NCBI GenBank assembly: GCA_950106755.1
Contig: OX467090.1
Coordinates: 1,116,001-1,180,000 of the forward strand
Reading direction: 5' to 3'
DNA: 64,000 nucleotides
From: Climacium dendroides
Lineage: Eukaryota > Streptophyta > Bryopsida > Hypnales > Climaciaceae
Shown here piece after piece: positions 1 through 64,000 of this stretch. The notes beneath the pieces were generated by a model that saw nothing but the letters and a program-made list of their open reading frames with translations, ran no database searches and was not told the origin of the DNA. A program made the translations under genes and the position numbers. Position 1 is the stretch's first letter. Each line of letters begins with the position of its first letter.

Positions 1-3000
1 ATGTTCCTCTTTTTGTATACTCTCATTTTGCATCTATCTATGAATGAAAATCTTTTGTGATTACATGTCTTCTATAAGTTGTAAAAATTTCAATTTTTTT
101 GTGAAACTTTAGAATTACTCTAAATTTTTAAATAAAAATTCATATCAAATACAAAATATGTCTGAAAAATCTGAAATCTTTTTTGTAGGTGTAAATTATA
201 GTATAAAATACCATGGTACAATTTTTTTGATTGTATCATTCTAAAATTGGTACTCCAAAGTAATAGGTTCCAAATTCAAATTATAAAAAATATTCCAATT
301 TAGGAATTTTTCAAAATTTTAAATTGGAATAAAAACTAGACATCATAAGCTTTATTTCAATAGTTGATATTAATTCTAAAAGATCATTTCTATGGCTTAA
401 ATTCAGATTTTGAGAAAGGATACATTACACAACAATTCATGTTTTGGGAATCAACATTCATGGAGTTTTTGGTGTCCATACTTGCATATTACTACTTCCA
501 ATGAGTCCAAAAAAATATAGATGAAAAATAGTTGTTTTTTATACTTGTAGAGCTCTCCATTCATCATAATTAAGGATGTTTTTGGTTCTTGTTTGTAGTA
601 GAAGGTTAAATGGTGTTTTATAGACCTTCTACTTTAGAACAACTCTAATCCAAACAAGGAATCAACATGGCAACGATATAATGATAGAATCACTAAAAAA
701 CCCCACTCTCAATACAATTGGCATTGATCACTCTTTATTCCTTGGCTCAACAATTTAATAAAATATGAAAAGCCCACAGGTTGACAATAGTAAAAATCAT
801 AATTGTCATACCTTTTCAAGCATTGTTATATGTGCCATGAATTGAAATTCTCCTTGTTTGCATAAAATGTCTTTTATAATGAAATGTCTTTTTTAGTGTA
901 GAATCTTTTCTTTAGTCTTTTTTATAATGCAAAAAAGTCCATTTGAGGTTTGGATTGTTTACCTTGGATCTTTTTCTTTAAAGTCATCAAAGCAAAATGA
1001 AGTTCACCTCCTTCCACTTTAATATCTTAATACTATACATGTTTCCATTCTTCTATTGGAGAGCTTTTAGTGGAATATCATATAGTACTTTAGGTATTTT
1101 GTATGATTAGATATAATACAATAATGAAATGAGCAACTAAAAAATTCATTGTCCTCATTGTTTTTTCATGTAAGATTGTGAATTAAGGTAGACCAACACA
1201 TTTTTGTTCACAACCTAATTAAATCATTCTACTTTTGGTTTCAATACCACCCAACACATCATCCAAATCTAGACATTTTCTGAAAAATCATTGCAATGCC
1301 TACGTGACTTAATTAGGATGATGGCAAAATGGTTTTACACTTTCAAAAAGGTGGTAATAGAGATGGAGAGGTGTATGTTGAAGATAGGATCATTTTAACC
1401 TCCTTGTAGCTAGAAGACATGGCATCATGAACCTCCATAAGTGCCATCAAATACGTGAAAGAATGACCTTATGGGTTGTCTATAGGATGTTTATGACTCC
1501 ATTTTATGAATGGATTTGTAATTTCAAGGCAAACCACTTCAAAAATTTTAATTGGAAAATTATAATTCCACTTGGGTTTGATTCTTGAAATAAGCACTCA
1601 CCTCTAAAAAAATATGTACTCCTTTTGGACTTGGCCCCAAGATATTCAAATTGCTAGTTTGCATGGTAATGGGCTTGTTTACCTTATGAAGTATGAACCA
1701 ATGGTCAGGAAAAATCGACAACTAGTTCAAAGTTAGCTAGTGGAATTAGAAAATAAAAGGTGTAGTATTGGAAAGAATTTGAAAATCGACCTCTAACTCC
1801 AAAAAATTGAAGGATATTTTAACCATATCCTTTCAACACTTGGTAAATTTTAGCTACCATGAGATAATAATGAGTGTCAATATTTGGAAGAGGCGTGATA
1901 CCCGGATGAGGTGGATAAGAACAATGCTTTGCAATAGTCATTGACTCAATGCATTGTCCTAAATTGCTTGGCTCCTACAAAATTGGCAACCATGAAGAGC
2001 AAAACATTAACAAAAAGCCTTGCTCAACAATAAAGAAAGAAGAAAATCTAAATAAATAAATAAATAAATAAAGTTTTGATTATCAAAATTGCAAAGAGTA
2101 AGAAGGTCACTTTAGAACTTCAAATACAAGCCCTTTACATCCATTGACCAAAGTGGGCATGTGTATTCAAACCATGAATACAAGGAGAAATCTCATGGCC
2201 TATGTGGGAAGGACCTACGTCTTCACTTAAATCTAAACATCTAACCAGTACAAAAAAAGTTGCAAAATTCAAAAAGCACCATACAAAATCAAATGATTTT
2301 AAAAAAGAAGAAAAATTTGGACCATCAAAAACTCAAAAGGAGCAAAGAGGAGATATCAATTAGAGCTTCAATATGTAGATCCTTGACAATTATCCATTAA
2401 TTCCTCAAGGCACAGGCCTTTTGGGGTTTAAAAACATCATTATTTTTTAAGTATTAAAGTCCAAAATTTCACTAAGGTATAGATATCTCAACCATATAAT
2501 CTTGCAGTGTAAGTGTTGGAGATGACACAAATCGAATTTGGAGTCATTTCCAAGATTATAATGTTTTAGTGTTAAAAAAGGATGCTGAAATTTTCCTAGG
2601 AACACATTTGGAGGCTAGGTGAAATTCGATTTCTAAACCTACTCAAATAGTCAAATGAAAAAAAAATTAAACTATAAAGTGATTAAAAAATAGCATGCAA
2701 GCACATTGATGAATGAAAATATCATTCAATTAACTCATTGTGTCTACAAAATGGCTTCGAATTCTCAATAAACAACAAGAAAAGTTGCAAAAAACCCATA
2801 TGACATTGAACCTCTTTCTACTAAAATGTTTTTTAGTCACTCATAAATTCTTAGATTGATATGAAATTTTAGCCACATAAATTAGACTAGTATGCACAAC
2901 TTTACCCTCATTGGAAATGGACTCTATATGAAGAAATAACAAGCAACCAAAGTTCATTGTAATCCAAAAATGTTGGATTTTGAACTTCGAATTGCTCCCA

Positions 3001-4138
3001 AACATTCAAAACAACTTGGATTGATATGAAATTTTTACAACAATAACTAGACTTCAAGGGGAACATAATCCAACAAATTTAAATAAAAACAAACATTGGA
3101 TGAAGGAAATACAAGCCCTCAAAGTTGCAGGCATCAAATGCAATTTGGTGAAATCAAATTGAACCTCAAAACTTCAATTGGATTACAAAAAATTAGTACA
3201 TCTTTGATTGATCTAAAAATTTTACTACACCAAAATAGAAGACAAAACGCACATTTTCCAACAAATTTTATTGAATTCAAACATAGAATACAAAAGCTAC
3301 AACACTTTGAATTGGACATTGACTCTATATGAAGACACCCTTGGGTGGTAAGGGGTTAACCAAATTGGTATGTGAATCCCAACCATGACTACTTATGCTT
3401 CAAAATCTTAGCCAATGCAATAAGAACCCTACACCTAAACCAAAGATGCAATATTTATTAGTACTGTTAGTTTGAAATTGGCTTTTCAGCTGGTGACAAT
3501 TTGAGTTTGGAGGACATTGACCTGTGAGGAATTGATATTGCAAGAAACTTACTTGTGGACTTTACAGACCTTGAGAGGATGCAACCAATGACTGACTGAC
3601 CATTAAAAAAAAACGGTCCATTTTTGTGACAAACTTCCTTTCATCTTTTTTGAGACAGTCATTTTTATGTTAGAATGTCTTCTTCATCACACTTGCAACG
3701 CCATCTTCTCTTCCACTTGCCTAGTTTCAAGCACCACCTTCTCTCTTTCATTGAAAGCATTCATTGCCACCTTTGTGCTTGCATTGAAGTTCTCATAGCC
3801 CACTCTGCTCCACCATAGTTGTATAGAAAGCTAGTGTTTGATAAACTAAGTATATTGCATTCACAACCACTTCCCAACTTGTACGTAGCTTAGTTACAAA
3901 GGTGTCATCAAATTCATTTCCACTCTCATAAAGGTGCAGTTGCATTTTTTTGTATACTTCACATTATGGCTCACTTTGATGTGCATGATCATAGAAGGTT
4001 TCGTGATCCTAAAGCATTGTTGCACATTGCAATAGGGTGGTATTACTAAGTTGCACGTAAGTGCCAATCCTAGTATCCTTCCATAAATTTGTTTTCTATA
4101 TGCTTTACCATTTAGCTTTGTTAAGGTTGGAGATTTTG
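1..4138. other. AT-rich intergenic DNA, no gene recognised
   Basis: No ORF here is long or protein-like, and no RNA gene was recognised. There is a short (AAAT)n run near 2050-2071. A stretch at about 893-960 resembles one arm of the MITE at 41900-42271 (TAGAATCTTTT followed by AGTCCATTTGA). At 2850-3330 phrases such as TTGATATGAAATTTT recur, suggesting an old degenerate duplication. Confidence 0.6.
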
Positions 4139-7100
4139 TGTCGTACGCGCAGTTAGCCGTAAGTATCCTTACAACGACAAATGGTTGCAAGATGACACGA
4201 ATTATCGTTCCAGGGAACTTCTAGTAAGATATCGATTAAGTTAGAAGTATCCGGATCGTGACTACTCACTTAATCCTCGTTCTTCACTCACCCTATCTCG
4301 TTCCGAAAAACTCAGTACATTTCGGATTCCGTTCCGGATCCGGACATCTCCGGATCTGAGTTCCGTCTCTCTTCCGTCACTGGTTTTTATTGCCTTTGTT
4401 TTACCCTCAGAGGGTCCGCCCTTGATCTAGAAAGGGGTGGGGACTCACCACTTGTGCAAAATCCTCTCTGTACTCTAAATCCACTAAACAACACACCCAA
4501 GACAACACAGTTGTAGGAGGAGGGAGGAGTATTCTCTCACAGTTTCCGGATTGGCCGTTCCGGAATCAGGTCACACAGAGCAATTTTCACACCTCTCTTA
4601 TTACAACGACGGATCAGAACTTATAGACCCAAAAGAATAGAACCTCCAAGAGAAGACAATTTACCAAGAGGAGGTTGGCAGACTTTCCGAAGTAGCAGGA
4701 GATCCTTTCCTTTGGCGGGTGCTTAACTCCGCTCAGAACCCTCCTGGTTCCGGACTCGCACGGACCTCTACCGTCTATTCTGGATTGCCGTTCCGGCAGT
4801 TTAAAAGCACGTTGCACTTACACTCCCTTACTCAGCTTTGCATTCCTTCTCACTAGCTCCACCCCCAGATAATCCGTAGCGCAAGATCTAGATTCCTTCT
4901 CTCCCTCCCTTCTCTTTCTCCAGTACCAGATCATACACCCATGCATACACTCAGCCCAAAAGACCCTGTCTAAGCAAAAGTGCAGCTAAAGGTATCCTGG
5001 CTGACTTAAATTAAGAAAAGAAAATTGTAATACATACGTGAAAGCACGAAAATCCAGTGGAGTAGGATGGAATGGAATGGCAGACACTAACTTGCTTGCC
5101 CTTGAAATACTAACACAAAAACCCAAAGTCAACTCCTAAAAGCCTGAAAAGGAAACCCGGAAATCCAAGCCACCAATCCCTGAATCTCCCGAAATATCCG
5201 GAAAGATTGCTAACTGCCGTCCGAGATAACCGGATTTCCTTACTATCCGCCTAAAATTCCGGAAACCGGGTTCATGCTCGGAACTCCATTCCGGATCCTA
5301 TACTTCTTCTCCTACCAACCCTAATGTCTTGGCTTTCGTCCTTTCTTTGAACGGCTCCCCGCTTGGCTGGTAGGCGTCCCCTTCGTATTCTTTGTTGGCG
5401 TAGTTTTTGCTGTGGCCCGAGTCTAGATATGGTGCGTTGCTGGAGACGGATCGTTGTCGCCTTTGGTTCCGGAAGTGGAGTGGGCACTCTCCTCGTCAGA
5501 ATCTTCAATGACTTGAACTTCCTTCTCCTTCTCTGGTGTTGTATCCTCCAATGTTGCGGGTTCGCTTCCTTTCTCCGGCGTGGTCTCTTGCATGTGCACA
5601 AATCCTTTCGGATTAGTCCGAGCCGGATTGGTCATCCCACCAATCCGGTTGATGAGATCTCCCCTAACCTGCTGTCCCGGAACCTTGAATGATCCGGTCA
5701 TCAAATTCGGCATTGTTTGTGCCTTGGGAACTTCCGGAGTTGAGAACTTAGATGGTACCAGAACTGTTTTCGTGCTAGACTCCGGTTCTGGTTCCGAGGC
5801 TGGCCTCAAATTCAACTCCATCATCCGTATCTTACTAGCGGAAGGCTCGGCTGGTGTGAGTATCCCCCTCAGACCCTCCATCCGGGTTGCCTGATCCGCC
5901 ACTGGCTTCCCTGGGGTACCTGCGACAAAAGGAAGTTCCGGAAAGGTGGAGAAATCCATCGCATGGTTTGGGTCGATGGCCGCCAGCAACTTCTGGATCT
6001 CCTTGAAAACTCGCTCTATCCTCGCGGTGAAGTCTACGAGGATGGTAACTACCTTGGTTCCGGTAATGTAGCCTTCTGATATCATCTTCGAGTCAAACAA
6101 GGCAGCTTTCGTGATGATGTCGGCTTTGATGTTGACTGCCCCGGTTAGATTCTTGACCAGCGCGAGAGCCTCCTTCTCTTTCTCCTTCACAGCTACCATT
6201 TCTCCTTCCGCCCAATTCACCCGGGTCTGGAGTAGATTCCGTTCCGCCTCCAACTCCTGGATCCGCTCCTCCCTCTTCTTCAGATCTTCCGGCTTAGGCA
6301 GTCGCTTGACAGCTTCCACGATCTGATCCGGATCCACCTTCAACACTTCCGCGGTATCTATCACCAAATCTGACAACCCGTCGTGAAGTACCTTGGCTTC
6401 ACGTATCCACTCGAGCCCCGCATTGAAAAATGCGGATTCTGTTTCCATCTCAGGTCCTTTGTTGGACTCCCCCCTCTCCATTGTCGGTGGCTTGATTCTC
6501 GACCCCGGATCGGTTGACTTCCTCTTCTTGGTCCTCGGATCGGTAAGATGTTCCTCGGGAAGTTCCTCCGGTTCAGACTCGACCGGATCTTCCGCTTCCT
6601 CCCCGGAAAGTCCGTATGACAGGAGCGTCTTTCCGGTGTCATACTGAATTATTTCCGCCGCACTCAAAAGTTCCTGTTGATGGTACAGATGAAACAAATA
6701 CGTGCTAACTGGACTCGCCTTAGCTCGAGTCACGTGATCCGCTAATTTAGCCACTATCCCGGCTATGACTCTACCCCAGTGCACTACCCGGTTTTCCATA
6801 GCCCCAAAGATAGTATTGGCCACCGTAATGGTAACCCGCGTTGGCTTTTCCGGATATAAGATCAGAATCAGAAATTCTAGGATCCGCCTATGTCTCTCGT
6901 CCTTGCACTCGTTGATAGCAAATCCGTCCTTAGGGTTTGCAGACCCGGTGAACTTCCCAGCTACAAAGTGGTCCGTCCTTGATGCTAAACCGTTCCCACT
7001 CTTCCGGAACTGATAGACGTCCGCCCAGATGTCCTCGGTCCACGCGACTGGCCGCCCTCTCAAAGTGAGCTCATATTGATTCGGAACACCGTGAAGTAGC

Positions 7101-7699
7101 TCTTGAATCATCTCCTCACTCTTGAGGTTCCATGGTTGGTGTAGTAAACCGACACATCCTAACCTAGTCAAATCCTCCTCTAACTGCTTGTGTAGTTCCG
7201 GGCTATCCGGAATGGCCGGAGAGATAACCCGGGCAGATACCACTATCTTCCGTACTGGTCCAGATGCCATAAGATCTAAGTGAGAACGAAGGGAAAGTAG
7301 TTTTACCTTAGTCGCTAACTCACCACTCTTTCTCTCAACTACTCACACAGACAGTCTCAGGAACACCGAACAGAAAAGTGAAGAGGAAACCCTAGGAAGA
7401 CAGCTTAAGTACTAAACCGCCTTTTTATGGTCTTAAGGACAACGGCTACAGGTCCATTGTATCAACGGTATCCTACTTCCGTAGCTACGAGACCTATACG
7501 GTAGGTTCCTGTATTTCGGATGAGTCCGGATTCTGGATCCAGATAAGTTCTGGTTACGGGTGGTGTCGGAACGCTTATTTCCTAATTCAAGTTATCTGGT
7601 CCAAAAATCACACTCTAACTATTTTTTTTTTAATTTTTTTTTATTTTTCGCAGCTACTTCTTGCATTATTGATCTGTTTCCGGATTCCGGATTCCCACA
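4139..7699 (-). mobile_element. ORF-bearing solo-LTR-like element, copy 1 (subfamily A)
   Basis: This 3561-bp insertion begins TGTCGTACG and ends TTCCCACA on the plus strand, so it has TG...CA ends. It is flanked by a perfect 5-bp duplication TTTTG (4134-4138 and 7700-7704). The borders were fixed by comparison with copy 4, where homology stops at the same bases. No direct repeat joins its two ends, so it is not a short full-length element with two LTRs. TG...CA ends plus a 5-bp duplication are what a retroviral-type integrase leaves, so the simplest reading is one complete LTR left after LTR-LTR recombination. The single ORF is on the minus strand, taken as the element's orientation. The element is dense in TCCGGA/ACCGGA motifs. 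Confidence 0.85.
5423..7270 (-). CDS. LTR-encoded coiled-coil protein, copy 1 (615 aa, slightly truncated)
   Basis: This ORF lies inside LTR copy 1. Residues about 25-205 form a conserved, probably helical domain shared by all four copies, with NPKDGFA near 112-118, EKPTRVTITVANTIFGA at 141-157 and FHLYHQQELL at 193-202. Then come an acidic linker (about 223-245), a basic patch TKKRKS (247-252) that could be a nuclear localisation signal, a charged coiled coil (about 325-372), a second helical segment (about 400-432) and a disordered Pro/Ser/Thr-rich tail. Against copy 4, a Gln codon has become TAG at 5423-5425; the frame then runs 34 more codons to 5321, so the ancestral protein was about 649 aa. 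There are no protease, reverse transcriptase, RNase H, integrase or CCHC motifs. The N-domain recalls the putative plant transposon protein domain annotated in plant retroelement ORFs, from memory only. Function unknown. Confidence 0.7.
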   Translation of the reverse strand: MASGPVRKIVVSARVISPAIPDSPELHKQLEEDLTRLGCVGLLHQPWNLKSEEMIQELLHGVPNQYELTLRGRPVAWTEDIWADVYQFRKSGNGLASRTDHFVAGKFTGSANPKDGFAINECKDERHRRILEFLILILYPEKPTRVTITVANTIFGAMENRVVHWGRVIAGIVAKLADHVTRAKASPVSTYLFHLYHQQELLSAAEIIQYDTGKTLLSYGLSGEEAEDPVESEPEELPEEHLTDPRTKKRKSTDPGSRIKPPTMERGESNKGPEMETESAFFNAGLEWIREAKVLHDGLSDLVIDTAEVLKVDPDQIVEAVKRLPKPEDLKKREERIQELEAERNLLQTRVNWAEGEMVAVKEKEKEALALVKNLTGAVNIKADIITKAALFDSKMISEGYITGTKVVTILVDFTARIERVFKEIQKLLAAIDPNHAMDFSTFPELPFVAGTPGKPVADQATRMEGLRGILTPAEPSASKIRMMELNLRPASEPEPESSTKTVLVPSKFSTPEVPKAQTMPNLMTGSFKVPGQQVRGDLINRIGGMTNPARTNPKGFVHMQETTPEKGSEPATLEDTTPEKEKEVQVIEDSDEESAHSTSGTKGDNDPSPATHHI

Positions 7700-8681
7700 T
7701 TTTGTTTTATTCAGTTTGGATTTTATATCATGGATTTGTAGGTCAGGGTTTGGGAACTAGGATTGCATTTCTCTAATAGTAGAGTCTTCCTCTACATCTA
7801 TAGACATTGGATTTGCAAATACAGCGAAAGCCATACATGATTTGCTTTGGGCAGAGAGGAAGAAAAGAATACTAGCTTAATTGTAGCATGAAGCAAAGGT
7901 TGTTGATCAAAAATGATAGGCAACAAAACGGGCAGTAGAAGTAGAGGCCTGGAAGAGAGCAAAAATTGTGAAGAATATAAAGGTGTCTTGGCAATGATGC
8001 ACATAGATAAGAATGAAAGGAAGTGGAGACAGAAGGCACAAGTGAGTTTCACTTTATTTTTGTACTCCATTTTTTTCTTGACAATTGTTGTACTTTGAGT
8101 AGTTTAGAATTCCAACATATTAGTAAAATTTTGATATATTTGAATAGAATGCATGATAATGATTTCAATAAGTCTTTAAAATAATTATGTTATGGTCTCT
8201 AGTGTTTAGTTTCTTAGTGTTTTTTTTTTTTTCTGATTGAATCCAAAGGTTTTAGTTAAGCCCTAATTTAGCAATTGAATCTAGAAAATCATCGATGGTG
8301 GATTGAAAACAATTTTTTATTTAAGGTTTATGTGTTGTTTTTAAGTTTGTGCAAATAAATCTAACCCTCCTCCTTGACCCCTACATCCTACTAGGGATGT
8401 TGGAACTCTTACCGCTATTGGAGGCAGTGGATACCTTAATACAATGGGCATAGAAAAGGGACACCTTTATCTATGACTTTGTGGGTGCGTTGGGCACTTG
8501 CCAAAATAGCTTCTTCACATTCTACTTGAACGTAGACACTATATTTTAGAAAGATGAGTTCCATGCGTACACTTAGGTTCTCTAATGCTTGCTTGAGCAA
8601 ATTTTGATAGAGTGGAATGTAAATTTAAATTTGTCATGTGAAACACTAACTTTTGTGGTAGGTACTTGGGGGGTGCACTCC
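7700..8681. other. Intergenic, nothing recognised
   Basis: This is AT-rich sequence between two LTR insertions. Short ORFs on both strands overlap one another at 7798-8098 and resemble no known protein. It begins with the right-hand TTTTG target duplication of LTR copy 1. Confidence 0.5.
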
Positions 8682-9967
8682 TGTCGCGACCCAAATGACA
8701 CCTAATAGCTTCCAGCAGCTTACTAGGTTCACTCCAACCCACTTACAGTGTCACTTGGTCACCAACTGCCTAACACTACACATGCCAAGCACACACAGTG
8801 TTAGTCCCCATTTCCAACTCATTTGCCAAGTCCCAGTCACCAGGACTACTAGCACACACTCCCATCGCGACATCGAGTATATCACTTAGTAACATGGAGC
8901 GAAACTTCCACCTTAATGTGCAAGGACCTATGGTGGCACTACTCACCATGGTCCTAACCGCCCTTGAGTGTCACCCCACTCCATGCTAGCCCATTTTGCA
9001 TTTGCTACTCATCCACTAGAGGTAACCGGCACTCACAACTCGGGACACATCCAAGGAGGCCTAGCAAGGAGCGGGACTCCACCCAACCGATGCCACGGAA
9101 CACACACAAGTATCCCATGGTGCCTTGAGGTGGTGGTGAAGTGACCACCACCAACCATGAGTCACCGGGACTCACCAAGGCTTCAAGAGAGAGTGAGGAA
9201 GGAGACCAACCCCTCCTATAGTACTCTCTGTAGTATTCGGCAGACCCCCCCGTCCTAGGGCGAAGGAAGTCCTTGGATAACCTTGGGCTGTGGAAGACCA
9301 CCCACTTTCAACCCAAATCGTCAAATTACGTCACCGTTTGGACTCCCGAACTTCCAAACGGCGTAACTTTGTGCTCAGAGATCTAAATCAACATGCGAGC
9401 CCATTTCAGACATCTATGCGACGAGTAGATGCCGATGGACTACTCACTCGTCCCATTTGGACAAGTTCTCGCAAAGTTATGGCCCTCTAAAGATTCGGAT
9501 GCACCGGGGGAGGCGTCATGCCTTCACCACGGCTCTTCTTTTGGCCATAACTTTTGACTCATGTCTTAGAACCTCGTAATGCTTGTCATTATAGGTTCCT
9601 TGTGTTCATAGCTTTTCAATGATATGCCACATGCCATACTTTGTTGTGGGATTCATTGGAAACCCTTCACATCTAGCCCTCAAGTGTCCCGGCGCCCCAA
9701 GGACTCAGTCAATTTTGAGCGGCCATAACTTTTAGCTCACAACTACGCGTTCTTTGTGCCATTAGAAGCGTATTGTCAAGAGCTTTCCAAGCATGTGTGA
9801 CACTTTACCATTCACTTCAAAACCAAGGTGCTATTGCGCCCTGTTTAATCGGGAGTCTCTCCATTCTCCCTACCTAGTCTATTGCAAGGCTTGGGAAGTC
9901 CCCCCCCAAGGTCCCCCCCTTGCGCACTAAGGTTCATTGGGCACCCCAAGTAGATAGGGACGTGACA
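8682..9967. mobile_element. Solo LTR, 1286 bp, non-coding
   Basis: The sequence starts TGTCGCGACCC and ends GGGACGTGACA, and is flanked by the perfect 5-bp duplication ACTCC (8677-8681 and 9968-9972). Read on the minus strand it starts TGTCACGTCCC, a form common in plant LTRs, so minus is the likelier orientation. It is clearly more GC-rich than its surroundings. Two degenerate internal copies begin GGCCATAACTTTT near 9543 and 9720. No internal retroelement domain, primer-binding site or second LTR is adjacent, so it is a solo LTR. The short ORFs inside are shadows. Confidence 0.85.
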
Positions 9968-10583
9968 ACTCCCCTTTTTTGATGTTAGCGTGCAAACAAA
10001 TGAAGGGTATTTTTAATTGTGTCGGATCTAAATTTTTGACAATTATTCAAAATAAATTAGCATACATATAATAGAATACTAGTCATTATAAATAATGAAA
10101 GGTGTTATATATTACTAAATTTTATCAATTTTTTTTTAAAGTAGCCCCCCAATCCCCTCTAAAAATTTGAACTTTTCACTTCTATATTTAATACAATATA
10201 AATATAACGGAGGTATCGAGGGTGGAATTCCATATCCTAGAATCCCATATCCTGACAACGAATGGATAAAGAACGTTGGATGCATGAGTGAGTGTTCCGT
10301 CTAATACCACAAGTTCAATGAGAAAATATTAGGGCTGCCACTGGAGGTTTTCGGATTTGTTTTGCCCCACATTCTTTTCAAATCTTGATTTCAGGCGATA
10401 GATTCGTGGACAACGCAAGGTTGTAGGTCTTACGTTGCTTGTAGATGCTTCAAATTAAGGATTTTGTTGCTAACTTTTGCTACAAATTGGTGAGCGGTTT
10501 AGGTGATTATATTGTGGATTATGTTTGAGTCCACAAATGCTTTTAGTTAGGGGTTGGGGTAGGGTTTTGCATTTGGCGTTCAT
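9968..10583. other. Intergenic, nothing recognised
   Basis: AT-rich sequence starting with the right-hand ACTCC duplication of the solo LTR. No ORF or repeat structure is supported. Confidence 0.4.
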
Positions 10584-11442
10584 ATGGCTACTGAGAAGGT
10601 CACAGTGTGGACGTTGGAGTCCAATGAGTCTAAACCAAAATACCTTGGGAAGCTTGGCGTCAGAAGACCTTCCACTTTGGAGGCACTGAGATTGTAAGAA
10701 GTTGTAGAGGATATTTCATTCTACACTCGAATTTTTAGGGGATGCCTCGCTTCTTCTTGAAAATCTCTTATTTTTCATGTTTGTCTTGTAGTTCCACTAC
10801 TGTGAGTCGTACGTGTCAGACGTGGTATAATTTATTGCTTCATCTAAGCTAATTATTCAATACTAGTATGTTGGAGAGGGATTGTATTTTGTTGGATTTA
10901 TGTCTTGCTTTGTTTGAGTTTGCATTACTTAGAACATCTGTGTTTTCTTGGATTAGTTTGATATAGAGTCCGCAGGATCAAGTAGAGAAATCATATCGAA
11001 TAATGCACTTCTTTAGTTTCTTTTGGAATACAATTATGAGTCCTTTTATGGTTGGATTTGTTTTGAGAGGTGACATGTGAGGAAGACATCATTACTATAG
11101 GGCTGGCTAAGGTTGCATGTGTTTCAAAAAGGACCAACCTAAATGCAGATTTTACTTTGCAGTTTGCAACGCTATGCTTAGCATCTTATGATGTTGCAGT
11201 GTTGGATGTTAAACTTGAAGAGAAGGCAAATTTGGTGCTCGATGCTTTTGAAACCAACATGGTTGTCTTTGGCAAGTCTTAGAGATTGGACAATCCTGTC
11301 CCACGAAGACTACGGATGGTCCCCCTGAATGAGCTCAATGTTGCAGCACGGTACCAACTGCAAGCTATTCTTCTCAATGGGGGGAAAGTCGAAATTGAAT
11401 TGCGTAAGGGAGATGGGCAGGTCGACTTGACCAACATTTGAG
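10584..11442 (+). pseudogene. Possible decayed host gene fragment, unknown product
   Basis: An ATG in good plant context (CATATGGCT) at 10584 opens about 36 codons, up to a possible donor GTAAGAAG at 10694. A second coding-like stretch runs from about 11070 to 11442 in one frame, broken once by TAG at 11280-11282. After that TAG the frame continues for 53 codons with a balanced composition (LNELNVAARYQLQAILL) before TGA. I recognise no family. It may be exons of a small gene, a retrocopy, or chance ORFs. The TAG could be a nonsense mutation like those in nearby transposons. The intron assignment is a guess. Confidence 0.25.
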
Positions 11443-11921
11443 TAATCCCTAGATGTCGATGAGATAAGATCCTTAACCATTTGTGATTAGCATCCTTTTG
11501 GATTTTTTCCTTTCCTGCGCATTTCTGTTATGCAGAGTCACTAATATTGTTCTTTACAAACATGTAGGTCAACAGCAGTAGAATTTTTCTTGGAGGATTT
11601 AGTTTAGTATTCTTGAGTGTCCAAGTTCCGTATATGAATTTTGAGATTTGCTTTGCTTGGACATTGAACATTGGACCAAATATATTGTTCAAACCTTTGT
11701 TTCTAGAAACTTGTTCATGGTGAGTTATGTGTTTGTGAATACATACACCACAATTTTGAGAATTGTTTGTAGACCTAAACCTTGAACTTGGGTACTGTTC
11801 TATTATTTTTTTTATTACTATGTTTTGATTCAAATTTCAGATTCAATTCATTTCACTGCAAGTGGTGTAATTTCGCATTTCTACTATGAATATAGTTTGC
11901 TATTTTAACATTCAAGGTTAA
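11443..11921. other. Intergenic, nothing recognised
   Basis: AT-rich spacer ending in the left-hand GTTAA target duplication (11917-11921) of LTR copy 2. Confidence 0.4.
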
Positions 11922-12282
11922 TGTCGCAGCACAGAGTAAGCAATTTCCCTATTATACTCACAAAAATCACTCTAGAGCATAACAAAATGACCCTAAAGAT
12001 CGAACCCACGAGATCTTGTGAAGTAGCTAACTCTAACAAGGAGATAAACTCAATTAAACCCCTTAATTCTACTTTTCCGGTTCTACCTCTAACGACCGGA
12101 ACATCCAAAACCAACCGGAAAGCTTCGACCGGACTGTTTTCCTACTTCTGGTTTTACTAGTTCCCCGATTTCTGGACTGACTTCTCGATTCTAGACCCTG
12201 CAACTTCTGGTCCTATGTACCCTCCTGGGCGGATCCGGTCCGGTCCCTACTTCCGTACCCGGTTTAGTTTTACCTCTGTTTT

Positions 12283-12300
12283 ACCATCAGAGGGTTCGCC
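12283..12300 (-). other. Conserved non-coding block in the LTR
   Basis: ACCATCAGAGGGT followed by a CGCC-containing stretch is present at the matching place in all four elements: copy 1 at 4403-4415, copy 3 at 52376-52388 and copy 4 at 58440-58452. In copies 1 and 4 the core is the near-palindrome ACCCTCAGAGGGT; in copies 2 and 3 one arm is changed, so the sequence rather than a hairpin is conserved. Its place between the inner TATA box and the CA end suggests R/U5 RNA. Function unknown. Confidence 0.5.
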
Positions 12301-12946
12301 GCTTGCTTTTGAAAGTGGTAGGCCCACCACTCCTTCCGTGACTTATAGTGGCTGAAGACCCACTTTCATATCTACAGATCCCCTAACTAACATGGATCCG
12401 GTTTGATCCTTCACAGTAATCCGGATAGCAATCCGAATCACAGGTCACACAAAGACCCCCCGTACGATCCTCGCATACTACAACGACCTTGACACTGATC
12501 CGTTCCGTACGAAGTTCGGTGGCTACAAGTGAATCTGTCCGTTCCAACACCCACGAAAGTTCTTCCGTTCACCCACAACGGTGGCAAGACCTCACAGGAG
12601 TCAGGATACTCGACCGGATTTCCCACCCAGGAGTTCTAGCGCAGCTAAGGAATCCCTCCCTATCCGCCTAGCCTGATCAACGGATCTCTCACCCGGAATG
12701 CTAAACTTTTGTAGCTGCTGAGGCACTGGAATCCACTCCTAACTCTTCATAACCTACTCACATGTACCTAGAACCGGAAACATACATCAAGGGGAGAAAC
12801 TCTACCAACACCTCCGTACTCACCTTCCTATTCTGACTCCGTGCACTCTTGCCAATACTCGGAAAAAATACATAAAAGTTAGTTTAAAGGAAAGTACACA
12901 AGGAAATGCCAAAAGAACTCTCTCCCTCGTCTCCAGCTCAGAGACT

Positions 12947-12956
12947 GTTTTATATA
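12947..12956 (-). promoter_or_regulatory. TATA-like box downstream of the LTR ORF, copy 2
   Basis: The minus strand reads TATATAAAAC, a near-perfect TATA box, and a CTGAG motif lies about 15 bases further on. Copy 3 has the same arrangement at 53057-53065. It lies after the ORF and about 1 kb before the CA end, where the genomic promoter of an LTR would be expected. The assignment is inferred. Confidence 0.45.
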
Positions 12957-13102
12957 CAAAAAGTAAAAAACAAAAAGTGAATACATGATTTCCGCCTCTA
13001 AAGGCGCTGACAATCCGGTCCTACCTTATCTTAATCGGATTCTATTCCGGTTCCTATCTATAAGTCCTATTTTTACAATCCTTCCTGTTCCGTCTCATAC
13101 AC

Positions 13103-14752
13103 TCAGGATCCAATGGTAGGGCTCTCATCAGGTCTCTCCAACTGCTCGAAGACCTCATTTAGATTCCGATTCCGTTCCCCATCCGTAGGTAGAACCGGAT
13201 GTTCTTCTTCAGCTTCCGGGGAGTCCAAATCTATCGGCTGATGTCCGGTCGAGGGCGTCTCCTTCTTTGCCCTGCTTGACTGGGGCATCTTGTCCTTTCC
13301 CGGTTCCTGAGCTACATCTTCCGGAAACAAGTCCGGAAGAGAAATTTCTGAGAGCCGGACCGGAACTTCTGTCAACTTCTGGCTACTCTCCACGATCCGG
13401 TCCGCTGACTCCCGTGCCTTGGATAGGAGCTTCTCCATCTGCTCCTCAAAATCGGTGAGGATGTGCACCACCTTGGTTCCGGATATCTTCTTGTCCTTGT
13501 GCACCTCCTCTTCGAACAGGCGCGCCTTGGTGACTGCGGCTCCGGGTCCTCCAAGCACGTCCTTCACTTCCGCGGCCAACTTCTTCATTTCCTCCGCCAT
13601 CTCCCTCGTCGCGGTGGCGTTCTCAAGCAGCGCGAATAGTTCGGCCTTGAGGGTGTCCACCTCATCGTGCTGCCGCTTGCTGTCCTCCTTCATCTTCCGG
13701 AGCTCTTCCAGATTGATAACACTCTCAGCCACCTTCCGTGGCAACTGACTGTCCGGTTCCGCTCCGATTAATTCCGCGATCTCCCCGAGCGTCCGCTTCT
13801 TAACTTTCCAATCCGCCCGGATTTCACAGAGGATCCCAACCAACTCATCGAACGGATCTACGGTCCCGGATCCGGATGCCACATCCGGTCCGGTTGGAGT
13901 CTCACCTCTACGCGGCCGCGGATGTCCCGGGGGCGTTCCTCGATTCCGAGTCGACGTGGTCTTCTGCCTCTTGGCGGGGACATACGGTTCCTCCTCTTCC
14001 TCTTCTTCTTCTTCTTCCTCCTCCTCGGTTTCATTTCCGGAATCCGCCTCTTGGTCGGACTCGGATTCTCCGTACTTCATGGTCCGCTCCTGGGCCTTCC
14101 ACACCTTCAGCTCCACCTCCGTCAGCAGTTCCTGTTGCTGGTAGAGGTGGTACACATAAGGGCACAATGGGGTAGCCCTACTTCTCCCCACTCTTGTAGT
14201 AAGCTGGGACACCAGATCAAAGAAGATCCGGCCCCAGTCTACTTTCCGGGTTCCGCTCAGCGCTCCGAAAATCGTGTTAGCCAAGGTGATAGTCACCCTG
14301 GTGGGCTTTTCCGAATGCAGAACCGGAACCAGGAACTGGAGCAGGCGTCGCTCCCGGTCATCGAGGCAGTCTTCGACCGCGTAGCCGTCCTTCGGGTTTA
14401 CTACGCTTTCGAACTTGCCCTGGACGAAATCATCCTTCCGGTGGGCAAGCCCGAGTCCTCCTGTCCGGAATCCGTATACGTCCCGCCACAAAGCCTCGGT
14501 CCATTGGACCGGATTCCCTCTCAGGGTGTTATCGAATTGATTCGATACGCCACTCAGGATTTCTCTAACCATCCTCTCATCTTTGAAACCCCAAGGTTTC
14601 AAAGCTAACCCCTGACAACCCATCAACGACAAATCTTCTCTGAGCTCTCCCTGTTCCGGTTCCTTGGTCGGCATGACCGGAACCACTTTTCTAAGCTTTA
14701 CTTCACTCGGGGGCGGGGTGTTAGATCCTCTCTTCCGGTTCAGCCGCGACAT
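13103..14752 (-). CDS. LTR-encoded coiled-coil protein, copy 2 (549 aa, intact)
   Basis: This uninterrupted ORF lies inside LTR copy 2. Residues about 35-215 match the N-domain of the other copies, with NPKDGYA near 119-125, EKPTRVTITLANTIFGA at 148-164 and YHLYQQQELL at 201-210. An acidic linker follows with a run of about 13 Glu (243-255, encoded by a TTC/TCC repeat on the plus strand), then a basic patch AKRQK (260-264), a coiled coil (about 345-400), a VVHILTDFEEQMEKLL helix and a Pro/Ser-rich tail. It is clearly homologous to the copy 3 protein (53212-54885) and more distantly to copies 1 and 4. No enzymatic motif is visible, so it is not a pol fragment. A Gag-like structural role, a DNA-binding role or a silencing antagonist are all guesses. 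Confidence 0.75.
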   Translation of the reverse strand: MSRLNRKRGSNTPPPSEVKLRKVVPVMPTKEPEQGELREDLSLMGCQGLALKPWGFKDERMVREILSGVSNQFDNTLRGNPVQWTEALWRDVYGFRTGGLGLAHRKDDFVQGKFESVVNPKDGYAVEDCLDDRERRLLQFLVPVLHSEKPTRVTITLANTIFGALSGTRKVDWGRIFFDLVSQLTTRVGRSRATPLCPYVYHLYQQQELLTEVELKVWKAQERTMKYGESESDQEADSGNETEEEEEEEEEEEEEPYVPAKRQKTTSTRNRGTPPGHPRPRRGETPTGPDVASGSGTVDPFDELVGILCEIRADWKVKKRTLGEIAELIGAEPDSQLPRKVAESVINLEELRKMKEDSKRQHDEVDTLKAELFALLENATATREMAEEMKKLAAEVKDVLGGPGAAVTKARLFEEEVHKDKKISGTKVVHILTDFEEQMEKLLSKARESADRIVESSQKLTEVPVRLSEISLPDLFPEDVAQEPGKDKMPQSSRAKKETPSTGHQPIDLDSPEAEEEHPVLPTDGERNRNLNEVFEQLERPDESPTIGS

Positions 14753-15061
14753 GAAGGTAGCTCTACCCGGTTTTCACTTTCTACAGTCCTAAAAAGGGAG
14801 CGCGCGACACTCAGATGTTCCGCTCCGCCTGTAAACTAACCTATTGGCGTGCTCACACTCTTAGTTTCTCACGTATCCGCTCGCACTCAAGGTCTCACCC
14901 ACTCATGTCCGGAGGAGATCTCTCCGTCTCACACCCCTCACTCACTTCCGGACCCTCTTGTACTTCCTCTTCCTTGCCGTGGTCAACGATAGAAATGTCA
15001 GGCGCTAAATCAGGACACGACAACACGTGGAAATCCAGAGACCTGAAAATGGGCAGGGCCA

Positions 15062-15073
15062 GGCTTTATATAG
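15062..15073 (-). promoter_or_regulatory. TATA-like box upstream of the copy 2 ORF
   Basis: The minus strand reads CTATATAAAGCC about 310 bases before the ORF start. Copy 3 has CTATTTAAAGA at the matching place. The dense ACCGG motifs just upstream (15090-15300) could be activator sites. This suggests that the ORF has its own promoter near the left edge of the LTR (minus orientation). Confidence 0.5.
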
Positions 15074-15356
15074 TCCTGACGCCCTGGACTGTCTTTATGA
15101 CCGGTCGGATATCCGGTCCGGTTCTTGACATCCGGTTATCTCCAATCCGGTCAACAAGATTCCGGTCGGAAATACTTATCCGGTTGTACATCTAATCCGT
15201 TCCGCTTCTACCTAAAACCGGATTAGTTCCGTAAGGTCCTTTTGTGACTATTTTTGGATTTTATTTTTCTCTCTAGATGAATCCGGATACCTATTTCTAA
15301 TTTCCGGTTCGCTCAAAAAGGTAAACAAATAAAAATCAAAAATATGAGTTGTCACA

Positions 15357-15980
15357 GTTAACTACAAAGTACAAGTGTAATATTTAGGCTAACCTTCTCA
15401 TGAAAAAGTGTGCAACCTATCCTTCTAAGTTTTAGTAAAATATTGTCCACTATGTTGTATTTATAATGAACATAGGGTATAAAAAATGGACATCCAAAAA
15501 AATTTCAACTAAAATATAGGGTATATGAAATAAGCAAGTTTTAGATATTTAGGAAAACAAAGCCCCCTATAAATTAAAAGAAATAACCTACATAGTCTCC
15601 AAATAACAAGGGCTTGTTCACACGTGATCAACGGAGTTCCTATATAGTGCACCCCTCGAGGGTGGGTAGGGAGACACTATATGCAATGCATGATGGTGTC
15701 ATGGTGCTTCAAGAGGGATTTACTACCATTATTGCTTCTATACAGAATGACTACAGAGATTAGTTGCACTTTGTTAATTTTCAATTGTAGTTTTGCCAAT
15801 AGAATTGCAATTTGTATTTGTGTTTGTCTTGTACTTTGTAGAATATTTGATTGTAAACTTGTTGCTTGTAAAGTATCCATTGAATTATTGCTTCACCCAT
15901 TCAATTATGCCAATGTAGTCAAACGTAGTTCATGTTCAACAATGCTATTTAGTTAATTGTTGGCATCTTTATGTATAGAG
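15357..15980. other. Intergenic, AT-rich
   Basis: Begins with the right-hand GTTAA duplication of LTR copy 2. The last 200 bases may be an upstream, more decayed part of the hAT pseudogene that follows, but I cannot follow a frame through them. Confidence 0.35.
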
Positions 15981-16582
15981 GCTACAAAGAAACCAATGGA
16001 TGAGATGGCGAGTAGATTTCCCATTAACGGTTTGATGGACACTCTAGGTGTTGTATACCTGTAGTATTGGCTGCAAGGGGATTGCACCAACAATTTTCAT
16101 AAGCACCTCAACATTATAAAAAATTTCTACGATAAGCCAAAGTAGATAGGCAAAGGTGAGAGTTTTGTCCCTGCCGTGCTTGACAAATTCCTTCTTGAGT
16201 CTGACCAACCTTTGTTTAAAATTACTATGATTGCAAATGCACACACTGCCATATAGCTGCCTCTAATGAACGCCCCCACCTATCAGTTGGTGAACTCACT
16301 TACTAAATTGTGGAGGACTTTGAACGCGAATTTGTCACTTAGCAAAAACTTTGGAGAATACATCAAACTCGCACAAATCACTATAGTCCACACTACAACA
16401 ATGGCAGTGTTTTATGACTGCAAAATTATGACTGAGGATGACTGGCGACTGCTTGTAGTCATATTCTTGAAGGCCAACACTTTGGGGAGAAATATGACTG
16501 CAAAATATGACTACCAGTTATTTTTACGCCTTGTACTTCACAAGCGTATACTATATGGCCATTAGGAATACCAAAGTATTTC

Positions 16583-16660
16583 ATAGGGAACATAGGGAAT
16601 ATGTTTGGGAACATTGGGAACATGTTTGGGAACATTGGGAACATGTTTGGGAACATTGAG
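16583..16660. repeat. Minisatellite, about 22-bp unit
   Basis: GGGAACATGTTTGGGAACATT recurs about three times head to tail inside the CACTA element, preceded by a degenerate copy. It gives an artefactual MFPN-repeat ORF on the minus strand. Confidence 0.8.
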
Positions 16661-16789
16661 TCATATTATCACTAATATTTTCATATAATAGTGATTTTTT
16701 TTGTTTTGGGCAATTCAAGAAAAATTTGAGCAATTCCAAAAAAATATAGAGAAGTCATTGTTTAAAATTTTGAAATCCTAGTCACCTAC

Positions 16790-16915
16790 TTTTTTGGATT
16801 TTGAATCCTAGTCACTATTTTTTTAGGGTTTTGATACCCTAGCCGTCATCTTTTTAGGGTTTTGAAACCCTAACCGCCACTTTTTAGGGTTTTGAAACCC
16901 TAGCCGTCACTTCTT
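16790..16915. repeat. Tandem palindromic AGGGTTTTGAAACCCT units
   Basis: Three to four units of about 34-37 bp each contain the dyad AGGGTTTTGAAACCCT followed by AGCCGTCAC-like spacers. They are internal to the CACTA element. Confidence 0.7.
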
Positions 16916-17400
16916 GTGGCTCTTCTTCCTTACTTTTTATTGTCTCTTAGCTCTCACTTGTTGTTGCTTTTTGTTGCATCTTAACTCTTGTTTCTTGTTG
17001 CTCTCTAGTTCATGCTTCTTGTTTCTTATTGTTGCATCTAAATTTTTTCTTTCTCTTGCATTTGAACTTTTTCTTCTTCCTAGTTCTTGTTTTTTTGTTT
17101 CCTCTTGTTTTGTAGTTCTTGCTTCTTATTTCTTCTTGTTGCATCTATACTCTCATTTCTTGTTGTTTCTTGTCATGTCTTAGTTGGTGCTTCTTGTTTC
17201 TTCTTGTATCTTAGTTGTTGCTTTTTATTTGTTCTTATGTCTTAATTGTTGCCTCATATTGTGTCTTAGTTGTTGTTTCCTATTTTGTGTTGCTTCTTGT
17301 TTCTTATTGTGTCTTAGTTGTTGCTTAGTTGTTGCTTCTTATTCCTTATTGCATTTTAACTTTTGATTCTTGTTATCTCTTAGTACTTATATTTTTTTTC
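16916..17400. repeat. Pyrimidine-rich low-complexity tract
   Basis: Degenerate CTTGTTGCTTCTTGTTTC-like sequence is repeated over nearly 500 bases, giving Leu/Phe/Cys/Ser-rich spurious ORFs. It is internal to the CACTA element. Confidence 0.7.
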
Positions 17401-17597
17401 TTGTTTCCTTCATCATCAATCTTATTCTTCCTATCCTAAACTTGAGCTACATATTTTGTATTGATTGTAAATCTTTGAAGGTTAGGCTTTGTTGTTCAAT
17501 CACTAAAAATTAACCTCTCATTTCTTTGATTGTATATGCAGGCATTAAAAGTTGAAACAAAGACATTGGAAGCTACTTGCAACTTCATGAAGCCAAA

Positions 17598-18070
17598 AAT
17601 ATGACTTACAAAAGTCATATTCCATAAAATATGACTGACGAGAGTCGTATTCTACATTACTGCAAAATATGACTCACCTCAGTCATATTCCATGCCATCA
17701 AAAAATATGACTCACCTCAGTCATATTCCACGTCATCCAAAAATATGACTGACTGCAATCATATTCCACGTCATCCAAAAATATGACTGACTGCAGTCAT
17801 ATTCCACGTCATCCAAAAATATGACTGACTGCAGTCATATTCCACATCATCCAAAAGTATGACTGACTGCAGTCATATTCCATGTCATCAAAAAATATGA
17901 CTCACTACAATCATATTCCACATCATTAAAAAATATGACTCACTACAGTCATATTCCACGTCATCAAAAAATATGACTGACTGCAGTCATATTCCACGTC
18001 ATCCAAAAATATGACTGACCGCAGTCATATTCCACGTCATCCAAAAATATAACTGACCATAGTCATATTC
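17598..18070. repeat. Array of about 13 palindromic 37-38 bp units
   Basis: Each unit contains a dyad built from AATATGACTG and CAGTCATATT, separated by CCACGTCATCC-type spacers. Early units (17598-17700) are diverged; those from about 17740 to 18060 are near-identical. The array lies subterminally in the CACTA element and shares its ATATGACTG word with the terminal repeats, so it is probably an expanded block of transposase-binding sites. The RNA of either strand could fold into many short hairpins. Confidence 0.85.
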
Positions 18071-18618
18071 CACGTAGGATTTTTTTGTTTGCCCAAGCAA
18101 CTCAAGAAAAAGTCAAGACTCCCCTAAGAAAGTCAAAGTATACGCCATGTTGGCATATTATGGCTAAAAATGGGTATTTATACCCCTTGGAAAATATGAC
18201 TGCCAATATGACTGATGTCTGAAGCGACTGCTTCTAAACGACTGGAGTCAGTCATATTCCGAGTCATCTACAGTGATTTTTGCGTGAGTCGTATTTTTTG
18301 ATTTTACGACTCACTGCAGTCATATTTTGCAGTCATAAAACACTGCTTTTGTTGTAGTGCCATATTCTAGGGAGTGTGAAAGATAAACAAACATTCTTCA
18401 CTTTGTTCTTCTACAAAGACAAGTTGTAGAATAGGTTGGATTAGCACCTCGACATGGTTGTAGGCATGCACTGTCAGAACGTGTTCACATTGAAGAAATT
18501 TTGTATGATGATTGTTTCAAGCCACGGAGGTTATGCACTGACTGTATAACATCCATTGTAAGTGAAGGACATAGTTCAAGAGTGCAACACTACATTGTAC
18601 GGCTTCTACTTGTTAGTT

Positions 18619-19384
18619 AACCTCTAAATGCCCAAACTGTGTTTTTTGGCATTTTAGCAATTTTGGGTAGCTCATTACGAATGAAGTTTTCATTTTTTTT
18701 CTTTGAAATTTTCACACAACATTTTCCCGGAGAGTAGCTTTAAGGTCCAACAATTTTCATAACTTTTGATTGAATGGTTAAAAAGTCATTGCATGATATG
18801 TCATTTTCAACATTGTGGGCAACCTGGGTAGTCCAAAAACTTCTTTAAAAATCATTTTTTTCAAAAATTTCTTTTTGAAATTGGTTCTACATATTCATAT
18901 ACAAGTGGGAAGCTTTTAATCATTCCATTTTGATAGATGACAAGAAAGTTATGAAGATTTTTAGTTTGTAAATAAGTATGATTTTCAAAGACTCCAAATC
19001 TACTTGCAAACTAAAAACCTTCATAACTTTCATCTCACTTGTTGAAATGGAATGATTAAAAGCTTCCCACATGTACATAAATGTAAAGAACTAATTTCAA
19101 AAAGAAAATTTTGAAAAAAATGATTTTTAAAGAAGATTTTTGGGTTGCCCAAGCTGCCCACTAAGCAATGAAAATCATATATCATCAATAACTTTTTAAG
19201 CATGTAGTCAAAAATTACAAAAATTATTGGTCCTTAAAGCTACTTTGGAGGCACATGTTGCACAAAAATTTCAAACAAAAAAAATAAAAATTCCATTTGT
19301 AGTGAGCTGCCCAAAATCACTTGTTGAGATTGACTGATTTGGATGATGTTGCCAAAAAAACGCAGATTTTGCATTTAGGGGTTA
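18619..19384. mobile_element. Foldback-like element with long inverted arms, about 766 bp
   Basis: Left end TTAACCTCTAAATGCC pairs with right end GCATTTAGGGGTTAA, and homology continues inward over about 350 bases per arm. For example, GTGGGAAGCTTTTAATCATTCC on the left is matched in inverse by GGAATGATTAAAAGCTTCCCAC on the right. Only a short central region is unpaired. No ORF is present. A clear target duplication was not found, so the superfamily (Mutator-like foldback or other) is open. Confidence 0.65.
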
Positions 19385-22300
19385 AGTTTTTTGAGCAAGC
19401 AAGTCCACAAGTGGTAGACTTTGATTAGTGTTGGCTAATTGATTACAAGTTTAGTTCATGTTCAACTTGCAATCTTTATTTCATGTAATGCCACTTTCAC
19501 ATCTTTGTGGATATTATGCTATGTGGCAATGTTTCTAGCTTTCTATAGATGGACAATGCAAGTCGTTTAGGCAATGTAGATTCAATGTGGAGATTGACTG
19601 ATTTCTACCGATTCATTTTTGTTAGTTGTTGTGTCAAATCCATTCTCCTACTAACTTAGGCATCGAAGTGCAATTGTGTTGGTTGCAAGTTACAATGATG
19701 ATAGTGATGAACTTGAAGGGAGATGATTGCCAAAAAACTTTTTGCTACTTTATGATTGTTAGTTTGTCACTGCTTATAGTTGGATTGTACTACTATGGGT
19801 TGTTTAGATTGCATTGATGTTGTTAACTTCTTGTACATCTTTGTAGTGTTTTACAAAATCAAGCATCGAAGTACTTGTGTTTGTTTTGCAAGTCCTATTG
19901 TGCTAGTTGCAAAGCTAGAAGAACTAGGAGCATGTTCTTGAAATTGTGATGTGGATTGTACATTGCATTTTTTGGCAAATGTGTTTCATCTTCCATTTGA
20001 ATAAAATTGCCATTTTTGTGATGGATGTTTGCATTGTATTGCTCAAATTTTTCTAAAATTTGTAAGAACATAAGAAGTGCAGTCTAAAGGCATTCCAAAG
20101 TATGCTCCCAGTAGCCTAATTTCCACCAAATCTGAATCATTCGTCACAACTTCCTTCCACATCCAAAATTCAAAAAAAGCCAGTGTCATCCTGTTACATG
20201 GCAAAAATTTACTTTGAAGGCAGAGACTTGTGAAAAAAATGCCCAGTTTAGTATACGGAAAGCCACATGACTTGTCCACATTTGGGCCCCGTAGACAAAG
20301 AAGCACCCTGCACTAATTGAAAAAAAAGAAAAAAAGAAACTGGAGGAAATGAATTGGGGGAGCTCCCAAAACTTTCCAAACTCTGAAGGTACTCTACTCT
20401 AATGAATTCATGTCTCTGTTTGCAGGACTGTTACGGATGTCCTTTGGAGGACCTTCAATGGCTGTTGACCTTGCAGTCATGTACAGTACCAAGTCCAGAA
20501 TTGCAGTTCTTTCTGAGTACTTTTGTGTGTGAAGCATCTAAGCTAAGGTAGCATGCTCTAAAAAGCGACCACTTAAGGGCTGGTCCACTTTTTCATAGAT
20601 TTACATGGACAAAATTATTTTTAGGCCATTTTTCAGAGAAAGAAAAATAGATGTGGAACCTAACACAAGTGGTTTTGTATTTTTTCAAGAATTTTTGAAT
20701 TACTTATAAATTTTCAAAGATTTGGGGAATAGGCACCTATTTGTGACCATAGGTCTTCCAAGATGCATCCACTTGCAACTTGTAAAGAGATGTGCGGAAA
20801 TCAAAGTCAATGATTGGCTCTTGCAATAGAAAAATATTTTTTCCTTGATTCATTCAATTGCTAAAGTAGTCCATTCTCGGATTCTCCATTTAATAATAGG
20901 GGTGATTTGAAGAAGATGAGTGGTTTTAGAGCGTACTACCTTGTTGGTTCTAAAGCACTAAGTTATTTAGGAAACATTTGAGAAATTAGCTTGGGTTTTG
21001 GATGTCACTCATTTCCAACTACTCATTAGTTCAATTATGCCTTCTCTTTAAATGGAAAATATTACTAAGGGATACCAATATTTAGGATGATTTAAATTTT
21101 TGTTGATAGATAAAAGAAGCTAGGGAATTATGTACATTGAATCAAATATTTTGGATGTTTAATATCTTGAGAATTAAAAGTCTTTTGTAATACAAGAATA
21201 ATAAAAAATAACTTTGAAGCATAATAAAATATGAACTTAATCCCTTTTGTCATAAACAAAAATATAGCCTTAAAAGGTACGTGAAGTATCACCAACTACA
21301 CCATTATTTAGTGATGTAAAACAAGACATTTTCATGTAGAATGATACGACTTTTTGAAAATATGTTCAATCACTAATGAATCCTCTACTCTCAAATTTGA
21401 TATTGAAGCTTGGGTTGTATTTTAAAAAACTTGTGATATTTAATGATGTCTAATGATCCTGAGCTAATGATCGACAATACAATATTTGTGACTATCTTGA
21501 ATTGGTTTAACTTGTTAATACATAAATGTTTCCTTTAGATGGTTGACTCTAACACCATCAAGGATTCATTTAGTGATACAATTTAATTTTTTCATGCTTA
21601 TAGGCCTTTAAATATTATGCTTCCACTATCGGAATTCCTAAAGGTCTAGAAGACCAAAGGAGTCCTCAAAAGATTTAGGAGTAAACACTTCTAACAAAAA
21701 ATTAGATGCTCTACCAACCAATGATTCACCAACATGCACAACTTCAATGCTTTTGAAGGTCACTTAGCAAAAAAATAAAATGGGGTACCTCTTGAGAGAT
21801 ATGGATATTTTATCTAGGGCTATATTTTTCTCAAGGCAATTTAAAGGACTCTATAAGTATGTAAACTTCTACTACTACTATTTAATAAATCTCTCCCAAT
21901 AGTTATAAAAATTAAGAACAAACATTACTACTATGCTAACCGAAATATAAATTTTACTTCTTGATTCTATGGAATATCAATAGGAACATTTAAAGATCAA
22001 CACAAGCATGTTGCAAAAGACAAGTCCTTCATACACAAAAAATCATTGTACACATGAATATAGTTTATAGATTCAGTTGAAGATGTGAACAATGTGAACT
22101 TGAAAACAATAATAAGAAATGCCAATGATTTGCAAGACAATGTTTTATGCAATAATTCTTTATTTTAGATTTCTACTTACCATAAGTCTAATCCCCAATG
22201 CATACTTCAAAATGAGAACAACATCCACCCTACACACCCTTCATTTATGCCTATTCTATATCAACATCAATTACATTTGTATGAAATGCAAGATAATTAC

Positions 22301-22892
22301 AACAAAATTTCCATCATATGAAGACAAAAAAAATTAAGATTTAGGGTCAAGTTTTAGCCTTGAAATATAAAATTAATACTCAAAGCAACCTGCATGAAAA
22401 GAAAAAATGGAGCCCTTAAAGAAAGGTGTTCATCCATATGTAGAAAGAAAGAAATGACAATCTAAAGACATGGTGTATACTACATCACCATAGAGGAACA
22501 CCAAACCCTCAATCAAGAGTAATGTTTACGAGGTCTAAAACTCGTAGCATCATTCACAAAGTCATCTACTTCCAGATGTAAAGTAGTGCACCTTTGGCCT
22601 TGGCCTACAATAGCACCCTATGTGTGTTTTGTACACATCCAAGAAATAAAAGTATATATTGTCCGTTAAAATCCATACTACTTTAGAATTATTTTTTTTA
22701 TTTTTTTATTTTTATGATTTCTATTTTAGTTAGATTTACCAAAAAGACATCATCTTTATCCTTATTTGTGTTTATATAACTTCAAAACTTCAAGTGAATG
22801 GAATTAATGAGACCCTATTTATCTTTCAAGTTTCTATTTTTTACACCAATTACCACTCTAAGTCTCAATGTGTCTCTTAACATGAGGAGACT
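19385..22892. other. AT-rich intergenic with one exon-like scrap
   Basis: Most of this region holds nothing recognisable. At about 20427-20532 a possible acceptor (CTGTTTGCAG) is followed by an open stretch encoding RMSFGGPSMAVDLAVMYSTK and ending in TGA, of higher complexity than its surroundings. It may be a terminal exon or a gene scrap. I do not recognise the protein. Confidence 0.3.
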
Positions 22893-23190
22893 TTTGCTTA
22901 TAAGAATATAAAATACAAAATTAGACAATGCATATTCTACAAGGTTTGAATCTAGATCTCTTGGCTTGTAAGCCAATATAAGATACCAAAAAAGATGATG
23001 CATGTTCTAAAAGGTTTGAATCCATATCCCTTTGCTCATAATTCAATATAAGATAGAAAAAGAAATAATGCGTATTCTACAAGATTTGATTCTGGATCTC
23101 TTTGCTTATAAGTCAATATAAGGAACAAAATGGGCTAATGTGTATTCTATAAGATTTGATTCTAGATCTTAATTTGAATCTAAATATAAA
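22893..23190. repeat. Tandem repeat, 70-bp unit, about four copies
   Basis: The phrase ATTCTACAAG-TTTGAATC recurs at 22934, 23004, 23074 and 23144, exactly 70 bases apart, each followed by TTGCTTATAAGTCAATATAAG-like sequence. The units have diverged by roughly 10-25 percent by eye, so it is an old array. Confidence 0.8.
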
Positions 23191-25280
23191 ATTTGATTTG
23201 AATCTAGATTTCTATCTAAATTTAGATTTAGTACAGATATAACTAGTAGCTACTAAGTAATAACACTAACTATAAAAGATAATGTCTTCAAGAGAAATTG
23301 GCTACCAAAGGACACTCAAGCAAGCTATTAAATGTTTTGACTATTAATAGTTGCAAGTAAGGTTCAAAGGTCTACTTCTTGAACACTTGAGCAATACAAA
23401 CTATTTCTATTATGAAATAGTATGAAAATTTGCAAAATCAAACCATCCTACAAGATCTCAAAGTGGTTGTTAAAGGTACGATTTGCACTCCATACTTGAC
23501 TCTAGCAATTCTACCTTGCTAATGGAAAATTGGAAGGTTCCAAATGATGTGGGAAAAAAAATTGGTATTTTCATAAATTTTGGTGGAGTATCAATTGAAA
23601 ATGCCTTTGGTTCTTTTAAAATTTGATGGATGATTATAAGTCACTTTAATTCATTTATAGATATATTGAGTTGCAATAATTATTGTAACTTCTTGATGGT
23701 TGCACAACTATTGCACAAGTTGTAGAATGAAGTTGAGTAGTATGTGGTTAATCTTGATTTGTATAGAGATTCAATAGTAGATTTTGGAAAGGTCAAGTTT
23801 CTCATAATTAGGGAATGGGAAAGGGTAATGAGGGAGGTTGATAGATTGAGATAGGCAATGTACATCCAATGGCTTTTAGAAAATCCTAATGATGATGTCT
23901 TGCATGGCATTTTTTTAATCTATTTCACTTTGTGCAATATGGACCCCCTTCCTAGGAACTTCCATACTTGAAGAGCTTCAAAAATAAATAAAGCAATAGA
24001 AAAAACTAAACAAACTAGAACTTCATAGATTGTGAGAGTCACTAGAGTGACAGTTGTTGGAGTAAAGAAAACAATGACCATTGGAGCTCTAATAGGTAGG
24101 AGACCATTATAACCCATTTATAATTTGTCAGAAATCACACAATAGATGTTTGAACTAGACTAGTGAAAAAAATTGTAGCAGTCTTAAAAAAAGATCCAAC
24201 AAAGTGAACCATTTAATATTGCACATATTTTGTTAAGCTATTTGGGTTGGTGAGGACAAATTTGAGGTCTTTGATGTACACATCTAATATCGAATGACTT
24301 AAATCCACCTTGTGTGTAGGTTTATAGTGTCAAAGGAGGTGTGGAAAGAAAGTGAGCCAAAGGCACACACGGACCAAATCATAAATTTGATGGAACAAAA
24401 GTGCCCGGGCAAAAGGGAAGTGGTCACTTGTATGGAAGTAAAGTAGAATGAATAAAATCATTCATTTAAGCTAATATGCACAGATTGAGAAAAAAATTAC
24501 AATTAGGGATTATTTTCATTTGTAGAAAAAAATAAAATTTTGAAGACAAAAAAAAATTATTTTTTAGATTTTTATTGAAATTTTGATGAGCTTTTGAAAG
24601 CCAAGACTTGACAAAACATTAAAATATCTTGTAAATGCATCTTTGAAATACCTTCAAAAAGACTTAAAAGCATTCACTAAAGGCCCTATTACATTGCAAT
24701 CATATGCTAACTACCATGTGTAAAATTGAAGACATTTCACAAGGACAAATTCCTACTTGACACAATTGTTAGAGTAGAGTGGTGTTGGAATTTTTAATTT
24801 TTAATTTCAAAGAATAAAAATCCATGAGAAATTCACCAACATACAATGAAATTTCTAAAGCATATGCTTAATTCTAAATCTATACCTTAAGTCAAGTTGT
24901 TTGTTTGTTTTGTCTGTTACATTGAGATCTCTTGGATTGTATGTCCCTGGTCACGTTCTTGGTACCCTTGAAAAGCTCTTTGTGAGTACGGATACGCAAA
25001 CTTTGTCTTATGGCATTTGGACCTAGGGTTTGAAAGTTATTGAATTTCAACGTTTTTATGAATAAAAAAGAAAAAGAAAAAATTACTCTTACTTCTATTT
25101 TGGTTGTGTCAATGGCACACTAGCTACTGTAGTTCTTTGTTAAATTTTAAATTACAACTAATTTATTCAGGGACCAATATGATGTGAAAAAGCCATCCGA
25201 ATCATCGGATTCGATCACTTCCCTTGGAAAGTTGGAATCGAATGGAAAAAAAACTATTACTCTGTACACAAAGTTGTGAA
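23191..25280. other. AT-rich intergenic, nothing recognised
   Basis: Short ORFs on the minus strand (23680-24117) have no recognisable similarity. No structured repeat or RNA gene was seen. Confidence 0.4.
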
Positions 25281-25739
25281 TTATGATGAACTCCTGAACT
25301 GAATTGCCGGCACTTGAATCATGTGGTTTTCTGAATAGTCTTTTGACTTTTCAAATCCTGTTTGGCCCAATGAGAAAAAATACAACTCAGTGAGGAGTGG
25401 AGAATAGAAATCCCAACTAAGTAAAGGTGAACTCGAAATAACTTTAAAAAGCCGAGCCTCCAGCTCAGATTCAACAGTGCTTTCCGGGGCCACCGATTTG
25501 TTAAATTGGATCGATGGATCCCATTCTAGGGTAAAGTAACTGAGTGGCCCTTTTCTCCCGAAAATTCTCCCATTCCTTACGTGTCGAACTCTAAAGCAAG
25601 CCTCCTGATATTTATATTTTGGGACATTTGGCATAGACTGGCTCCAAGGAGGATGGCCAATTGGGAAGGGAACCACACCTAATTTAGGCCACTTTCTCAA
25701 ACCGACCACTAGAGATTCCTGCCTATAATGTACACTCAC
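25281..25739 (-). CDS. Hypothetical ORF of 152 codons, unrecognised
   Basis: This open frame is longer than expected by chance for such AT-rich DNA, with a mixed composition that includes Trp, Pro and charged residues. No signal peptide, membrane segment or known motif is visible. No paralogue was seen in the window and no intron was identified. It may be a gene fragment, a piece of an old retroelement, or chance. Confidence 0.2.
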   Translation of the reverse strand: MSVHYRQESLVVGLRKWPKLGVVPFPIGHPPWSQSMPNVPKYKYQEACFRVRHVRNGRIFGRKGPLSYFTLEWDPSIQFNKSVAPESTVESELEARLFKVISSSPLLSWDFYSPLLTELYFFSLGQTGFEKSKDYSENHMIQVPAIQFRSSS

Positions 25740-25838
25740 TATTCATGAGAGTTCGTGGTAGATTTTAGAACCACTTAATTCTGAAAATTTGTGCTTTTAT
25801 TCACATGGGGTTCAAAAAATACATTCTACAAGAAACCA

Positions 25839-26077
25839 ATACAAAATAGTGAAATTAGGTTGTCCCTCACTAATTTCTCGACATTCTACACTATATAAAT
25901 ATATACTCTTATTGTAGAAGGATGCATAATGCAAAAACTATGTGTGTTGCATAGGTTGGTACATTGGTTCATGGCCCTTGTTTAAAGAGACGTATGTCTC
26001 TATGTAGACAAATAGTGAGTCATGAGGGACAAGGCAATCTAATTGTTAAAGCAACCCAATTTCACTATTTTGTGTAG
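25839..26077. mobile_element. MITE, about 240 bp, related to the one at 32811
   Basis: Left arm ACAAAATAGTGAAATTAGG and right arm CAATTTCACTATTTTGTGTAG are inverted repeats, and TCCCTCA / TGAGGGA pair further in. The core ACTAAATAGTG/ACAAAATAGTG is shared with the element at 32811-33530. The target duplication is unclear. Confidence 0.55.
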
Positions 26078-26102
26078 AATCTCCTTTTGACTACCAACAA
26101 GT

Positions 26103-26128
26103 CCCCCCCCTCCCCCCCCCCCCCCCCC
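26103..26128. repeat. Poly-C run
   Basis: Eight C, one T, then seventeen C. The length is likely to vary between individuals and may be a sequencing or assembly artefact. Confidence 0.9.
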
Positions 26129-29100
26129 ATTTTCAATAAAGTATGTACCTCTAAATGTGGCTTTCTTCTAATTTTGCCATCTATCTATAGTTAATAGATA
26201 AGTAATTTCAAGTTTGACATCTTGAACAACTATAGATAGGTGGTACAATTAGGAGAGTGTCACTTGTAGGTGCACATACCTTTTAATAATGGAAACTATG
26301 TTAAGTTGCTTTTTTGTGTGATTTTAGGTGTAGTTATCTTGTGACATGTTCAAACCTAATCGACCTTATTTTCTCTTTAATATCTTATGGGTAGGGAGAG
26401 TCAAAATAAATGATTGGCCATTGAAAAAAACATTGAAATTTGTTGTTTACAATGGATGAAAATGGATTGAGAATGTATTTGAAATCATCAATGATCCCAC
26501 TTAGATAGGAGAAGACATTATGAAATACTCCTTTTGTTCCAAAATGATCTTGTTGCAATTTGTGACATTGTGAATTGGTTAGATTTGGCTTTTGATTGCT
26601 ATTTGGGACCCATAAAACAACTATGAGTAGTAGTTCCTCCTCCATTAATGCAATAAGCAATCAAAAGACAAATTAAATGAATAAAGAGATCAATCACCAT
26701 TGTTCATTTTTACTTTTGCATCTCTTTGAGTATTGCCCAATTGGAAGAGACAAAGCTCTAAGAGGTGGAACAGAAGTCCACACATGGCATTGGGTCCATA
26801 CTAATTACCCACAAATGACAACTTCATATTCAACAATTAAGTGTTCCTTAAAAATGCCCCCAAAATTCAACTTTTTAATACTCTAAACTTGCATTTGAAA
26901 AAAGGTTTCAAAACATAGTTTCTAGGACACTAGAAATGCACCAAGCACTATCTACATTGTGAAATGTATTTTAAAAATGTTATTTTTAGACTTAATCCAA
27001 AACAATTATCCAACAAGAATATCATTATGGGACAAAGGAAGTATAAAGTTATCCATCTATAGAATAGAGGACAAATTTTAACCATGCAATGCCATGGTGG
27101 ACACTAAGTATATGATGGATGACTTCACCTCAGATTATAAGTATAAATAAATAAATTCCATCCAATATTTTTGGGAGAGTTGCTAAAATACATTTTCAAT
27201 GAATAGTTTTGGAAATTCCTTCATTATGGTGTTATAGTATTATTGACTTTTCCAAAGAAGAAGATGCTTAATCTATTGATTACCCTTGTTAGTAGTATAT
27301 TTTAGCCATTTTCTACTATTTATTCTTAATGTGAATTTTAGCCCTAAAAATGATGTTCTTCGAATTTGAATCCAACTATTGAAAAGAAGATTATCAAGTG
27401 AAATTTCTACTCCAATTGGAAATTTTGAAAAATTCATAAATTTCAATTTTTAATATAATGTGAACTTTGGACCTATAATCGTGTTTTGTTGATTTTCCAA
27501 TTTTAGAATGACATGCTAACTTTGGTTTATACCATAATGTTATACACTATGATATACAATGATGGTGAAAATTTCATATTTTTTGAGTATATTTTGTATT
27601 TGATATGACTTTTGAATTAAAAAAATTCACGATATTTTCAAATTCTTTCCAAAAAATTTGAAATTTTAGGAATTTTAATATACATGTGACTTCATCTCTG
27701 AAAAATAAATATAAGTTTTTTTATTCATTTCTATTTACAATAGATTGATGGACAATGAGGCTTGAAATTAGTGGTCAGAGGCCCATTCTTCTAGTGTAGC
27801 TTGAAATTAGTAGTCATAGGCCCATTCTTCTAGTATGCCAATTGACAGTTGAGTGTTTAAACGATGATAGAAGATTAATTTCCATCATGATTTTCTTTGG
27901 AATGCTTAGAGGTCATTTATTGGACATGACAATTATTGAAAACATTTTTTCCCAACAACCATCAATGGTATGTTTTCCATGTACAGATAGTTTATTATAA
28001 CATTGTATAGAAATATTTTTTACACTTCTAAAATGTCACGTTTATAAGCATATTCTATTGTTCCATTGTCAACAATCTTGTCTCAAAGTTTGAATCAATT
28101 CTTCTCTAATATCTCTCCTTTAATTTCATAGTCTACCTATTTTCATCCAATTGGATATTTATTGTCATAGTTGCTTTGAATTTTAAGAATTACAATTTTG
28201 GGCATACCTATAGCAATTATTACAAGATGAATATAGAGTGAATTGTGATCTCATTACAAAATCAAGCAACTTACCAAGGGGTTCTTGCAATGCAATATAA
28301 CATTCTCCTTCCATCATCATGGTTATTAAGTGAATAGCATATGATATGGAAAGATCAATTTTGTTTGACAAATTTACTTCAAAGAGACACTAATTACATA
28401 GATGACAATGTCCTTTAGATGCAAAAGAACACTTAACTTATTTATTGCATTTAATTTTGAATGAATATTTTGTGAATCTTTTTGATAGTTTGACATGAGG
28501 TGTGGATATGTATATTATTTCATGGGAATTCATCTTTTTGGCAAATCACTTGTTGGACCAATAGCTATATTATTAAACCAAGTGGCTAATTTGGACAACT
28601 TGTGCTAAGCTTTTACATCTAAAATTTGGTAAGGATCCCAACAACTTGATATAAAATGCATTTGTCAAGAAGAAAACTACATTTTTGCACAAAAATTTCA
28701 ATCTAAGATGAATTGCAGTTTATAGATTCTATTTGGCATGGGTGGGAAAAATCCTTGTAACTTCAAACATTAATAGTAATCTTGCAATCTAGTTTTTGAA
28801 AAAAAATCCACAAACTTTTAGAATATTGTAGGAAAATTTCTACAATTGAATTTCAAAAATTATATTTTTTCACTTTTCTTTTTTATCTAGAAATTAGTAG
28901 ATTTTGATGGTTTCCAACAATCCCTAAATTTTAAATATAGTTGGGCCCTTTAGGAGTTAATGACTATTATGTTATTTTGAAGCCTACTCTCAAGACTATA
29001 GATAATATGTCTAAATTTCATCTCTAAATGATTGAGGGATATTTGGGGGCTTTAAACATTTTTTGGCAAACAATTATAAAATCCCGTGGTTGGAATTTTT

Positions 29101-29223
29101 TCTCTCTACACACAAGGTTGTTTTTAATATATCACAAATTTAATAAAATTTGGATTAATAGTTACAAAGTTCTAGTCAATTTAGTCTTTAATAAGTTAAT
29201 TGTTCTCAGCATAGGTAAGTAGG
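26129..29223. other. AT-rich intergenic, nothing recognised
   Basis: Only short AT-rich ORFs are present, with no coding signal. A phrase beginning GCTTGAAATTAGT and ending GGCCCATTCTTCTAGT occurs twice near 27760-27835, a small tandem duplication. Confidence 0.4.

Positions 29224-29293
<70 letters not shown>
29224..29293. repeat. (AT)n(GT)n microsatellite
   Basis: About seven AT units run directly into about 28 GT units, a typical compound dinucleotide microsatellite. Confidence 0.95.
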
Positions 29294-29295
<2 letters not shown>

Positions 29296-29729
29296 TTACT
29301 TTTATATTTTTATAAATTTATAAATTTAAATTTAAATCAATCCATTCACTTGTAGAAGTTGTGAGGCATATACATTTTTCCAAATTTTTTTTGAAAAATG
29401 AACTATGCATGTGCCAAGTGATGTAAAAAAAACTTCTAATGTTTTAAGATAAGGGGCTTACTATCAATGATTTTTAATTTGCACTTGAATTTTCAGCACA
29501 ATGTACTTTGATGAGTTAGCTATACAATATTATGGTTGGATTAAAACAGTTAAGCAAAGCATTTTTTATTTTTTGCTACTTCATGTTGAAATTGAAAACA
29601 CATTTTATCTCATAATTATATAGCTAGGCACTAATTAGTCTACTATATATCTAGTAATACAATACAATTCTTCCAAATCAATTTTTTAAACTATTTTTTT
29701 TACTTTACTGTGGTGGAATGACATGCCTC

Positions 29730-29969
29730 CAAATTGCAAAATTCCAATATAGACCTTTTAGTCCTTAGGGGTAAAAATGATATTTTAGTGAAAGTTTAAA
29801 AAATTGGATTATTCCATCCAAATATTCCATAGAAATGGCCACTATGTACTCCATTTGAACCCAAATTGCAAAATCCCAATATAGACATTTTAGTCCTTAG
29901 GGGTTAAATGATCTTTTAATGAAAATTTAAAAAATTGGATTATTCCATCCAAATATTCCATCCAATGTG
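29730..29969. repeat. Tandem duplication, 132-bp period
   Basis: CAAATTGCAAAAT-CCAATATAGAC starts at 29730 and again at 29862. Both copies carry TTTTAGTCCTTAGGGG and end in ATTCCATCCAAATATTCCAT. There are two copies with few differences. Confidence 0.8.
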
Positions 29970-32810
29970 CCCTCCCCAATGTGCCACTCACCCTAAACCT
30001 CCATCTTCATTGTGTGTACATCTCCAAATTCAATTATGTACCTATGTGAAGAAACTATTTTAGAACCGATCTTTATTCCTTCCTAACTTTTGCATACAAT
30101 ATCCAAATGCCATGTTCTTTGGTGCGTTAGAACCTCCTTTCAAGTGCCAACAAGAAAATCAATGGAAATTCAGTAACTAATAATAGTAACCAGCCATAGA
30201 AGCAAAAAAGTGGCGGTTTAGGAGGGTCCTGCTTCCCCCAAATCGAAAACAAAATCCCTCATTGGGCTGCCCAGTGAGTGATACCGAAGTGGGCCTTTCA
30301 GTAATAACTCTACCGTTACAAACGAATGAATAAGCTTTTTCATTCATTCTTTATAGAAATTCAATTCAATTCAGTTTTTTTTTTAAAATAATTCTCCACA
30401 TGATTCTGTTCTTGTCAGCGACATCTCCTCCGTCAAACCTCCAAAGAACATGATCCCTTGAAAGTTCGATCATGTATCTTGAGAGTTCATGCAAGATATC
30501 AGACGTGTTCACTGCAGTAAGATAAGTTCAGTTATTAATTAAACAAGGCCTATCCGGTCATGGGTCTAGTAACTTATTCCAGGGTCGAATATTCCAGCGT
30601 GTCAGCCAGGTGTCAAGCTCTGCGTGAATCTGAATTGGAGGTGCCTGCGGCGGCGGCCGGAGGAAGTTACTTTATTCGGAATTTGAACGGTGGCGAAAGG
30701 GCATCCTAACCGGCCAGGTGAACTGACCCCCCTCATTGCCCCGTTTTACCCCTGGGGAAAACGCTGTGGAATTTTTATTTGCAATCAGAAGAATTCTTTT
30801 GCAAATTCTGAATTTAGATTTGCAATCAGCGGCCCCAAATTAGCTGTGGGCAGTGTAGAAGTATAAAAAACCATGGCAAAAAATAGGGGGCTTTTTTTCA
30901 CAATTAACCCTGGCCGAGGCAATGAAGGGGTCAGTTCTCCCTGGCCATTAGTAATCACATTGGTGAGTCGGTGGGACCCACTTTCGCCCTCAACGTTTTC
31001 ATGGGAGCAACGTCACACGACCCATGGGGGTGCACTACATAGAGTGGAAGGAAACTAAGGATTCAACCACTCAAGCATTGGGAATTAATAACTGGAAGTC
31101 GCAACACATGGTACATAACGTTGTTAACCAACGTTGGAAGGCCCCTTTTTTTGCTCCCCCAAATAAAGTGTGAGCCCCCCACCATGGCAACTTCCTACTA
31201 TAGTTAGTCTATGACTCTTTCCAACTTCCTAATTAGCCTATGACACTAGCATTGCAACTTTCCATTTAAACAATGACTCTACTTCCCATTCAGCCAATAG
31301 TTGTTTGGAGATTAACTCCTAAAGTTCCAAGAGTGTCTTTTGTAGGGGGGGACTTATGAAGGTTGAGGCATGTATCTATATTCTCAATTTTTGACAAAAA
31401 GAATTTTGAAACTTTTTTTCAAGGTAGGACAATTCATCCTCTTTTTGGAAATATCATTTTTATTTCAATCAGTGCCTAGGAGTAAAAGTTGTGCCACAAT
31501 AAGTCCAAACTAGGGGTAGGTAGGCAACAAAAGAAAAAATGAAAAAACTTTTAATAGTTTAAAATTTTTAAAGATTTCTTACAAATTATGTATTTTTTAC
31601 ACGTGGAAAGATTTGATTCATTCCATTTGAATAAGTGATGTAAAAGTTATGAAGCTTTTTGTTTTATAGGTATTCTTAACAAAATTTTAAGGAAATAATG
31701 TATTGGATCCATTTATGAACTCAATTTAACAATTTTTCAGAAAAAAAGTTGCATGTGATTCAATTTGTTTTTTAGAACAATCTCACTGTTGGGATTGGTG
31801 TAATTCAATTCCATCTCAGGGCTATCAACAATTTAATTTTTACTTCTATCTATTTCAACTTAACAATTTATAAAGAATGAAAATCAATGAGACCCTAAAA
31901 AAAATCCCAAGCCCTCAACTCAATTTTTCAATATAAAATATTTAACTTACAATCTATAGTTAGTTGATTAATATAGTCAAAGTTTCTAAAATTTATTCTG
32001 AAAATTTTCATATTAGTCTAGTGCAAGATCCTACAATTGGATATGCAAAAAAAATGTTCGATTTTTTTATTTTTTGCATTGAAAATGTCACTTTTGACTA
32101 TTTTTTGACCCCAAAATGGCCTTGGAATTACCAAAGTTAAACTAAATGCATTCCTACAGATCAAGAGAAAGATTATCCCCATTTCCAAAGGGAAATGGAA
32201 TTTAGGCTAGTTAAAAATGTTATAGTATCCATGTAGAAAAAGATGAGGTAAATTAAGCCATTACAAGTGAAATGACTAGTGTTGTATGATATTGCTATCC
32301 AAAAAATGTGGGAATAAATTTTAGTGATAGACAAGCAATAAGAAACAAGCAATAAGAAACAATGTTACAATTGGAAAAAAAAGTTGTGGACTTCGTGTGA
32401 TTTAAAAAAAAATTATAGAAGTGTGCTACCTTGGGCTTTTGATGAAAGCCCATGTACATGCTTGTCTATGTCAAAAAATTGTTTACTTTGAGGCTTCCAC
32501 CAACCCATACCACACTTAAAGACATGTCCAATCTAATCCATAATGACCTCAATCCCAACTACATACTTCTTTGTTAAAATGAACCGATTTGCATTGATTT
32601 GAAACTAATTCACAGTGAATTGATAACAATGTGTAATTGAAGCACATATCAATCAACTTTCTAAAGTAAGCAATTTTTTTTCCTTCATTTGTATTTTCTA
32701 CTTTCCAATAAAAACAACCTAAAATGGGGCTTTTCCTAAATGTTTGGAATGAGAGTTCTAAATGAGAACCGGGTGTCAATCTATTTTACCTTCCAACAAG
32801 GAGAAAGCCC
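29970..32810. other. Intergenic; a more GC-rich patch at about 30540-31060
   Basis: The patch at 30540-31060 contains GCGGCGGCCGG and CCGGCCAGG words and a 61-codon ORF (30873-31058) with no recognisable domain. It resembles a decayed LTR or CpG-rich promoter more than a gene. The rest is AT-rich with nothing recognised. Confidence 0.35.
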
Positions 32811-33530
32811 TACACTAAATAGTGAAACTAGGTTGCATGAATAATTAGGCTGCCTTGTGCCAAGGAAGTTAAGTTTACAAGCCATCAAAGTCAACAAACA
32901 TAGTCTACATATATTTCCATTTGTCCATGTGGAGGTTCACAAGTCCCAATTACAACAATCAACCTAATTCAAAAGTGGTACATTCCTATACACTAACCAT
33001 GAATATTTATATAGTACCAAATATCAAGAAATTAGTGTGGGCCAACCTCTAATTCCACTATTTAGTGTAGAAGGTGTTACGCACGGAACAACAAATTAAA
33101 GTTGATCAAAGTCAACAAACATAGTCTACATATATTTCCATTTGTCCATGTGGAGGTTCACGAGTCCCAATTACAACAATCAACCTAATTCAAAAGTGGT
33201 GCATTCCTATACACTAACCATGAATGTTTATATAGTACCAAATATCAAGAAATTAGTGTGGGCCAACCTCTAATTCCACTATTTAGTGTAGAAGGTGTTA
33301 CGCATGGAACAACAAATTAAAGTTGATCAAAGTCAACAAACATAGTCTACAGATATTTCCATTTGTCCATGTGGAGGTTCACGAGTCCCAATTACAACAA
33401 TCAACCTAATTCAAAAGTGGTGCATTCCTATACACTAACCATGAATGTTTATATAGTACCAAATATCAAGAAATTAGTGTGGGCCAACCTCTAATTCCAC
33501 TATTTAGTGTAGAAGGTGTTACGCACGGAA
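32811..33530. mobile_element. MITE whose body is amplified as three 221-bp tandem units
   Basis: TACACTAAATAGTGAAACTAGG at the left is matched in inverse by CCACTATTTAGTGTAG at 33055-33070, giving a MITE of about 260 bp. From 32884 the sequence repeats with an exact 221-bp period (ATCAAAG at 32884, 33105 and 33326), so the right terminus appears three times (last at about 33512). Units differ at only a few bases, so the amplification is younger than the MITE insertion. Confidence 0.75.
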
Positions 33531-34275
33531 CAGCAAATTAAAGTTGATCCAGTTGATCCCTTGAGAAAGAATGCATTTTTGGAGGCGCGTGTATAATCAT
33601 ACAGCAACCCCAACAATCACAACTTCCTCCCGAAGTCAAAAAGCGAACCCCTCGGGTCCTCTCAAACTAAAAAAATCTCTTGTACCACAAGCGTTTCTGT
33701 ACGCTAGACGATATGATGTTGGATATTGTACGTTTGGACACCGGAACACACCGGAATCTGGCCTTGGCTTGTATCCAAAAGGAGCCTGTCCGGACCCAGA
33801 CCTCGGACATGGAATTGACAAGCCTTGACTTTGCAAATCGTCAAGGCATGAGGACGAACCTTTTCCCCCAAAAAAGCTTTCCTCGCCGTAAACTAATTCC
33901 ACTAGGATTGAAACCGGACGTCAGTTGTGCGGATGGCTTGCTTTTCATGATGCAGAAATCAGTAATGTAATGCAGGCACATTCGCGTCACTGCTTGTGAC
34001 GCCGTGAATCCTCGGAAGTCAAATTGGAAGCCTAACTTATTAACGAACGTGGGACGGGGACTCACGGCTCCTGAGCCGCAACAGGCAACGTACACGTACA
34101 TGGAGTAACCTAATAACCGACCTTCCCAGCTGCAATCAAACTGGCCACCCATTCTGCAACTCAAATCTGCTGCCGGTCAGGACTGAAAGCAAAGGGCTCT
34201 CATGCAAACTCTCCAAAGGAGGGTCCGGACACTCAACTCACTTACCGACATCTTCGTGAAATGTACATTTCAATG
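33531..34275. other. Moderately GC-rich non-repetitive stretch, possible gene debris
   Basis: Overlapping ORFs of 85-107 codons lie on both strands (33571-34164). None shows a recognisable domain, and they shadow one another. The base composition is clearly higher in GC than the flanks. It may be a decayed gene, a promoter or a retroelement fragment. Confidence 0.3.
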
Positions 34276-34323
34276 GAGGACGGAGGGAGGAGGGAGGAGG
34301 GGGGAGGGGCGGGGTGGGGGTGG
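34276..34323 (+). repeat. G-rich tract with quadruplex potential
   Basis: Nearly all G with a few A, C and T, containing at least six runs of three or more G (GGGAGG, AGGGAGG, GGGGGGAGGGG, GGGGTGGGGG). It could form a G-quadruplex on the plus strand. Confidence 0.8.
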
Positions 34324-37300
34324 AATAAGTTAGCTGGAAAATGGACCCGGTGGGGCATGCACTTTGAGACCACTCAATTTATTGTTGGGAGCACAACCCG
34401 AGAATTGTCCTAATTGACAACTATCAGTTTTTCTTTCTTTGATGAATCGGAGCATCCGTGCATTCAAAGTAGTCCCAGGCAAGTTCAACACGTGCTTGTT
34501 CAAAAAGGTATGCGCACTGGGTGTTTTTTTTAATGGCATTGTAGTGCCATGTCCCCCCCAGGCTAAAACTTGGCAACAAAACATGAAGTTTTTTTGTTCT
34601 AAAATTTCAAATTAAAACAATCTTGGATGAAATTGTCAATTGGATAAAACAATTCCTTTACATGAAAATTAACTTCATTTCTCAAGATTAGCAACATAAC
34701 TCCCTCTATCAATGGTCAAAGGAAACATTGGTTAAAACATGGGCTTCTTAGGATAGAAAATAGGGGCAATCTTTCTACACTAGGTTTCTTCTAGGACTTT
34801 CTCTTGTCTTCATCCTCATATGTCATTGTTTGTGGCAACGTTTGCTACTAGCACTTTGAGCCCATTGAGTCCCTTCTACAATGTAGCAACTTGTCCTGCT
34901 ATGTGTCCTCTACCAACTACTAGTTCGAATGGGGGGTGTTTCCACTGATATTGAAACTGATACTCTAGTAGACCATCCATTTGGAAAATAAACCCCAATC
35001 TCCACCTATTGTTTAGTCATTTGTTTGGTGTTCAATATAGAGGGGGGTAGAGGGATCACCAAAGACTAAGCATGACTTTGCTCATGTTGGTCTTTGGAAA
35101 CTCCCTACCTATACTAAAATCAAGTACTAGTAAGGTTCTAATTATAGAAAAAATATGGAGATGATTGAAAATAAAATAGTATAGTGATACTGATATTCTA
35201 ATTAAAAGTTTAGGGATTGATTCATTTGTAGTAGTGGTTGGCTATGCTAACCATATTGCATTAAGATATAAGAACTCAATGTCAATTTCATCCTCCTCAA
35301 CATCACCATTAATTAGTACCATCATTGAAATAATTGGAATCACTTTTACTTGAGAAGATAAAGTGATATTTATTTGAGGAATTCCTCTCATACTTTGCCT
35401 TCGATGTTGCCTAGTACATTATTGTCCAAGAGCCTTAGATAACTTCTTGTTGTTGAGGATCATGTCCAACCTTCTCTCCCAATTTCATCTTCCTTTATTA
35501 ATTTAGTATGGACTAGATCTTTGTCTCTCCATTCTTCTCTCCACCCTACTTAATTTGAATCAGGTCTTTTTTCACAAATGGAATAACCATGTTCCCCTTC
35601 AGCCTAGGATTGGTCATGCCTCTGTTCTTCAATATTACTCGTCATTTTGCATGTACTTGATAGGTACTACAATTTTTGTTACGCCCATCTCTACTACCCC
35701 TGCTTCTTCTTCTAGTGTTTGCTTGTTCAACATAGGAGAGTGACAAACATCACTATCTAGGTCTTAGAACCCCTCTCTATAGCCATTCAGTCATTTCTTG
35801 GTTGCAATTCAAAAGAAACATCATTTTTGGGATACACGTTGAAATGGATGATGTAAAAGCTCCAATAACTTGACATTGTCGTTTTAGAAGAATTGACGTT
35901 ATAGTTATAGTAGTGTAGTTATGGAGACTTTGCCTAAACTATGAATGAAGCAAATATTGTAGCACAACAATCAAGAGCCAAGGCTATTCCAATGTCTTTT
36001 GTGTTCAATGAGTCCAAATTGAAATTGGATTATTGTTCATTTCATAAAAAATAGGTAATCCAATATTGCACTCTTGTGGCTTGACTTGTTTCTAGTAGTG
36101 TATCGAGTTTCCTTTATCTTTTGCCCTTTTTAGAGGGTAGTTCTTTGAAAATATGTCCTTGGTGTAAAATAATTGTTTCACACTACCTTCATTGAGATCC
36201 AATTTATAGTATATAATTTTTTTACCACTACTTTGATTCAAGTGAAAATAAGTTTGATGCACAAAAGTACGTAGATTGTTTTGGTTGTCTCATGACTTAA
36301 GGATTAATTATGTTAGTTGAAATATCTAATTCTAATGTACAATGTGTTTTCATAAATTTTGAAAAAATTTGAATCAAAATCATGTTTTTTTCCATGAATT
36401 AAGAAAAATAATTCAAAATATTATTGGACTTGCCTAGGAACTATAGTTGTATGTATGAATATTTTTCTTACTAAAAGGAATTTTTTTTCAGAAATAAAAT
36501 TAGTTGCCAATGTTGTTGTTGTGGGGAAGATGTCCTATCATTCTAAATGATGGAAAGTAGTAACTATCACGGTATGGTGGATAGATAGATGTTGCCATTC
36601 TATACTTCAATGTTTGTAAAATTGGTTGCATCAAAAAAAGTTTGATCAAATAATGTTAAATCATGAAACCTTTATCCATCTAATATGAAAATTTAATACT
36701 TGAAGGGCCAAAAGTTTGGTCACTGTTGTTACCTAACCCATTGTCAATCCAATCCAATTGTTTATTTCCTTCATATTCTTGTTCAGAAATTCAACAATTG
36801 AAATTTAGTTAATTTTTTTGCACCCATGCCAAGAATGTGAATGGTTTGGATATGAAAATTCTTGATGAGCTTGAATCTCTATCACGTGAGTTGGTCATAG
36901 GATAAGTTACGTAGTTATCCTCCTCTTTCACATTCGAGGAGCTTTGCCAGTCAAGTCCACCAAACTATTTCATACCAACTAAAATTGGCCATCCTAGAGG
37001 CCATCCCAATGCCTTCAACCAACAAGAGCTTAGTATAGATTGCTTGGCCAAATGACAACTATTTAAGATTGGATTTCAAGATGGTGCTCCGTTCCCACTT
37101 CATAACTTTGTTTTCAACCGTTGAATCTTTATAAAACTGAGATTCCTTGAATTTATATGTTTTTCCTAATCTCAAAAATATAATGGAAAATAAAAAATAA
37201 AAATATGATGTTTCTGAAAGCTGCCCTTTCACGCAGTGTACAAGTCCTGCACATTTCAAATTCGAAACTTGCACTGCAGGTACATGTTCGCCCAAATAGG

Positions 37301-37972
37301 CCACACTGCACAAATAGGATGCTTACCTCTTGTGGCACATGCTGTCGGACATTGGACGAAGCAGATTCTCAAGTTTATTTCTTTCACAAGGGTACAGTAC
37401 CTTATGTAAACAGGCAAAGTCCAACTTTACATCCAACGAGGCCAAGCATCGCACTGACACGTTCCAGTAGCAACCGCTACGACAGCAAAATGTGAAAATT
37501 TCCTTCCCAGTGGATGACTTACCAGTCACACACACTCGGACGCGCCCGCGACTGACGGACCTCAAAATGCATATCCCAGTGACACGTCATCGAAAAGGGC
37601 GTATCACAGTCATCCAACGCACCCCAGGCACGCCTCTACAGTAGTTTTGACGGCTAGGTCCAATCAAACCACATCACATGCCAGTCACTCAGCATGCAGC
37701 AAAGTTTGAGCTAAATCAAATCCATTGCCAAACGAAGGTGAACTAGCTGGAGTGATCCAGTTGGATGAAATTTAAGGACTTTCATTCGAAAACATGCAGC
37801 AATTCAGTGTTTCAGTTGGCTTTTCCTAACACGAATCTGGCAAACATACCTGATCAGTGAAAGAGTAAGAACTGAACCCCAAGTTTAGACAGTTAACTTA
37901 TCCGAATATTTTCCCTCGAGATCAAGGCAAACTGAACCCAAACCCATGAGCTGCCGTGGGCTTCGCTTTGGC
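34324..37972. other. Intergenic, upstream of the STP gene
   Basis: AT-rich to about 37190, then rising in GC toward the gene. No ORF here looks coding. The 37190-37970 part is probably the distal promoter of the STP gene, but I can name no binding site in it with confidence. Confidence 0.4.
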
Positions 37973-37980
37973 TTATAAGG
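37973..37980 (+). promoter_or_regulatory. Possible TATA box of the STP gene
   Basis: TTATAAGG lies about 350 bases before the start codon, within a region of rising GC content. If used, transcription would start near 38005 and leave a 5' leader of about 320 bases. Confidence 0.3.
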
Positions 37981-38127
37981 CTCATTACCCCTGTCAGAGC
38001 TCCTGACAAAGCTGCACGCTTGCACCGTCTCGCCCTGGCTCCCCTCCTCCGGCCAAGCTCGCGTGCTCGTGCTGCCGATTGTGCAACTCTCAGTCGACGG
38101 GACTGAGGGACCATTGCTCGATCGTGC

Positions 38128-38151
38128 ATGCCCTCCGACGAAGTTAGCTGA
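38128..38151 (+). other. Possible upstream ORF of seven codons in the STP leader
   Basis: ATG at 38128 opens a 7-codon frame (MPSDEVS) ending in TGA, 176 bases before the main start. If the leader starts near 38005, this could reduce translation of the transporter. It may have no function. Confidence 0.25.
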
Positions 38152-38327
38152 GCTGCAGTTGGGTTTCGTCTATATTCTCATCACTTTACTTAATTTCGCA
38201 CCTGAAGGATTTTTCATTTTGCACTGCCGCTGGAGCGAGCTTAGCTGGTTTGGTTTGTTTAATTTGGGTGGCGAAGTGAGAAGGAGGCGAAGGTCGGAGG
38301 TAAGACAAGGCAAAGCAGGGGGACGCA

Positions 38328-40932
38328 ATGGCGGGAGGAGGGGTGGTGACGGCGGGGGAGATTAAGCACTACCCCGGGCGCACGACGTTCTTCGTGTGCA
38401 TGGTTTGTGTGGTGGCTGCGTCGGGGGGACTCATGTTTGGTTACGATGTCGGAATTTCAGGTAACTGTCGCGCTAGCTATATAGCTCTTGCTTCAATCTC
38501 AGCTCGCGAGCTCTTTTGTTTTGTTTTGGTTCCGGAGTTCTTAACAATGAATTCTTCATCCATGGTCGTCGCTTGAAATCAAGCTGTGTAAATGATTCTG
38601 ATATATATCCCAACTGGTTATGGCTCGCTACGTCGCTGCAACTGGGCCGGAGGAGCGAGCTGCAGTTCGTTACGTGCAGTAGCAAGGGGAGGATTTGGTG
38701 CTGTATGCAATTGAGGAATTTCGTGGAAAGTTTCTGTGGCTATGTCGTAGAGGGAGTGCATGGTGAAATTGTTGGGTTGGGTTGGGTTGGGTTGGGTGAA
38801 TTGCGGGGATTGATTAACATGGACATGGGCGTGGGTGCAGGCGGCGTGACGTCCATGGACGAGTTTCTTGCGAAGTTTTTCCCGAACGTGTTGCGGCAGA
38901 AGCGCCTGTCGAATGATGCCAACAACGCTTACTGCAAGTATGACGACCAGAAGCTGCAAGCGTTCACGTCGTCACTCTACATCTCTGCACTGGTGTCCAC
39001 GTTCTTCTCGTCGTACACCACGCGCCACTGGGGCCGCAAGGCCACGATGCTAATTGCCGGCTTCGCTTTCTGCCTGGGCGTGATTTTAACGTCCGCCGCG
39101 CAGGAGATCGTGATGCTCATCCTCGGGCGGGTGAGCCTGGGCTGGGGCGTGGGCTTCGCCAATCAGGCCGTGCCGCTGTACCTGTCCGAGATGGCGCCGT
39201 CCAAGTGGAGAGGAGCGCTCAACATCCTGTTCCAGCTCGCGGTCACCATCGGCATCCTGTTCGCCAACCTGGTGAACTACGGCACCGAGAAGATGAAGCA
39301 CAATGGCTGGCGCGTCTCTCTGGGCATCGCCGGCCTGCCCGCGCTCTTCATCACGCTGGGCGGCATCTTGCTGCCTGACACGCCCAATTCGCTGGTGCAG
39401 CGCGGCAAGCTGGAGGAAGGGCGCCGGATTCTGCAGAAGATCCGCGGCGTGGAGAACGTGGATGCGGAGTTTGGCGACATCATCACCGCCAGCGACGAAG
39501 CGGCGCATGTCAAGGACCCGTTCCGCAACATCCTCCGACGCCGCAGTCGCCCGCAGCTTATCATCAGCGCAATCATGCAGCTTTTTCAGCAGTTTACCGG
39601 CATCAACGCCATCATGTTTTATGCGCCCGTCCTGTTCCAAACGCTGGGCTTCAAGAGCTCGGCGTCGCTCTACTCCGCGGTCATCGTCGGCGCCGTCAAT
39701 GTGCTTGCCACCGTCCTGGCCATCGGGGTGGTGGATCGCATCGGGCGCCGCGCGCTTCTCCTGGAGGCTTGTGTCCAGATGTTCATTGCCCAGGTACGCA
39801 TGTCCATGCACAACATATATACATGGCCTTCCGTCCAACCGTCCGTCCCGTACAAGCTCTTCCAATACGTACCCTGTCTGTCCTGCTGTGCTGATCGGAT
39901 GATTATCTCTCCACTACTCACCTGCGCGTGGCCTACCTAGCTAGCAAGCACAATTATCATGATGGAGTATGTCTTTGCTAAGTCTTCCGGTGTCATTTTT
40001 TCTGGATTCCAAGGAAGGTGCATGTTAAACGAAGGGAAACACAGTACATGTATGTATTAATTCTACTACGGTTGCAAGCGAGGGAGGATAAAAGTTCAAT
40101 TAAGGACGAGTTAGGTATCATGGTACGTTTAGGAAGCTAAGGAAGCCCGAAATATGAACATGCATGTTCTAGCTGTCTCTCTCGGGATATGTACATGACC
40201 AGTTCAAACTTCAGGAGTTACGGGGGCTCGCCATGGCCGTGTACATACACAGGGCTAGCTAGCTAGCTGTGTTTCGCCGCACACGTGAAGAAGTGGGTTA
40301 GTTATATGTATGTATATGTTCAATGTGCCGTCCGATCCGATCCGCACGTCGCGGTGTTGGTGAATTGAATGGAGTGCATGTGTATATGCCAATAAATTAA
40401 AATGTGGTGTGGTGTGGTGTGGCGTGGCGCGCGTGTGCAGGTAGCCTTGGCCATCATTCTGGCGACAGGGTTGCACGGGACTCACATAAAGTCCTACCTG
40501 GGCTGGATCGCGGTGGCGTTGATCTGCGTGTACGTTTCGTCTTTCGCGTGGTCGTGGGGGCCGCTAGGGTGGCTGATTCCCAGTGAGATTTTTCCGCTGG
40601 AGACGCGTTCGGCGGGGCAGGCCATCACGGTGTCCTCCAACATGCTTTTCACGTTCCTCATCGCGCAGGTGTTCCTGTCCATGCTGTGTGCCTTCAAGTG
40701 GGGCATCTTCCTCTTCTTCGCGGGCTGGGTAGTGATCATGTTCATATTCACCTACTTCTTCATCCCGGAGACTAAGGGCATCCCCATCGAAGAAATGGAT
40801 CTGGTGTGGACGAAGCATTGGTTCTGGAAGCGCTATGTGCCATACCCGGAAACTCTGGCAAAAGGCACTGTGCCCATGAACGACCTCAAAGCCAGCAAGT
40901 TGGAAAACGGCGCTAACGGACACAAGCTCTGA
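38328..40932 (+). CDS. STP: Hexose/H+ symporter, plant sugar transport protein (STP) family, 3 exons
   Basis: Exons 38328-38460, 38841-39793 and 40441-40932 join into 525 codons; both introns are GT-AG (phase 1, then phase 0). The length and sequence fit the STP family of 12-helix major facilitator proteins that import hexoses with protons across the plasma membrane. Visible signatures: [13 protein letters not shown] (38-50), HWGRKA (107-112), [14 protein letters not shown] (156-169), PDTPNSL (223-229), [14 protein letters not shown] (294-307), VDRIGRR (342-348), [19 protein letters not shown] (401-419) and [10 protein letters not shown] (471-480). Asp40 and Arg141 match the proton-coupling pair, and Cys76 and Cys445 the lid disulfide, described for STP10; Gln294/295 match the sugar-binding glutamines. 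The ATG context (GCAATGGCG) is good. Exons are much more GC-rich than the surroundings. No defect was seen. The specific substrate cannot be told. Confidence 0.93.
38772..38796 (+). repeat. (TTGGG)5 in STP intron 1
   Basis: Five exact TTGGG units lie in the first intron, with quadruplex potential on the RNA-like strand. This is not the usual plant telomere repeat (TTTAGGG). Confidence 0.9.
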
Positions 40933-41899
40933 TTGATTCATCCATCCATCATCCAACACATGATAATTGGGTAGTTTTCCCTACACGCACAACAATGGAA
41001 GCTAATCGAGGAAGCTGGTCGATCGATTTAATCAACTTCGATCCTGGTTGATAGATAGATGCCATATAAAACGTAACGTCCAGCTGAGCGAATGCCAAGC
41101 TAGCCACGTTACTCGGCAAGTAGCAGTTTTGTCAACCAGGAGCTAGCCAGCGTTCAAGCATTATGCCCCGTTTTCATGTATAGTAAGACGAAATAGGAAT
41201 TTAAAAACCGGATTGGTCGATTCAGTGCTGGAAAGATCACGCTCGAGGAGAGGTTGAAGTTATCGCAGTTATGGAATGTTACTTATTAGTCAGATGTTGC
41301 TAGTTTTGCTTTCTTTTCGTACCGTTTCTTTTTCTTTTCCTGTCCATCGCAAGGCAGCAAATTAACGCTTTCACGAGGGATTTCAGACTTGTTGCACAAA
41401 ATGAGTGCCGGTTCTTCAAATGTAACTCAACTCAGAGTTGTACCACATAATTACGACACCACATTTTTGCAATGAAAACAGACAGTCAAATTTCACAATT
41501 GTGCAGCCTATAATCTTGTGACCTGAAATCGAGTGTAACCGTGTCTTTGGCTAACATTTATATCATTATACCATGTTCTTATTAAGATACTCGATCTTGT
41601 CAATCCTTTGAACGGACAGGCAGTTGTACTGTAGAATTTGAGTGATACTGGTGAGAACGTGTTCTACTGTTGTAAGTTCCGCACTGAACTCGATCCTCAC
41701 CTGGCTTGGGCTCGGAGTGAGCGCTGCCAAGTTTCAGCTCAACAGACGGGAATGTCCGGGCTACTGAAAATGAAGGTGTCCAGGTCTGAAAATGTGAAGG
41801 TATGTACGCTAACTGTCTCTAATGACACGCTGCTTTGCGGACAATGGACTACAAAATGCACTCGTGTTCACAAACTGGCATGAGAAGTGTTTTTTTAAG
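40933..41899. other. STP 3' flank and intergenic DNA
   Basis: The first 200-400 bases probably hold the 3' untranslated region; no single polyadenylation signal stands out. A small ORF at 41638-41883 is unrecognised. Confidence 0.4.
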
Positions 41900-42271
41900 G
41901 TAGAATCTTTTTTTTTTTCCCTTATTTTTATAATGTTGAAGAAGAGTCCATTTGACATTGGATTGCTGGCTTTGGATTAGGTCAATTTGTCCAAAAAAGA
42001 ACCCGGCATTATTTGCTTTATAGAATGCCCTGCCATTTGTCATTAGAAGGATTGTTTCTTGAGCTTGCATTGTATATGCTTCCATTGCATATGCTATAAG
42101 AGCATCTTCAATGTAGAGATGGGACAAGCGCAATACCCACATTTTGAAGTGGAGGTAGGTGAACCTCATTCCTTTCTAGACTTTTGAAAAAAATTGACCC
42201 AATGGAGAGCCATCAATCCAAATCTCAAATGGACTTTTTCCCATTAGAAAAAAGAAAGGAAAAGATTCTAC
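41900..42271. mobile_element. MITE, about 372 bp, long imperfect inverted repeats
   Basis: Left arm GTAGAATCTTTTTTTTT then AGAGTCCATTTGACATTGG pairs with right arm CCAAATCTCAAATGGACTT then AAAAGATTCTAC. The arms extend at least 100 bases with mismatches. A partial relative of one arm is at about 893-960. The target duplication was not resolved, so the superfamily is open. Confidence 0.6.
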
Positions 42272-43506
42272 TATACATAAAAAAGACCTTTCATAGTTTC
42301 ATGCAAAAGGAAGTTTCAATTAATCAACACACATAACAAAGCTTGAAAAGGTTTAGTATTCATGACTTTTCCTAGTGTGAGCCAACTTGCAAGCTCTTTA
42401 TATTTTGCTAAATTGCCAAGCCCAGAATGGAAAATAGTAGGGTCAAAAATAGAAAGAGACAAATGCCATTTCCATTGGGGCATGATTTTTAGTGACCCCA
42501 TCATTATAAAGTTGACATGTTTATTCTTGGCTAAAGTAGAACTACCTGTTAACACACAAATTTGTTATCTAGGTATTTTAGAGAAGCTATTTGTCAAATT
42601 CCATATTTTTTAGAGATTGAAAAGTTTGAGAGAAGTCAATTGTAAAAAATGAAGACATTCAAACATAAAGTGAATTTGCTATGATTTTTCAAAGCTAAAG
42701 TCTTGAACTGTAATAGACCCTTGTTGAAGCATGATTAAGTTGTTAAAGGGTGGGCTCATGTGTTGCTCTCCAAGTGCATTGCCATCATGATAAAGTGTTG
42801 TAAAGATTGTGGTAATAAATGGGCTACTCATGCAATTTAGAGGATTCTATAGGTGATGTAATTAGGTGGATGGTGGTATTGGACAATTCTACCTTATATT
42901 GGAGTGCTCTAAGGGTTGGTTGCTATTGAATTGTCTAGGTGCCAACCATTGCAGTGTGGACTCTAAGCTCTTCTTTGACTCAACCTCCAGTCTTTGGTCC
43001 TTGCACATCCAATCTTTATCCTTTCAAATCAACTTTGCAAACCTAGAGGGCCTAGACGGAATCTTAGACCCTACTTATTTAAATAATACCTTTGTTTCGA
43101 AATAAATCATTTTTTTTAGAAATGGCTAGGTTAGTGTGTGACAATGTTCGAGAAATTTTTGGAGGTCGTCTAGTTGATTTCTTCCTTCTAAGAAGATGAA
43201 CCGGTTTTTTTTCCGATGGTCACCGGCTGCATCCTTTGAATTACAAAAATCACCAGTTCAATTCCTCCAATTTTCATTTTTCATCGGCTAATTTCCTCCA
43301 CATTGCAAAATCCACCGGCTAAATTGCAAAATCCCTATGTTATATAGAAAATCAAGTTGAGAATTAAAGTAATAATTATAAAAACAAAATCCTTAGCAGG
43401 AATTGAACTTGGCAAAGCCCTCCACCATTTGGAGGCCAAGAATCTTCCCAACCCATGCAATATGGAGTTGAGGATGGTCATGAAAAGGTTGTAGAAATCA
43501 AAAAGT
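42272..43506. other. Intergenic; 3' flank of the hAT element
   Basis: AT-rich, with no gene recognised in the first kilobase. At 43198-43330 several ACCGG and CCGAT words occur (AACCGGTTTTTTTTCCGATG, CACCGGCT twice). Similar words recur at 46830-46900 on the far side of the transposase, so the hAT element may span roughly 43.2-46.9 kb. Its exact ends and 8-bp duplication were not found. Confidence 0.35.
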
Positions 43507-45861
43507 TTAGGAGTTACCAATTTCTCCTTCAAATGATTGTGCAGTTGTACTTGTAAGATATCGCTTTGGATTTGCATTCAAATGGCAAAACTTAGAGGAA
43601 TTCTTCCACAAGAGAATGACCTCTTCTATATTGTTGTCATAGTCATTGTCAAGTCCTTCCAAGGCTAATTGCATAGCACTATCCAAATTCAATGTTGTTA
43701 TACAATTTCAAAGCTTTTGCTTTATGTTATTTTGCACAGAGAATACCCTTTCACATGTAGTAGTGCTCACACATTGACATTTAGCAATTTCAACAAGAGT
43801 TAGGAGGTTAGGATATTTCAATTTCAACGATGGGCTTCAACTAATTGAAGCCCATATGTCTCCAAAAGATCTATCCATCCACTCTGTAATCCCTTGCAAC
43901 TTGAAAGCAAAGAATTCTTGCTTATAAGCTGCTACGTCTACCAAGGGAAAGAAAATCTTTCTTCCTTCGTTTTTCTGTTGTCCATATTGTTGCAAAAGCA
44001 AATCCAATTCCACAACTCCCCATGGTGCTAAACCAATTTGCATATGAGGCATGTGAACAGGGTTAAGAATTTTGAAAGCATCAATGACATCGTTATTTTC
44101 AAACCAAACCTCTAAAGCCAAACAAACTGCTTCTGTACAATATTTTTGAAATGTTAAAGAAAACTCCAAATCAGCACATGTAGGGTCCCTAGTCATTTGG
44201 ACACTATGGGAATTGGACCCTCTAATTTCGCTAGACAAACGATGAAAATACCTGCCTAAAGGGCCAAATTTTGGAAGAAAATGAAAATTTGTACTAGGAT
44301 TAAATGTACCTTGGTTCAAATCATAAGAATCAAGAAGAAAACACATCCTCACATTTACAATTTATGTTTTCACAATAGAGCCAATAATAGAAATGTTGAC
44401 AAGCTTAGATTGAAAAATCTTGGACAATTTCGATAGCATTTGTAGAATATCCGCCAAAAAATAGAGAATGTAAATAAACTTAAAATCCCACAACTTATCA
44501 AACAAAGTAGGAATGTTAGCATCATCATTAAAGGAATTATCACGCAAATAAATGAGGGCTGACTCCAAGGAATCACACAATGTGGTCACCGCTTGCTACC
44601 TGGACAACCAATAGACTTTATGATCCCTATCAAGCATTTTTTGAGCATCATTTAGTTCACTTTGAAGGCCTTGCAAAGCACATTTCCTTTTAGATGATTT
44701 TTTAAAGTGAGTAGCCAAAGCATTTAACATAGAATCCACTGCAGTGGACATTTCTTTGCAAGCTTCGTTCTTTGAGGCCTCTAGGGCTGCTAGATTGGTT
44801 CTATGAGCTACACAATGAGTAGATGTGAGGAACGGATTCACCTTTCTCAATCTTGCTGCCACACTCGTATTTTTTCCAACCATTGTGGAAGCTCCATCCG
44901 ATCCAAATCCAACACAACGGTTGAGATTTAGTCCCCAAGTCTTTGTGGTAGTATTGAATATCATTTTTGCATCCTTCTTTCCATCTTCAACCCACAACAA
45001 ATCCAAGAAAGTAGTGATAGGAAAACTACTTTCTAAAAAAGTAGCAAAACCCCCAAGATGTCCTCTTATAGAAATGTCAATAGATTCATCAATCATGAGG
45101 CCAAAGAATTTTGAATCTCTCACTATTTCTAGAACCTTCTTTTGAATAATAGAAGAAAATCCAGATACCATTTCATTGCAAGATTTTTCATTGTGGTAAA
45201 TCTTTTTAGTGATGGAAACATTACAAGAGAGAAGAAGATTGCATAAACTTGAAAATTTGTGGGAAGAGAGACTTTGCTTCCCTATCCAATATGTAGCCTT
45301 AAATAGGGATACCATTGCCTCATCAGAACTTTGATTTGCAGTTGCAATAGCTTTTTGCAAAGCCTTTTGCCCCCCATGTTTTGCCCAAGCCAATTTTCAG
45401 TGTTCCATACTTTTACCATGGTCTTGTAAAGCCAAAATTTTAATGTTCATTGACCCCTCTGTTGCATATGCATATTTTCCTCCACCCTCCTTACAAGTTT
45501 TACAAAAGACCCTTCCCAAATCACAATTGAACTCCACCCAATCATATAATTCATACCACGAGTCTTTCCACTCCAAATTAGCTTTTTCAATGTCATTAAG
45601 TTCTTTGCTAAGAGGTGTGATGGATGGTGAAGAATTAGATCCATGCGGATCGACTAAGTCCTTATTAGGTCTTGCTTTAGAAAACATATCTCTCATGGCA
45701 CTACTAGAAATTTCAGCAATTTCAGTCGATTCGGTCGACTTGATTTGGCCATTTTTTGACAGAAATTTACTGAAATCATCAAAAAATGGCCAAATCAAGT
45801 CGACCGAATCGACTGAAATTGCTGAAATTTCTAGTAGTGTGGTCTTCTGTCTCTTAGCCAT
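43507..45861 (-). pseudogene. hAT-superfamily transposase, full-length frame with five nonsense codons
   Basis: One frame runs from ATG (45861) to a terminal stop at 43507, about 784 codons, with no frameshift. Order: a zinc-finger-like start (DWVEFNCDLGRVFCKTCKEG); the RNase H-like core with MIDESIDIS (first Asp), FGSDGASTMVG (second Asp) and CVAHRTNLAALEA (the C-x-x-H signature); WLSR-QAVTTLCDSLESAL; and a C-terminal dimerisation region CERVFSVQNNIKQKL with the expected Glu. It resembles the hAT group with a TTF/DUF4371-type layout, from memory. In-frame stops are TGA 45397-45399, TAG 44596-44598, TAA 44362-44364, TGA 43837-43839 and TGA 43708-43710. Two of them sit where Trp (WLSRW) and Arg (KLRN) would be expected. 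A 141-bp MITE adds 48 codons near the N-terminus without shifting the frame. No active protein is expected. Confidence 0.85.
45699..45839. mobile_element. CACTA-type MITE, 141 bp, near-perfect hairpin
   Basis: It starts CACTACTAGAAATTTCAG and ends as the inverse, CTGAAATTTCTAGTAGTG, with almost full pairing of the arms and a short loop near 45760-45775. A 3-bp duplication TGG flanks it (45696-45698 and 45840-45842). Insertion plus duplication add 144 bases, a multiple of three, to the hAT transposase frame, and the MITE is open in that frame. Confidence 0.9.
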
Positions 45862-45909
45862 GAAGAACAACTTAAGAAAAAAAAGAAAAAAAGGTGAGAT
45901 ATTCTTCAC

Positions 45910-47126
45910 TGGAACGTGGAGGCTTGAGTTGCAATTTAGTAGTGCTTGAACTCTTCAATCCAACCAATAGCAATATCGATCAACAACTCACGAACATGAC
46001 CAACTTAGTAGAGCTACAATACACCCAAGTCGCAAGAATGGTAAGGAAACTCCTGCAGTTCACATCAGGTAAACCAATAAGAAGCACAACACATTTGTGC
46101 ATGAGTCCAGGGTGAGTATATCAATTGAAGTCACGACCCAGTCATCTAGAGCTATAACACCACAGTAGCATGAGGAATCAACAACTTGTGACAAGAATAA
46201 CAATAGGCTACAGGTTTACACGAGGAGGTGGTTGTGAGGAAAAATATTGAATAAGCAAAGTGAGGATGGGCAAAGATGAGCACAATAAGCGAGGATAGAA
46301 TGAAGGACAAGGGATAGGAGACTAGGAGTGTGGAAATGGGAGTGTAGGAGTGTGGGATAGGGAGTGTGGGAGACTGGAAGTAGAGTATAGGGAGTGTGAG
46401 AGTGGAGGAGTGGAACAATGTGGGAGTGGGAGCCTGAGAGGCTAGGAGTGGGACAAGGAGTGTGGGTGGGCAGGGTGGCTGGATGCATCGAATGATTGAT
46501 AGCTTTTGTTGGCCCTGCGAAGGTGGACGAGATTACAGGGAGCTGCGGACCATGGAGAGTGCGTTGCTATAGCCTTTGGCAATTGCAAAGGGCGCTTGTA
46601 TTGTGTATTTTTAAATTTTTATTTTTTAAAATTAAAAAAATCCTATCCTTAATTGATAACAAGGACATTTCTGTATTTTTAATCGGATATTAGCTAGTCA
46701 CAATGACATGGAGGCAGTTGAAATCCTGTAGGTGGCTACAAGAGCTGGCAAAATCTCCTGCACTTTTTGAAAGCTACCAGTTGATCTCCAATAATTCCAA
46801 ATTCTTGTCAGTTTGGCATCCTTTGCAATTGAAATGCAACCGGTTATTTCTACAAATCCATCAGCTGACTTTGTACTAACCGTCGGTTTTTTCCGATCAT
46901 TGGTGTGTGAATAGCTCCTATTTTCAAAGGATTGCATAGTTACTATAGCTTCTACTAAACTCTACTAAACATACAAGAATGGAAGTCAATAATAAAGCAG
47001 TGCATGCTGAAAATAGGTGGTGAAATCAACAAATTTTTCCCTTTTGATTGGAGAATAGCTCTTCTAGTATTAATTTCAATCATTCTTCAACCAATGTTGG
47101 TGAAATGATGTCCATTGATGTCCTTT
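45910..47126. other. Intergenic, 5' side of the hAT transposase
   Basis: Contains the promoter side of the hAT element and a GGGAGTGTGGGAG-like degenerate minisatellite at about 46310-46475, which produces Pro/Ser/His-rich spurious ORFs on the minus strand. AACCGG/CCGAT words near 46830-46900 echo those at 43.2 kb. Confidence 0.4.
46310..46475. repeat. Degenerate GGGAGTGTG minisatellite
   Basis: Units of about 9-18 bases built on GGGAGTGTGGGAG and GGAGTGGGA repeat over 160 bases with much variation. Confidence 0.7.
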
Positions 47127-47300
47127 CACTAGTAGAAAAAGGGGCTATAAATTACTTGTCTTTTATGACTGCATCAACAACAATGACTGCATAGTTACTT
47201 CAAAATAACTTCAAATGACTTCAAAATGACTATTTTGTAGTCATTGTTGTTAGTGTAGTCATAAAAGTCAAGTAATTTATAGGCCCTTTTTCTACTAGTG
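47127..47300. mobile_element. CACTA-type MITE, 174 bp, hairpin
   Basis: Left end CACTAGTAGAAAAAGGG and right end CCCTTTTTCTACTAGTG are inverted repeats, and pairing continues through CTATAAATTACTTG and CTTTTATGACT. The flanking duplication is TTT (47124-47126 and 47301-47303). No coding capacity. The CACTAGTAGAAAAAGGG terminus is a widespread plant CACTA MITE form. Confidence 0.9.
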
Positions 47301-49278
47301 TTTGTATTCAAATCTATCAATGTTTTGTGATTAAGTTCAAGAAATTCTCAATAAGAGGTTTGCTAGTAGTAGTTTTTGTATAGTTGTGGGTTGAATTCTT
47401 TGCCTTTGATAAGTCAAAGATTGTATTTCAATTCCCTTTGCAAGGATTGAATTGCTATATAGTCTCTAGAGTGGTATCTATGAAATTTTTTTGCTTCAGG
47501 GTGTTTGAACTAGCTTCAATTGTTGTTTACAAAAAGTGATTCAGTTTGTTTTCTACTCCTTCTATCTTGAAGTAATTCCAGAAACATCCAGGGGTTTCAA
47601 ATATAACTGTCCCAAATTAAATTTGAAATTGAATTAGATTGACTGACACCTTCTAATGGCTGGAGCTCCAACTAATGGCAATTGCTCTTATTGGATAAAT
47701 GAAGGAAGGTTGAATTTATTGGCACACATAACATTGGAGGAAAAGGTATGACAATAACATATTTTTGTATTGTGAGTCAAGTCACAAGTCCTTCATATTT
47801 CAACAGATTATTGGATTTGAAAAGGATAATGATAGGCCCAAGAATAAAGAAAGACCAATTTGGTTAGAGTTGATCCTTTACTATACTGTTATTGTCTTAG
47901 AACCCATGAGCATTACAAATGCTTTTAGATGAATACACAATATGAAAGATTCTAAGGATAATTAAAAAATATGGCACACATATTCATTATGAAATCATTA
48001 AAAAGGGTTGAATACGCATCTAAAAATATTCAAATTGGCATTTGTGTATAGATACTAATTTTTAAATTATATTATTTTTCTTGTTGGCAATTGAAAGAAA
48101 CTTCCAATACTTTTTAATAAAGATTTTTGTTGACTAATTGAATTAACCATGAATTTTCAAAGTACTCATTTTTGGTATTTGTAAAAATGACCCTAAACTC
48201 TAAATCCATAAGTCCATTATCTCAAATATGGACCTTCGGGGGGGTCACTTAGAGTGTCCATTAAAAACCATGTGCAAATAAAACTTTGAACCCCTATATA
48301 CTTTTTGAATTATAAATAAATTTAAATGAAAAAATATGAATAGATTTTTCTACTTTAAAAGTTTATATTTTGAATTATTAGTATTTTTATTTGTTAATAA
48401 TAATTAGTTACAAATTTTTGAAGTAAAAAGATACACTATAGAATTGAAAAATAACTTTCACATTCCTATATTATATAAGAAAAGTTTGTTTAAAAAATGA
48501 ACAAAAAATTCCTAAAAATAACTCTCTATTGAAATCTCATTTTGAGTTGAATATTGATGCAATGGTCATCTAAATGTGTTCTCTAAAAATATTTGAGTTA
48601 AAAAAACATGCCATTTTAGTGCATTTTAACCTTTTCTAAAAATCATTCCATATTTTATTTGAGTTTGAAATTTTGCGAGTAGAATCCTATAGTCATTAGT
48701 AAACAATGCTCAAATTTTGAAGTTAAAATCATAGTTTATTAAAAACCACTTGTTCACATGTGGTTTGTTGTAGAACTAAGTGCACCCCCCGAGATATGGA
48801 CACAAGGTAAAACACCCTTTAATTGTAAAGGGATGCATTTTTCATCCTTGGTTCTTTTTCTAATTGCCAATGTTACTTGAATATTGTAGATCCCCTAAGT
48901 TATTGCTTATAAATATTTTTTCTATTATATATTGGAAATCAACATCTTTTGGATTCTACTTGCTTGTAATTTCTATAACAATTTTATGTGGAATTGTTTT
49001 GAATTAGGAATAACACCATATTCATTATTTTGGGAGTTTTTCAATGAAATGGGAGACTCTAGAGTGATTGTAACCACAAGCTCAAAAGAATTTTTTATTA
49101 CAAAATACCAAATAAACAATGAAATGATAGACAGAACATGTATGTAATTACAAAATTCTAGATCTATATAATAATTCCCCAACACTTAGTATTTTATAGA
49201 AAGTAATCACTAAATATACATGTATTGGACATATGATTATATAATTATTAGATATCACCTAGTCAACAACGCAGATGA
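47301..49278. other. AT-rich intergenic, nothing recognised
   Basis: No ORF, structured repeat or RNA gene is supported in this stretch. Confidence 0.45.
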
Positions 49279-50035
49279 ACTCAAGGAAGAAAAGCACGGA
49301 ATTCATAGACTCAAGGAAGAAAAGCACGGAATTCATAGAACCAAACTCTGCTCCCTCTTTGGGATGAACTCTCATACATCACATTGTATGAAATGTAATC
49401 TATGAGAGTCCTTCCCAAAGAATAGAGTAGATTTTGGTTCTACAAACTTCATGCTATTTTCATTTGAATAGCTGCACAGAATTTATAAAACCAAACTTTG
49501 CTCCCTCTTTGGAATGAACTCTCACGCACTACATTGTGTGAAATGCAGTCTATGAGAGTCCTTCCCAAAGAATAGAGTAGATTTTGGTTCTACAAACTTC
49601 ATGCTATTTCCATTTGAATAGCTGCACAGAATTTATAAAACCAAACTTTGCTCCCTCTTTGGGATGAACTCTCACGCACTACATTGTGTGAAATGCAGTC
49701 TATGAGAGTCCTTCCCAAAGAATGGAGCAAAGTTTGGTTTTATGAATTTTGTATAGCTATTCTAATGGAAATCGCATAAATGTTGGGCATGGAGTTTGTA
49801 GAACCAAAATGTACTCCATTTTTTGAGGACTCTCACACACTACATTGTATGAAATGCAGTCTATGAAAGTCCTCAAAGAATAAAGCACATTTTGGTTCTA
49901 CAAACTTCATACTATTTTCATAGAACCAAACTCTTACATCTCCCTTGAGATGAATTCTCACACACCACATTGTGTGAAGTGCAATCAATGAGAGTCTTCT
50001 TCAAAAAATATGGAAAAGCTTCTTTTACAAACCTT
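49279..50035. repeat. Array of about 150-bp units, each an internal inverted repeat
   Basis: CTCCCTCTTTGG-ATGAAC recurs at 49351, 49501 and 49651, exactly 150 bases apart; two more diverged units follow to about 50035. Inside each unit CTTTGGGATGAACTCTCA is matched in inverse by TGAGAGTCCTTCCCAAAG, so a unit folds into a hairpin of about 100 bases. The array is preceded by a perfect 30-bp duplication at 49279-49338. It could be an amplified MITE or a foldback satellite. Confidence 0.85.
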
Positions 50036-50109
50036 GTGCCATTCTATCCTAGTATCCCTGAGTGTGTTTGCGTTGTATACTTTATGATTCTATCACCTAT
50101 GAATACTGT

Positions 50110-51990
50110 TGTAGATAACCAAATAGGATGAAAACCTTGTTAATTTTTGAGCCATTTTGAGTGAAATGTGAAGGTTTTTGGTGCTTATTTGGTTGGTTGT
50201 ATTGTCCAAATGGGGTGTTTAGTCACTGGTTTTATTCCAAATGGGAGTTACTTTGCTACCTAGTTGGTTGGTTTGCGGGTTTAAGTTCCTAGTTAGGGAT
50301 CCAGTTAATGTTCCAAATGGGTGGCAGATGTTGAGTTCTGATTCGGTAGATGAATGACAAGTGGATGGTGTGTTCAGTTGAATTGGATGAATGACTAGTT
50401 GTTGGTTTTGAATGTATGTCATTGCTGATGTTTGGTGAAATCCCAAGTTGGAGGTAGTTGTCAGTTGACTGTCTTCTCTGATTTGGCAACTATCAATGCA
50501 AGTCCTATTAGGTTCCAAATGGTGTTCATTTTTCTTTTACCCACTATTGAGCGAATATCCAGTGCGTGTCCCAGTCGGTCAAGGTTGTGTAGCTTTTTTT
50601 TTCTTGCGTTTGCATTTGTGTGTGTGTGATTTCTAGTCGGGAATGGGTCTGTGTTAGTTCAAGTTGGTTTGGAGTGGTTGAGTATTTGAGTCTGTGTCCT
50701 AGTCAGGATGCATGTGTGCCAGTGTATGGTGGGTGTGTGAATGTGCAGGGTGGTGCAGATGTAGTGATAAAGGAATATCAAAATCGGTAATAATTTGGAG
50801 GAGAGTGTGTAATGGAGAATTGCGCAAGTTTGTATTTAAAGAGCTGAGAAGCAATGAATGCGTAATGTTCCAAGTTGGTGTAGATAGTTAGATTTAGTTT
50901 CCAAGCTTGGAATGATAGTTGGGGAGAAATGTTGAAATTCTATTTGGAAGAATTATGTGCTATAGTGTTCAATCTATAGTTGAGTACTTTGAAGTCCATA
51001 GATGATACTTGAACCAAATTGTAAAATTTTGATGAGACATTTTGAGCCTATTTGGGATTATCTTTTAGTTGATGGAGCAGTCATGTAGAACTTTTCATAA
51101 ACTATATTACAAATTGTTGTGAGAGCTTAGTTGGAGAATATAGCATAACAAATTGTAACGGTGATTTATTCATCAATTTGGTAATATGATATAAGTTCAA
51201 ACCGAATTGGTGGTGTTGAGTGGTATATGTGGAGTTGGAGATTGATATGTGAGCCTAATTGTTGTTTGTGAGATGTGTGGAATTTGAATGTGTTGTGTGA
51301 AGTTTTATAATAACCAATTTGGATTTTTGATGGATGCTGCTTCTACATGTGAACGTTTTCCAAGTTGGAATCTGTGTCAAACAATATCTGCACATGTGAT
51401 TACGATTGGAGTGTCCGGTTTTTTAACTAAGTTGAGTTCAGTGTGAGTAAGTTTCCAACTTGGAGTTCTGTGTGTGTCGTTGTAATAAGTTGGGAAGTCT
51501 TTAATTTGTAACAGTCCAAATTGGGAAATTGTGTAAAGTCTAAATGTTGTCTTTTGAGTGCCGAGTTGATTTATGATTTGTGTAAGAGGTTATGTATCAG
51601 AATTTAAGTAAGAAGCATCTGTAATCAAATCCTAATTCCAAGTTGGTGAGCAGAAATGTAAGTTCTGTTGATATGGTAGTTTCATTAAGCCAAGTTGTAG
51701 TATAAAAGTGGATATCGAGTTGGTGAAGAAAGATCTAGTGGTTCCCAGTTAGAAGCAATTGATCAACAAGGATAAGTCCAAATCGGAATATTAGAAGCAA
51801 GTTGTTGGTGTGTGACAAGACCAATTCGGGAGCTGCAGAGCTAATCCAGTCCATTAAAGAATTCCAACTTGGGAAATAAAAGATAAAAGATAAAGATAAA
51901 TAAGGATAAAGGATAAAGGAGAACAATTTGGGAGCTACTTAACCCTTGTGGCCTTTAAGAGTGGAGTGAAAAATTTAGTAGTTAGACATA
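50110..51990. repeat. CCAA/TTGG-rich tract, possible decayed LTR
   Basis: Words of the form TTCCAAGTTGGA, TCCAAATGGG, CCAATTTGG and CCAACTTGG occur some 25-30 times over about 1.9 kb, far denser than in neighbouring DNA. They stop just before LTR copy 3. No ORF looks coding. The spacing is irregular, so it is not a simple satellite. A decayed relative of the CCGG-rich LTRs is one reading. Confidence 0.5.
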
Positions 51991-53056
51991 ATCGTGTAAG
52001 GAAAACTGTTGCAGTACAAGGTAAGTAAATTCCCTGTTATACTCCCGAAAACTCCTTTAAAGTATAACTAAGTGACTCTAAAGATTGAACCCACGAGATC
52101 CTGTGAAGTATTTGGCTTCATTACACGATTTAGGATGAGTTAGCTTATAAACCCAACTTCTGGTTTCAGGTCAATTACCGGAAAAAACTATAATATCCGA
52201 AAAACGGAGAATTATCTTCCCACCACTATTCCGGTTCTACCAACTATCCGGTCTGAACAACAATCACAACCCCATGAGGCTATAATCCCCGATCCTGGTT
52301 ATTCCTGTAGACCGATCTGTTCCAATCTAACGGTACTCTTCTTGATACTACTCGGTTTAATTTATCCTCTGTTATACCATTAGAGGGTTCGCCCCTTGGT
52401 TTTTAGAGTGGTAGGCCCACTACTCCTTCCGTAACTTATAGTGGCTGAAGACCCACTATCCTATCTTCTAATCTCCTACTTACTACAGATCCGGTTTGGT
52501 CTTTCACAACAATCTGGGTATTAATCTGGACTGTAGGTCACACAAAGGCCCCCCGTACGATCCTCTGATACTACAACGACCTTGGGCACCCTCTCCTATC
52601 CGTGCGAAGTTAGGTGGTTACAAGTAAACCCGTCCATTCCAACACTTACTAGAGCTATTCCGTTTACCAAATATGGCAGCAAGACCTCACAGGAGATCGA
52701 ACACTCAACCAGATTTCCCACCCAGGAGTTCTAGCGCAAGTAGGGAATCCCTCCCTATCCGCCTAGCCTAACAACGGTTTTCTCACCCGGAATCTCAAAC
52801 TCTAGACATGTTGAGGAACTGAAGCGCACTCCCAACTCTTTTACTACCTACTCTCATACACTGGAACTTGAAGACTAAAATAAACCAATAGGAGAAAATG
52901 TCAACTCTTAACTCCCTCTTTGCTCTCCTCACTTCCGGTCATACAACAGGCACACACACTCCCATGGCACACACATACAACAGCAAAGCAAAACAGAGGA
53001 CACAAAGGAATTTTGCAAAAGAAGATTTTTTTCTCCTCCTCCCCTTCTCAGGGCAG

Positions 53057-53065
53057 GTTTATATA
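53057..53065 (-). promoter_or_regulatory. TATA-like box downstream of the LTR ORF, copy 3
   Basis: The minus strand reads TATATAAAC, followed by CTGCCCTGAG. It matches the box at 12947-12956 in copy 2 in both sequence and place. Confidence 0.45.
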
Positions 53066-53211
53066 CAAAACCAAAAAAGTGCAAAAAGGCAAAAAGCGTT
53101 ACGGAATCTAGCCGCATTTCTCGGCTGAACTTCCAATCCTACCTACCTACCTACTACCGGATAGAATCCGGTTCCAATCTAACTCCTCTAGTATGTATAA
53201 ACTTTTACTAT

Positions 53212-54885
53212 CTACAATCCTAACCCTAAGGTAGGACTCTTCGGCTCGGCTTCCATCCCCTCGAAGATTTCAATCAGGTTCCGGTTCCGTTCCCCATCCA
53301 TAGGTTTTGGAACTGGATCGGCTTGACCGGAATCGGGTGTGGATTCCAAATCGATGGCGGATTCTGGGGTGTTTGCCGGTTTAGACGCCTCTGCAGTCAT
53401 CTTGGACCTGGGAGTCTTTTCCTTCCCCTCTTCAGAAGCTGTCACATCTGGAAACTCTTCTGGTAGGGAGAGCTCCGACAGAGGGACCTCCTTAGCTCCC
53501 ATCAGTTTCCGACTACTCTCTTCAATCCGGTCCACTGAAATCCGTGCCTCCTTCACCGTCGTCTCTACCCGCTCCGCATAGTCCGTGAAAATCCTTACTA
53601 TTCTAGCACCGGATAGTTTCTTCTCCTTATGGACTTCGTCGTCGAATAGCTTGGCCTTGGTGGCGGCCACCCTGGATACTCCAAGAATGTCCTTCATCTG
53701 GTCCGCTATCCGTCGTATTTCCTCTGCTATCTCCCTCGTGGCGGTTGCATCCTCCCTCAGGACAAGATTTTCCACCTTCAAGGTATCCGCCTCTGTCTGA
53801 AGTCGGATTACTTCTTCCTCCCACCTCCGGTACTCGATCGGATCGGTAATACAGTCGGCTACCTTCGTTGGTAATTGGTTGTCTGGCGGCGCATCCACCA
53901 GTCTTCTGATCGCCTGCAGGGTCAGATGCTTCACCTCCCAATCTGCCCGGACACTAGAAAGAATGCCAATCAAATTATTGAATGGATCCCATAGATCCAT
54001 TTCTTCCTCCATAACACCCTTCCGTTTCTCATCTAGAGTTGACGAGCCATGACTTCGAGGTGTTCCTTGCCCATGGGGAGGAGTTGTCTTTTGTCGCTTG
54101 ATTGGCAGCATCAACTCTTCTTCCTCTTCCTCCGTTTCCGGATCTGAATCTGGAACCGATTCCGCTTCATCGTCTTCTTCTGATTCCCCATATTTCAAGA
54201 GAGCTCCCTGAGCCTTCCACTCCTTCTCCTCATTATTTGTCAGGAGCTGATGGTTGTGGTAGAGGTGGTACAAGTACGGGCATATGGGTGTAGCCCTACT
54301 CTTTCCTACCCTCCCTATGAGTTGGGTTACCAGATCAAAAATGATCCGGGCCCAATCCACGTTCCGGGTTCCGCTCAGAGAACCGAAAATGGTATTCCCT
54401 AGGGTGATTTTCACCCTCGTCGGTTTCTGTGGATGGAGGATCGGAATCAGAAACCTCAAAAGACGACGGTGTCGGTCGTTTATGCAGTCGTCAATTGCAT
54501 ATCCGTCCTTAGGGTTGGGAACGCCATGGAACTTCCCCCGGATGAATTCATCCTTCCGTTCAGCCATCCCAAGACCTCCTACCCGAAAATCATACACTCC
54601 TCTCCAGACTTCCTCAGTCCAGAGGGACGGATTCCCTCTCAAGGTGTTATCGAACTCATTGGACAATTTGCCCAAGAATTCTTTCACCATTCTCTCCTCC
54701 CGGAATCCCCAAGGTCTCTCAATGAACCCCGGGCAACCCATAGAAGTTAAGTCTTCTATGAGTTGGTCCTTCTCTTGTTCGTCTGAGGGAATCACCGGAA
54801 ATATCTTCCGGAGTTTCACCTCGACTGGACCGGATCCTGACGACCCCGTTTTCTTTCGACGTAGCAGCGGTATGGGGTGGATCAC
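53212..54885 (-). CDS. LTR-encoded coiled-coil protein, copy 3 (557 aa, intact)
   Basis: An uninterrupted ORF with the same order of parts as copy 2: N-domain with NPKDGYA and QKPTRVKITLGNTIFG, YHLYHNHQLL, an acidic linker with Glu runs, the basic patch IKRQK, a coiled coil, the IVRIFTDYAERVE helix and a Ser/Thr/Pro-rich tail. The C-terminal phrase MDGERNRNL is shared with copy 2 (TDGERNRNL), which suggests constraint on the tail as well. The start is uncertain because the first 15 residues differ from copy 2. No enzymatic motif was seen. Two intact ORFs in diverged copies argue that the protein was under selection while the family spread. Confidence 0.75.
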   Translation of the reverse strand: MIHPIPLLRRKKTGSSGSGPVEVKLRKIFPVIPSDEQEKDQLIEDLTSMGCPGFIERPWGFREERMVKEFLGKLSNEFDNTLRGNPSLWTEEVWRGVYDFRVGGLGMAERKDEFIRGKFHGVPNPKDGYAIDDCINDRHRRLLRFLIPILHPQKPTRVKITLGNTIFGSLSGTRNVDWARIIFDLVTQLIGRVGKSRATPICPYLYHLYHNHQLLTNNEEKEWKAQGALLKYGESEEDDEAESVPDSDPETEEEEEELMLPIKRQKTTPPHGQGTPRSHGSSTLDEKRKGVMEEEMDLWDPFNNLIGILSSVRADWEVKHLTLQAIRRLVDAPPDNQLPTKVADCITDPIEYRRWEEEVIRLQTEADTLKVENLVLREDATATREIAEEIRRIADQMKDILGVSRVAATKAKLFDDEVHKEKKLSGARIVRIFTDYAERVETTVKEARISVDRIEESSRKLMGAKEVPLSELSLPEEFPDVTASEEGKEKTPRSKMTAEASKPANTPESAIDLESTPDSGQADPVPKPMDGERNRNLIEIFEGMEAEPKSPTLGLGL

Positions 54886-55090
54886 CTCTCACACGGATTT
54901 CCTCACCGATTCTACCTCACCCGCTCCTAGCTGCACGTCCCGTTCCTTTCTTCTTTCTCCGATCTCAACCGGAAGTACTAAAATTCTATTGAGGCACACT
55001 CTCCTGTCACGAGGGTACCAAATGTTGTAAACAACATGAGGAGCGCCCAATCTCGCGAGGAAATGAAAGAGGTAAGACTGGCAAGCTTGG

Positions 55091-55101
55091 TCTTTAAATA
55101 G
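55091..55101 (-). promoter_or_regulatory. TATA-like box upstream of the copy 3 ORF
   Basis: The minus strand reads CTATTTAAAGA about 205 bases before the ORF start, matching CTATATAAAGCC in copy 2. Confidence 0.45.
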
Positions 55102-55379
55102 CCCTAGAACTCCGCCGTGGTCATAATGGCTATTTCCGGTTTGGCGGCTTGACGTCCGGTCCAACCCTAATCCGATTTCTACCCTAATTTTGGATGGGTT
55201 TCCGTTCCCGATCAATTAGAAATTTCCAACTGAATTGAATCCGGTCTACTTGCTATTTCATTTTTCGCGTGTATATATCCGATTTTCCTACGACTGGCAT
55301 TCCAATCCGGTTCTTCCCAACTACTTTCCGCTCTAATTTCTAGATAAACTGAACGAAACAAAAATTCACGTTGCGACAA

Positions 55380-57089
55380 AAACAATCATTTATGTGGTTT
55401 AAAGGACATATTTTTTATAATATTCTACAATTGCAATGACCTATTAAGAATTCCAAATAGAAGCAAACCTATTATATTAGTCTCCCTAGGAACAAACTTT
55501 TATTATTAGCTTGGGTTTGATTTTTTTAAATGACAATCTAAGTTTATCTACAACTGTATTCTTCTTCGTAGAGCCTAACAAAATGGGATTCCCTAACAAG
55601 ATTGGATCTATTTACAACCGCTATTCCTATCAACAATTGAAATCAAGGTCATTGCTACAAAATAGCAAGACAACAAGAACTCAACGTTCTCAGTCACTAC
55701 ATCTTATTGGATTTCTCCACCTCTACTATAATGTAGGAATAGCAATTTTTCCCATGATCTAAATGTATATACTACAAATGTGACCTACTTTTCAACATCT
55801 TCATTGCTTTCAATAGCTCATGCCCTCGACTATATCTATTGCTACTTGCAGATCTTTGGTAAAAAATCTCTCGCCTCTGCTTCTTCAAGGATACATTTCT
55901 AAGAAAGGTTAGAAAGCTCAAACGATCAAATTAAAATTCCAACAAAATTAGAATTGAAATTCTAAAGCAGTACGCTAGTGCATTGTTTTTATTACAATTC
56001 CAAATGAATGTGTTTGGGAAATCAATTGAAGTTCTACATTAGAAGGTTATTAAAATCAAAAATTCAAATGTAATTTGAATTACTTGAGTTGCATTCAAAT
56101 TCAAATTCAAATTCAAATTTGTTACTATTTCTCTCCTACATTCCATTTCAATTTGAATGTACATTCCATTTCAAATTGCATTTGCATGTCATGTTCAATT
56201 TCAGTTTGAAAGGCAATTTCAATTTGAAAAAATGGAAGTTAAATTCAATTGCAATAACAGTATGACACCCACTTTAAAATTCACATTGGAATATTGACTT
56301 TAATGTACATTGATTTCAATCAATTTAAATGAAAATAGAGACTTCTGCATTGAACCTGTTGAATTCATAATTCAACATCATAATAAACAAATTTCTGGGG
56401 AGGGTTTACATTGTATAAGTGAGCTTGAAACAACCTTCACTCATTTTAACTTTCTAACTTTCAAGACTTCAAGTCCATAAATTGAAGAATTCATGAAGTT
56501 GAACAAATTGCTTGTGTTTCCTAGAGAATATAACAATCATTATAGATTATTAGATTAATGAAAACAACATTAAATTCCTAATGCCTTACATTTGTAAATG
56601 ACTTATGAGTTATGACTTATTTGTTCAATATTGTCACTGTAGTATTCCAGATTATTTCCCGTATGTGATATGCAGAAGTTTACATTTCACAAAGAATCAT
56701 AATTTTATGATTATAGAAAATGATTGAAGAATTCACTTTTCTTCAATTATATATTTTTTAAAATCACCATAAAAATTCTCTTTTTTTCCCTCTATATATA
56801 TTTATAGTTTGTACACAAAGCACTCATAAGATGTAACAATGAGTCAATTACAAACATATTTGATGAAGAGAAATATCAAAATTCTAAAAGGGAGTAGAGT
56901 TCACAATTACGGGTAGGATTTATGGTTTCTAGGGTATAGGGTTTAGGGCATGGAATTGTTTTTTCAGTTTCAGATTGAAGGGGCAAGATTCCCGCCTTCA
57001 GTTTTTAAAGTTCTGATGTCCTCACCTAAAGATAGTGATGAACTGATGGTCTGCCACCTCACTTCTTTGGATTCTCTACTCACAAATAA
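55380..57089. other. AT-rich intergenic, nothing recognised
   Basis: Begins with the right-hand AAAAC duplication of LTR copy 3. There is a short ATTCAA-type repeat near 56094-56120. No gene was recognised. Confidence 0.4.
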
Positions 57090-57600
57090 TTGAGTTTGGA
57101 GAATCCAAATTTGTCTACCCGCTCGCTCAACGGACGGACCGACGGCCGTTCGGTCGGGGCGGACGAAGTCTGGCCGTCTGTCCATCCACCCGTCTACTCG
57201 GCGGACGGTGCACCGACCAAATGGTTGATGAAACCGTCGGCTCGTCCGTTGAGTGGACAGACCGACGGTCGATCGATCAGAGCGGACGAAGTCTGGCCAT
57301 CTACCCATCCACCCGTTCGCTTGGTGGATGGCCCGTTGGCAAGGCGGTCGGTGCGTCCATCCGACTCGTCCGTTCGTACATCGTTCTCGATCGTACGATG
57401 AAAGGTATGGACTCGTGTTGTCCGTCCGATCTTGCTGTCCGACCTTCAGGCCAACAGTGGTGTCCGCCCCAACAGTCAGTATAAAGAGTGCAACAGATGG
57501 CTCAGTCTGCACAATTGTTTCCCTTGTAGAGTGGGTGATCCAGCAGCAATTGGTCTCTGCGCGCCCCTTCCGACTTAGTGTGTGAACAATTCTAAATGAA
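57090..57600. repeat. GC-rich patch with a 123-bp imperfect duplication
   Basis: GCGGACGAAGTCTGGCC occurs at 57159 and 57282, 123 bases apart, and the surrounding 120 bases align with about one mismatch in five. The patch is packed with CGGACGG, CCGTCGG and TCGATCG words, unlike the AT-rich flanks. ORFs are open on both strands only because stop codons are rare in such sequence. It lies just upstream of the disrupted gene and could be its promoter or an unrelated repeat. Confidence 0.6.
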
Positions 57601-58177
57601 TAAGTTGCATTCATTCATTATTATAATCTAAAACCGCTACAAAGTAATTGCTTTAATTTTCAGGTAATAAATAGAAAAGGGTATTATGCCTCGGAAAGGA
57701 ATTCCCTTTCTTTCCAGTTCTTCAAAAAAAAAGTACGAAGGGGAAACCACAAGAGTTGGATTGGGAAGTTTACTTTGATGAATTCAATGTAGCAAAAAAG
57801 GGATGGGAGTACGAGTCCGAGAAAGTGTGGACTTGTACAATGTGCAAGAAATATGTGACCATGTCACACATAGCCAAACTCTGGCTAGCAAATGATAGTT
57901 TGGAGAAACAAGTGAGACGGTGGGAAGGCCCTATGAAGACGTGTACGAGTAGACACTTCGTAGAGAGATACAAAGAGATTTGGGCTGCTTCAAATCTAGG
58001 TCCTTCAAAGCCCATCATCATGAACTATTCTACCATGGCAATGATTTGGGCAAAGATTGTACTCCAGAAAGACGTTGACTGGCGTACAATTATAGGGATG
58101 AATAAAGCGACGAAAATGACTTGTCACTCAGCTGTGGTGTTTACCAACTGGCGTGGTGAAAGTGATTGCATGCCGGC

Positions 58178-61100
58178 TGTCGTACGCGTAGTTAGCCGTA
58201 AGTATCCTTACAATGCAAATGGTTGCAAGATGACACGAATTATCGTTCCAGGGAACTCTAGTATGATATCGATTGAATGAGAAGTATCCGGATTGTGACT
58301 ACTCACTTAATCTCCCTTATTTCACTTACCCTATCTCGTTCCGGAAACTTAGTACATTCCGGATTCCGTTCCGGATCCGGACACACCCGGATCCGAGTTC
58401 CGTCTTTCTTTCGTCATTGGTTTTTGTTGCTTCTGTTTTACCCTCAGAGGGTCTGCCCTTGATCTAGAAAGGGGTGGGGACTCACCACTTGTACAATTAT
58501 CCTCTCTGTACTCTAAATCTACTAAACAATACACCCAAGACAACACAGTTGTAGGAGGAGGGAGGAGTATTCTCTCACAGTTTCCGGATTGGCCGATCCG
58601 GAATCAGGTCACACAGAGCACTTTTCACACCTCTCTTACTACAACGACGGATTAGAACTTATAGACCCAAAAGAATAGAATCTCAAGGAAAAGACAATTT
58701 ACCAAGGGGGAGGTTGACAGACTTTCCGAAGTAGCGGGAGATCCTTTCCTTTGGCGGTTGCTTAACTCCGCACAGAACCCTCCTGGTTCCGGACTCGCAC
58801 GGACCTCTACCCTCTATTCCGGATTGCCGTTCCGGCAATTTAAAAGCATGTTGCACTTGCACTCCCTTACTCAGCTTTGCATTCCTTCTCACTAGCTCCA
58901 CCCCCAGACGATCTGTAGCTCAAGATCCGGATTCCTTCTCTCCCTCCCTTCTCTTTCTCCAGTCCCAGATCATACACCCGTGCATACACTCAGCCCAAAA
59001 GACCCTGTCTAAGCAAAAGTGCAGCTAAAGGTATCCTGGCTGACTTAGATTAAGAAAAAAAAATTGTAATACATACGTGAAAGCACTAAAATCCAATGGA
59101 GTAGGATGGAATGGAATGGCAGACAACTAACTTGCTTGCCCTTAAAATACTAATACAAAACCCAAAGTCAACTCCTAAAAGCCTGAAAAGGAAAACCCGG
59201 AAATCCAGGCCACCAATCCCTGAATCTCCCGAGATATCCGGAAAGATTGCTAACAACCGACCGAGATAACCGGATTTCCTTACTATCCGCCTAAAATTCC
59301 GGAAACCGGGTCCAAGCTCGGAACCCCACTCCGGATCCTCTACTTCTTCTCCTACCAATCCTAATGTCTTGGCTTCCGTCCTTTCTTTGAACGACTCCCC
59401 GCTTGGCTGGTAGGCGTCCCCTTCGTGTTCTTGGCTGGTGTAGTTTTTGCTGTGGCCCGAGTCTGGATATGGCGCGTTGCTGGAGACGGATCGCTGTCGC
59501 CTTCGGTTCCGGAAGTGGAGTGGGCACTCTCCTCGTCAGAATCTTCAATAACTTGGACTTCCTTCTCCTTCTCTGGTGTTGTATCCTCCAATGTCGCGGG
59601 TTCGCTTCCTTTCTCCGGCGTGGTCTCTTGCATGTGCACAAATCCTTTCGGATTAGTCCGAGCCGGATTGGTCATCCCACCGATCCGGTTGATGAGATCT
59701 CCCCTAACCTGCTGTCCCGGAACCTTGAATGATCCGGTCATCAAATTTGGCATTGTTTGTGCCTTGGGAACTTCCGGAGTTGAGAACTTAGATGGCACTG
59801 GAACCGTTTTCGCGCTAGACTCCGGTTCCGGTTTCGAGGCTGGCCTCAAATTCAACTCCGTCATCCGTATCTTACTAGCGGAAGGCTCGGCTGGTGTGAG
59901 TATCCCCCTCAGGCCCTCCATCCGGGTTGCCTGATCCGCCACTGGCTTTCCTGAGGTACTTGCGACAAAAGGAAGTTCCGGAAAGGTGGAGAAATCCATC
60001 GCATGGTTTGGGTCGATGGCCGCCAATAACTTCTGGATCTCCTTGAAAACTCGCTCTATTCTCGCGGTGAAGTCTACGAGGATGGTAACTACCTTGGTTC
60101 CGGTAATGTGGCCTTCTGATATCATCTTTGAGTCAAACAAGGCAGCTTTCGTGATGATGTTGGCTTTGATGTTGACTGCCCCGGTTAGATTCTTGACCAA
60201 CGTGAGAGCCTCCTTTTCTTTCTCCTTCGCAGCTACCATTTCTCCTTCCGCCTAATTCACCCGGGCATGGAGTAGATTCCGTTCCGCCTCCAACTTCTGA
60301 ATCCGCTCATCCCTCTTCTTCAGGTCCTCCGGCTTGGGCAGTCGCTTGACAGCTTCCACGATCTAATCCGGATCCACCTTCAATACTTCCGCGGTATCTA
60401 TCACCAAATCCGACAATCCGTCGTGAAGTACCTTGGCTTCACGTATCCACTCGAGCCCCGCATTGAAAAATGCGGATTCTGTTTCCATCTCAGGTCCCTT
60501 GCTGGACTCCCCCCTCTCCATTGTCGGTGGCTTGATTCTCGACCCCGGATCGGTTGACTTCCTCTTCTTGGTCCTTGGGTCGGTCAGACGTTCCTCGGGA
60601 AGCTCCTCCGGAAGTTCCTCTGGTTCAGACTCGACCGGATCCTCCGCTTCCTCCCCGGAAAGTCCGTATGATAAGAGCGTCTTTCCGGTGTCATACTGAA
60701 TTATTTCCGCCGCACTCAAAAGTTCCTGTTGATGGTACAGATGAAACAAATACGTGCTAACTGGACTCGCCTTAGCTCGTGTCACGTGATCCGCTAATTT
60801 AGCCACTATCCCGGCTATGACCCTACCCCAGTGCACTATCCGGTTCTCCATAGCCCCAAAGATAGTATTGGCCACCGTAATGGTAACCCGCGTTGGCTTT
60901 TCCAGATATAAGATCGGAATCAGAAACTCTAGGATCCGCCTATGTCTCTCGTCCTTACACTCGCTGATAGCAAATCCGTCCTTAGGGTTTGCAGTCCCGG
61001 TGAACTTCCCGGCTACAAAACGGTCCGTCCTCGATGCTAAACCGTTCCCACTCTTCCGGAACTGATAAACATCCGCCCAGATGTCCTCGGTCCACGCGAC

Positions 61101-61750
61101 TGGTCGTCCTCTCAAAGTAAGCTCATACTGATTCGGAACACCGTGAAGTAGCTCTTGAATCATCTCCTCACTCTTGAGATTCCACGGTCGGTGTAGTAAA
61201 CCGACACATCCTAACCTAGTCAAGTCCTCCTCTAACTGCTTGTGTAGTTCCGGGCTATCCGGAATGGCCGGAGAGATAACCCGGGCAGATACCGCTATCT
61301 TCTGTACTGGTCCGGATGCCATAAGATCTAAGTGAGAACGAAGGGAAAGTAGTTCTACCTCAATCGCTAACTCACCACTCTTTCTCTCAACTACTCACAC
61401 AAACAGTCTCGGGTACACAGAACAGAAAAGTAAAGAGGAAACCCTAGGAAGATGGCTTAAGTACTAAACTGTCTCTCTACGGTCTTAAGGACAACGGCTA
61501 CAGGTCCGTTGTCTCAACGGTATCCTACTTCCGTAGCTACGGGACCTATATGGTAGGTTCCTGTGTTCCGGATGAGTCCGGATTCCGGATCCGGATAAGT
61601 TCCGGTTATGGGTGGTGCTGGAACGCTTATTTCCTAATTCAAGTTACCTGGTCCAAAAATCACACTCTAACTATTATTTTTTTATTTTTTTTTATTTTTC
61701 GCACCTATTTCTTGCATTATTGATCCGTTTCCGGATTCCGGATTCCCACA
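58178..61750 (-). mobile_element. ORF-bearing solo-LTR-like element, copy 4 (subfamily A)
   Basis: This 3573-bp insertion begins TGTCGTACGCG and ends GGATTCCCACA, flanked by the perfect duplication CCGGC (58173-58177 and 61751-61755). It is near-identical to copy 1 along its whole length (a few percent difference by eye), so the two are young relatives inserted at unrelated sites. It cuts the coding frame of the gene at 57686-62254. No internal LTR pair was found. The CCGGC target happens to match the CCGG motif abundant inside the element. Confidence 0.9.
59361..61322 (-). pseudogene. LTR-encoded coiled-coil protein, copy 4 (653-codon frame, two nonsense codons)
   Basis: The frame is continuous from 61322 to a TAG at 59361 with no frameshift. 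It is broken at 60363-60365 (Gln in copy 1, TAG here) and 60252-60254 (Trp in copy 1, TAG here). It has four extra codons in the acidic linker (an added ELPE) relative to copy 1. Beyond the point where copy 1 is truncated, it shows the intact C-terminus ending in a basic stretch (GSRSKKGRKPRH). Domain order is as in copy 1. Copies 1 and 4 together give the ancestral state of every nonsense codon in subfamily A. Confidence 0.8.
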
Positions 61751-62254
61751 CCGGCTTGGTCGAATCAAGGTCAATTCGGGTGCCCAAATTGGCCTATGCG
61801 GGATGCAAAGGACAGTGATGTTGATGATGATATAGAACCACCTGAACACTTGCCACCTCCACCTCTAGAGAGGCACGAACGCCGAGAGGAACGCGAAGAC
61901 ATAGAGTATGAGAATCAAATGCGGGAAGCATTGAGGAGTGTTGAGGATCAAGGTCAACCTCGTGGATATCACATTTCACCTCGTCATGAACATGATGTAC
62001 ATGGCTCGCGATATTATCTGGGAACAGGAGGACATGATTTGTATGGGCCTCATGGAAGTTCCTACTACACTGGTTCAAATCATGGAGGGACTGGAGGGTC
62101 ACATGAATATGCTTTAGTTCCACCTCCAACTTTTGGAGGTCCTTATAACAGAAATTATGGACAAGGAGGACAATCAAGCAGATATGGGCCATATGGTGGC
62201 TCCGGTTCTACGCCTCAAAGTCAGAATCATGATAGTAAATTTGATTTTGAATGA

Positions 62255-63577
62255 AGTATAGTGTTGTTTTGTAGAAAAATACTGGTCGCCATTATGTAGT
62301 TATGGGCTTTGTATTGTAATGTGGTTTCACATGTAATGCATTGTCATTTGCCATTTGAAAACAATGCAACAGTTGCAGGTATATTCAAACAAGTGAGATG
62401 TATGAAAAAGTTGTTCTAGCCCAAAAAATGGAAGTGGTACGGGCTATTAGGCTATTTTATAATATTGTAAAATTATTTTCTTTTTATTTTGTAGAGTAAG
62501 TAGAGTTCCACGATATGAGTGGTTGTTTGTTGCAAATGTTGAGCATGTGAATGAAGGAATGATGTGATGTAATGTAATGTATTTGAACATCAAAAGTTAT
62601 GTATTTTGGTCATTTGAATGGCAATGCGTAATTAAAATCATGAAAGTTGCGTGCATCTATACAAAATTGTAAATTTACACTCGTTTTTTGAGACAAAATG
62701 GTGTGACCAAATCATTTTCATAAATTTTTTTTCCTACCTACTATGTTTACTGGCCTACTAGGCTACTACGTAGTGCCTACACTACCCCTCGTGGCCCCGT
62801 CCCTTGTTTTGAGCGATTTAGGTCATAACTTCTATTCCCGGTCATTGATTGTGGGAAAAATTATGTCCCCATTATCCCATATAGCTTATCAATTTTTCTA
62901 TCTTGAAAAAAAGTTTCAAAAAATCATGACAAAATTTCAGGTTGTAGGTACCTATCTAATAACGCATTTGTCCCTCGAAGGGACAATGGTCCTATAGAAG
63001 TTAACCTTCAACTCACAATAAGATAATCACATACATGATGTTTCCTTTGGTCCTTTAGTCGCTCTCGATCGTCATATGAATCAAAAAGACATAGAGACAT
63101 AGAATTCAGTAAATGTTTAACATTCTTAATATTGTCATTGACATTATTATAATGAACATCTTCACCCAAATTTACTATACCACACAAATGAAGACAAGGA
63201 CTTGTCAACCAACCAATCAATCAATCATCATCCATCCATTAAAAATTGAATGAATTGCAAGTTATTTCATATAAAAATTTCAAGATTTCCATCCAAACAT
63301 ACGATGACAAATGGCGTAAGGATTTCCAAATTCTCCAAAATCATTGTGAATTAAATCATGTTCACTAATTACAAATGCTGAGATGCACCTTACTGTAAAA
63401 CTCCATTCACAATCAATCCAATCATTGGTGATAAAACTAAGGTATATCATCCGTATATACTATGCTACCATGTAATCCACATGTACATCACTATATGTCT
63501 TTGCCTCTATGAATAGTGCATACTATAAACACCTATAGTTAATTAGTTATATATGATATATTAATATCATTAAAGAT
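62255..63577. other. 3' flank of the disrupted gene and intergenic DNA
   Basis: The first few hundred bases are probably the 3' untranslated region of the disrupted gene. At about 62740-63000 a denser, more complex stretch includes GGTCATAACTTCTATTCCC, similar in style to the CATAACTTTTG phrases of the solo LTR at 8682-9967, and may be a retroelement fragment. Nothing else was recognised. Confidence 0.4.
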
Positions 63578-63988
63578 TTAAACTAGAGCTCTATAGTGGC
63601 GGAAGTATTCATCCGGTATATGCCAATGAAACAAAGAAGTAAATCGCGAATTCACTTGCGCCAAACTACTATGGCCATTGGGACCATCTTTGCAAAGTCT
63701 CCCCAAATACACTTGAAAGACTTGTGCTAACTTATGATGCAAGTACAACACATGTTTTTTGCTTCCACGACCTTGCAAACTGTAGTATGTCTCCGACATA
63801 CATGTACTATTGATCCTCTGAGCTAGTTGACCAATAGCAAATTTTTTGGACTTAATGGTAAGTATGGGTATGTTCTCCACATCCGCATTTCTTCGATGTA
63901 CATATGTAATCTTTGGATCGATCTACCACCTCCTCGTCAAAGCTTCGTCCCGATCACTTGTCGATGTGAATGTATACAACGACTTCAT
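63578..63988 (-). pseudogene. Decayed ORF of about 136 codons, unknown product
   Basis: A frame from ATG at 63988 runs to a stop at 63578, broken once by TAG at 63923-63925. Its composition is protein-like (KSKKFAIGQLAQRINSTCMS, HVLYLHHKLAQVFQVYLGRL). I recognise no family. The gene may continue beyond the window edge, and the TAG could lie in a short unrecognised intron. Confidence 0.35.
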
Positions 63989-64000
63989 GGGTTCCGTACT

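Follow-up and report, generated by a model that had tools for sequence, protein, structure and literature searches.

The window, the whole stretch of 64,000 nucleotides of Climacium dendroides DNA analysed here, contains four insertions, each of which is a solo LTR with a protein gene inside it (Table 1). All four have TG..CA ends and perfect 5-bp target duplications, as a preliminary description of this DNA had reported, provided that unit 3 ends at 55378, one base before the end given there. The same description saw no repeat joining the ends of a unit, and we likewise found no direct repeat between the ends of any of them. A search for short terminal repeats within the units, which would have marked them as complete small elements, also found none. 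Units 1 and 4, with 94% identity, make up family A; units 2 and 3 are also relatives, sharing 72-82% identity over alignable pieces.

Table 1. Features of the four insertions, in window coordinates
Feature	Position	Strand	Evidence and remarks
Unit 1: solo LTR, family A	4139..7699	- (strand of gene and LTR)	TG..CA; TTTTG/TTTTG duplication
Block common to units 1, 2 and 3 near U5 end	4380..4450	-	alignment
Unit 1 LTR gene	5423..7270	-	615 codons open; 649 in six other copies; constraint between copies
N-terminal domain, residues 1-222 of unit 1 LTR protein	6605..7270	-	AlphaFold2 mean pLDDT 92.1
Unit 2: solo LTR, family B	11922..15356	-	GTTAA/GTTAA duplication
Unit 2 LTR gene	13103..14752	-	549 codons
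TATA-like box CTATATAAAG	15064..15074	-	upstream of unit 2 gene; sequence; putative function
Unit 3: solo LTR, family B-related	52007..55378	-	AAAAC/AAAAC duplication if the end is 55378
Unit 3 LTR gene	53212..54888	-	558-codon open frame; first ATG at 54741 (509 codons)
Unit 4: solo LTR, family A	58178..61750	-	CCGGC/CCGGC duplication
Unit 4 LTR gene	59361..61322	-	stops split frame; pieces of 319 + 292 codons from ATG

The frames lie on the minus strand in all four units and encode mutually homologous proteins, which agrees with the preliminary description. A single ORF of 549-653 codons per unit, as counted there, is present in units 1 (615) and 2 (549), whereas unit 3 falls short when read from its ATG and the frame of unit 4 is broken. 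Over the whole protein, identity to unit 1 is 34% for unit 2 and 32% for unit 3; over the N-terminal domain these values rise to 50% and 47%.

The gene may be accompanied by control signals of its own. In addition to the TATA-like box of unit 2, units 1 and 3 have less clear TATA-like sequences at a similar position, as read by eye from the alignment. The block shared by units 1, 2 and 3, which includes an AATAAA at 4386-4391 in unit 1 only, is possibly the polyadenylation region. Each LTR could then form an expression cassette complete in itself: a TATA-like box about 290 bp from its start, the gene, which may lie in U3 or in R, and a possible polyadenylation region before the end of U5. These promoter and polyadenylation assignments are putative and rest on motifs.

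Complete elements and dispersed solo LTRs

A complete element of the same family as unit 1 was read end to end on contig C31 (about 74483-91547, minus strand). Here, two family A LTRs surround a 5.9-kb gag-pol region in the order LTR(gene), primer binding site, gag, RT, RNase H, integrase, polypurine tract, LTR(gene). The polypurine tract GAAAAAGGGGTAA lies 5' of the 3' LTR, the outer target duplication is near-matching (TCACA/TTACA), and the two LTRs differ in 48 of 3575 aligned columns (1.34%). This is the arrangement that the preliminary description had looked for, namely direct pairs of units flanking gag-pol with a primer binding site, and the gene is indeed doubled, with an ORF-bearing LTR on each side. 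The LTR gene runs in the direction of gag-pol (sense). The 5' LTR of the complete element (L011) ends in CGACA, followed by CTTT-TGGCGCCGCTGCCGGGGA and then a gag frame. A second 3' LTR (L025) abuts this internal region at another place, with 95.6% identity over 3,001 bp.

The gag-pol region matches Retrotrans_gag (5.8e-11), zf-CCHC (2.4e-5), RVT_1, RT_RNaseH_2, Integrase_H2C2 (4.5e-12) and rve (1.1e-12) in Pfam, with all domains in gypsy order. The succession of RT, RNase H and integrase along the minus strand of L037 places the element among the Ty3/gypsy retrotransposons (Metaviridae). As to the additional archaeal-type RNase H of the Tat clade (Ogre/Retand), RT_RNaseH and RT_RNaseH_2 were the only RNase H models matched in the six frame pieces scanned. 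The piece following the integrase (L037:6005-6409) matched no Pfam family, and hence no chromodomain, at E 0.01, a threshold that a weak domain could escape. Neither the four frames of the window nor the six pieces of gag-pol matched PF03078 (ATHILA ORF-1). Those integrase relatives with a named host come from liverworts. By eye, a protease-like motif was noticed between gag and RT of the complete element; no extra ORF was noticed in its internal region.

The internal region of the C31 element has at least 39 other matching places (best 40 of 580 candidates, C31 included). In the best 20 of these 39, the 3' junction consists of the polypurine tract and the start of a family A LTR in every case. 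Nine of these 20 copies were probed for the ORF in their 3' LTR: seven have it, one of these matches having an internal deletion and another being displaced, and in the remaining two the probed stretch gave no ORF match.

Copies of the LTRs are numerous. Unit 1 matches at least 40 places in the genome, at least 38 of them near full length at 93-100% identity (unit 1 included), and unit 2 has at least 41 near full-length matches at 91-100% (unit 2 included), with the best 40 candidates scored in either search. The search with unit 1 is biased toward uninterrupted copies that resemble it; unit 4, at 94% identity, is absent among the matches listed. There are thus two LTR families with tens of copies each. 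Of 32 family A loci, 22 carry a perfect 5-bp duplication and seven one with a single mismatch; the three without a duplication are L011 and L025, a 5' and a 3' LTR of complete elements, and L024, in which one end is altered.

That so many loci have a full or one-mismatch duplication of their own (29 of 32) would also suit complete small elements, that is, a transposon of a new kind, integrase-dependent or DNA-type, having TG..CA ends, a 5-bp duplication and one gene. The scarcity of the family A-type primer binding motif, seen at just one of 74 LTR ends tested (family A 1/40, family B 0/34), points the same way. Against this stand the C31 element, in which two copies of the unit enclose a primer binding site, gag-pol and a polypurine tract, and the 20 of 20 tested internal places that are joined to a unit start. 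For family A, the small-element reading is refuted by L011, L025 and the internal-region matches, and overall we consider it extremely improbable. The window units are solo LTRs, and family A represents the LTRs, roughly 3.5 kb long and each holding a protein gene sense to gag-pol, of a Ty3/gypsy-type retrotransposon. The proposal that each insertion is one complete LTR is thereby borne out by complete parents with the same sequence as paired LTRs, found for family A only.

For family B, no complete element was found at the 34 of 41 places tested, where the family A-type primer binding motif was the one sought and a different motif could escape. A direct pair of family B LTRs on contig C38 (28623172, 28641879) was considered as a 22-kb complete element and rejected; the two carry separate duplications (CCGAA/TCGAA and AAACC/AAACC) and are solo copies.

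Constraint on the LTR gene and features of its protein

Selection was assessed across 29 family A copies (the 32 loci minus L006, L011, L018 and L021 under a length filter of 3500-3650, plus unit 4). The in-frame pN/pS is 0.24, compared with 0.86 and 1.14 when the ORF is read in its two other forward frames and 0.56-0.85 in flanking DNA read forward. Differences at the three codon positions amount to 0.041, 0.030 and 0.082. On the reverse strand, one frame overlapping the ORF has a pN/pS of 0.34 and one frame of the 5' flank 0.50, which means that the measure has no uniform neutral level. Among pairs ranked by distance, pN/pS is 0.33 for the closest fifth and drops to 0.21 for the most distant; weaker constraint between close copies is what one would expect were the mobile lineage under selection and solo copies left to decay. 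These substitution patterns indicate that the LTR protein is under purifying selection between copies. The longest intact family A frame, 649 codons, is kept in six of the 29 copies; the other 23 lack it, so solo LTRs are at most candidates for lasting sources of the gene.

AlphaFold2 confidently predicts a helical fold for the N-terminal domain, for which a comparison with PDB folds gave no convincing match. The protein continues with a coiled coil and an acidic linker, and complete copies also have a basic tail. No convincing Pfam match was obtained for the four window frames or, among the matches listed (25 of 35 families), for 39 aligned proteins. Transposase_28, Transposase_32 and PMD, the families put forward in the preliminary description, were absent from both sets of matches, with E values up to 1 considered for the window frames. 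The protein has 36 database relatives (7,999 candidates scored), and none was found in the viral contigs scanned.

A protein without a known domain might be taken for a captured host gene or the product of a chance open frame, with no function for the element. The coding constraint between copies, the roughly 50% identity of the N-terminal domain between families A and B, and the 36 relatives all argue against such a passenger, which we regard as improbable. A retrotransposon with a selected gene in both LTRs is the reading that we prefer, and we are very confident of this anatomy and of the purifying selection.

What the protein does is a guess, since no functional domain was recognised. We tentatively suggest a regulatory role, in which the LTR protein would be an accessory factor working in trans, most probably in the nucleus, with the DNA or RNA of its own element as the target; it might, for instance, lift silencing or stimulate transcription from the LTR. 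The predicted helical domain and coiled coil, together with the basic tail, would suit assembly or nucleic-acid binding, so the protein may instead be a structural or Gag-like accessory, a partner in assembly or nucleic-acid packaging. The element already has Retrotrans_gag and a zinc knuckle, however, and no capsid relative appeared among the PDB folds, which is weak evidence; a structural function is conceivable but rather doubtful. With the role held this loosely, we consider the explanation as a whole to be likely.

An accessory gene in the LTR compared with known systems

LTRs are usually viewed as control regions that encode no protein, and a solo LTR as an inert relic. Here the LTR itself includes a conserved gene, which stays in place when the internal sequence is lost, as commonly happens: given how LTR elements integrate, a gene inside the repeat is doubled at every integration and survives LTR-LTR recombination. 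In its boldest form, which we rate as unlikely though worth stating, a plant retrotransposon would have moved a trans-acting regulator with a new fold into its LTR, and the solo LTRs left after recombination would be dispersed helper genes. Each insertion would then bring two gene copies, and the helper genes in solo LTRs would keep supporting, or be exploited by, the surviving complete elements. Independently of that reading, the LTR gene lends itself to testing whether a trans-acting function of a retrotransposon can outlast its gag-pol. Repeat annotation is affected as well, as dispersed 'genes' of unknown function may be solo LTRs.

A parallel in placement comes from animal retroviruses. 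The sag gene of mouse mammary tumour virus, and retroviral nef, which overlaps U3, are sense protein genes that sit inside the LTR at both ends, as the gene does here. We know of no relation between their proteins and the LTR protein, and the present case differs in that the element is of gypsy type, lives in a plant and has many solo LTRs.

Among plant Ty3/gypsy elements, Grande, RIRE2 and Retand carry additional ORFs, with Transposase_28 and PMD proteins; in the reviewed cases, such ORFs lie between pol and the 3' LTR and are often antisense (PMC7264820, PMC11963269). The likeness consists in gag-pol with a conserved extra ORF whose role may be nuclear, whereas the ORF described here lies inside both LTRs, is sense and has no Pfam family. 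Cassandra, Helenus and Ajax have small-RNA-derived sequences in the LTRs of short non-autonomous elements (PMC10886601). There too, a gene-derived sequence sits in the LTRs and is copied along, but here it encodes a protein and the element has gag-pol. For Athila and other gypsy lineages outside the chromoviruses, LTRs of up to about 5 kb, common extra ORFs and non-Met primer binding sites are described (PMC6317226). Very long LTRs, an extra ORF, the missing chromodomain match and the non-Met primer binding sites are points of likeness; differences are an internal region of just 5.9 kb, in which no further ORF was noticed, and the liverwort hosts of the integrase relatives that have a named host.

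In open-licence literature, mostly titles and abstracts, we found no description of a plant LTR element with a protein gene in its LTR, which is no proof of absence. Neumann 2019 sorts extra ORFs only by their position relative to gag-pol, so cases with a gene in the LTR could hide in those data. Taken together, the class of element is already known, and what is new is the placement of its accessory gene.

Gene-bearing units and their genomic copies

The preliminary description read four insertions as complete LTRs. A direct check of the window sequence found TG at the start and CA at the end of all four, between the perfect 5-bp duplications that had been reported; unit 3 ends one base before the position originally given. 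As described, self-comparison and alignment revealed no direct repeat joining the ends of any unit, and all four carry homologous coding frames on the minus strand. The claimed single ORF of 549-653 codons per unit stands for units 1 and 2 and for the open frame of unit 3, but not for unit 3 counted from its ATG, nor for unit 4. Units 1 and 4, which share 94% identity, belong to one family (A), and units 2 and 3, likewise related, to a second (B).

Coordinates of the gene-bearing units and other features
Feature	Location	Strand	Observation
Unit 1	window 4139-7699	-	family A; TTTTG duplication; frame of 615 codons
Unit 2	window 11922-15356	-	family B; GTTAA duplication; frame of 549 codons
Unit 3	window 52007-55378	-	family B; AAAAC duplication; 558 codons open, 509 from ATG
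Unit 4	window 58178-61750	-	family A; CCGGC duplication; frame interrupted by stops
Tandem array	window 17593-18075
Self-complementary stretch	window 18660-19317		80% identity to own reverse complement; possibly hairpin-type element
Tandem repeat	window 32884-33549		three units of about 221 bp, identity about 98%
ORF	window 38705-39940	+	sugar transporter-like (by eye only)
ORF	window 44596-45315	-	similar to hAT-like transposase (by eye only)
Self-complementary stretch	window 45699-45839		92% identity to own reverse complement; possibly hairpin-type element
Tandem array	window 49324-50010		also long inverted self-matches
Complete family A element	contig C31, about 74483-91547	-	5' LTR in locus L011; pol and 3' LTR in L037
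Insert in its 5' LTR	L011:4907-5499		0.6 kb
Close family A copies	L006:1501-6564		inverted orientation; spacing about 0.2 kb
Neighbouring family A copies (L009, L010)	C1:48068301 and 48079038		inverted orientation; spacing about 7 kb

Across the 412.6 Mb of genome searched, unit 1 occurs in at least 40 places (38 near full length, 93-100% identity) and unit 2 in at least 41 (91-100% identity), the queries included. These counts are lower bounds: scoring covered only the 40 best candidates, and the unit 1 listing lacks unit 4. Target duplications in the 32 family A loci read are perfect over 5 bp in 22, carry one mismatch in 7 and are lacking in 3, and family A copies lie nested in family B-like copies at L018, L027 and L031. 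The units are therefore genuine and separately inserted.

A complete family A element and its recurrence

A primer binding site was sought beside the LTR end downstream of the gene, as a TGGCGCC-type motif; other motifs would escape. Such a motif adjoins one of 40 family A copies, L011 on C31. This LTR, which has no duplication of its own, ends in CGACA and is followed by CTTT, TGGCGCCGCTGCCGGGGA and a gag frame; we take TGGCGCCGCTGCCGGGGA to resemble the complement of the tRNA-Asp 3' end, with one mismatch. L037, the 9.9 kb that follow, contains pol together with another family A copy, which is split by a solo LTR of family B flanked by its own duplication, CGGGC. Pfam matches follow the gypsy order (Retrotrans_gag, zf-CCHC, RVT_1, RT_RNaseH_2, Integrase_H2C2, rve), in frames that share the LTR gene's strand and contain a few stops. 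Protease gave no Pfam match; a protease-like DGGSG motif was seen by eye upstream of RT. A polypurine tract, GAAAAAGGGGTAA, lies before the 3' LTR, and the element as a whole is flanked by the outer duplication TCACA/TTACA. The element displays the direct pair of ORF-bearing units around gag-pol, with a primer binding site, that had been named as support for the LTR reading.

The insert in the 5' LTR, with ends CAGGGTTGTC...GACAACCCTG and the 8-bp duplication GTCCACGC, is presumably a short non-autonomous DNA transposon of hAT type. Between the 5' and 3' LTRs, 48 of 3575 aligned columns are different (1.34%); at the rate taken from PMC7251063 (excerpt), 1.3e-8 per site per year, this would place the insertion about 0.5 million years ago.

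This element is not a lone case. Its internal region occupies at least 40 genomic places including its own (best 40 of 580 candidates scored). At the 3' junctions of the best 20 of the 39 other places, a polypurine tract is followed by the start of a family A LTR in 20/20, one of them, the neighbour of L025, checked over 30 bases only. The L025 LTR has no duplication and is a 3' LTR, since 3,001 bp of internal sequence adjoin it at 95.6% identity. Nine of these 20 places were probed for the ORF at the position expected in the 3' LTR. The LTR protein was matched in seven, at 85-97% identity (one with an internal deletion, one displaced), and not in the other two. Because of the complete element and the recurring junctions, the family A units are LTRs, and the initial reading of LTRs carrying a gene is right for this family. 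For the family B units the same status follows from homology and layout; the motif test revealed no complete element of this family, with a TGGCGCC-type motif at none of the 34 copies tested of 41 listed, where a differing motif would escape.

Constraint and predicted structure of the LTR protein

Simple pN/pS was calculated over 29 copies, namely 28 of the 32 family A loci and unit 4. It is 0.24 in the gene frame and 0.86 and 1.14 in the remaining forward frames across the ORF; the reverse strand gives 0.74, 1.32 and 0.34, the last in the frame whose third position coincides with that of the gene frame. Flanks range over 0.56-0.85 forward and 0.50-0.75 in reverse. Third codon positions vary twice as much as first and 2.7 times as much as second positions. 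Grouped by synonymous distance, pN/pS falls from the closest to the most distant pairs (0.33, 0.28, 0.25, 0.22, 0.21), and the 649-codon frame is intact in 6 of the 29 copies; this fits purifying selection in the mobile lineage, followed by decay of solo copies. Split by region, pN/pS is lowest in the coiled coil (0.18), followed by the linker (0.21) and the N-terminal domain (0.23), and highest in the tail (0.38).

Predicted alone, residues 1-222 of the unit 1 protein form a mainly helical domain (mean pLDDT 92.1), within which lies a conserved stretch around PEKPTRVTIT..NTIFG. Long helices are predicted at 278-431, and the linker and tail are largely of low confidence. The full, lysine/arginine-rich C-terminus is seen in the database relative P0001 and in L037. 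No convincing match was found in Pfam, PDB sequences or PDB folds. The protein database holds 36 relatives of the LTR protein and 306 of the integrase; among the 120 of the latter listed, the named hosts are the liverworts Calypogeia fissa and Marchantia polymorpha, which may point to a bryophyte host for the element. Comparing 27 of the 36 with 46 of the 120 gave two pairs on equal-sized contigs (281,427; 757,283), which hints at linkage of LTR protein and integrase elsewhere.

Proposed layout, role and known systems

If the LTR is oriented by its primer binding site, the 5' end is followed after about 290 bp by a TATA-like box (most evident in unit 2, as CTATATAAAG), the gene, a block common to units 1-3 (with AATAAA in unit 1) and the U5 end. 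With transcription from this box, the gene would be in R and would open the genomic RNA as its first cistron. A start at a later TATA-like site, found in unit 1 near 4632, would instead put the gene in U3 with its own promoter. Under both options each LTR, solo ones too, looks like a self-contained gene. The role we consider most likely is that of a nuclear trans-acting protein whose targets are the DNA or RNA of its own element; the main alternative is a structural role.

Some animal retroviruses have protein genes in their LTRs; for plants, no printed case turned up among the open-licence papers searched, mostly as listed titles and abstract openings. The LTRs of Cassandra, Helenus and Ajax contain small-RNA-derived sequences (PMC10886601, excerpt). 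Extra ORFs are a familiar feature of plant gypsy elements, and in excerpts of the literature most of the reviewed ORFs are located between pol and the 3' LTR, in sense or antisense, those of Retand being antisense and usually with Transposase_28 (PMC7264820, PMC11963269). In contrast, the C31 element carries its ORF inside the LTR. The family A element is a known class in a new arrangement.
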